DNA of 32,097 bases from Oscillospiraceae bacterium (GTDB lineage: Bacteria; Bacillota; Clostridia; Oscillospirales; Oscillospiraceae), in the NCBI GenBank assembly GCA_902799075.1, contig CADBYZ010000047.1, positions 1-32,097 on the forward strand, read 5' to 3'. Position 1 is the stretch's first letter. Each line of letters starts with the position of its first letter. The translations under genes were made by a program, and so were the position numbers. This document shows, piece after piece, positions 1 to 32,097 of the stretch. The notes below the pieces were generated by a model. The model made no database searches and had not been told where the DNA came from. It saw only the letters and a list, made by a program, of their open reading frames with translations.

Positions 1-1280
1 GAACACGGGGATGGGCAGGCCCCAGCGGCGCTGACGGGAGATGCACCAGTCGGCGCGCTCGCGGATCATGGCGGCCATGCGCTCCTTGCCCCAGGCGGGG
101 AGCCACTTCACGTCGTCGCAGGCCTTGACGGCCTCCTCCTTGAAGGAGTCGACGGAGCAGAACCACTGGGGGGTGGCGCGGAAGATGATGGGGTTCTTGC
201 AGCGCCAGCAGTGGGGATAGCTGTGGGTGATGTTTTCGCTGGCAAAGAGGACACCGGATTCCTTCATGTCGGCGTAAATGACAGGGTTGGAGGCCTCGGT
301 GGTGAGACCCGCGTACTTGCCGGCGTATTCGGTGTGGCGGCCCTGATCATCCACGGGCACGACCATCTCGAGCCCGTAGCGGGTGCAGGTGTTGTAGTCG
401 TCGGCACCGAAGCCGGGGGCGGTGTGGACGCAGCCGGTACCGGAATCCATGGTGACATAGTCGGCCAGCATCACAAGGCTCGTCTTGTCAAGGAAGGGGT
501 GGCGGGCCAGCATGTATTCAAAGAAGCTGCCCTCGTGGGTCTCCACGATCTCCCAGTGCTCCACCTTGCCCGCCTTCATGACGGACTCGATGAGGGCCTC
601 GGCCATGATGAGCATTTCGCCGTTATCGAGTCTGACAATGGCGTAGCTGTCGCCGGGGGAGAGGGTGATGCCGAGGTTGCCGGGCAGGGTCCAGGTGGTC
701 GTCGTCCAGATGAGGAAACTCAGCTTGGACTTGTCCAGGTGAGAAAGCTTGCCCTTGTCGTCGAAGATGGGGAACTTGACGTAGACGGTGGTGACGGGGT
801 CGTCCTGGTACTCGATCTCGGCCTCGGCGAGAGCGGTCTCGTCGTGGGCGCACCAGTAGACGGGCTTAAAGCCCTTGTAGATGTGGCCGTTGCGGTGTGG
901 CAGGCGGAGCGGAAATCCGCAACGCTCATGGCCTTGTGGTTGAGCTTCTGCTCCTTGATGATGGCGGACTCGATGGGCATGCCGTGGTTATCCCAGCCGG
1001 GGATGTAGGGGGTATAGTAACCGCGCATGGCGTAGGAGCGGGTGATGAAGTCCTTGATGCACTTGTTGAGGGCGTGGCCCATGTGGATGTTGCCGTTGGA
1101 GAAGGGAGGGCCGTCGTGGAGGTTGAAGCGGGGGTGCCCCTCGTTGACTTTAAGCATCTCGTTGTAGATGTCCTGCTCCTGCCACTTTTTGAGCATCTCG
1201 GGCTCACGCTTGGGCAGGCCCGCGCGCATGGGAAAATCGGTTTTCGGAAGATTCAGTGTGGCGTTAAAGTCCTGTGACAT
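1..1280 (-). pseudogene. ileS: Isoleucyl-tRNA synthetase, 5' part, with internal deletion and frameshift
   Basis: Class I isoleucyl-tRNA synthetase, which charges tRNA-Ile in the cytoplasm. The N-terminus starts at 1280 (MSQDFNATLNLPKTDFPMRA) and contains the HIGH-type motif in GNIHMGHALNK. The frame runs to FRSACH near 898. From there the homologous protein continues in another frame (NGHIYKGFKPVYWCAHDETA, then the editing-domain region with LIWTTTTWTLPGN), which stays open to the left window edge at RRWGLPIPVF. Compared with the family, roughly 45 residues (the KRLGV..GDW and EAKQIEVFG region) are missing at the junction, so the lesion is a deletion that also shifts the frame, not a single-base slip. 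The gene is normally essential, so an assembly error or a second ileS copy elsewhere is likely. It lies downstream of divIVA, as in many Firmicutes. I see no T-box leader. The 3' part lies outside the window. Confidence 0.85.
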
Positions 1281-1348
1281 GGTTTCTGTTGCTCCTAAAC
1301 TCTATATATACAGCCTGCTTAAATCAGCATCTGATCATCCCTCGCGGC

Positions 1349-1391
1349 GTCAATGCGAACCAGTGACCGATGTCACTGGTGCGGCAATCCG
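1349..1391 (+). repeat. Short palindromic intergenic repeat, copy 1
   Basis: The unit GTCAATGCGAACCAGTG..CACTGGTGCGGCAATCCG has a perfect inner stem, CCAGTGAC/GTCACTGG, around CGAT. It is the inverted counterpart of 1444-1482; outside the loop the two differ at only a few positions. By general resemblance it belongs to the REP/MITE-like palindromic repeats common in Oscillospirales genomes; that assignment is from memory and not from a search. Confidence 0.7.
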
Positions 1392-1443
1392 TTCTCCCTG
1401 CGGGCAGCTAACCATCTGCACAATTTAAGGTGCCTCCGGCGGG

Positions 1444-1482
1444 CGGATTGCCGCGCCAGTGTGCGCACTGGCTCGCAATGAC
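1444..1482 (-). repeat. Short palindromic intergenic repeat, copy 2 (inverted)
   Basis: On the minus strand the unit reads GTCATTGCGAGCCAGTG..CACTGGCGCGGCAATCCG, with a CCAGTG/CACTGG inner stem and ATTGC/GCAAT at the outer ends. Its orientation is opposite to copy 1, with 52 nt between them, so the two copies could also pair with each other in a transcript running from divIVA into ileS. Confidence 0.7.
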
Positions 1483-1526
1483 AGGCTTGCTGTATTTAGC
1501 CAATGCGTGTGTTAATACGTTGAAAG

Positions 1527-1550
1527 GGGGGCGCGCAGGATACGCGCCCC
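1527..1550 (-). terminator. Hairpin downstream of divIVA
   Basis: A GGGGCGCG/CGCGCCCC stem with a 7-nt loop lies about 12 nt after the divIVA stop codon. The following tract on the minus strand is CCTTTC, so it is a weak intrinsic terminator or a processing/stabilising hairpin; partial read-through into ileS is plausible. Confidence 0.5.
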
Positions 1551-1562
1551 TGTTTTACTCTA

Positions 1563-2246
1563 TCAGAAGGTGAAGGGCTGGGTGTTCTCGAGCTTGCGCT
1601 TTTTGGGGCGGTAGCTGGTGGTGTCGTCGGGCATGTCCAGCTTCAGGCCGTCGTCCGCCTGCAGGCGGGCGGCGCTCTTCTCGATGGCGCTGACGGCGTC
1701 GTCGATGCTGGGCTGTACGGGCGCCTCGACCGGCACGGGCTCCTCCACCGGCGCGGGTGCGGGTGCGGCGGGCGCGGGAGCAGGCTCCTCAACGCCCATA
1801 TCGTCGGCGATCTTGCCGAGCTTGCCGAGCTGGGTGTGGCAGAGGGCCTTGGCAGCCTCGATGAACTTGGCGGCAGCGGCCTTGGCGTCGGCCAGGCGCT
1901 TCTCCTCGGCGTCGGCGCGGGAGGAGATAGAGCCCAGGGTCTCCTGTGCCTTCTTCTCGGCCTCGGCGATGGTGTCGGCGGCGCGCTGACGGGCTTCGCT
2001 CTCGATCTGGACGGCGAGCTTCTGCGCGGAGAGAATGGCGGCGTTGAGCGCCTCTTCATTGGCGCGGTACTCCTCGATCTTGTCGACGAGGACCTTCATC
2101 TTGCTCTTCAAAACGGCGTTTTCCTTCTGGGTCGCGGCAACGTCGTCGGCCAGCTCCTCCAGAAAATCGTCCACGGAGGCCATGTCGTAGCCGCCCACGC
2201 GCGCTCTCTCAAAGCCCTTCTCACGAATATCCTGTGCAGTAATCAT
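1563..2246 (-). CDS. divIVA: DivIVA-family cell-division/polarity protein
   Basis: A 227-residue coiled-coil protein of the DivIVA family, which binds curved membrane at the septum and poles and recruits division or polarity factors. The N-terminal DivIVA lipid-binding domain is clear (MITAQDIREKGFERARVGGYDMASVDDFLEEL, residues 1-32, with the conserved F-x-x-x-x-x-GY-x-x-x-V-x-x-F-L pattern). A long predicted coiled coil follows (about residues 35-130), then an Ala/Pro/Val-rich linker (about 150-180) and a short basic tail ending in KKRKLENTQPFTF. An AAAGGTGG Shine-Dalgarno precedes the ATG. It sits between sepF and ileS. The ylmG and ylmH genes that often separate sepF from divIVA in Firmicutes are absent here. 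Confidence 0.92.
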   Translation of the reverse strand: MITAQDIREKGFERARVGGYDMASVDDFLEELADDVAATQKENAVLKSKMKVLVDKIEEYRANEEALNAAILSAQKLAVQIESEARQRAADTIAEAEKKAQETLGSISSRADAEEKRLADAKAAAAKFIEAAKALCHTQLGKLGKIADDMGVEEPAPAPAAPAPAPVEEPVPVEAPVQPSIDDAVSAIEKSAARLQADDGLKLDMPDDTTSYRPKKRKLENTQPFTF

Positions 2247-2291
2247 AGCTTATCCACCTTTCGTATCTTATGCGACCTCTTTTTTTATCGG

Positions 2292-2885
2292 TCAAAAATA
2301 GTGTCCGGAATTCTCCGGCTGCTGTTGTTCACTCTGTTGCTGCGGCTGTGTTCCCAAAATGTCCACGTTCTGCGGGGTGATGAAATAGGTCTTTGCGGAA
2401 ACGGGGGTGATCTTCCCGCCGAGGGCGAAGGCGATGCCGGACAGAAAATCCAGAAGCCGCCGCGCGGTCTCCGCCGGGACGGTCTCGAGCGTCATGACGC
2501 AGGTCATGTCCTGCTGCAGGTAGCTTACAAGCTCCCCGGCCTCGTCAAAGGTCTTGGGGCTGAAAAGGAGGACCGAGGTGTCCTTGCCGCCGAAGTTGAC
2601 GGTGCGCTCCCGTTTGGGTCTGGACGCGCTCTGCGCCGCCTTCTTGAAGCCGCCGAAAATGCCGCCGGAGCTCTCCGCCGGTTTTCTGGGCTGGGTCTCC
2701 TCTGCGGGCGCGGGCGTGCCGCCCTGGTCGGCGAAGGTGTTTTCAAAGGCCATCTGGGCCGCGCTCACCGCCGCCTTCTGCTCGGGCTTGGGCTGCGGGC
2801 GCAGGCTCTGGTCGGCGCCCTCGAAAAAATCCTCGTCATCATCATAGGGCTGCGTCAGTTTTTTCAATCCATCCATGAAACCCAT
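2292..2885 (-). CDS. sepF: Cell division protein SepF
   Basis: A 197-residue SepF, the cytoplasmic protein that binds FtsZ polymers and the membrane during septum formation. The start at 2885 (MGFMDGLKKLTQ) is preferred over an upstream in-frame start because the family begins with this short amphipathic membrane-targeting helix and GGAGG lies 6 nt upstream. An acidic/Pro-rich linker (about residues 15-85) leads to the SepF domain (about 95-175), with VNFGGKDTSVLLFSPKTFDE and the GGKITPVSAKTYFITP strand near the end. A Gln-rich tail follows. It lies 25 nt downstream of yggS on the same strand, the conserved ylmE-ylmF order, and is followed by divIVA. Confidence 0.92.
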   Translation of the reverse strand: MGFMDGLKKLTQPYDDDEDFFEGADQSLRPQPKPEQKAAVSAAQMAFENTFADQGGTPAPAEETQPRKPAESSGGIFGGFKKAAQSASRPKRERTVNFGGKDTSVLLFSPKTFDEAGELVSYLQQDMTCVMTLETVPAETARRLLDFLSGIAFALGGKITPVSAKTYFITPQNVDILGTQPQQQSEQQQPENSGHYF

Positions 2886-2910
2886 GGCAATCCTCCAGTA
2901 CTCGCTCAGG

Positions 2911-3618
2911 TCACGCCTGTTTTTCGGGGTAGTGCCGCCTGCCGAAGATGGCCGTGCCGACACGCACGATGTTCGCCCCGCAGGCGATGGCGGCCTCATA
3001 ATCGCCGCTCATGCCCATAGACATAAAATCCATGCGTACATTATCGTATTTTTTTTCGCCATTGTCAATAAAAAGCTGTCGCAAAAGATCGAAATATGGC
3101 AGATTATCCTCCGGGGCCCGGCAAATCGGGGGGATGGTCATGAGTCCGCGGACGAAAATGCCGGGAAATTCTCCCGCTTTTTCCAGTACATCGGCAAGCT
3201 CCACGGGCGCAAGACCGGACTTGGACGCCTCGCCCCCGGTGTTGACCTCGATCAGGATGTCCTGCCGGATGCCGCGCTTTATAGCCTGTTTGCTGATCTC
3301 CTTCATGAGCTCCACGCTGTCCACGCTGTGGATGAGCGACACGAGCCCCACGAGGTACTTGGCCTTGTTTTTCTGGAGCGTCCCGATAAAATGCAGATCG
3401 GCCCCCGCATAGGCCCCGGCCTCGTTTTTTTCCAGAAGCTCCTGCACGCGGTTTTCCCCGCAGCAGGGCAGTCCCGCGGCGATGGCCTCCTTCACGCGCG
3501 AGGCGTCGTTCATCTTGGTCGCGCCGACAAGCAGGATCTCCCCCGGGTCCCGTCCGGCAGCAGCGGCTGCCCGCTCGATATTGGCCTTGACCTGCGCGAT
3601 ATTTTCCGCAATGCTCAT
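2911..3618 (-). CDS. yggS: YggS/YlmE-family pyridoxal phosphate homeostasis protein
   Basis: A 235-residue PLP-binding protein of the YggS/PROSC family, a single TIM-barrel domain related to the alanine racemase N-terminal domain that buffers pyridoxal phosphate. Visible signatures are LLVGATKMNDASRVKEAI (PLP lysine in the ATK segment, near residue 35), GENRVQELLEK, HFIGTLQKNKAKYLV, IEVNTGGEASKSGL, RGLMTIPP and the C-terminal MSMGMSGDYEAAIACGANIVRVGTAIFG. The start at 3618 (MSIAENIAQ) follows an AGAGGG Shine-Dalgarno and fits the family length; an upstream in-frame ATG would add 15 unrelated residues. It leads into sepF. Its upstream side abuts heptamer-repeat element A. Confidence 0.93.
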   Translation of the reverse strand: MSIAENIAQVKANIERAAAAAGRDPGEILLVGATKMNDASRVKEAIAAGLPCCGENRVQELLEKNEAGAYAGADLHFIGTLQKNKAKYLVGLVSLIHSVDSVELMKEISKQAIKRGIRQDILIEVNTGGEASKSGLAPVELADVLEKAGEFPGIFVRGLMTIPPICRAPEDNLPYFDLLRQLFIDNGEKKYDNVRMDFMSMGMSGDYEAAIACGANIVRVGTAIFGRRHYPEKQA

Positions 3619-3674
3619 AGTCGGTCCCTCTTTATCTGTAGGTTTTCGCGATGTTCGATACACGCTACGTATTC

Positions 3675-3852
3675 AGTGTGGAGTGTGGAGTGTGGAGTGT
3701 GGAGTTAAGGAGTCGCTGTGCGACGATAAAAACAGGCTCTGCCCGCAGAAGTGTTCATTGGTTGAAATCACGGAATGTTTCTAAAATATATTGTCCCCGA
3801 AGGGGACACCATAACTTCAAACTCCTAACTCCAAACTCCTAACTCCTAACTC
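3675..3852 (-). repeat. Heptamer-arm element A (non-coding core)
   Basis: The left arm has four AGTGTGG units followed by AGTTAAGGAGT; the right arm is a run of AACTCCT/AACTCCA units. The two arms are largely complementary. The core carries hairpins GTCGC-TGT-GCGAC (3712-3724) and GTCCCC-GAA-GGGGAC (3793-3807), and between them the conserved CGATAAAA..GGCTCTGCCC block. On the minus strand it begins AGTTATGGTGTCC, the same entry motif as elements B, C and E. It fills the gap between yggS and the membrane-protein gene at 3855. Confidence 0.8.
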
Positions 3853-3854
3853 TT

Positions 3855-4466
3855 TTACCGGATTTCTCCCTCCACGACGCGCAGCTCATAGAGCTTTTCC
3901 GGAAAGTCCGTGAGCTTTATGACCAGCATGCGCCGGTCCAGGGCGTCGGCGGTGACGGAGAGGATGTCGCCTTCGATCTCGCCCTCTGTGCCGTCGATGG
4001 TCAGACGGCCGGGGCCGGGGAGCGGGGACAGGTCCCCCTCCGTGAGGGCGGCGCAGATCAGGGAAAAGCCGTAAACCAGGCGCGCGGCATCCTCCGTCTC
4101 CGGGGGACTTGCGTCCAGGAGCTTCTCCAGCCCCGCCGGGGTGAGCCGCTCGGCGTCCTCGGGCTTTAATCCCTCCCAGCCGTCGCAGGCGGGATAGTAC
4201 AGGGCGCTCTCGGTGCCGGTGTCGGCGGCGCTCAGGCGCGCGCCGGGCTCTGCGTCCGGGAAGGCCCCGGCGGGCAGCCGCTCCTCCTGCCGGATGAGCA
4301 GGCCGCGAAAGCGCAGCGCCGCCGGGGCGGCGCTCGGCGCGGGCGCGGGCGGCGGTGGCTCTGGAGCGTCCATGCGCCGGTACAGCGCCGCGAGGCTCCA
4401 CGCGCAGGCGGCGGCAAAGAGCAGCGCCGCCAGCGCGTGATAAAAGGCCCGCTCAGTCCTCCCCAT
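3855..4466 (-). CDS. Single-pass membrane protein of unknown function next to hfq
   Basis: A 203-residue protein that I do not firmly recognise. It has a short basic N-terminus, one membrane segment (about residues 8-28, [19 protein letters not shown]), a Pro/Ala-rich linker ([14 protein letters not shown]) and an extracytoplasmic domain. The start at 4466 ([13 protein letters not shown]) places the membrane helix at the N-terminus and overlaps the end of hfq by 14 nt, which suggests translational coupling; the longer upstream frame is shadow coding inside hfq. The stretches [12 protein letters not shown] and [12 protein letters not shown] vaguely recall the HlyD-like membrane-anchored proteins that sit near sepF and yggS in clostridia, but no canonical biotinyl-lipoyl motif is visible. 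Function is left open. Confidence 0.75.
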
Positions 4467-4680
4467 CAAAGGGGATGGGCCGCGGCGGCACGACGGTGGA
4501 GATCGCGTGCTTGTAGATAAGCTGCTGCCGCCCGTCGGAGTCGAGCACCACCGTGAAGCCGTCAAAGCCGCGCACGATGCCGTGCAGCTGGAAACCGTTC
4601 ATCAGAAACATGGTGACCACGGCCCGATCCTTGCGCAGTTGGTTGAGGAATTGATCCTGGAGATTTTGCGTTTTCTGCAT
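4453..4680 (-). CDS. hfq: RNA chaperone Hfq
   Basis: A 75-residue Sm-fold protein that forms a hexameric ring and helps small RNAs pair with mRNAs. [24 protein letters not shown] gives the N-terminal helix with the proximal-face Gln residues and the Sm1 strand region. [23 protein letters not shown] ends in the hallmark Sm2 YKHA motif. The C-terminal tail is very short ([13 protein letters not shown]), as in Firmicutes Hfq. The start at 4680 follows AAGGAG; the upstream in-frame ATG would add 13 residues. It lies downstream of miaA, the same order as in many bacteria. A functional Hfq is relevant to the candidate small RNA at 16153-16230. Confidence 0.95.
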
Positions 4681-4754
4681 TTCAGCCACTCCTTTTTTGC
4701 GGAGCGGCATGTTCTTCACCGCTCCGTCATAAGTAATTCGTGTTTTGGCACGTA

Positions 4755-5702
4755 CTACTCATGATACCCGCGGCTTTGTAAAAACGCTGTCGAAATTTGG
4801 AGGGCGGCACCAAAATCGGGCTCAGCCTCCCAGAGGATGCGCAGGGCTCCCTCCCAGCGGCCGAACCAGGTGATCTGCCGCTTGGCATAGCGGCGGCTGC
4901 CCTGTCGGATGAGGTCGAGGGCCTTATCCTCCGCGAGCTCCCCTTTAAGAGCCAGCACCGCCTCCTTGTAGCCGATGGCCTGCATGGCGGTACAGTCGGC
5001 GGCGAGGCCCGAATCCAGGAGCCGCCGCACCTCGTCGAAGAGCCCGTCGGCGGCCATCCGCGTCACGCGCTGATCGATCCTTGCGTAGAGATCGGCACGG
5101 TTTTTGTAATTGAGCACGATCCGCGCCGCGTCATACCTCGGCGGGCGGCGGCGGGTCTCCTCGTCGTGTTCGGTGGCGGTCTTTCCGGTGAGGCGGTAGA
5201 TCTCGACGGCGCGCACGATGCGGCGCTTATCTCCCGCGCCGAGCTTTGAAGCCCGCTCGGGGTCAAAGGCCGCAAGCTTTTGCAGCATGGCCTCTCCGCC
5301 GAGGCGGTCATATTCCGCTTCCAGCTCGGTGCGCAGGGCCTTGTCCTCCTGATTGTCGGCAAAGTCCCGCCCGGAGATGAGCGAGTCGATGTAAAGTCCG
5401 GTCCCGCCCACCAGGATGGGCACACGCCCGCGCACTAAGATCTCGTCGCAGACGGCCCCTGCCTCGCCGACATAGCGGGCCACGGAGTAGGCTTCCGAGG
5501 GGTCGGCAACGTCGAGCATATGGTGTGGGGCCTCGGCCTGCTCCTCGGGTGTTGCCTTGGCGGTGCCGATGTCCATGCCGCGGTAGAGCTGCATGGAGTC
5601 GGCGGAGACGATCTCGCCGCCGTACATTTTGGCAAGCTCGATGCCGAGCCGTGTTTTTCCGGAGGCGGTAGGCCCCGCGACGACGACTATTTTATTGCGC
5701 AT
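4755..5702 (-). CDS. miaA: tRNA dimethylallyltransferase
   Basis: A 315-residue enzyme that transfers a dimethylallyl group to N6 of adenosine 37 in tRNAs reading UNN codons, providing i6A for MiaB (8298) to methylthiolate. The P-loop GPTASGKT is at residues 9-16. The substrate-binding segment [17 protein letters not shown] follows, then [15 protein letters not shown] and [11 protein letters not shown]. The swinging helical domain and the tRNA-contact region [17 protein letters not shown] are present, as are the C-terminal AIGYKE and [11 protein letters not shown] motifs. Length is normal. It is preceded by heptamer element B and followed by hfq after 74 nt. Confidence 0.96.
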
Positions 5703-5728
5703 AAGCGAAGCCTCACAGCCTTTCGTTC

Positions 5729-5886
5729 AGTGTGGAGTGTGGAGTTTGGAGTTTGGAGTTTGGAGTTTTTAAAGTGAAAAGTGAAGTTATGGCGTTCCCT
5801 AATGCAAGTTTCTGAGGGCGAAGCCTGTTATTGTTGCGGCAGAGCCGTACAATAACTCCACACTCCACACTCAAAACTCCACACTC
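5729..5886 (+). repeat. Heptamer-arm element B (non-coding core)
   Basis: The left arm is AGTGTGG/AGTTTGG units followed by two AGTGAAA-type units; the right arm is AACTCCACACTCCACACTC. In the plus orientation it enters with GAAGTTATGG and exits with ACAATAACTCC, the same borders as the IVP-coding elements C and G. The core contains the shared GAGGGCGAAGCC block and a CGGC-AGA-GCCG hairpin. It occupies nearly all of the mutL-miaA gap. The mixture of both heptamer types suggests a recombinant or composite copy. Confidence 0.78.
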
Positions 5887-5888
5887 AT

Positions 5889-7787
5889 TCAAACGATCCT
5901 CTTAAACAGTTTATCCAAATCCCGTCTGCCGAGCACCGCCGAGACGGGTCTGCCGTGGGGGCAGTATTTCACATCGCCGGACAGAACCGCCTGCACGATG
6001 CGGTCAAGCTCGGCGCGGTCCGTGATGTAGCCCGCCTTGATGGCGGCCTTGCAGGCCACCGTGTGCAGGATCTCGTCCCGGGCGCTCTTGGGGTCCGGGG
6101 CCTTGCCGCCGCGCAGCTTTTCAAAGATTTCCTCCACGGCCGCCCGCGCGTCCGAGGGGTTCATGTCCGCGGGCACGGTGCGCAGGATGTAGTCGTTCTC
6201 GCCGTATTGCTCGATCTCGAAGCCGAGCTCGGAAAGCAGCTCCCCGTTTTGCTCCAGAAGCTCCCGCTCCTCCCCGTCCAGACGCAGGGTCACGCCCTCG
6301 AGCAGGGTCTGGGCCATGACGCTGCGGTCCTGCTGTTTGAGGCGGTCAAAGATCATGCGCTCGTGGGCTGCGTGCTTGTCGATGAGCATGAGCTCGTCCC
6401 CGGTCTCGACCAGGATGTACAGGTGCAGTGCCTCGCCGATGAGTTTGTAATCCGGAAGCGTAGGTTTTTCAACACTTTGAACAGAGTTTTCCACAGTTTT
6501 ACCAGAATCAGCGGGCTCGTTCCGTGCGATTTTTGTCGATTCCTGCGGCTTGACAACGGGGGCCTGCGCCGGGGTCATATCCAGGCGCGTCTGGTAGGGC
6601 TGCTCATAGGCCTTGAGCGGCATGGCGGCCTCGACCGGCTTTGCGGGAGCCGAGGGCCGGACGCTGTAATTGGAGGCGCGAAAGTCCGCCGCGCTCATGG
6701 AGCGGTAGAAGTCCGGGCGCGGAGCGGGCCTTGCCGTCGGCGCCGCGTACACCGGCGCGGGGGCAGGCTTCGGCTTTTCCTCCTCGGCGGCGGTGCGGTC
6801 CTCCGTTGACAGCGCCGCGAGTGCCGCGTGGTAGACAAGATCGAAGACGCGCTTTTCCTGGGAAAATTTGACCTCGGTCTTGGCCGGGTGGACGTTCACG
6901 TCGACGGCGGCGTTGGAGAGCTTCAAGTACACCACGCACGCGGGATAGCGCCCGACGAGCAGCGTATTTTTGTACGCCTGCTCCACGGCGGTCTGCAAAA
7001 GGACCGAACGGATATAGCGCCCGTTGCAGTAGAAAAACTGCATGCCCCGGTTGCCGCGCCCGGCCGACGGTGAGGACACGAAGCCCGAGACGGACATGTC
7101 GCCGTCGCTGAGCTCGATGGGCAGAAAGTCCTTCGCCGTATCGCGGCCCAGAAGGGCGTACACGCAGGAGAGGGCCTTGCCGTCGCCGGGGGAGAAAAAC
7201 TCCTCCTTCCCGTCGCGCAGCAATCTGACGGAGACCTCGGGCCTGCCGAGGGCGCAGCGCAGCGCCGTCTGCACGCAGGCAGATGCCTCGGCCCGGTCGG
7301 ATTTCAGAAATTTGAGGCGGGCGGGCGTATTGAAAAACAGGGAGCGCACCTGCATGACGGTCCCCTCGGGGCAGCCGGTCTCGCCCATGTCCTGGATGTC
7401 CCCGGCGGAGAGCGTGACGCGGGTGCCGCTTGCGTCCCCATGCTGACGGGTGAGAAGCTCGACCTCGCTCACGGCGGAGATGGCGGCGAGGGCCTCGCCG
7501 CGAAAGCCCATGGTGCCGATGGCCTCGAGGCCCGTCTCGTCGCGGAGCTTGGAGGTCGCGTGGCGCATGAAGGCGATGCCGGCGTCCTCGGGGGCCATGC
7601 CCTTGCCGTCGTCCTGGACTCTTATATAGGTCGCCCCGCCGTCCCTGATTTCGACGGTGACGCTGTGAGCACCCGCGTCAAAGGCGTTTTCCATGAGCTC
7701 CTTGATGACGGAGGCGGGGCGCTCCACCACCTCGCCGGCGGCGATCATATCCGCCACATGCGGGGAGAGTATGTTGATTTCGGGCAT
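5889..7787 (-). CDS. mutL: DNA mismatch repair protein MutL (endonuclease type)
   Basis: A 632-residue MutL that couples MutS mismatch recognition to downstream excision and nicks the daughter strand. The N-terminal GHKL ATPase motifs are present: the ELMENAFDAGA motif I (about residues 30-40), DDGKGM, and GFRGEALAAI. The transducer domain ends near NVHPAKTEVKF. A low-complexity Pro/Ala linker (about 335-430) precedes the dimerisation/endonuclease domain, with DKHAAHER (about 470) in place of the usual DQHA start, ACKAAIK and the zinc-binding CPHGRP (about 609), which together indicate the nicking-competent class. The ATG follows AGAGG. mutS lies 2.3 kb away on the opposite strand. The stop codon abuts element B. 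Confidence 0.96.
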   Translation of the reverse strand: MPEINILSPHVADMIAAGEVVERPASVIKELMENAFDAGAHSVTVEIRDGGATYIRVQDDGKGMAPEDAGIAFMRHATSKLRDETGLEAIGTMGFRGEALAAISAVSEVELLTRQHGDASGTRVTLSAGDIQDMGETGCPEGTVMQVRSLFFNTPARLKFLKSDRAEASACVQTALRCALGRPEVSVRLLRDGKEEFFSPGDGKALSCVYALLGRDTAKDFLPIELSDGDMSVSGFVSSPSAGRGNRGMQFFYCNGRYIRSVLLQTAVEQAYKNTLLVGRYPACVVYLKLSNAAVDVNVHPAKTEVKFSQEKRVFDLVYHAALAALSTEDRTAAEEEKPKPAPAPVYAAPTARPAPRPDFYRSMSAADFRASNYSVRPSAPAKPVEAAMPLKAYEQPYQTRLDMTPAQAPVVKPQESTKIARNEPADSGKTVENSVQSVEKPTLPDYKLIGEALHLYILVETGDELMLIDKHAAHERMIFDRLKQQDRSVMAQTLLEGVTLRLDGEERELLEQNGELLSELGFEIEQYGENDYILRTVPADMNPSDARAAVEEIFEKLRGGKAPDPKSARDEILHTVACKAAIKAGYITDRAELDRIVQAVLSGDVKYCPHGRPVSAVLGRRDLDKLFKRIV

Positions 7788-7801
7788 ATGTAAAACCTCT
7801 T

Positions 7802-8179
7802 TCAGAGTTTGGAGTGTGGAGTTTGGAGTGTGGAGTTTATTGTCTTGGTTGAAGAAGACAGCATTTTTCTCAGTTCCTCGCAGTCTTTATGCAGAGAAAG
7901 TAACTGTTTTTCCGTAAGATAGTCGGTTTTTCTCATAAGCTCCAGCCAATATAAAGTCTCTGAACACTCTTTCAATGAAATGTACAGTTTTGACAGAAAA
8001 TCCTTTCGACTGATTGCAGTTGCAGCCTCAGCCAGGTTTGCTCCAATACTTGTGCCGCTTCTGAGAATCTGTTTGGAAAGAGTATACTCCTTCTTTTCAT
8101 CACAAAGATATTGGTACAATCTCACAATGCGAACGGCAAAACACATGCTTTTTTCTCTGACTGTGGCGGTATTATCCAT
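7802..8179 (-). CDS. Four-helix-bundle protein (23S rRNA intervening sequence protein family)
   Basis: A 125-residue member of the IVP/S23 family, small four-helix-bundle proteins first known from ORFs inside 23S rRNA intervening sequences and structurally related to the Avd protein of diversity-generating retroelements. The family core is clear: FAVRIVRLYQYL, LSKQILRSGTSIGANLAEA, ISRKDFLSKLYISLKECSETLYWLEL, and a final helix CEELRKMLSSSTKT. No catalytic motif is expected; the molecular role is unknown. The gene is the cargo of heptamer element C. Its start ATG (8179) lies inside the conserved GGAGTTATGG entry motif and the upstream arm supplies GGAG as Shine-Dalgarno. The last residues (NSTLQTPHSKL) are translated from the distal heptamer arm. 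A truncated relative is at 27739. Its lower GC content differs from the flanking genes. Confidence 0.88.
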   Translation of the reverse strand: MDNTATVREKSMCFAVRIVRLYQYLCDEKKEYTLSKQILRSGTSIGANLAEAATAISRKDFLSKLYISLKECSETLYWLELMRKTDYLTEKQLLSLHKDCEELRKMLSSSTKTINSTLQTPHSKL

Positions 8180-8211
8180 AACTCCAAACTCCAAACTCCA
8201 AACTCCACACT
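7804..8211 (-). repeat. Heptamer-arm element C carrying an IVP gene
   Basis: Complementary arrays of AGTGTGG/AGTTTGG units (7804-7841) and AACTCCA units (about 8179-8211) flank the four-helix-bundle gene. On the minus strand the element enters with GGAGTTATGG and exits with GACAATAAACTCC, matching the non-coding relative B and the truncated copy G. It is inserted between mutL and the promoter of miaB. It is the only copy in the window with an apparently full-length cargo ORF. Confidence 0.82.
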
Positions 8212-8228
8212 ATTATACATGTTTTCAG

Positions 8229-8258
8229 TTGAAACTTCCATAGTATTTATGCTAAAAT
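8229..8258 (+). promoter_or_regulatory. Probable sigma-70-type promoter of miaB
   Basis: TTGAAA (8229-8234) and TAAAAT (8253-8258) are separated by 18 nt, and a TGC triplet directly upstream gives an extended -10. It lies just outside element C and about 40 nt upstream of the miaB start, which has an AAGGAG ribosome-binding site. Confidence 0.6.
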
Positions 8259-8297
8259 ATAAGGACTCAGCAATGGAAGATTAAGGAGAATACCCCC

Positions 8298-9689
8298 ATG
8301 CCGATTGAGAGAAAAGTCATTGATATAGAAAAAATCGAAGAACAGCGGGCGATCTGCGCGCAGATTTTTGAGCGCGTCACCGCGGACGGGCAGCGGCCCC
8401 TTGCCATGGTGGACACCTACGGCTGCCAGCAGAACGAGGCCGACAGCGAGAAGATCCGCGGGTATCTGGCCGAAATGGGCTACGGCTTGGACGTGATCGT
8501 CGTCAACACCTGCGCCGTGCGCGAGCACGCGGAGATGCGCGTTCTGGGAAACGTGGGCGCGCTCAACCACTCCAAGAAGGCGCGGCCCGGACAGATCATC
8601 GCCGTCTGCGGCTGCATGGTGCAGCAGAAACATATGGCGGAGAAGATCAAAATGTCCTACCCCGTGGTGGACCTGGTCTTCGGTCCGCACGAGCTCTGGC
8701 GCTTTCCCGAGCTTTTAAATCAGGTGATGGAAAAGCATAAACGCGTTTTCGCCATCGACAAGGCCGAATCCGTGGCCGAGGGCATCCCGCTCCGGCGCGA
8801 CGGGAAGGTCAAGGCGTGGCTTTCCATCATGTACGGCTGCAACAACTTCTGCACCTACTGCATCGTCCCCTATGTGCGGGGACGTGAGCGCTCGCGCAGG
8901 CCGGAGGATGTACTCGCCGAGGCGCGGCAGCTTGTCGCGGAGGGCTATAAGGACATCACCCTTCTCGGTCAGAATGTCAACTCCTACGGCAAGGACCTCG
9001 ACTGCGGGGTGGACTTTGCCGATCTCATCCGGCAGATCAACGACATCCCCGGCGACTTTCTCATCCGCTTCATGACGAGCCATCCGCGGGACGCAACCGA
9101 AAAGCTCTTCAAAACCATGGCGGAGTGCGAAAAATGCGCCCACCATATCCACCTGCCCGTCCAGTCCGGCAGCGACCGGATCCTAAAGCGCATGAACCGC
9201 CACTACGACCGGGCAAAGTATCTCGACGAAATTGCCACGGCCCGGCGCTATATGCCCGACCTCGTCATCACCACCGACATCATTGTGGGCTTCCCCGACG
9301 AGACGGAGGAGGACTTTGCCGACACTCTGAGCCTCTGCGAAGAGGTGCGCTATGACGCCATGTTCACCTTTATCTACTCCAAGCGCGTCGGCACCCCGGC
9401 GGCAACGATGCCCGACCCGTACACGCGGGCCGACAAGCAGGTGCACTTTGACCAGCTCATGGAGCTGAGTAACCGCATCTCCGGCGAAAAGCACAAGGAG
9501 TACGAGGGCAAAACCGTGCGCGTGCTGGTGGACGGTGAGACCGGCAAGGAGGAATATAACCTCTCCAGCCGCACAAACGGCGGCAGGCTTGTGCATCTGC
9601 ATGGCGACAAGAGCCTTATCGGGCAGTTCATCGACGTGAAGATCACGGCGAGCAATACCTGGGCCCTGTACGGAAGTTTGGAGTTTTGA
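8298..9689 (+). CDS. miaB: tRNA-2-methylthio-N6-dimethylallyladenosine synthase
   Basis: A 463-residue radical-SAM methylthiotransferase that converts i6A37 (made by MiaA) to ms2i6A37. The N-terminal UPF0004 domain has three conserved cysteines for the auxiliary 4Fe-4S cluster (C43 in YGCQQNEAD, C72 in NTCAVRE, C106 in CGCMVQ). The radical-SAM cluster motif CNNFCTYC occupies residues 181-188, followed by IVPYVRGRERSR. HLPVQSGSDRILKRMNRHYDR and IVGFPDETEEDF are typical. A C-terminal TRAM domain (about 395-460) binds RNA. The last residues, SLEF and the TGA stop, are read from the heptamer array of element D (AGTTTGGAGTTTTGA), so the array defines the protein end. The start follows AAGGAG. Confidence 0.96.
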   Translation: MPIERKVIDIEKIEEQRAICAQIFERVTADGQRPLAMVDTYGCQQNEADSEKIRGYLAEMGYGLDVIVVNTCAVREHAEMRVLGNVGALNHSKKARPGQIIAVCGCMVQQKHMAEKIKMSYPVVDLVFGPHELWRFPELLNQVMEKHKRVFAIDKAESVAEGIPLRRDGKVKAWLSIMYGCNNFCTYCIVPYVRGRERSRRPEDVLAEARQLVAEGYKDITLLGQNVNSYGKDLDCGVDFADLIRQINDIPGDFLIRFMTSHPRDATEKLFKTMAECEKCAHHIHLPVQSGSDRILKRMNRHYDRAKYLDEIATARRYMPDLVITTDIIVGFPDETEEDFADTLSLCEEVRYDAMFTFIYSKRVGTPAATMPDPYTRADKQVHFDQLMELSNRISGEKHKEYEGKTVRVLVDGETGKEEYNLSSRTNGGRLVHLHGDKSLIGQFIDVKITASNTWALYGSLEF

Positions 9690-9709
9690 GTGTGGAGTGT
9701 GGAGTTATA
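9675..9709 (+). repeat. Heptamer half-element D
   Basis: Only one arm is seen: AGTTTGG, AGTTTTG, AGTGTGG, AGTGTGG, AGTTAT. No complementary arm follows; a different palindromic element (9729-9844) occupies the expected core position. The array overlaps the last codons and stop of miaB. It may be a remnant whose core and right arm were lost or replaced. Confidence 0.65.
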
Positions 9710-9728
9710 GCCTTTAACCCCTGCCTTG

Positions 9729-9844
9729 TAGGGGCCGACGCCCCCGGCGGCCCGTGCAGTACGGCGGACGTCAGCCACATTCGCCCGGGCGCATGCGCAG
9801 AACCGCACCAAATCCCGCCGGGCCGCCGAGGGCGTCGGCCCCTA
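9729..9844. repeat. Palindromic element with 26-nt terminal inverted repeats
   Basis: The left end TAGGGGCCGACGCCCCCGGC and the following GGCCCG (9729-9754) are the inverse complement of 9819-9844 with one mismatch. The 64-nt interior is GC-rich and shows no ORF. Such short elements with GTAGGGGC-type ends are, from general knowledge, common MITE-like intergenic repeats in Oscillospirales. No transposase is encoded. Confidence 0.72.
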
Positions 9845-9886
9845 CGGGGTAAATAAAGATTTCGTCATATTTTGATCATTATCATT

Positions 9887-10111
9887 ATGAAAAAAACTAT
9901 CGTTATCCTGTCCGTATTGTTTGCCGCCTGTCTCGTCCTGCTGGCGGCGGCGCTGTATACGCCCGCGGCGGAGACCTTTTCCTGTGACCGCTGCCACCGG
10001 ACGGTGACGGAAAAGCCGATTCATATAGCCGAGCAAACCGTCGATATGACGATCTGTTCGGACTGCTATCAAGATTACCTCAGAGGGATGTGGAAAATAT
10101 GCCAGAGCTGA
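9887..10111 (+). CDS. Small secreted or membrane-anchored zinc-ribbon-like protein, coupled to mutS
   Basis: A 74-residue protein of unknown function. An N-terminal signal peptide or membrane anchor (MKKTIVILSVLFAACLVLLA, about residues 1-23) precedes a short domain with two CxxC pairs: C33-D-R-C36 and C57-S-D-C60. This spacing fits a zinc ribbon or treble-clef knuckle facing outside the cytoplasm. The start at 9887 is the first Met that gives a compact signal peptide; an in-frame start at 9872 adds only Met and four Ile. No good Shine-Dalgarno is seen. The ORF overlaps the start of mutS by 13 nt, so translation may be coupled. It could be a spurious ORF, but the lysine-initiated signal peptide and paired cysteines argue for a real gene. 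Confidence 0.6.
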   Translation: MKKTIVILSVLFAACLVLLAAALYTPAAETFSCDRCHRTVTEKPIHIAEQTVDMTICSDCYQDYLRGMWKICQS

Positions 10112-12669
10112 CCCCCATGAAGCGGCAGTATCAGGAGATCAAGCAGCAGTATTCGGACTGCCTGCTCTTCTTCCGCCTCGGGGATTTTTATGAGATGTTC
10201 GACGACGACGCGAAGACGGCGTCCAAGGAGCTGGACCTGACGCTCACGACGCGCGACCGCTCGGTGGAGGACCCGGACGAGCGCACCCCCATGTGCGGCG
10301 TTCCGTACCACAGCGCCGAGGCCTACATCGCGCGCCTCATCGCCAAGGGCTACAAGGTCGCCATCTGCGAGCAGACCGAGGACCCGGCGCTTGCAAAGGG
10401 CCTGGTCAAGCGCGACGTCATCCGCATCATCACCCCCGGCACCGTGACGGAAAGCTCGATGCTGGAAGAGGGGAAAAGCAACTACCTCGCCGCCGTGTAC
10501 CTCGCCGGGCGTGAGGGGGGCGTCGCGTTCTGTGACGTGTCCACGGGCGAGTTCTGCTGCGCCGCCTTTGAAAACGACGCGGTTTCCCACATCGTAAACG
10601 AACTGGGCCGCTTCTCCCCGCGCGAGGCGCTGCTGTCACCCGGCGCAAGGGAGCTTAAGGAGATCTACGACTTTGTAACCAAAAAACTCAATGCCATGCC
10701 CGAAGAGGGCGCGGAGAGCTTTGAATACATGCCCGCCGCGGCGCGGGTCTGTGAGCAGTTCGGCTTCAAGGACATCGACGAGGCGTCCCTCGGCGACCAG
10801 CCCGGCGCCGTCTGCGCCGCGGGCGCTCTGCTCGAATACATCCAGCGCACGCAGAAATTTGACCTGAGCCACATCCGCCGCCTCGACGTGTTCTTCGGCG
10901 GGCGCTTTATGGAGCTCGACTACGTGACGCGCCGCAATCTGGAGCTGACGGAATCCCTCAGAAGCGGGGAGAAAAAAGGCTCGCTCCTCTGGGTGCTCGA
11001 CCGCACGAGGACTCCCATGGGCGGCAGACTTCTGCGCGCCTGGGTGGAAAGGCCGCTGCTGTCGGCTGTCGCCATCCGCAGGCGGCTCAACGCCGTGCAG
11101 GAGCTTGTGAATGATAATGTCACCCGCGCCGAGCTTATGGAAACGCTTCGAGGCATCGGCGACATGCAGCGCCTGGTGGGCCGCGCGGTCTACGGCACAG
11201 CGGGCGGGCGCGATCTTCGCGCCCTGAGTCTCTGCGCAGCCTGCCTGCCGAGACTCAAGGAGCTGCTGCAAAACGCCCAGTGCCTCGAATTAAAGGACAT
11301 CGCCTCCATGGACGCGCTGGAGGATCTGCGCTATGAGATCGACCGCGCCATCTGCGACGATCCCCCCTTCTCCGTGCGCGAGGGCGGCATCCTCCGCCCC
11401 GGCTGCGACAACGGCGCGAAGATGGTGCAGGACCTTGAGGCGCGGGAGCGGGAGCGCACCGGCATCAAAAAACTCAAGGTGGGCTACAACAAGGTCTTCG
11501 GCTACTATATCGACGTGCCGAAGTCCGCGGGTTTAGAGAACGTGCCCGAGGACTACATCCGCAAGCAGACGCTGGTGTCCAACGAGCGCTACTTCACCCA
11601 GGAACTCAAGGAGCTGGAAAACACGCTGCTCACCGCCCGGGACCGCATCAACGATCTTGAGTACCGCTACTTCTGCGAGGTGCGCGACAGCGTGGCAGCT
11701 TCGGTGGAGCGGGTGCAGCAGGCGGCCGACGCGGTTTCAAGGCTTGATGTGCTCTGCTCCCTCGCGGAGGTCGCGGTGCGCGGCAATTACACTTGCCCGG
11801 AGATCGACACCTCCCGCACGCTGCACATCGTCCAGGGCCGCCACCCCGTGGTGGAGAAGGCCATGAAGGACGTGCTCTTTGTCCCGAACGACACCTACTT
11901 AAACGACGCCGACGACCGCGTCGCCATCGTGACGGGGCCCAACATGGCGGGCAAATCCACCTACATGCGCCAGACGGCTTTGATCGTCCTCATGGCGCAG
12001 ATGGGCTCGTTTGTCCCGGCAAAGTCCGCCACCGTCGGCATCGTCGACCGGGTGTTTACCCGCATCGGCGCGTCCGACGATCTGGCCTCCGGGCAGTCCA
12101 CCTTCATGGTGGAGATGAGCGAGACGGCCTCCATCCTCAAGCACGCCACCGCCCAGTCGCTGCTGATCCTCGACGAGATCGGGCGCGGCACCTCCACCTT
12201 TGACGGCATGGCGATCGCGCGGGCAGTGCTGGAATTTTGCGCCGACAAGCGAAAGCTCGGCGCCAAGACCATGTTCGCCACGCACTACCATGAGCTGTCC
12301 GCCCTCGAGGGGGAGCTTTCCGGCGTGCGCAACTACAACATCACCGCCAAAAAGCAGGGGGGCGAGCTGGTCTTCCTCAGAAAGATCGTGCGCGGCGCGG
12401 CCGACGACAGCTACGGCATCGAGGTCGCAAAGCTCGCAGGGCTCCCCGACAGCCTCATTTCCAAGGCCAAGGGCTATCTGAAGGAACTGGAGAGCGAGGG
12501 CGTCCAGGTCATGGCCCCCGCCGCCCGGCCCGACGACGGGCAGATCAGCCTTGCCGATGTGGGCAGCGACGAAGTGCGCGAGATTTTGCAGAACACCGAC
12601 CTCAACACCTTAACGCCCATTGAGGCCATGAACCTGCTGTTCGAGCTGCAGAGAAAGGCGCGTGCCTGA
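10099..12669 (+). CDS. mutS: DNA mismatch repair protein MutS
   Basis: An 856-residue MutS that recognises base mismatches and small loops and, with MutL, starts repair. The N-terminal mismatch-binding domain contains FFRLGDFYEMF, the Phe-x-Glu wedge segment. ITPGTVTE, the lever/clamp domains and the ATPase domain follow: Walker A GPNMAGKSTYMRQ (about residues 612-624), DDLASGQSTFMVEM, Walker B LLILDEIGRGTSTFDG and ATHYHEL. The C-terminal helix region ends with the PIEAMNLLFELQ signature. I prefer the ATG at 10099 (MPELTPMKRQY) over the GTG at 10090, because AGAGG is too close to the GTG and the family starts just before a TPM motif. The stop overlaps the next start by 1 nt (TGATG). Confidence 0.95.
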   Translation: MPELTPMKRQYQEIKQQYSDCLLFFRLGDFYEMFDDDAKTASKELDLTLTTRDRSVEDPDERTPMCGVPYHSAEAYIARLIAKGYKVAICEQTEDPALAKGLVKRDVIRIITPGTVTESSMLEEGKSNYLAAVYLAGREGGVAFCDVSTGEFCCAAFENDAVSHIVNELGRFSPREALLSPGARELKEIYDFVTKKLNAMPEEGAESFEYMPAAARVCEQFGFKDIDEASLGDQPGAVCAAGALLEYIQRTQKFDLSHIRRLDVFFGGRFMELDYVTRRNLELTESLRSGEKKGSLLWVLDRTRTPMGGRLLRAWVERPLLSAVAIRRRLNAVQELVNDNVTRAELMETLRGIGDMQRLVGRAVYGTAGGRDLRALSLCAACLPRLKELLQNAQCLELKDIASMDALEDLRYEIDRAICDDPPFSVREGGILRPGCDNGAKMVQDLEARERERTGIKKLKVGYNKVFGYYIDVPKSAGLENVPEDYIRKQTLVSNERYFTQELKELENTLLTARDRINDLEYRYFCEVRDSVAASVERVQQAADAVSRLDVLCSLAEVAVRGNYTCPEIDTSRTLHIVQGRHPVVEKAMKDVLFVPNDTYLNDADDRVAIVTGPNMAGKSTYMRQTALIVLMAQMGSFVPAKSATVGIVDRVFTRIGASDDLASGQSTFMVEMSETASILKHATAQSLLILDEIGRGTSTFDGMAIARAVLEFCADKRKLGAKTMFATHYHELSALEGELSGVRNYNITAKKQGGELVFLRKIVRGAADDSYGIEVAKLAGLPDSLISKAKGYLKELESEGVQVMAPAARPDDGQISLADVGSDEVREILQNTDLNTLTPIEAMNLLFELQRKARA

Positions 12670-13385
12670 TGGAGAGACCCGTCATCAAGCGCACATCCCC
12701 GCCGCCCTTTACAAGCCGGCTTTCAAAGCGCGAGGCGATCATGGTGCTGGCCTATTTGCCGGTACACCTTGTGCTTTTGCAGCTCGGCTTCACGGCGCTG
12801 GTGGAGCGCGGCGTCCTGCCCGAGGCGCGGGCCACGCTTTTATACTACGTGGTGGGCTTTCTTTACATGGTGCTCACTGCCTTCGGCTTCCTGCGCCGGG
12901 ACTTTGACGCCCTCATAGACGCGCCCTTTTACTGCATACGGGAGATCCTGCGCGCCTATCTCTGGATGCTGGGCTTCAACCTCATCCTCGGCATGCTCCT
13001 GCTGCTGGTGTCGGGCGGGGAAGAAAACCCCAACAACCGGAGTGTCATGAACGTCTATGTCCAGGACATGGGCAGCATGAAGGCGGCCGTCATCTTCCTC
13101 GCGCCGGTGGTGGAGGAGATGATGTTCCGGGCCGGGATCTTCGGCGTGCTGCGCAGGAAAAACCGCCGCGCCGCCTATCTTGTCTCGGCGCTGTGCTTTG
13201 CGCTTTACCACGTGGTGCCCTACGCGCTGCAGGTGCCCATCTACTGGGTGTTCGTCTTCCAGTACATCCCGGTATCCCTGCTGCTTGCGAGGTGCTACGA
13301 GCGCACCAACTCCATCTGGTGCAGCATTTTCTTCCACATGCTGGTAAACGGCGTCTCCCTCGGCGCGCTGAACGCGATCGGATGA
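12669..13385 (+). CDS. CPBP-family intramembrane glutamic protease (CAAX-protease-like)
   Basis: A 238-residue polytopic membrane protein of the CPBP/Abi family (Rce1-like). All three family motifs are present: EEMMFR with E149, E150 and R154; H181 in the FALYHV segment; and H223 with N227 in FFHMLVNG. About six to eight hydrophobic segments are visible, starting with IMVLAYLPVHLVLLQLGF. Bacterial members have been linked to bacteriocin self-immunity, prenyl-protein-like processing or membrane-protein turnover; nothing nearby identifies the substrate. The start overlaps the mutS stop (TGATG), so it is probably translated from the mutS transcript. The gene ends a few bases before heptamer element E. 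Confidence 0.88.
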   Translation: MERPVIKRTSPPPFTSRLSKREAIMVLAYLPVHLVLLQLGFTALVERGVLPEARATLLYYVVGFLYMVLTAFGFLRRDFDALIDAPFYCIREILRAYLWMLGFNLILGMLLLLVSGGEENPNNRSVMNVYVQDMGSMKAAVIFLAPVVEEMMFRAGIFGVLRRKNRRAAYLVSALCFALYHVVPYALQVPIYWVFVFQYIPVSLLLARCYERTNSIWCSIFFHMLVNGVSLGALNAIG

Positions 13386-13391
13386 AAGATC

Positions 13392-13566
13392 AGTTTGGAG
13401 TGTGGAGTTTGAAGTGTGGAGTGAAGGAGTGCCTTCGGCACGATTAAAATTTGGCTTCGCCCTCAATTGTCCCGGCCGGAAGCAGCCAGCCTTCATTTCC
13501 GCAAATTATAATCCGTCCGCGAAGCGGACACCATAACTCCACACTCCTAACTCCTAACTCCACACT
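13392..13566 (-). repeat. Heptamer-arm element E (non-coding core)
   Basis: Left arm AGTTTGG, AGTGTGG, AGTTTGA, AGTGTGG, AGTGAAGG; right arm AACTCCACACTCCTAACTCC and a further CACACT. The core has hairpins GTGCC-TTC-GGCAC (13429-13441) and GTCCGC-GAA-GCGGAC (13515-13529), at the same places as in element A but with different base pairs. It shares the GGCTTCGCCCTCA block with B (inverted) and CCGGAAGCAGCC with F. It lies between the CPBP protease and the trmO-like gene. Confidence 0.8.
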
Positions 13567-13598
13567 TTTTCATGTATACTGCTGAAAAGGAGCCGTCC

Positions 13599-14309
13599 AT
13601 GTCCGAAATCCGCCCCATCGCGCATATGAAAAGCGACTTTCCCGAAAAGTTCGGCATCCCGCGCCAGGCGGGAGTGGTGCCGGAGCTGGAGAGCGTCGTC
13701 GTGTTCGAGCCGGAGTACCGCGACCCGGAAGCCCTGCGGGGTATCGAGGGCTTCAGCCATCTGTGGCTTATCTGGCAGTTTTCCGAGAGCGTGACCGATA
13801 CCTTTTCCCCCACCGTGCGCCCGCCGCGGCTCGGCGGGAACGTGCGCATGGGGGTGTTTGCCACGCGCTCCCCGTTTCGCCCCAACTCCCTGGGCCTTTC
13901 CTGCGTGGAGCTCGTGCGGGCTGAGAACCGCCCCGGACTCGGGACGGTGCTGGTGGTGCGGGGGGCCGATCTCATGGACGGCACGCCCATCTTCGATGTC
14001 AAGCCCTATATCCCCTACGCCGACGCCCGGCCCGAGGCCCGCTCCGGCTTTGCGCCCGACGCGGGGACGACGCTTGCGGTGCGCATCTCGGACGCGCTTT
14101 TATTAAAGATCCCCGAGAACAAGCGCGCTGCCCTGCGCGGCGTGCTGGCAAACGATCCGCGCCCGCGCTACCAGAAGGACCCGGAGCGGGTATACACGAT
14201 GGACTTTGCAAATCTCACCGTGCGCTTTACCGTGGCGGACGGGGTACTGACGGTAACGGAAATAAGCCCCATGGAGGCGACGCAAGATGACGAAAACGAA
14301 AAATCATGA
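13599..14309 (+). CDS. trmO: TrmO/TsaA-family tRNA-modification protein
   Basis: A 236-residue protein of the TsaA/YaeB (UPF0066) family. Characterised members (TrmO) use S-adenosylmethionine to N6-methylate t6A37 in tRNA-Thr. The beta-barrel core is recognisable: PIAHMKSDFPEKFGIPRQAG, LRGIEGFSHLWLIWQF, PPRLGGNVRMGVFATRSPFRPN and LGLSCVELV, DLMDGTPIFDVKPYIPYAD, with the typical C-terminal domain DPRPRYQKDPERVYTMDFA. The start at 13599 has AGGAG 6 nt upstream. The gene overlaps the following esterase by 23 nt. With miaA and miaB it makes a third enzyme acting at position 37 of tRNA within 10 kb. Substrate specificity is inferred from the family only. Confidence 0.88.
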   Translation: MSEIRPIAHMKSDFPEKFGIPRQAGVVPELESVVVFEPEYRDPEALRGIEGFSHLWLIWQFSESVTDTFSPTVRPPRLGGNVRMGVFATRSPFRPNSLGLSCVELVRAENRPGLGTVLVVRGADLMDGTPIFDVKPYIPYADARPEARSGFAPDAGTTLAVRISDALLLKIPENKRAALRGVLANDPRPRYQKDPERVYTMDFANLTVRFTVADGVLTVTEISPMEATQDDENEKS

Positions 14310-16074
14310 CGTGCTGTTCTGGATCTTCTTCGTGCTGCTGTGCGCGGTGAGCCTGACGCTTTTGGAGCTGAACAAAAACTCTCTCGCCGCCTGGATCGGG
14401 ACCCTGGTTCTGCTGGCCGGGTATGCGTTTTTGCGGCTCAAGAAGCTTCGCGGCAAGCACTTTTACCTGCGCGCCGCCGCCTTTCTCGCATTAGCTGCCC
14501 TGCTGCTCTCGATCCTGCTGCATGTGGGCAGACCCTACCGCTTCCGCCCCGCCGTGGAGAAAAGCGGCGGCATGACCGGGGTTATCGACCTGCGCGACGG
14601 CAAGGTCCAGGGCGTACTCACCGCCGACAAGGCGGTGGAGGTCTACACCGGCATCCCCTACGCAAAGCCCCCCGTCGGGGAGCTTCGCTGGAAGGCCCCG
14701 CAGGACCCGGAGCCCTGGGGCGGTGTGCGCACCTGTACGCATTTTGCCGCCATGTCCATGCAGCCGAGGTCCTCCGAGATCTACAATTCCCTTTCCCAGA
14801 TCGTGGGCTTTCACGATTTTGAGGTGAGCGTGCACGACAACTTCCGCGACGCGGTGAGCGAGGACGCGCTGTACCTGAACATCTGGAAGCCCGCCGGGGC
14901 GGGGGAGAAGCTGCCGGTGCTGGTGTACATCCACGGCGGCTCGCTCCAGACCGGGCAGCCCTGGTACGCCGACTACTCCGGCGAGGGTCTTGCCCGCAAG
15001 GGGATCCTTGTTGTAAACCTCGGCTACCGCCTGGGCGTGTTCGGCTTTCTGGCGACCGAGGAGCTGGCAGCCGAGGACCCGAACCACTCCACCGGCAACT
15101 ACGGCCTCATGGACCAGATCAAGGCCCTTGAGTGGGTGCGGGACAACATTGCGGCCTTCGGCGGGGACCCCGACAACGTGACGCTCTCGGGCGAGTCCGC
15201 GGGCGCCGCTTGCGTGACGGCGCTGTGCACCTCCCCGGAGGCGAAGGGGCTTTTCAGGCGCGCCATCGCCGAGAGCTCCACCACCACGGCCCCCGTGCCG
15301 CAGCACTCCTTCCGCCTGATGGACGAGGCGCTGAAAACCGGGCGCGAGACCATGGAGCGCTTCAAGGTCTCGACCATCGAGGAAATGCGCGCCCTGCCCG
15401 CCGAGCAGCTTGTCGCGGCGGCGGACACAAACCACCACATCACGGTCGACGGCTACATTCTGACGAAGACGCCCTATGAGTCGTACAAGGCGGGCGAGCA
15501 CAACGAGGAAGCGCTGCTCCACGGCTTCAACGCCGAGGAGGGCACGCCCTTCATCCTCTTTGACCAGGCCAATCTCAAAAACTACGAGACCAAGGTGCGC
15601 GCCTATTTTGGGGAGCAGGCCGACGAGGTGCTGGCCCTGTACAGGCCGACCACCGATGACGAGGCGAAAGCCATGTGGGTCGACCTCTATTCCTCCGTCT
15701 ACTTCACACACGGCCACTACTGCCTGAGCCGCCAGGCCATCGCGGCAAAGGAGCCCGTGTGGGAGTATCTCTTTGCCAAGACCAACGGCCGCCTCTCCGC
15801 CTGGCACAGCGGCGAGGAGGTCTACTGCTACAACAACATCCCGTCGGACTCGAAGCTTTATAACGAAAGCGACCGTAAGCTTGCCGATCTTTTCAGCGAC
15901 TACTTTGCAAACTTCATCCGTTTTGGCGACCCCAACGGCGAGGGCCTGCCCGCCTGGGAGCAGAGCCACGACGGCACGAACGTCATGCTTTTGGGCAACG
16001 AACAGAAAATGACGGACGATCCCTATATTCCGATCGACGGCATCCTTGACCGCATGCAGGGCTGGGGCGCGTGA
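14287..16074 (+). CDS. Type-B carboxylesterase, membrane-anchored
   Basis: A 595-residue alpha/beta-hydrolase of the carboxylesterase type B family (COesterase). Two or three N-terminal hydrophobic segments (about residues 8-25, 33-50 and 57-78) tether it to the membrane, with the catalytic domain from about residue 95 presumably outside. The oxyanion-hole HGG is at 216-218, the nucleophile Ser304 lies in GESAGA, the acid is Glu417 or Glu418 in NAEEGTPF, and His507 is in SAWHSGEE. EDALYLNIWKP is the second family signature. The catalytic triad is complete, so activity is expected; the ester substrate is unknown. The start overlaps the trmO-like gene and is preceded by GGAGG. A 120-nt gap separates it from the next strong terminator. 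Confidence 0.92.
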   Translation: MTKTKNHDVLFWIFFVLLCAVSLTLLELNKNSLAAWIGTLVLLAGYAFLRLKKLRGKHFYLRAAAFLALAALLLSILLHVGRPYRFRPAVEKSGGMTGVIDLRDGKVQGVLTADKAVEVYTGIPYAKPPVGELRWKAPQDPEPWGGVRTCTHFAAMSMQPRSSEIYNSLSQIVGFHDFEVSVHDNFRDAVSEDALYLNIWKPAGAGEKLPVLVYIHGGSLQTGQPWYADYSGEGLARKGILVVNLGYRLGVFGFLATEELAAEDPNHSTGNYGLMDQIKALEWVRDNIAAFGGDPDNVTLSGESAGAACVTALCTSPEAKGLFRRAIAESSTTTAPVPQHSFRLMDEALKTGRETMERFKVSTIEEMRALPAEQLVAAADTNHHITVDGYILTKTPYESYKAGEHNEEALLHGFNAEEGTPFILFDQANLKNYETKVRAYFGEQADEVLALYRPTTDDEAKAMWVDLYSSVYFTHGHYCLSRQAIAAKEPVWEYLFAKTNGRLSAWHSGEEVYCYNNIPSDSKLYNESDRKLADLFSDYFANFIRFGDPNGEGLPAWEQSHDGTNVMLLGNEQKMTDDPYIPIDGILDRMQGWGA

Positions 16075-16116
16075 GGCTTCGCTGATTTTACAAAGACGAA
16101 ACAAATTTTGTATTAT

Positions 16117-16146
16117 TTGCGAAACATCTTTGCGGTATTCTATACT
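16117..16146 (+). promoter_or_regulatory. Promoter-like sequence in the esterase-cdd gap
   Basis: TTGCGA (16117-16122) and TATACT (16141-16146) are separated by 18 nt within an AT-rich stretch. No ORF with a ribosome-binding site follows before the terminator at 16196-16230, so this would drive a short untranslated RNA. Confidence 0.5.
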
Positions 16147-16152
16147 TGCAAG

Positions 16153-16230
16153 CAGGAAAGAACTTCATAAGGAACGCAAGTTCTTCTTAAACTAAAAGCA
16201 GAGTGGTCAGGCACTCTGCTTTGGTTTTTT
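16153..16230 (+). ncRNA. Candidate small RNA
   Basis: About 78 nt between a promoter-like site (16117-16146) and an intrinsic terminator. It contains an AAGAACTT/AAGTTCTT hairpin (16158-16185), an A-rich single-stranded linker (TTAAACTAAAA) and a terminator stem with a U-rich tail. This layout is typical of Hfq-dependent small RNAs, and hfq is present at 4453. Read-through from the esterase would produce the same 3' end, so a 3'-UTR-derived RNA is the alternative. No homology is known to me. Confidence 0.4.
16196..16230 (+). terminator. Intrinsic terminator
   Basis: The stem AAGCAGAGTG/CACTCTGCTT (10 bp, loop GTCAGG) is followed by TGGTTTTTT on the plus strand. It terminates either the esterase transcript or the candidate small RNA. 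Confidence 0.85.
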
Positions 16231-16240
16231 AAACGATAAA

Positions 16241-16285
16241 CAGCAAATCACCTGCCGGGGCATGACCCCGGCAGGTGATTTGCTG
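16241..16285 (-). terminator. Perfect 20-bp hairpin downstream of cdd
   Basis: CAGCAAATCACCTGCCGGGG and its exact inverse complement flank a 5-nt loop, just after the cdd stop codon. On the minus strand the following tract is TTTATCGTTT, so it probably ends the secA-to-cdd transcript. The stem is longer than most terminators and could act for both converging units. Confidence 0.75.
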
Positions 16286-16292
16286 CTACCGC

Positions 16293-16673
16293 TCAATAAT
16301 TGAACGTATGGGGCAGCAGCTCCGAGAGTTTGTAGCTGACATAGCGGTCGCCGGCCTTGGCGCACAGCACCTCCATGTCGGGGGAAAACTCGGCCAGGAA
16401 CTGGCGGCAGGCGCCGCAGGGGGTGCACCAGTTTTCGCTGTCGGCGTAGATGGCGATGCGCGTAAATTCGCGGTGTCCCTCGCTGACGGCCTTGCAGCAG
16501 GCGGTGCGCTCGGCACAGATGGTGCTGCCGAGGGCGGCGTTTTCCACATTGCAGCCGGTGAAGACGGTGCCGTCCGTGCATTCGAGCGCGGCGCCGACGG
16601 CAAATCGGGAATAGGGGACATAGGCGTTCAGCGACGCCGCCTTGGCCCGGGACAGGAGTTCTCTGTCGGTCAT
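16293..16673 (-). CDS. cdd: Cytidine deaminase
   Basis: A 126-residue homotetrameric-type cytidine deaminase that hydrolyses cytidine and deoxycytidine to uridine and deoxyuridine in pyrimidine salvage. Zinc ligands and the catalytic Glu are visible: C53-A-E55 in STICAERTA, and C86 and C89 in PCGACRQ. The substrate-binding segment AYVPYSRFAVGAAL is present. The start at 16673 (MTDRELLSRA) has GGGAGA upstream; a longer in-frame ORF adds 44 unrelated residues from the upstream repeat region. It lies downstream of the solute-binding protein gene, with structured element S1 in between. Confidence 0.96.
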   Translation of the reverse strand: MTDRELLSRAKAASLNAYVPYSRFAVGAALECTDGTVFTGCNVENAALGSTICAERTACCKAVSEGHREFTRIAIYADSENWCTPCGACRQFLAEFSPDMEVLCAKAGDRYVSYKLSELLPHTFNY

Positions 16674-16740
16674 GGTAATCTCTCCCTTATGTTTGATAAT
16701 TTGATGGCACCCCGCAGGGGTTTCGCGTAAGCGAAATAAA

Positions 16741-16878
16741 TACAATCTGTTTTTGGCGGAGCTTTGCCCCGTCAGGTGAGCAAGGCGAACCCTCGCGCCG
16801 ACCAAAATGCGGCGTCTCCCGCAAGCCGCATTGCGATAAGCGCGAGCAGCTCAATTGCGAACCGTGTTCGCAATTGAA
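16741..16878 (-). repeat. Structured stop-codon-adjacent element S1
   Basis: It begins directly after the stop codon of the upstream binding-protein gene. On the minus strand: an 11-bp hairpin TCAATTGCGAA-CACGG-TTCGCAATTGA (16851-16877); a CTCGCGC/GCGCGAG stem (16840-16846 with 16792-16798) enclosing CTTATCGCA, an ATGCGGC/GCCGCAT hairpin (16807-16831) and TTTGGTCGG; then a GGCAAAGCTCC segment. S2 at 25274 has the same layout, with compensatory changes in the first and inner hairpins. Two further small hairpins (TTTCGC/GCGAAA and ACCCC/GGGGT) lie between it and cdd. Confidence 0.75.
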
Positions 16879-18447
16879 TCACTCCAGCATGATCTCCCAA
16901 TTCTGGAAATCGAAGAAGGGGTTGCCGAGGTTCGGGTTCAATCCGCGGATGACGCCGCGGTGGACGATGAGCTGCTGGTCCTCAAAGCCGATGGAGATGA
17001 GCGCGCCGTTTGTGTTGATGTACTCGCACAGCTGCTGGTACACCGCCGAGCGCTGGGAGGCCGAGCAGGCGAGATAATTGTTGATCATGGCCACATAGCC
17101 GGTGTCGATGCTGCGGGAGTAGTTGAGGCTCGAGTCGGGGTCCAGAAGCTCGGTGAGGTCAAAGTTGTTGCGCAGCTTCACCTCGCCGTAGTACATGTCG
17201 AAGTCGCCCTCCTCCAGAGCGGTCAGGTATTCCTCCCAGGTGAGCTCCCGCACCGTGACCTTCATGCCGATGGACGCCATGTCCTCGGCAAAGCGCCTCG
17301 CCACGCCCGTCTTCGCGCTCGAGTCGGAGCAGACGATGAAATTCACGTCGATTTCCTGGGCCGTGCCGGACATGTACTCCAGCTCCCCGTCGTCGTCATA
17401 GTCTCGTATGCCCGCGTTTTCCAGCACGATGCGGCAGGTGTCCAGGTTGTAGCTCAGCTGCGAGGCGTACTCCAGCGGGTAGTCGGCGCAGGCCGGGTGC
17501 ATGGGCACCGCCGCCGCCGTCGCGTTGCCGTGCATGAGGTTCTCGGCCCAGTTCACACGGTCGAAGGCGTAGACCATCGCCTGCCGGAAGCCGCTGTAGC
17601 GGCCGATGAGCCCTTCCTCGTTGAACATGATATAGTGGAGATTCGTGGTGTTGAAGTTTCTTATCTCGTTGGAGGAGGAGTAGCCGATGTTTGTGTAGCT
17701 GGAGGGGTCGTTCGTGACCGCGTCGATGACGCCGTCCTCAAAGTTCGACAGGATCTCGTCGGCGGTGGAATAGCTCACCAGATGGATGGTCTTGATGGGC
17801 AGCTCGTTGTAGCCGGGGTAGCCCTCGTAGGCCTCCAGCGTCTTGCCGTAGTCGCCGTAGTCATAGGGGCCCGAGCCCATGGGGGGCTTGTCGTCCATGG
17901 TGCCGGACTTGATGATGGGGATGTTGAGAAGCTTATTGAACTGGGTGTCGCCGATGCCGAGGGTGACATAGAAGTGGTTCTCGTCGTAGCCCGAGCCCTG
18001 GTAGCTGGCAAAGCGGCCACGGTAGCGGTCCTGGGTGGCGACGGCGCGCTCGAGGGAGTAGCGGATATCCTGCCCGGTGACGGGGGTGCCGTCGTGGAAA
18101 ACGTGGCCCGGGTCGATGGTGAAGGTCCAGTAGGTGGCGGTGTCGTTGGGAAGCCCCGCGTCCAGGACGTTCGGCACGACCTCAAAGTTGTCGTCCAGCT
18201 CCACCATGTTCTCGTACACCAGATCGCACAGGAGCTGGTTGGAGTGGTTGGTGGCGAGGATGGGATTTAAGCTGAAGTCCTCGTTATAGTTCAGGGAGAA
18301 ATAGTTGTCGGCGGCCTTGGCGCGCGTTACGTCCTTGCCCCTGGTGGACTCGGGGATCAGGGAGTTCGGGTCCGAGGAGGCGCGTCTGCCGCAGCCCGTG
18401 AGCAGCAGCATCGCCGCGAGCAGAAAACACAGGAGTTTTTTCTTCAT
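16879..18447 (-). CDS. ABC-type solute-binding lipoprotein, family 5 (OppA/DppA-like)
   Basis: A 522-residue extracellular binding protein of the SBP family 5, most often specific for peptides, nickel or sugars-oligomers. It has a lipoprotein signal peptide, MKKKLLCFLLAAMLLLTGC, with lipobox LTGC and lipidated Cys19. The SBP5 fold is indicated by SLNPILATNHSNQLLCDLVYENMVEL, the HVFHDGTPVTGQDIRYSLERAV signature, and FRQAMVYAFDR near residue 290. No permease or ATPase gene is nearby, so the partner transporter is elsewhere and the ligand is unknown. It starts 9 nt after the pgeF stop, with GAGGAAAGG overlapping that stop region, so both are probably co-transcribed. Element S1 follows its stop codon directly. 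Confidence 0.88.
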   Translation of the reverse strand: MKKKLLCFLLAAMLLLTGCGRRASSDPNSLIPESTRGKDVTRAKAADNYFSLNYNEDFSLNPILATNHSNQLLCDLVYENMVELDDNFEVVPNVLDAGLPNDTATYWTFTIDPGHVFHDGTPVTGQDIRYSLERAVATQDRYRGRFASYQGSGYDENHFYVTLGIGDTQFNKLLNIPIIKSGTMDDKPPMGSGPYDYGDYGKTLEAYEGYPGYNELPIKTIHLVSYSTADEILSNFEDGVIDAVTNDPSSYTNIGYSSSNEIRNFNTTNLHYIMFNEEGLIGRYSGFRQAMVYAFDRVNWAENLMHGNATAAAVPMHPACADYPLEYASQLSYNLDTCRIVLENAGIRDYDDDGELEYMSGTAQEIDVNFIVCSDSSAKTGVARRFAEDMASIGMKVTVRELTWEEYLTALEEGDFDMYYGEVKLRNNFDLTELLDPDSSLNYSRSIDTGYVAMINNYLACSASQRSAVYQQLCEYINTNGALISIGFEDQQLIVHRGVIRGLNPNLGNPFFDFQNWEIMLE

Positions 18448-18456
18448 GGCCTTTCC

Positions 18457-19245
18457 TCAGAGCATGATGACCGCCGCCTGGCTGCCGCGCCTGCCCTTGG
18501 TGTAGCGGTGGGACCAGTACTTGTCATGGCTGCAGAAGGTACACTCGCCGGAGATGTCGATGTTCCGTACCGGCACGCCGAGCTGATGAAGCCTGCGGGC
18601 GTTGGCAAGGCGCAGGTCGACCATGGTCTTGCCGTCCGAACGGCGGACAAAGAGGCCGCCGATCTCCCCGCCGAGCCATTCGGAAATCGCGTCGGGCACA
18701 TCGTCGTCCGTCTCGAAGCAGCAGGCCCCGATGGAGGGGCCGATCGCCGCGCGGATGTCCTGAACCTCCGCGCCCAGAGAGCACATGGCGTCCACGGCGT
18801 TTTTGAGGATGTCTCCTGCCGCGCTGCGCCAGCCGCAGTGTACGGCCCCGGCGGCGCGGTTTTTTGCGTCCCAGAGCAGCACCGGCACGCAGTCGGCCAC
18901 AAAGCAGAAAATGGGCAGGCCGATTGAAGCCGTGACGATGCCGTCGGCCTCATAGGGGGTGGGGCCCATGCAAATATGCTTATCCGCCGCCGTGACGATG
19001 CGCACTTCGGTCTTATGTACCTGGTTGGTGACGCAGGCGTCATTTTCCCCCACGCCGAACAGGGCGCAGACCCGGCGGTAGTTTTCCCGCACGGCGCACG
19101 CGTCGTCGCCGCGGTTGGAGCCGAGGTTGAGGGACGAAAAGTCCCCTTCGCTCACCCCGCCATAGCGCGTGGTGAAGGCGTGCTTTGCGCCGATGATATC
19201 GGAGCGCATGTAAATCAGGCCGTTTTGGTTTTCTTCAATGAACAT
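18457..19245 (-). CDS. pgeF: PgeF/YfiH-family multicopper-like purine nucleoside phosphorylase (peptidoglycan editing factor)
   Basis: A 262-residue member of the YfiH/YlmD/LACC1 family. Characterised members act as zinc-dependent purine nucleoside phosphorylases and adenosine deaminases; the E. coli protein has been linked to peptidoglycan fidelity. The three metal-binding residues are in place: H77 (NQVHKTE), C119 (ADCVPVLLWDA) and H136 (GAVHCGWR). The Cys pair in GACCF (about 174) and the C-terminal CTFCSHDKYWSHRYTKGRRGSQAAVI are typical. GAGGAT precedes the ATG. It is downstream of a GT39-like gene and upstream of the SBP5 lipoprotein. With xpt, cdd and the BMP transporter it fits a nucleoside-salvage theme. 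Confidence 0.92.
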   Translation of the reverse strand: MFIEENQNGLIYMRSDIIGAKHAFTTRYGGVSEGDFSSLNLGSNRGDDACAVRENYRRVCALFGVGENDACVTNQVHKTEVRIVTAADKHICMGPTPYEADGIVTASIGLPIFCFVADCVPVLLWDAKNRAAGAVHCGWRSAAGDILKNAVDAMCSLGAEVQDIRAAIGPSIGACCFETDDDVPDAISEWLGGEIGGLFVRRSDGKTMVDLRLANARRLHQLGVPVRNIDISGECTFCSHDKYWSHRYTKGRRGSQAAVIML

Positions 19246-19269
19246 GGTTTATCCTCGGTTTGTTGTTTG

Positions 19270-20613
19270 TTATGTCTTTGCCCCTGCGGCGGCCTTGCGC
19301 CTGACGGCGAAGGCGGGGAGCCTGAACAGCAGGTACAGGCCCACCGCGCCGAGCATGTAGCGAAACGGCATCAGCAGGGCCGCGTAGCGTTCTATGGCGT
19401 AGCTGCAGGCGATGAGATAGAGATTGACCCAGTACACCGCGCACAGCAGCAGGACGAAGCCGCGCTTTTGCTTCATCAGCAGCGACAGTGCCGCGCCCAC
19501 CGCGCACAGCACAAAATTCACCTTGCTCAGGAAATTGGTCAGCGGCAGGATGATCGGCTGATCCGGCCCCCAGTAATACACCCAGGTCAACATGCACATG
19601 GGCTTTTCGATCAGGTAGGCGCGCAGGAAGCCGACAGGGTCGCGGGAAAACCAGGTGCGCATGCGGTAGTCGGCCCGGAGCCTGTCGGTCATGGCGGAGA
19701 CATACTGCATACAGGAATCGTTGAGGTAATCGCCGTTTTCGTCGAAATAGCGGGCATAACGCTGTCGGGCGATTGCGTCCACATTGGTCTCGTAGTCCAG
19801 CTCCTCATCTGCGGGCGCCGTGCTGCCCTGATAGCTGCCCTTGAGCGTGGGGTTGCCCATGCCGTAGGACACCGGGATGAAGGCATCGAAGATCCTGTAA
19901 TTGCGGATCGTCCAGGGCACGAAGAACACAAGGCACAGCGCGCAGAAAATCAGCGCGCCCTTTGCGAACTTCTTCACGCCGCACTTTCTGCCCGTCAGGA
20001 CCCATACCAGCGCAAACAGCGGCATTACCAGGATATTGGCCCGGAAAAAGAGTGCCAGCAGGAAGCTCAGGGTATAGCGCAGCAGGCAGGGGAGCTCCGG
20101 CTCGGAGCGCAGGCGCAGCATATAGTAGAAATTGGCAAGGAAGAACAAGGTATAGGGCGTTTCGGTGCTGATGATGGTGTCCATCCAGGCGCGGTTCGGC
20201 ATGAGCAGCGCGGCCGCGGCGAACAGGGCCCATCTGCCTGGCAGGTACAGGCGCGCCGCGCGGTAGAGATACAGGGCCGTGAACGCGCCCATCAGGCTCC
20301 ACAGCACCTTGACCGTGCCGAGATAGAGCGTGCCCTCCCCGCACAGGCGGGATATAAGGCCGGTGACGATGGGCATGCCCGGCATGATCAGCGCCGTCGG
20401 GGCATCCTCCCAGACGGAGATGATCCCGGTACGCGCAAAGCAGATGCCGCCCCGGATATAGGCCACATCGTCGCCGCTCGATACCTCGTCCACGCCGATA
20501 TACAGAATCAGGGCAAGCCGCTCCAGAAACAGCAGCGCGATCAGCAGCCAGAGCAGCCGCTCGCTGTCAAGCGGGTTTTTGCGTATTCCTTCTGCTTTCG
20601 ATGTCACGCTCAT
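19270..20613 (-). CDS. GT39/ArnT-like membrane glycosyltransferase
   Basis: A 447-residue polytopic membrane protein with about ten to twelve hydrophobic segments, resembling the dolichyl-phosphate-mannose-protein mannosyltransferase/ArnT (GT-C) superfamily. After the first membrane helix comes an acidic loop, GVDEVSSGDDVAYIRGG (D48-D49), where GT-C enzymes hold their catalytic aspartate. MPGMPIVTGL and LMPNRAWMDTIISTETPYTLFFLANF match the pattern seen in this superfamily. A large extracytoplasmic loop (about residues 250-320) precedes the last helices. Donor (polyprenyl-phosphate sugar) and acceptor are unknown. AGGAGG lies 9 nt upstream of the ATG. It follows secA after 58 nt and is probably in the same transcript. 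Confidence 0.75.
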   Translation of the reverse strand: MSVTSKAEGIRKNPLDSERLLWLLIALLFLERLALILYIGVDEVSSGDDVAYIRGGICFARTGIISVWEDAPTALIMPGMPIVTGLISRLCGEGTLYLGTVKVLWSLMGAFTALYLYRAARLYLPGRWALFAAAALLMPNRAWMDTIISTETPYTLFFLANFYYMLRLRSEPELPCLLRYTLSFLLALFFRANILVMPLFALVWVLTGRKCGVKKFAKGALIFCALCLVFFVPWTIRNYRIFDAFIPVSYGMGNPTLKGSYQGSTAPADEELDYETNVDAIARQRYARYFDENGDYLNDSCMQYVSAMTDRLRADYRMRTWFSRDPVGFLRAYLIEKPMCMLTWVYYWGPDQPIILPLTNFLSKVNFVLCAVGAALSLLMKQKRGFVLLLCAVYWVNLYLIACSYAIERYAALLMPFRYMLGAVGLYLLFRLPAFAVRRKAAAGAKT

Positions 20614-20671
20614 GGGCCGGCCTCCTGGCTTGGATACTGTTCCGAAGCAGCTTGTGTATTGCTCCTTATCC

Positions 20672-23449
20672 TTATTTCTCGTTTCTGCCGCAGCACTCTT
20701 TGTATTTGAGCCGTCTGCTGCCGTCGGGCTTCATCTTGCCGCAGGGGCAGGGATCGTTGCGGCCGGGCTTGGGGATTTTCTTGACCGGCTGCTTTTTGAC
20801 CGGCTCGTCCCCGCCGACGTTCGCGGCCGCGTTTTTGGCGACCGCCTTGCGCTCGATGGGGGCCTCGCGGCGGATGCGCACGGTGTAGAGACGGCGCACG
20901 GTCTCCTCGCGGATGCCGTGGACCATGGCCTCGAACATGTCGAAGCCCTCCTGCTTGTAGGCGTCGATGGGCTTGATGGAGCCGTAGCCTCGAAGCCCGA
21001 TGCCGCGCTTTAGCTCGTCCATGGCGTCGATGTGGTCCATCCAGTATTCGTCCACCACGCGCAGCATGATGACGCGCTCGAGCTCACGCATGAGGGGCGT
21101 GCCGTTGGGGGCAAGACCGAAGGCTTCCTCGCGCTCGGCGTAGACCTTCTCGGCCAGCTCCTGCACGGCGGCACTGAGCCTGTCCGGCTTTACCGAGCCG
21201 CCGAACTGAGAGAGCCTGAACGTGCCGCGGGGCATGAAGAGCTTTTCAAAGGGCGACAGCGCGTCGTCGAGCTGCGCCTGATCGTCGCAGGCCGTGCCGG
21301 AGAGGGCGTCGTTTACGGTGGAGGAGATGTACTCAGAGATCATGCTCATGATCTGGGCTCGGATGTCCTCGCCGTCGAGGACCTTGCGGCGCTCGCCGTA
21401 GATGATCTCACGCTGCTGGTTCATCACGTCGTCGTATTCGAGCACCGCCTTGCGGGTCTGGAAGTTGCGGCTTTCGACCGTCTTCTGGGCCTGCTCGATG
21501 GCGCCGGAGAGCATCTTGGCGTCAAGAGGCGTGTCATCGTCCACCTTGAGGGCGTCCATCATGCCCATGACGCGCTCGGAGCCGAAAAGGCGCATGACGT
21601 CGTCCGTCATGGCGAGGTAGAAGCGGCTCTCGCCGGGGTCGCCCTGACGGCCCGCGCGGCCTCTGAGCTGGTTGTCGATACGGCGCGACTCGTGCCGCTC
21701 GGTGCCGAGGATGAAGAGACCGCCCACCGCGCGGACCTTCTCGGCCTCGGCGTCGGTGTCCTTCCTGTGGGCCTCCATGCGCTCCCGGAACATCTGCCGC
21801 GCGGCCAGGATGTTTTCGTCCGTGGTCTCGGCAAAGCCGGTGGCCTCGGCGATCACGTCCTCCTCAAAGCCCGCCTTTCTGAGGTCTGCCTTGGACAAAA
21901 ACTCCGCGTTGCCGCCGAGGGTGATGTCGGTGCCGCGGCCGGCCATGTTGGTGGCGATGGTGACGGCGCCGAGCTTGCCCGCCTGGGCGACGATCTCGGC
22001 CTCCTTCTCGTGGTACTTGGCGTTGAGCACCGTATGGGGGATGCCCTTTCTCTTTAATAAGGAAGAGATATACTCGCTCTTTTCGATGGACACCGTGCCC
22101 ACCAGCACGGGCTGGCCCTTTTCGTGGCAGGCCACGATCTGCTCGACGATGGCGTGGTTTTTGCCGCTGTCGTTTTTGAACACCACATCCGGGTGGTCCT
22201 GGCGGATGACGGGCTTGTTGGTGGGGATCTCGATGATGTCGAGCTTGTAGATGGCGCCGAACTCCTCCGCCTCGGTGGCGGCGGTGCCGGTCATGCCGGA
22301 GAGTTTATTATAAAGCCTGAAATAATTCTGGAAAGTGATCGTGGCAAGCGTCTTGTTCTCCTGCTGCACGTCCACATGCTCCTTGGCCTCGATGGCCTGG
22401 TGCAGGCCCTCGGAGTAGCGCCTGCCCAGCATGAGGCGGCCGGTGAACTCGTCCACGATGATGATCTCGCCGTCCTTGACGATGTAGTCGATGTCCCGCT
22501 TCATGATGCCGTGGGCCTTGAGGGCCTGGTTGATGTGGTGGGCAAGGGTGGCGTTTTCCATGTCGGCGAGGTTTTCAAGCCCGAAGGCCTTTTCGGCCTT
22601 GGCGATGCCGCGGGCGGTGAGGGTTGCGCTGCGGGCCTTCTCGTCGACAACGTAATCGGCGTCCAGATCCTCGCTCTCCTCCTCCTTCTCGTCGACGGAG
22701 GCGTACACCACCTTCTTGAGCCGGGAGACAAAGTCGTCCGCCTTGCGGTAGAGGTCGGTGCTCTCGTCGCCCTGGCCGGAGATGATGAGGGGGGTGCGGG
22801 CCTCGTCGATGAGGATGGAGTCCACCTCGTCGACGATGGCGAAGGCGTGGCCGCGCTGGACCATGTCGTCTTTATACAGGGCCATGTTGTCGCGCAGGTA
22901 GTCAAAGCCCATCTCGTTGTTGGTGCCGTAGGTGATGTCGCAGTTGTAGGCCTCGCGGCGCTGGTTGTTGTCCAGGTCGTGGACGATGAGGCCCACGGTG
23001 AGGCCGAGGAAGCGGTGCACCTTGCCCATCCACTCGCTGTCGCGGCGCGCCAGGTAATCGTTGACCGTGACGATATGTACCCCCTCGCCGGTCAGGGCGT
23101 TGAGGTAGGCGGGCAGCACGGCGACGAGCGTCTTGCCCTCGCCGGTCTTCATCTCGGCGATGCGGCCCTGGTGCAGGACGATGCCGCCGATGAGCTGGAC
23201 GCGGAAGGGCCGCATGCCCAGCACACGCCAGCTTGCCTCGCGTGCGACCGCAAATGCCTCGGGCAGCAGCTCGTCCAGAGTCTCGCCGTTATTGAGACGC
23301 GTCTTGAACTCGTCCGTCTTGGCGCGAAGCTGCTCGTCCGTGAGCGCCGCCATTTTGTCGCTGAGCGCCTCGATCTTGTCCGCGATGGGGTTGATGCGCT
23401 TGAGCTCCCGCTCGGAGTAGGTGCCGAATAATTTGTCAAACAGTCCCAT
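20672..23449 (-). CDS. secA: Preprotein translocase ATPase SecA
   Basis: A 925-residue SecA, the motor that pushes preproteins through SecYEG. Walker A MKTGEGKT lies near residue 100; DEVD follows ([19 protein letters not shown]); the preprotein crosslinking domain, NBD2 ([36 protein letters not shown]) and the helical scaffold/wing domain are all present. A basic linker leads to the SEC-C zinc tail [17 protein letters not shown] with the distal ECCG, which binds SecB or ribosomes in other species. The start at 23449 (MGLFDKLFG) is the conserved N-terminus; the upstream ATG at 23470 lacks a Shine-Dalgarno, while AGAAAGG lies suitably before 23449. It may head a transcript running to cdd. Confidence 0.96.
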
Positions 23450-23491
23450 GTATGTCTTAACCTTTCTCAAAGAGTTTCGTATTCCTTATAA

Positions 23492-23650
23492 AGTGGAGAG
23501 TGAAAAGTGGAAAGTGTAAATATAGTGTCCGCTTCACGGACGAATGATAAATAAACGGCTGCTTCCGGTGAATCGTTCTGAGGACGGAGCCGGATATCAT
23601 CACGCCCCGGGCATCCCTTCTCTTCACTTTTCACTCTGCACTTTTCACTT
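23492..23650 (+). repeat. Heptamer-arm element F (AGTGAAA-type arms, non-coding core)
   Basis: The left arm is AGTGGAG, AGTGAAA, AGTGGAA, AGTGTAA; the right arm is TTCACTTTTCACTCTGCACTTTTCACTT, complementary in type. The core contains GTCCGC-TTC-ACGGAC (23527-23541), CGGCTGCTTCCGG and GAGGACGGAGCC, all of which match element E in reverse orientation. The core is therefore shared with the AGTGTGG-type elements while the arm sequence is different. It lies in the secA upstream region. Confidence 0.78.
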
Positions 23651-23683
23651 TTTATTTTTCGCACTTATTCATTTTGTACTATA

Positions 23684-23697
23684 TCACAAGAATGTGA
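23684..23697. promoter_or_regulatory. Small dyad between secA and the DUF1846 gene
   Basis: TCACA-AGAA-TGTGA is a perfect 5-bp dyad in the AT-rich stretch between the two divergent genes. A TATAGT sequence adjoins it on the minus strand but no good -35 is present. It may be an operator or a chance palindrome. Confidence 0.3.
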
Positions 23698-23722
23698 ATA
23701 AAAAAAGTCTAAATCTGTCATC

Positions 23723-23751
23723 TTGCCCTTGCGCGCTGACTGTGGTAAAAT
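23723..23751 (+). promoter_or_regulatory. Probable promoter of the DUF1846 gene
   Basis: TTGCCC (23723-23728) and TAAAAT (23746-23751) are separated by 17 nt, with an extended -10 TGG immediately before TAAAAT. It lies about 38 nt upstream of the start codon, which has a GAGTGAGG ribosome-binding site. Confidence 0.55.
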
Positions 23752-23788
23752 AGCGGACGTTAATTGAAAATTTTTGGGAGTGAGGACC

Positions 23789-25273
23789 ATGAACCGCATC
23801 GGCTTTGACAACGAAAAATATTTGAAGCTCCAGTCCCAGAAGATCCGCGACCGCATCAGCAAGTTCGGCGGCAAGCTGTACCTGGAATTCGGCGGCAAGC
23901 TCTTTGACGACTACCACGCCGCCCGCGTGCTGCCGGGCTTCGAGCCGGACAGCAAGGTGCGCATGCTCCTGGAGATGAAGGACGACGCCGAGATCGTCAT
24001 CGCCATCTCCGCCGACGACATCGAGCGCTCCAAGCGCAGAGGCGACCTCGGCATCACCTACGAGGACGACACCCTCCGCCTCATCGACGCCTTCCGCGGC
24101 ATCGGGCTCTACATCGGCTCCGTGGTCATCACCCACTACCGCGGCCAGGCCATCGCCGACGCCTTCCGCAAGCGCCTGGAGGCCCTGGGCGTGCGCACGT
24201 ATCTGCATTACATCATCCCCGACTATCCCGCAAACGTGCCCCTCATCGTCTCCGATGAGGGCTTCGGGAAGAACGACTACATCGAGACCGAGCGCAGCCT
24301 CATCGTCGTGACCGCCCCCGGCCCCGGCAGCGGCAAGATGGCCACCTGCCTAAGCCAGCTCTACCACGAGCACAAGCGCGGCATCGACGCGGGCTATGCC
24401 AAGTTTGAGACCTTCCCGGTCTGGAACCTGCCGCTCAAGCACCCGGTGAACCTGGCCTACGAGGCCGCGACCGCGGACCTCGACGACGTGAACATGATCG
24501 ACCCCTACCACCTTGAGGCCTACGGCGAGACCGCCGTCAACTATAACCGCGACGTGGAGATCTACCCCGTGCTCCAGGCCATTTTTAAATCCATCTACGG
24601 CGAGTGCCCCTACAAGAGCCCCACGGACATGGGCGTGAACATGGTGGGCTTCTGCATCTCGGACGACGAGGTGTGCAGAGAAGCCTCGAAGCAGGAGATC
24701 ATCCGCCGCTGGTACGCCGCCGCCGTCGCCGCCCGCAAGGGTCTCGGCGAGCCGACCGAGATGCGGCAGATCGAACTCATCATGAACTCCCTCGACATCT
24801 CCTCCGCCGACCGCCCGGTGGTCAAGGCGGCACTGGACAAGGCCGAAGCCACCGACGGCCCCGCGGTCGCCATCGAATTAAACGACGGGCGCATCGTCAC
24901 CGGCAAGACCACGTCGCTGCTGGGCGCGTCCTCCGCGGCCCTCATCAACGCGCTGAAGGCCCTCGCGGGCATCGACAAGAAGCTGCCCCTCATCGCCCCC
25001 GGCGTCATCAAGCCCATCCAGCACCTCAAGGTGGAGCACCTGGGCAACCACAACCCCCGCCTGCACACGGACGAGCTTTTGATCGCGCTGACCATCTGCG
25101 CGGTCACAAACCCCATGGCGGACCTCGCCATCGACCAGCTGGCCAAGCTCAAGGGCGCGGAGGCGCACTCCACCGTCATCCTCTCCCATGTGGACGAGGA
25201 CCTCTTCAAAAAGCTCGGCGTCAACATCAGCTTTGAGCCCAGGTATCAGGCGAAGAAGCTGTATCACAAGTGA
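23789..25273 (+). CDS. DUF1846 (UPF0371) family protein
   Basis: A 494-residue protein of the DUF1846 family, conserved cytoplasmic proteins in Firmicutes and Actinobacteria with no established reaction. Family hallmarks are nearly continuous: IGFDNEKYLKLQSQKI, FGGKLYLEFGGKLFDDYHA, VLPGFEPDSK, the glycine-rich TAPGPGSGKMATCLSQ loop near residue 180 (P-loop-like but not a classical Walker A), GYAKFETFPVWNLPLKHPVN and LAYEAATADLDDVNMIDP. The start at 23789 (MNRIGFDN) has GAGTGAGG at good spacing; a TTG 15 nt upstream is unlikely. It is followed, directly after its TGA, by structured element S2 and then xpt. The neighbour hints at a nucleotide link, but this is only inference. Confidence 0.9.
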   Translation: MNRIGFDNEKYLKLQSQKIRDRISKFGGKLYLEFGGKLFDDYHAARVLPGFEPDSKVRMLLEMKDDAEIVIAISADDIERSKRRGDLGITYEDDTLRLIDAFRGIGLYIGSVVITHYRGQAIADAFRKRLEALGVRTYLHYIIPDYPANVPLIVSDEGFGKNDYIETERSLIVVTAPGPGSGKMATCLSQLYHEHKRGIDAGYAKFETFPVWNLPLKHPVNLAYEAATADLDDVNMIDPYHLEAYGETAVNYNRDVEIYPVLQAIFKSIYGECPYKSPTDMGVNMVGFCISDDEVCREASKQEIIRRWYAAAVAARKGLGEPTEMRQIELIMNSLDISSADRPVVKAALDKAEATDGPAVAIELNDGRIVTGKTTSLLGASSAALINALKALAGIDKKLPLIAPGVIKPIQHLKVEHLGNHNPRLHTDELLIALTICAVTNPMADLAIDQLAKLKGAEAHSTVILSHVDEDLFKKLGVNISFEPRYQAKKLYHK

Positions 25274-25415
25274 ATTCGATTGCAAACACGGTTTGCAATC
25301 GAGATACTCGCGCTTATCGCACACGGCGGGCCGTAACACGCCGTGTTTGGTCGGCGCGAGGCCTCACTTAGTTCGGCTCAGGGTGTTTTTGGGGCGGCAA
25401 AGCTGCCCCAAAAAC
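25274..25415 (+). repeat. Structured stop-codon-adjacent element S2
   Basis: It starts at the base after the TGA of the DUF1846 gene. Hairpin 1 is TCGATTGCAAA-CACGG-TTTGCAATCGA (25276-25302). A CTCGCGC/GCGCGAG stem (25307-25313 with 25354-25360) encloses CTTATCGCA, a CACGGCG/CGCCGTG hairpin (25322-25345) and TTTGGTCGG. A strong TTTTTGGGGC/GCCCCAAAAA hairpin with a GGCAAAGCT loop follows (about 25385-25414). S1 has the same order of parts. It makes up most of the xpt leader; it does not resemble a purine riboswitch. Confidence 0.78.
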
Positions 25416-25454
25416 GATTTGAAATCTATACTTCATGTTTACGGAGGAACAACA

Positions 25455-26024
25455 ATGGAGCTTCTGGAGCAGCGCATCCTTTCTGACGGGCAGCTTCTGC
25501 CGGGCGGCATCCTGAAGGTCGACAATTTTCTCAACCATCAGATGGACCCCATGCTTTTGCAGGCCATGGCAAAGGAGTGGCACCGCCTGTTCGAGCATGA
25601 CGGCGTCAACAAGATCCTCACCATCGAGGCTTCCGGCATCGCCCTGGCGATCCTGACGGGGCTGGAGTTTCGGTGCCCGGTGGTCTTCGCCAAAAAGAGC
25701 AAATCCAGCAACATCTCCGATAATCTCTACCGGACCGAAATCCCCTCCTTCACCCACGGCAACACCAACACCGTCATCGTGTCGAAGGACTATCTGCTGC
25801 CCGGTGACCGCGTGCTGATGATCGATGATTTTCTCGCCACGGGCGCTGCACTCGTAGGGCTTAAAGACCTGGTGGAGCAGGCGGGCGCGACGCTCGTCGG
25901 CGCGGGCTGCGCGATCGAGAAGCGCTTTCAGGGCGGCGGCGACGAGCTGCGGGCCGAGGGCGTGCGGGTCGAGTCGCTTGCCCGGATCGTACGGATGGAC
26001 GACAACGGCATCGAGTTTGGCTGA
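25455..26024 (+). CDS. xpt: Xanthine phosphoribosyltransferase
   Basis: A 189-residue type I phosphoribosyltransferase that converts xanthine and PRPP to XMP in purine salvage. It matches the Xpt family along its whole length: MELLEQRILSDGQLLPGGILKVDNFLNHQ, ILTIEASGIALAILTGLEF, VVFAKKSKSSNISDNLYRTEI, FTHGNTNTVIVSKDYLL, then the PRPP-binding loop RVLMIDDFLATGAAL (about residues 115-130) and the C-terminal GAGCAIEKRFQGGGDELR. The ATG has ACGGAGGAAC upstream. Its leader contains element S2 and not the guanine riboswitch that often precedes xpt; that riboswitch is found instead in front of the next operon. Confidence 0.95.
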   Translation: MELLEQRILSDGQLLPGGILKVDNFLNHQMDPMLLQAMAKEWHRLFEHDGVNKILTIEASGIALAILTGLEFRCPVVFAKKSKSSNISDNLYRTEIPSFTHGNTNTVIVSKDYLLPGDRVLMIDDFLATGAALVGLKDLVEQAGATLVGAGCAIEKRFQGGGDELRAEGVRVESLARIVRMDDNGIEFG

Positions 26025-26054
26025 AAAACGCTTCAAAACCTTGAACCTCTTGCG

Positions 26055-26076
26055 CCGCAAGGCTTTGCGGGTTTTT
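26055..26076 (+). terminator. Intrinsic terminator of xpt
   Basis: CCGCAA-GGCT-TTGCGG followed by GTTTTT, about 30 nt after the xpt stop codon. Confidence 0.75.
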
Positions 26077-26150
26077 CCAGAAAAGGGTAATTTGTGCATC
26101 TTCGCCAAATTTTGCTTTGCAATTCTGGCCAGTTCTTACAAGAAATACAG

Positions 26151-26179
26151 TTGACTTTTGCCGAAAAGCCTGTTATTTT
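26151..26179 (+). promoter_or_regulatory. Promoter of the BMP nucleoside transporter operon
   Basis: TTGACT (26151-26156) and TATTTT (26174-26179) with a 17-nt spacer. The predicted start lies about 25-30 nt ahead of the guanine riboswitch aptamer, as expected for a riboswitch leader. Confidence 0.7.
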
Positions 26180-26213
26180 ATAGACATCCTGCGCGTGACA
26201 ATTGAATACCGTC

Positions 26214-26280
26214 TCGATATATAGCAAATGATATGGATTTGAAGTTTCTACCCGGACGCCGTAAATGACCGGACTATCGA
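26214..26280 (+). promoter_or_regulatory. Guanine-class purine riboswitch aptamer
   Basis: All purine-riboswitch parts are readable. P1 is TCGATA/TATCGA (26214-26219 and 26275-26280). P2 with its loop is CAAATGATATGGATTTGAAG, J2/3 is TTTCTAC, and P3 is CCGG..CCGG around the conserved L3 GCCGTAAATG. The specificity base in J3/1 (ACTAT) is C, as in guanine/hypoxanthine-sensing members; adenine sensors have T there. J2/3 is the normal purine form, which argues against the 2'-deoxyguanosine variants. A terminator follows at 26329-26366, so ligand binding should switch off the downstream BMP-ABC transporter genes. Confidence 0.92.
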
Positions 26281-26328
26281 AGTATCCATCAGGGGCGAGC
26301 GATCGATCCCTTTTGGTATATATGCATT

Positions 26329-26366
26329 GGTACCGGGCGCCGATCGTCCGCGCCAGTGCCTTTTTT
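26329..26366 (+). terminator. Riboswitch-controlled intrinsic terminator
   Basis: GGTACCGGGCGC pairs with GCGCCAGTGCC around a CGATCGTCC loop, with one wobble and a mismatch, and TTTTTT follows. It lies about 50 nt after the aptamer and about 95 nt before the first gene. The CGATCG in the loop could alternatively pair with CGATCG near 26300, a possible antiterminator contact. Confidence 0.75.
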
Positions 26367-26460
26367 ATCCCCGCACCGACGCTGCCATGAAAGGATATGT
26401 GTGCTCTTTTCATGGCGGCGCCGCACCCCAAATCATTTTATTATTACAAGGAGAACGAAC

Positions 26461-27645
26461 ATGAAAAAGATCTTTTCTCTGCTCCTCGCTCTGACCATGA
26501 TCTTTGCTCTCGCCGCTGTCTCCGCCCCCGCCGCCTCTGCCGAGACGACCGTCAAGGCGGGCTTCATTTTCCTGCACGACGAGAATTCCACCTATGACCT
26601 CAACTTCATCAACGCGGCCAAGGAAGCCTGCGAGAAGCTGGGCGTCGAGTACCTGTTCAAGACCGGCATCCCCGAGGGTCAGGAATGCGCTGACGCCGCC
26701 GAGGAGCTCATCGACGAAGGCTGCAACTTCATCTTTGCCGACTCCTTCGGCCACGAGCCCTTCCTGCTCCAGGTCGCCAAGGAATACCCCGAGGTCCAGT
26801 TCTGCCACGCCACCGGCACCCAGGCCCACACCGCGGGTCTTGACAACTACCACAACGGCTTTGCCTCCATCTACGAAGGCCGCTTCCTCGGCGGTGTCGC
26901 CGCGGGCCTGAAGCTCAACGAGATGATCGAGGCCGGCACCATCACCCCCGAGCAGGCCAAGGTCGGCTATGTCGGCGCTTTCCCCTATGCCGAAGTGAAG
27001 TCCGGCTACACCTCCTTCTTCCTCGGCGTCCGCTACATCTGCCCCTCCGCCACCATGGAGGTCACCTTCACCAACTCCTGGTATGACCCCACCCTTGAGA
27101 AGGAAGGCGCCACCAAGCTCATCAACAACGGCTGCGTCCTGATCTCCGAGCATGCCGACTCCATGGGCGCTCCCACCGAGTGCGAGGCCAACAATGTCCC
27201 CTTCGTGTTCTACAACGGCTCCGCCGCTGACGCCTGCCCCAACACCTTCATCGTCGCCTCCCGCATCGACTGGGCTCCCTATATGGAGCACGCCATGACC
27301 TGCACCGCCAACGGCGAGGCCATTGAGGCCGACTGGACCGGCACCCTGGCCACCGGCTCCGTCAAGATGACCGAAATCAACGAGGCCGCTGCCGCTGCCG
27401 GCACCGCCGAGAAGCTTCAGGAAGTTGAGGCCAAGCTTGCCTCCGGCGAGCTCAAGGTCTTCGATACCGCCACCTGGACCGTCGGCGGTCAGACCCTCAC
27501 CGAGTACCTGGCCGACGTCGACGACATGGGCGACTTCCAGCCCGAGACCAACGTCATTGCCGACGGTTACTTCCACGAGTCCGAGTACCGCTCCGCGCCG
27601 TACTTCGACATCGACATCGACGGCATCACCAACATCGACGCGTAA
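26461..27645 (+). CDS. BMP-family nucleoside-binding protein of an ABC transporter
   Basis: A 394-residue periplasmic-binding-type protein of the BMP (basic membrane protein)/PnrA family, which binds purine nucleosides for uptake. The signal peptide MKKIFSLLLALTMIFALAAV continues to a type-I-like ASA|E cleavage site near residue 27; no lipobox Cys is present, unlike most Gram-positive binding proteins. BMP features are VKAGFIFLHDENSTYDLNFINAA, CNFIFADSFGHEPFLLQVAKEYPEVQFCHATG, VGYVGAFPYAEVKSGYTSFFLGVR and VTFTNSWYDPTLEKEGATKLI. AAGGAG precedes the ATG. It is first in an operon controlled by a guanine riboswitch, which supports guanine- or hypoxanthine-nucleoside uptake. A hairpin after it may keep its expression higher than that of the other subunits. 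Confidence 0.93.
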   Translation: MKKIFSLLLALTMIFALAAVSAPAASAETTVKAGFIFLHDENSTYDLNFINAAKEACEKLGVEYLFKTGIPEGQECADAAEELIDEGCNFIFADSFGHEPFLLQVAKEYPEVQFCHATGTQAHTAGLDNYHNGFASIYEGRFLGGVAAGLKLNEMIEAGTITPEQAKVGYVGAFPYAEVKSGYTSFFLGVRYICPSATMEVTFTNSWYDPTLEKEGATKLINNGCVLISEHADSMGAPTECEANNVPFVFYNGSAADACPNTFIVASRIDWAPYMEHAMTCTANGEAIEADWTGTLATGSVKMTEINEAAAAAGTAEKLQEVEAKLASGELKVFDTATWTVGGQTLTEYLADVDDMGDFQPETNVIADGYFHESEYRSAPYFDIDIDGITNIDA

Positions 27646-27668
27646 GTACATCCTATCCTCTCATATGG

Positions 27669-27694
27669 GAACTCCCGGCCTCGGTCGGGAGTTC
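27669..27694 (+). terminator. Hairpin between binding protein and ATPase genes
   Basis: GAACTCCCG/CGGGAGTTC stem with an 8-nt loop, not followed by a T-run. Likely an mRNA-stabilising or partial-termination hairpin that separates binding-protein from ATPase/permease expression, as is common in ABC operons. Confidence 0.6.
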
Positions 27695-27708
27695 TCAACA
27701 CTTTATAA

Positions 27709-28031
27709 AGTGAAAAGTGGAAAGTGAAAAGTGAAGATATGGGTTATAGTGCAGCACACGAACAAAGCTTTCGGTTTGCCGTTCGGATTGTTCGATTATA
27801 TCAGTATCTGGAAGATAAGAACGAATATGTCTTGTCTAAACAGATTCTGAGAAGCGGCACAAGCATCGGCGCAAATCTTGCAGAGGCAAAGGCCGCAATC
27901 AGCCGCAAGGACTTTCAGGCAAAGGTCTACATTGCACTGAAAGAATGTGCAGAAACCTCTCCGCCACCACAAGAACCCTGAGCAGAAAAGAGACAATATA
28001 ACTTCACTTTCCACTTTCCACTTTTCACTTT
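27709..28031 (+). repeat. Heptamer-arm element G with truncated IVP gene
   Basis: The left arm is AGTGAAA, AGTGGAA, AGTGAAA, AGTGAAG; the right arm is CTTCACTTTCCACTTTCCACTTTTCACTTT. The arms are complementary. It enters with GAAGATATGG and exits with GACAATATAACTTC, matching the borders of elements B and C. The cargo is a shortened relative of the IVP gene of element C. It is inserted inside the transporter operon, between the binding-protein and ATPase genes, and ends 5 nt before the ATPase ribosome-binding site. Confidence 0.82.
27739..27981 (+). pseudogene. Truncated four-helix-bundle (IVP family) gene
   Basis: The 80-residue frame MGYSAAHEQSFRFAVRIVRL.. matches the IVP at 7802 through helices 1-3 (LSKQILRSGTSIGANLAEA, ISRKDFQAKVYIALKECAET). 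After that it runs into SPPPQEP and a stop, where a relative would continue with LYWLEL and the fourth helix. The last helix is therefore missing, most simply by an internal deletion. A GTG start 15 nt upstream is also in frame but lies in the repeat arm. Roughly two thirds of the shared residues are identical to the first copy. A truncated but still functional product cannot be excluded. Confidence 0.78.
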
Positions 28032-28048
28032 CTCCAAAGGAGTACACT

Positions 28049-29578
28049 ATGGACAATAAGATCGCCGCTGTTACCATGCGCAATATCACCAAGCGCTTCG
28101 GGCCGACGCTTGCCAACGACAAGGTCTGGCTCAATATCTACCGGGGCGAGATCCTTGCCCTGCTGGGCGAGAACGGCTCCGGCAAGACGACGCTCATGAA
28201 CATGCTCTCCGGCATCTATTTCCCCGACGAGGGCGAGATCGCCATCGACGGAAAGCCCGTCGTCATCCGTTCGCCCAAGGACGCCTTCGCCCTCGGCATC
28301 GGCATGATCCACCAGCACTTTAAGCTCGTGGACGTGCTGACGGCGGCGGAGAACATCGTGCTGGGCCTGCCGGGAAAACTGGACTTGAAGGCTGCCTCCA
28401 AAAAAATCAAGGAGATCTGCGACACCTACGGCTTCGAGGTGGACCCCGACCAGAAGATCTACGACATGTCGGTGAGCCAGAAGCAGACCGTGGAGATCGT
28501 GAAGGTCCTCTACCGCGGGGCGGATATCCTCATCCTCGACGAGCCCACGGCGGTGCTGACCCCGCAGGAGACCGACAAGCTCTTCGCCGTGCTGCGCAAC
28601 ATGCGCGACGACGGCAAGGCCATCGTCATCATCACCCACAAGATGCACGAGGTGGAGTCCCTGTCCGACCGCGTCGCTATCCTCCGCCACGGGCAGTTCA
28701 TCGGCGACATGCCGACCAAGACCACCAACGCCCAGGAGATGACCAACATGATGGTGGGCCACCCGGTCACGCTGAACATCGACCGGCCCGAGCCCGTAGA
28801 CCCTCATCCCCGCATTGAGGTCAAAGACCTTACCGTGCGTGACATTGAGGGGACCGTCAAGCTTGACCACGTGAGCTTCACCGCAAACTCCGGCGAGATC
28901 CTCGGCATCGCGGGCATCTCCGGCAGCGGGCAGAAGGAGCTGCTGGAGGCCATCGCCGGTTTGCAGCCGGTGGAGTCCGGCAGCATCGAATATGTCGACG
29001 ACAGCGGCAAGCGCGAGCAGCTGATCGGCAAGGACCCCTTCGCCATCCAGGAGATGGGCGTGGCCCTGTCCTTTGTACCGGAGGACCGCCTGGGCATGGG
29101 TCTGGTCGCGAACATGGACCTCGGCAACAACATGATGCTCCGCTCCTACCGCAAGGGCCGCGGCGTCTTTACCAACCGCAAGGCACCCTACAAGCTGGCC
29201 CACCAGATGGTGGACTTTCTGGAGATCTCCACCCCCAGTGTTGAGACGCCGGTCAGAAGGCTCTCCGGCGGCAATGTGCAGAAGGTGCTGGTGGGCCGCG
29301 AGATCGCCAACGCCCCCTCTGTCCTGCTGACCGCCTACGCCGTGCGCGGCCTGGACATCAACTCCTCGTACCTCATCTATGACACCATCAACAGCCAGAA
29401 GATGCGCGGCGTCGCCGTCATCTACGTGGGCGAGGACCTGGACGTGCTGCTGGAGCTTTCGGACCGCATCCTGGTGCTCTGCGGCGGCAGGGTCTCCGGC
29501 ATCGTGCCGGGCCGCGGCGCGAAGAAGCGCGAGGTCGGCATGATGATGACAAAGCTCGGAGGAGAAGCCGATGAATAA
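28049..29578 (+). CDS. Nucleoside ABC transporter, fused double ATPase (NupO/YufO-like)
   Basis: A 509-residue protein with two tandem ABC domains, typical of BMP-type and sugar-type (RbsA-like) importers. Domain 1 has Walker A GENGSGKTT (about residues 40-48), signature MSVSQKQTVEI (about 140) and Walker B ILILDEPTAVLTP. Domain 2 has the usual degenerate Walker A GISGSGQKELLEAI (about 288), signature LSGGNVQKVLVGREIA (about 405) and LLTAYAVRGLDI in place of the more common QPTRGLD, so its hydrolytic site may be weak. AAAGGAG lies 6 nt upstream of the ATG. The gene overlaps the first permease by 8 nt. It follows element G. Confidence 0.93.
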   Translation: MDNKIAAVTMRNITKRFGPTLANDKVWLNIYRGEILALLGENGSGKTTLMNMLSGIYFPDEGEIAIDGKPVVIRSPKDAFALGIGMIHQHFKLVDVLTAAENIVLGLPGKLDLKAASKKIKEICDTYGFEVDPDQKIYDMSVSQKQTVEIVKVLYRGADILILDEPTAVLTPQETDKLFAVLRNMRDDGKAIVIITHKMHEVESLSDRVAILRHGQFIGDMPTKTTNAQEMTNMMVGHPVTLNIDRPEPVDPHPRIEVKDLTVRDIEGTVKLDHVSFTANSGEILGIAGISGSGQKELLEAIAGLQPVESGSIEYVDDSGKREQLIGKDPFAIQEMGVALSFVPEDRLGMGLVANMDLGNNMMLRSYRKGRGVFTNRKAPYKLAHQMVDFLEISTPSVETPVRRLSGGNVQKVLVGREIANAPSVLLTAYAVRGLDINSSYLIYDTINSQKMRGVAVIYVGEDLDVLLELSDRILVLCGGRVSGIVPGRGAKKREVGMMMTKLGGEADE

Positions 29579-30671
29579 CAAAACCAAAACACCGCTGTTC
29601 CACGTCTCCAGACGGGCGGCGCTGCCCTGGTACAAGACCTGGGCTATCCGAGGCGCGGCGCTGCTGCTGGCCCTGGTGCTCAGCGGCATCATCACAAGCC
29701 TTGTCACCGGCGAGGACCCCTTCGCCGTCTACGGGGCCATCTGGAAGGGCTCCTTCGGCACCACGAGAAAGTTCTGGGTGCTGATGCAGAATATCGCGAT
29801 GCTGCTGTGCGTGTCGTTGGCTGTGACGCCCGCCTTCCGCATGCGCTGCTGGAACCTTGGGGCCGAGGGTCAGGCGCTCATCGGGGGCCTGGCGTCCGCG
29901 GCCTGCATGATCACGCTTGCGGACAAGCTCCCCAACTGGGCGGTCATCCTCTGCATGATCGTGACCAGCCTCCTGGCAGGCGCGATCTGGGCCGGCATCC
30001 CCGCCTTCTTCAAGGCGCGCTTCAACACCAACGAGACTCTTTTCACCCTCATGATGAACTATGTCGCCACCCAGCTTGTGGCCTACTACTGCGTCGTGTG
30101 GGAGAGCCCCAAGGGCTCCGGCACCATCGGCATCATCAACCCCAAGACCCAGATCGGCTGGCTGCCCCAGTTTCCGAGCCAGAAGTACCTGATGAACGTG
30201 GTGGTCGTCGCTGTCGTCTGCGTGCTGGTGTACATCTATCTCAACTACTCCAAGCACGGCTATGAGATCGCCGTCGTGGGTGAATCCGAGCGCACCGCAA
30301 GATACGTCGGCATCAAGGTCGAAAAGGTCATCATCCGCACCATGCTTCTCTCCGGCGCGATCTGCGGCCTTGCGGGGCTGCTGCTTGTTGGCAGCACCAA
30401 CCACACCCTCACCACCACCATCGTCGACGGGCGCGGCTTCACGGCGGTCATGGTCTCCTGGCTTGCCAAGTTCAACCCCATCTGGATGATTCTGACAAGC
30501 TTCCTGCTGGTCATCCTCGGCCGCGGCGCAGGCGAGATCGCCACCAAGTTCGGCCTCAACCGCAGCTTCGGCGACATCCTCACCGGCATCATCCTCTTCT
30601 GCATCATCGGCAGCGAGTTCTTCATCAACTACGAAATCAAGCTCACCCGCGGCGCGGGGAAGGAGGGTTAA
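29571..30671 (+). CDS. Nucleoside ABC transporter permease (NupP/YufP-like)
   Basis: A 366-residue permease of the BPD_transp_2 (branched-chain-type) family, first of two membrane subunits of the guanine-riboswitch operon. About nine to ten membrane segments are visible, beginning with IRGAALLLALVLSGIITSLV. Family features include FRMRCWNLGAEGQALIGGL, FNTNETLFTLMMNYVA, the cytoplasmic-loop signature YEIAVVGESERTARYVGI (the EAA-like coupling region, about residues 228-246) and GRGFTAVMVSWLAKFNP. The start codon lies inside the ATPase gene (8-nt overlap), indicating translational coupling. The next permease starts 3 nt after its stop. Confidence 0.93.
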   Translation: MNNKTKTPLFHVSRRAALPWYKTWAIRGAALLLALVLSGIITSLVTGEDPFAVYGAIWKGSFGTTRKFWVLMQNIAMLLCVSLAVTPAFRMRCWNLGAEGQALIGGLASAACMITLADKLPNWAVILCMIVTSLLAGAIWAGIPAFFKARFNTNETLFTLMMNYVATQLVAYYCVVWESPKGSGTIGIINPKTQIGWLPQFPSQKYLMNVVVVAVVCVLVYIYLNYSKHGYEIAVVGESERTARYVGIKVEKVIIRTMLLSGAICGLAGLLLVGSTNHTLTTTIVDGRGFTAVMVSWLAKFNPIWMILTSFLLVILGRGAGEIATKFGLNRSFGDILTGIILFCIIGSEFFINYEIKLTRGAGKEG

Positions 30672-30674
30672 GCC

Positions 30675-31667
30675 ATGTTCGATATCGTATCCTTTATCCC
30701 CCGCGCCGTCGTACAGGGCATCCCGCTGCTGCTCGGCAGCACCGGCGAGACCCTTACCGAGAAGTCCGGCAACTTAAACCTCGGCATCCCCGGCATCATG
30801 TACGTCGGCGGCATCAGCGGCGTGATCGGCTCGTTCTACTACGAGGCGGGCAAGACCGCCCAGGACATGAACACTGCCCTCACCATTCTGATCCCTCTGG
30901 GCTGCTGCCTGCTGGGGAGCCTGCTGATGGGCCTTCTGTACTGCTTCCTCACCGTCACGCTGCGGGCAAACCAGAACGTCACCGGCCTTGCGCTGACTAC
31001 CTTCGGCGTGGGCTTCGGCAACTTCTTTGGCGGGTCATTAATAAAACTCTCGGGAAGCAGCCTGCCGTCCATCATCATGACCAACACCTCCAACGTCTTC
31101 CGCCGCACGCTGCCCTTCGCCTCAAAAGCCGGGGTCTTCGGAAAGCTCTTTCTCAATTACGGCTTTCTCGCCTACGCGGCGGTGGCGATCGCGCTGGCGG
31201 CGGCTTATGTGCTGAACCACACCCGCACGGGCCTGCACCTGCGCGCGGTGGGCGAAAGCCCCACGACTGCCGACGCCGCCGGCATCAACGTCTCCCGCTA
31301 CAAGTACGCGGCCACCTGCATCGGTGCGATGATTGCGGGCCTCGGCGGACTCTACTACGTGATGGACTACGCCTGCGGGGTCTGGACCAACGACGCCTTC
31401 GGCGACCGCGGCTGGCTCGCCATCGCGCTGGTCATCTTCACGATCTGGCGGCCGAATGTGGGCGTGCTCGCCTCCTTCCTCTTCGGCGGGCTTTACATCC
31501 TGCACATGTACATCCCGTCCGGCATGAACCTCGCAGTCAAGGAGCTCTACAAGATGGCGCCCTATGTGGTGACCATCATCGTGCTGGTGCTCTCCTCCAT
31601 GCGCAACAAGCGCGAGAATCAGCCCCCCGCCTCCCTGGGCCTGGCCTATTTCCGCGAGGAACGATAA
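30675..31667 (+). CDS. Nucleoside ABC transporter permease (NupQ/YufQ-like)
   Basis: A 330-residue second permease of the BPD_transp_2 family. It has LGSTGETLTEKSGNLNLGIPGIMYVGG near the N-terminus, a pattern typical of NupQ-type subunits, GLALTTFGVGFGNFFGG, and the coupling-loop signature TGLHLRAVGESPTTADAAGI (about residues 190-210). FGDRGWLAIALVIFTIWRPN matches the conserved late membrane segment. Eight to nine membrane helices are expected. It pairs with the preceding permease to form the channel. A strong bidirectional terminator follows at once, closing the operon. Confidence 0.93.
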   Translation: MFDIVSFIPRAVVQGIPLLLGSTGETLTEKSGNLNLGIPGIMYVGGISGVIGSFYYEAGKTAQDMNTALTILIPLGCCLLGSLLMGLLYCFLTVTLRANQNVTGLALTTFGVGFGNFFGGSLIKLSGSSLPSIIMTNTSNVFRRTLPFASKAGVFGKLFLNYGFLAYAAVAIALAAAYVLNHTRTGLHLRAVGESPTTADAAGINVSRYKYAATCIGAMIAGLGGLYYVMDYACGVWTNDAFGDRGWLAIALVIFTIWRPNVGVLASFLFGGLYILHMYIPSGMNLAVKELYKMAPYVVTIIVLVLSSMRNKRENQPPASLGLAYFREER

Positions 31668-31677
31668 ATGATCGCAT

Positions 31678-31711
31678 AAAAAAAGTACGGCAAAAATGCC
31701 GTACTTTTTTT
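31678..31711. terminator. Bidirectional intrinsic terminator
   Basis: AAAAAAAGTACGGCA and TGCCGTACTTTTTTT form a 15-bp stem around AAAA, with T-runs on both strands. It ends the transporter operon and the converging HAD-phosphatase gene. Confidence 0.92.
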
Positions 31712-31722
31712 ATACCTGTTTT

Positions 31723-32097
31723 TCAGCAAAACTTTTTCACCGCGTTTGCAAAGCCGCCGTCGTTGCAGCTCTCGGTCACGTAATCCGCCGCCGCGCGCAC
31801 CGACGGCGCGCCGTTTGCCATGGCCACGCCGATGCCCGCCTTGCGGATCATGTCGAGATCGTTGGTGCCGTCGCCGAGGGCCATGCTGTCCTTCGGGTCT
31901 ATCCCGAGCAGCCCACACAGCGTCAAAAGGGCGCAGCCCTTGGTGGCCTCGGGGGCGTTGACCTCGATATTGAAGGGCATGGAGGAGGAGAACGCAAGCT
32001 TCGGAAAGCGCCGCGGCAGCTCGTCCAGGAGCTCTGCGCGCAGAGCCATGTCGGTAAAATAGAGCTGGAGCTTCTGCACGTCGGCCCCCTTTTGGCG
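31723..32097 (-). CDS. Cof-type HAD-superfamily phosphatase, C-terminal part
   Basis: At least 124 C-terminal residues are present; the frame stays open to the right window edge, so the start is outside. The HAD motifs III and IV region is clear: the NIEVNAPEATKGCALLTLCG segment with the conserved Lys, then IDPKDSMALGDGTNDLDMIRKAGIGVAMANG with the Mg-binding GDGTNDLDM, and the Cof-family ending ADYVTESCNDGGFANAVKKF. Members dephosphorylate sugar phosphates, flavin mononucleotide or other small metabolites; the substrate cannot be told here. The catalytic DxDGT motif I would lie outside the window. Confidence 0.9.
   Translation of the reverse strand, partial: RQKGADVQKLQLYFTDMALRAELLDELPRRFPKLAFSSSMPFNIEVNAPEATKGCALLTLCGLLGIDPKDSMALGDGTNDLDMIRKAGIGVAMANGAPSVRAAADYVTESCNDGGFANAVKKFC

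Follow-up and report, generated by a model that had tools for sequence, protein, structure and literature searches.

What are the arrays of heptanucleotide repeats that recur between the genes of the 32,097-nt Oscillospiraceae contig analysed here (the window), and could they be the ends of mobile elements? The window belongs to a 2.41-Mb metagenome-assembled genome (MAG; G000) that is 76% complete. Direct reading of the sequence revealed period-7 arrays at all seven predicted sites (E1 to E7; Table 1), in six of which two arrays face each other, confirming the original prediction. Its division of the cores was likewise correct: two consist of an ORF of the IVP family, intact in E3 and truncated in E7, and four are related and non-coding. 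E1, E5 and E6 have in common a covarying two-hairpin core, of which E2 keeps the second half. E2 is also a hybrid on its left side, with an AGTGTGG-type arm outside and two AGTGAAA-type units inside, and the array of E4 supplies the final codons of the ORF at 8298-9689. All of the elements sit between protein-coding genes, none is inside a 23S rRNA gene, and an Rfam scan gave no rRNA match within the window. The sole window match to a curated Rfam family, a purine riboswitch at 26195-26296, lies outside the elements. E1, E2 and E5 are located between tandem genes, and E3 and E6 between divergent genes, which means that a role as terminators is no general answer.

Table 1 Heptamer-array elements and IVP genes of the window
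Feature	Position	Strand	Description
E1, two-hairpin element	3675..3851		AGTGTGG/AGTTAGG-type arms 3675-3709 and 3814-3851; hairpins 3712-3724 and 3793-3807
E2, hybrid element	5729..5886		GG-type outer arms 5729-5766 and 5855-5886; AGTGAAA-type units 5773-5786 inside; second core half
E3, IVP-bearing element	7806..8211	-	Arms 7806-7836 and 8181-8211
IVP gene of E3	7802..8179	-	125 aa, four helix bundle, PF05635/TIGR02436; runs into distal arm
E4, half element, left array only	9675..9709	+	3' end of miaB
E5, two-hairpin element	13392..13566		GG-type arms 13392-13426 and 13536-13566
E6, two-hairpin element	23492..23650		AGTGAAA-type arms; common to close relative G027
E7, element	27709..28031	+	AGTGAAA-type arms around truncated IVP gene
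Truncated IVP gene of E7	27739..27981	+	80 aa; PF05635 positions 7-72 of 106, E=1.2e-19

Three tandem units of the pattern AGTKDRR gave 236 overlapping matches in G000 (108+128), against 16 (10+6) for the reversed pattern, a control that is poor for G036, where the heptamer AGTGAAG is near-identical when read backwards. In 389 kb, comprising the window and 357 kb of G000 that was selected for arrays and therefore does not give genome-wide array densities, 37 facing pairs were counted along with 18 arrays that have no partner. Roughly two thirds of the array groups are thus paired, and arrays without partners, which had been named in advance as evidence against the prediction, are the smaller part. 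Adjacent arms no more than 420 nt apart in the same 389 kb were convergent in 37 cases, same-direction in three and divergent in none. The two-hairpin elements are, as MITEs are, short, multicopy and non-coding, with terminal inverted repeats and a shared core. Their ends recur in the IVP-bearing elements, although the IVP is not a known transposase.

The core was described by a model (R1), built from an alignment that already included the window copies it matches: E1 (3705-3814, minus), E5 (13422-13536, minus, the best match) and E6 (23520-23621, plus). In the core alignment, 35 cells carry double changes, compared with 12.4 after shuffling, and 92.5% of cells are paired, compared with 78.4% after shuffling and 33-48% when slid; the selection of this alignment (A3) relied on hairpin-bearing reference strings and some of its rows were trimmed, a bias towards pairing though not towards double changes. 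The R1 search found the core in 16 of 60 genomes. Nineteen core loci from 11 of the 14 other genomes with core matches have period-7 arrays (score at least 10) on both sides in seven cases, on one side in nine and on neither in three, and the heptamers beside the core differ by genome. One core family is combined with different arm types. Core-side arms resemble the arms next to IVPs in that genome (p=0.0001 by permutation; seven genomes, of which G006 fails and G021 is weak), in a comparison of hand-picked arms forming a partial set per genome.

Whether these copies have moved was addressed by comparison with the close relative G027, in which an array is missing from 24 of the 48 slots that could be assessed, six of these being nearly empty. 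Seven bases remain at the site of E1 and 31 at that of E5. E2, E3, E4 and E7 are also absent, with other sequence in the places of E2 and E7 and another repeat in that of E3; E6 is orthologous. Eight elements are clearly shared, all of the AGTGAAA type, and two further copies (L096:9160 and L096:18587) of the AGTGTGG type, to which the intact IVP of E3 belongs, are possibly shared. Sites thus differ between the two genomes, rather than recurring at the same positions in all relatives, the other outcome that had been set against the prediction. The predicted element, mobile now or in the past and occurring in an IVP-bearing and a MITE-like version, is supported by this presence and absence, by the many copies and by the one core with different arms. 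Several observations were counted against a mobile-element model: no movement was seen, and no consistent target duplication was found at the near-empty sites of E1, E5, L106:18417, L107:9859, L108:8027 and L112:16622, where the flanks are too diverged. Degenerate heptamer traces remain in G027 at two of the array-free slots (L104:7908 and L099:10835). The other 24 slots carry arrays in both genomes, partly of different types, and of this insertion alone gives no simple account.

Such slots bring in the reading that the arrays are passive repeats, which grow and shrink by slippage and are disseminated, without any dedicated transposition, through homologous exchange and through horizontal transfer together with flanking genes, the IVP being a passenger, tolerator or exploiter. 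Array copy number indeed varies between orthologous elements (L113:9037 and L112:11229), unrelated repeats are exchanged in the same intergenic slots of G000 and G027, and ten G000 sites with GG-type arms face AA-type arms in the same slot of G027. An excess of such type switches over other indel slots was not significant by either count, a scripted one (6/24 versus 4/34, p=0.29) or a manual recount (9/27, p=0.06) that brought in three switches located within alignment blocks as well as one GG-GG site and removed one double entry. We consider passive repeats an unlikely explanation, as they leave unaccounted for the near-empty sites such as that of E1, the two-hairpin core shared by many unlinked places and the identical facing heptamers that surround one gene family in many phyla (below).

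The original prediction also let the facing arms pair into a long stem, but a stem by design was not supported. The facing arms proved to be imperfectly complementary, and the similarity within own pairs was not above that of permuted pairs in G000 and G027 (a test on 15 of 19 GG and 8 of 14 AA pairs of G000 and 7 of 17 AA pairs of G027, those whose two arms are of one type and have three or more units each). When anchored at the outer end, GG-type own pairs were even less alike (a 0.0014 fraction of permutations was equally low, compared with 0.17 for inner anchoring). A perfect stem as the selected feature was rejected because own arms are no more similar than permuted arms. Mutually unmatched arms are unexpected for a functional stem, and this bears on the possibility that the elements act as RNA, either as transcribed hairpins cut by RNase III or as IVP-bound post-transcriptional regulators, and are kept for regulation and not for mobility, with the rRNA intervening sequence (IVS) as their 23S version. 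E1 and E5 do fold strongly as RNA (z of -7.5 and -5.5 against dinucleotide shuffles), and the core helices covary. In Coxiella, RNase III excises an IVS with heptamers upstream of its S23p ORF, as described in PMC4990558, and translational regulation was proposed by MacGregor for TAACTGA repeats (PMC4679880). We judge this account distinctly improbable, given also that tandem and divergent gene contexts are used alike and that half of the assessable slots are array-free in G027.

IVPs are pentameric four-helix bundles for which we know of no catalytic, nuclease or recombinase activity, and they are not known transposases; the absence of a known nuclease or recombinase activity was counted against the mobile-element model as well. 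The E3 gene starts with an ATG just inside the arm and matches PF05635 with E=1.4e-31 (scored on a 130-aa ORF). Curated cut-offs of PF05635 and TIGR02436 are exceeded in the window (109.3 and 70.9 bits versus 33.8, and for E3 117.5 versus 24). The structures solved for two relatives, 2rld and 2gsc, each contain five chains. The function of IVP/S23p proteins is given as unknown in the part of PMC4990558 that treats them.

A species-level genome scan, queried with the aligned sequences of six IVPs that bear arms and of L076 (left array only), yielded 582 related IVP loci. The best 80 of these have arrays on both sides in 48 cases, on one side in 22 and on none in 10, which overstates the general rate, since the query consisted mostly of arm-bearing IVPs and only the best matches were taken. 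Arrays were present in 118 of the 160 flanks of these 80 loci versus 13 of 378 windows farther out, a control limited to loci of at least 3290 bases. From G000 and its relatives, 51 IVP loci were taken regardless of arms, though from part of the IVP matches; in this fairer sample, 17 have arrays on both sides, five on one and 29 on none. At a looser threshold, 145 IVPs divided into 81, 31 and 33, respectively. The armless IVPs cluster, 28 of the 33 falling into one 33-row clade of a tree that was built on few columns and leaves out L034 and L093.

The same heptamer is found on both facing arms at 54 of the 81 two-armed loci, versus 53 of 5000 between-locus draws and two of 81 in the same-strand reading. 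The heptamer word differs between genomes, mostly as ARTKNNN; ARTK occurs in 66 of the 81 loci versus 28 with shuffled letters, although it was derived from first examples that are themselves among the 81. This layout is found around IVP genes of many phyla, and the Oscillospirales in which the original prediction placed it are too narrow a frame. Six of the 81 loci fit same-direction arrays with six or seven of seven letters (e.g. L238). An IVP was found in 16 of 19 array-bearing genomes versus 16 of 41 array-free ones, all records being MAGs and possibly misbinned. No IVP was found in G005, G022 and G035, which have arrays and cores, or in G018, which has 26 ARTK-array matches, and G027 has many arrays, yet its single IVP (L082) is armless. 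Plasmid IVPs of a second type use heptamers most of which depart from ARTK (15 of 25 matches examined in one search and 8 of 30 in another). The armless majority of the 51 loci, the armless IVP of G027, the array-bearing genomes without IVP, the same-direction arrays and these plasmid IVPs were also counted against the mobile-element model, together with the degenerate traces and the 24 slots with arrays in both genomes. Only two of 50,697 phage records carry an IVP, and the one examined has no arrays.

A Y1 (RAYT/IS200-like) transposase recognising the core hairpins, as for MITEs or REPINs, would be one candidate for moving the elements. Y1 families were detected in 31 of the 60 relatives, and some of the matches from core-carrying genomes, G000 among them, score close to the curated cut-off. 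Two of 13 Y1 stretches (L284 and L288) have a heptamer array within the same 3 kb, and in L287 a degenerate array was seen. The segments in L284 and L288 are single and cannot enclose the gene, the remaining stretches show none, and array-rich G019, G036 and G027 have no Y1 match. A different, TAGGGGC-like repeat is present in 12 of the 13 stretches (a raw count) and directly adjoins several Y1 genes (e.g. L283, L286 and L289). Taking the best period-7 segment per stretch, none of the 13 has its Y1 gene enclosed by arrays; a RAYT/Y1 driver was rejected, and we regard it as very unlikely. Under a retro-element alternative, which we find most improbable, the IVP would play the part that Avd has in diversity-generating retroelements, and a reverse transcriptase would be supplied in trans. 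PF05635 resembles Avd according to the pertinent part of PMC10053308, and RVT_1 matches exist in array-rich G015, G027, G036 and G055, but none was found in G000 (76% complete), G006, G019 and G030 (92% complete), also array-rich, an absence that is weakened by the incompleteness of MAGs.

The explanation that we prefer, with a little better than even confidence, is that these form a family of small elements, mobile now or in the past, in which tandem heptamers serve as the address of the ends, with the IVP as end-binding protein and the two-hairpin forms as non-autonomous members. The seven window copies are thus those of a probably mobile DNA element. The autonomous form would consist of a heptamer array, an IVP gene and the same heptamers facing, and the non-autonomous form of a two-hairpin core between two arrays. 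The IVP most probably attaches to its cognate heptamers at either end, as iterons are bound, and would thereby draw the ends together; host enzymes, or an enzyme yet to be recognised, may cut and join the strands, and non-autonomous elements would be moved in trans. Heptamer identity would serve as a lineage-specific address, so that elements with a common address spread together.

The original prediction knew of no described element of this design, yet pieces of it have been published, among them the Coxiella IVS heptamers, the convergent Xanthomonas arrays and the Nostoc trnL stems. The 23S rRNA IVS of Coxiella, Leptospira and others resembles the window elements in having complementary ends and an IVP-family ORF as its only gene; in Coxiella, GACAGAT heptamers, strain-variable in number, lie upstream of the S23p ORF (PMC4990558, in the part on the IVS). 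Unlike the window elements, which are multicopy, lie between protein genes and have non-coding partners and lineage-specific heptamers, that IVS is inside the 23S rRNA and is excised as RNA. The Xanthomonas GGGAATC and G-rich Nostoc heptamers of Rehm et al. 2015 are, like the window arrays, intergenic and tandem, mostly of four units, with 70 convergent pairs in one Xanthomonas genome and 75 in another; in the sections concerned they are treated as quadruplex repeats (PMC4692102), and a term search of the main text for 'S23', 'four helix bundle' and 'intervening' gave no hit. The P6b stem of the Nostoc/Calothrix trnL intron is built of one of two complementary heptamer classes (Class I/II) with repeated one-way class shifts, but it sits in a group I intron, and no IVP gene is named in the corresponding part of PMC4476775. 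TAACTGA arrays of Beggiatoaceae and cyanobacteria (MacGregor 2015) are many, intergenic, patchy and apparently horizontal, with no evident mechanism; unlike the facing window arrays, almost all are reported as direct repeats and proposed to be translational regulators (PMC4679880, in the passages on these repeats), and 'S23' and 'four helix bundle' are absent from a term search of its main text. The published heptamer repeats of cyanobacteria, Xanthomonas and Beggiatoaceae come without a named source. Full-text searches, mostly of literature outside subscription journals, gave no paper joining heptamer arms with IVP genes.

We tentatively extend this, at somewhat less than an even chance, to a separate, bacteria-wide class of mobile elements, in which a non-catalytic four-helix-bundle protein reads a tandem 7-nt address at both ends, one that can be rewritten in whole lineages and even at one and the same locus. 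To this class would belong, as arms or remnants, the 23S rRNA IVS, the cyanobacterial STRRs, the Nostoc trnL stems and the heptamers of Xanthomonas and Beggiatoa. This would be a new kind of mobile element without a recognisable transposase, offering natural pairs of protein and DNA word from many lineages, with specificity readable by comparison. If the IVP partners the heptamer repeats, the questions of an orphan protein and of source-less repeats merge into one testable system of one small protein and a synthesisable 7-letter word, and the same design could explain 7-letter repeats long reported without a source. Arrays such as CAATTCG and GTCGGAA flank IVP genes on Nostoc plasmids, and these may be akin to the cyanobacterial STRR heptanucleotide repeats.

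Base-by-base reading found tandem heptamers (AGT plus four bases) at all seven sites in the window, E1 to E7. Two types occur: E1, E3, E4 and E5, and E2 in its outer arms, have GG-type heptamers (AGTGTGG, AGTTTGG and AGTTAGG), whereas E6, E7 and the interior of E2 have AA-type heptamers (AGTGAAA, AGTGAAG and AGTGGAA). As originally noted, the arms face each other in six elements, E4 being a left arm only, and two elements have an IVP-family ORF as core: an intact gene in E3, whose ATG immediately follows one arm and whose 3′ end runs into the opposite arm, and a truncated gene in E7. Pfam and NCBIfam name this family 23S rRNA-intervening sequence protein or four helix bundle protein.

Across 60 genomes, the window's own (G000) and its relatives, IVP is present in 16 of the 19 with AGTKDRR arrays and in 16 of the 41 without (p = 0.002). 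G005, G022 and G035 have arrays and no IVP was found; G018 has 26 ARTK-array matches (2 in the control) and no IVP match. Period-7 arrays lie on both sides of 17 of the 51 IVP loci in these genomes, on one side of five and on neither side of 29, and the two-armed loci carry genome-specific heptamers, e.g. TAGTTCG and GAATTCG. G055 combines nine IVP matches with heptamers of several flavours and is well suited to testing whether words and proteins match. A species-level scan (one genome per species), queried with seven aligned IVPs, most of them arm-bearing, yielded at least 582 IVP relatives; the best 80 have both arms in 48 cases, one in 22 and none in 10, against arrays in 13/378 more distant windows of these loci. 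Record titles of two-armed loci name Clostridia, Bacteroidales, Saprospiraceae, Alphaproteobacteria, Microcystis, Kiritimatiellae, Lentisphaeria, Verrucomicrobia, Ignavibacteriae and others. The plasmid IVP loci read, mostly cyanobacterial, have both arms in 10, one in 4 and none in 1 of the 15 from a first search, and in 5, 1 and 2 of eight with another IVP type; the single phage IVP locus read has no arrays. At L250, L251 and L296, loci on cyanobacterial plasmids, IVP genes with one- or two-sided arrays adjoin cas1, cas2, cas4 or cas6. Armless IVPs cluster in a FastTree phylogeny of 119 columns and modest support (28/33 within one 33-row clade; 8 changes vs 29.9 in shuffles), so arm loss looks like a lineage event, and IVPs of this mostly armless clade may have another role. 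The only IVP of G027, a close relative of G000, belongs to it.

Separate parts of this design are in print. Excerpts from papers describe, for the Coxiella IVS, heptamers that lie upstream of the S23p ORF and differ in copy number between strains (PMC4990558), as well as convergent heptamer pairs in Xanthomonas (PMC4692102), shifts of heptamer class in Nostoc trnL introns (PMC4476775) and TAACTGA arrays (PMC4679880); in these excerpts no link is drawn from heptamers to IVP genes outside rRNA. The original remark that no described element of this design was known therefore needs qualifying, since parts of it are published. Because our literature search found no paper tying heptamer repeats to IVP genes outside rRNA, the heptamer-armed, putatively mobile IVP elements are taken as a new class of element.

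The heptamer may act as an address. In 54 of 81 two-armed loci the consensus heptamer of the left arm is that of the right arm read backwards, and at least 6/7 letters agree in 70. When both arms are taken from one strand, six loci agree this well (among them L238, whose two arrays point the same way), and of 5000 random pairings between loci 53 gave identical heptamers. A[AG]T[GT] is found on one strand in 66/81 loci (shuffled letters: mean 28, maximum 38), and the other three positions vary freely.

The arm pattern matches the 2.41-Mb G000 genome 236 times, counting overlaps, vs 16 for the reversed control, and the only two IVP loci found are both in the window. The window plus 357 kb picked for the presence of arrays (389 kb) contain 37 pairs of facing arrays, and another 18 arrays stand unpaired; among neighbouring arms ≤420 nt apart, 37 cases converge, three point the same way and none diverge. 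Four units is the commonest arm length in paired elements (17/37 on either side). The ends had been expected to pair into a stem; the arms do face each other, but two arms of one element match no better than arms drawn from different elements. Arms are therefore not tuned to their own partner, which is more in keeping with repeated binding sites than with a hairpin under selection.

Cores of 40–150 bases occur in 40 of 55 paired elements of G000 and G027, and 29 of these score >45 against two hairpin reference strings, 45 being the top score of any core in the wrong orientation. In an alignment of 20 cores, an arm-side hairpin (GTCCGC TTC GCGGAC) is followed at the opposite arm by a second (GCGGC GAA GCCGC), with an additional small hairpin in the middle of longer cores. 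In this alignment, 92.5% of cells pair (78.4% shuffled), 35 cells change on both sides (12.4 in shuffles) and covariation scores 0.381 (0.166 shuffled). With ≤62 candidates scored per genome, the covariance model R1 matches in 16/60 genomes (among them G000 32, G027 29, G030 28, G006 27, G022 26, G021 22). Around 19 cores read in 11 of the 14 genomes with matches other than G000 and G027, period-7 arrays (score ≥10) lie on both sides of seven, one side of nine and neither side of three. Array flavours vary by genome (AGAGTGG in G022, AGTGAAG in G036, ATAATGA in G035); the core thus persists through changes of heptamer. In seven genomes with cores and armed IVPs, core-side arms resemble same-genome IVP-side arms beyond chance pairings (p = 0.0001), G006 being a clear exception and the resemblance in G021 being weak.

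G027 is close to G000 (96% identity in MutL, and 91–96% in DNA blocks of the region around the window), and all 35 element flanks tried were located there. Of 52 element groups 48 were assessable: 24 slots hold an array and 24 none, two of the latter with degenerate heptamer traces. E1, E5 and four further sites are near-empty (≤31 bases remaining); the E2, E3 and E7 slots hold other sequence. Eight elements, all AA-type, are clearly common to both genomes (identity ≥0.86 over the slot, including any core) and differ in arm copy number; a few more have one arm in common, including two GG-type arrays. Ten slots carry a GG-type array in G000 and an AA-type array in G027, one of them with identical flanking bases on both sides. 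An excess of type switches over other indel slots was not established (6/24 vs 4/34, p = 0.29; 9/27, p = 0.06, with block-internal sites added by hand). In reverse, 28 array groups of G027 could be assessed, in stretches chosen around G000 elements: the corresponding G000 slot carries an array for 22 and none for six. The presence/absence comparison proposed originally thus revealed differing slots, but no consistent target duplication.

Positions of individual sites and neighbouring features
Sequence	Position	Strand	Feature
Window	8298-9689		miaB; last codons and stop supplied by E4 half array; C-terminal end differs in G027
Window	9720-9860		Second intergenic palindrome family (GTAGGGGC...GCCCCTAC), beside E4
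Window	19256-20665		1.4-kb stretch absent from G027
Window	25270-25441		172-base intergenic stretch absent from G027
Window	26195-26296	+	Purine riboswitch aptamer, 63.8 bits
L106	18417		Near-empty in G027
L107	9859		Near-empty in G027
L108	8027		Near-empty in G027
L112	16622		Near-empty in G027
L104	7908		Degenerate traces in G027
L099	10835		Degenerate traces in G027
L096	9160		GG-type, one arm in common
L096	18587		GG-type, one arm in common
L099	6064		GG/AA switch, identical flanks
L237 (Monoglobus)	701-1024		Broken IVP gene and short heptamer arrays between hsdS and hsdR (type I restriction system)

We propose that IVP would bind the arms and bring the element ends together, and that host enzymes would move the element. 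The solved family members 2rld and 2gsc have five chains; in excerpts, a Xanthomonas member is described as a toroidal pentamer (PMC4990558) and the family as resembling Avd (PMC10053308). Four array-rich genomes without any reverse transcriptase match lend no support to movement by a dedicated enzyme of this kind, although four others have one. Nor is movement by a RAYT (IS200-like Y1 transposase) supported: a heptamer array is present in two of 13 Y1 stretches read, but in none was the Y1 gene seen between arrays. TAGGGGC-like repeats accompany Y1 transposase-like genes of the genus in 12 of the 13 stretches (including L283, L286 and L289), and the palindrome family beside E4 therefore looks like a RAYT/REPIN family.
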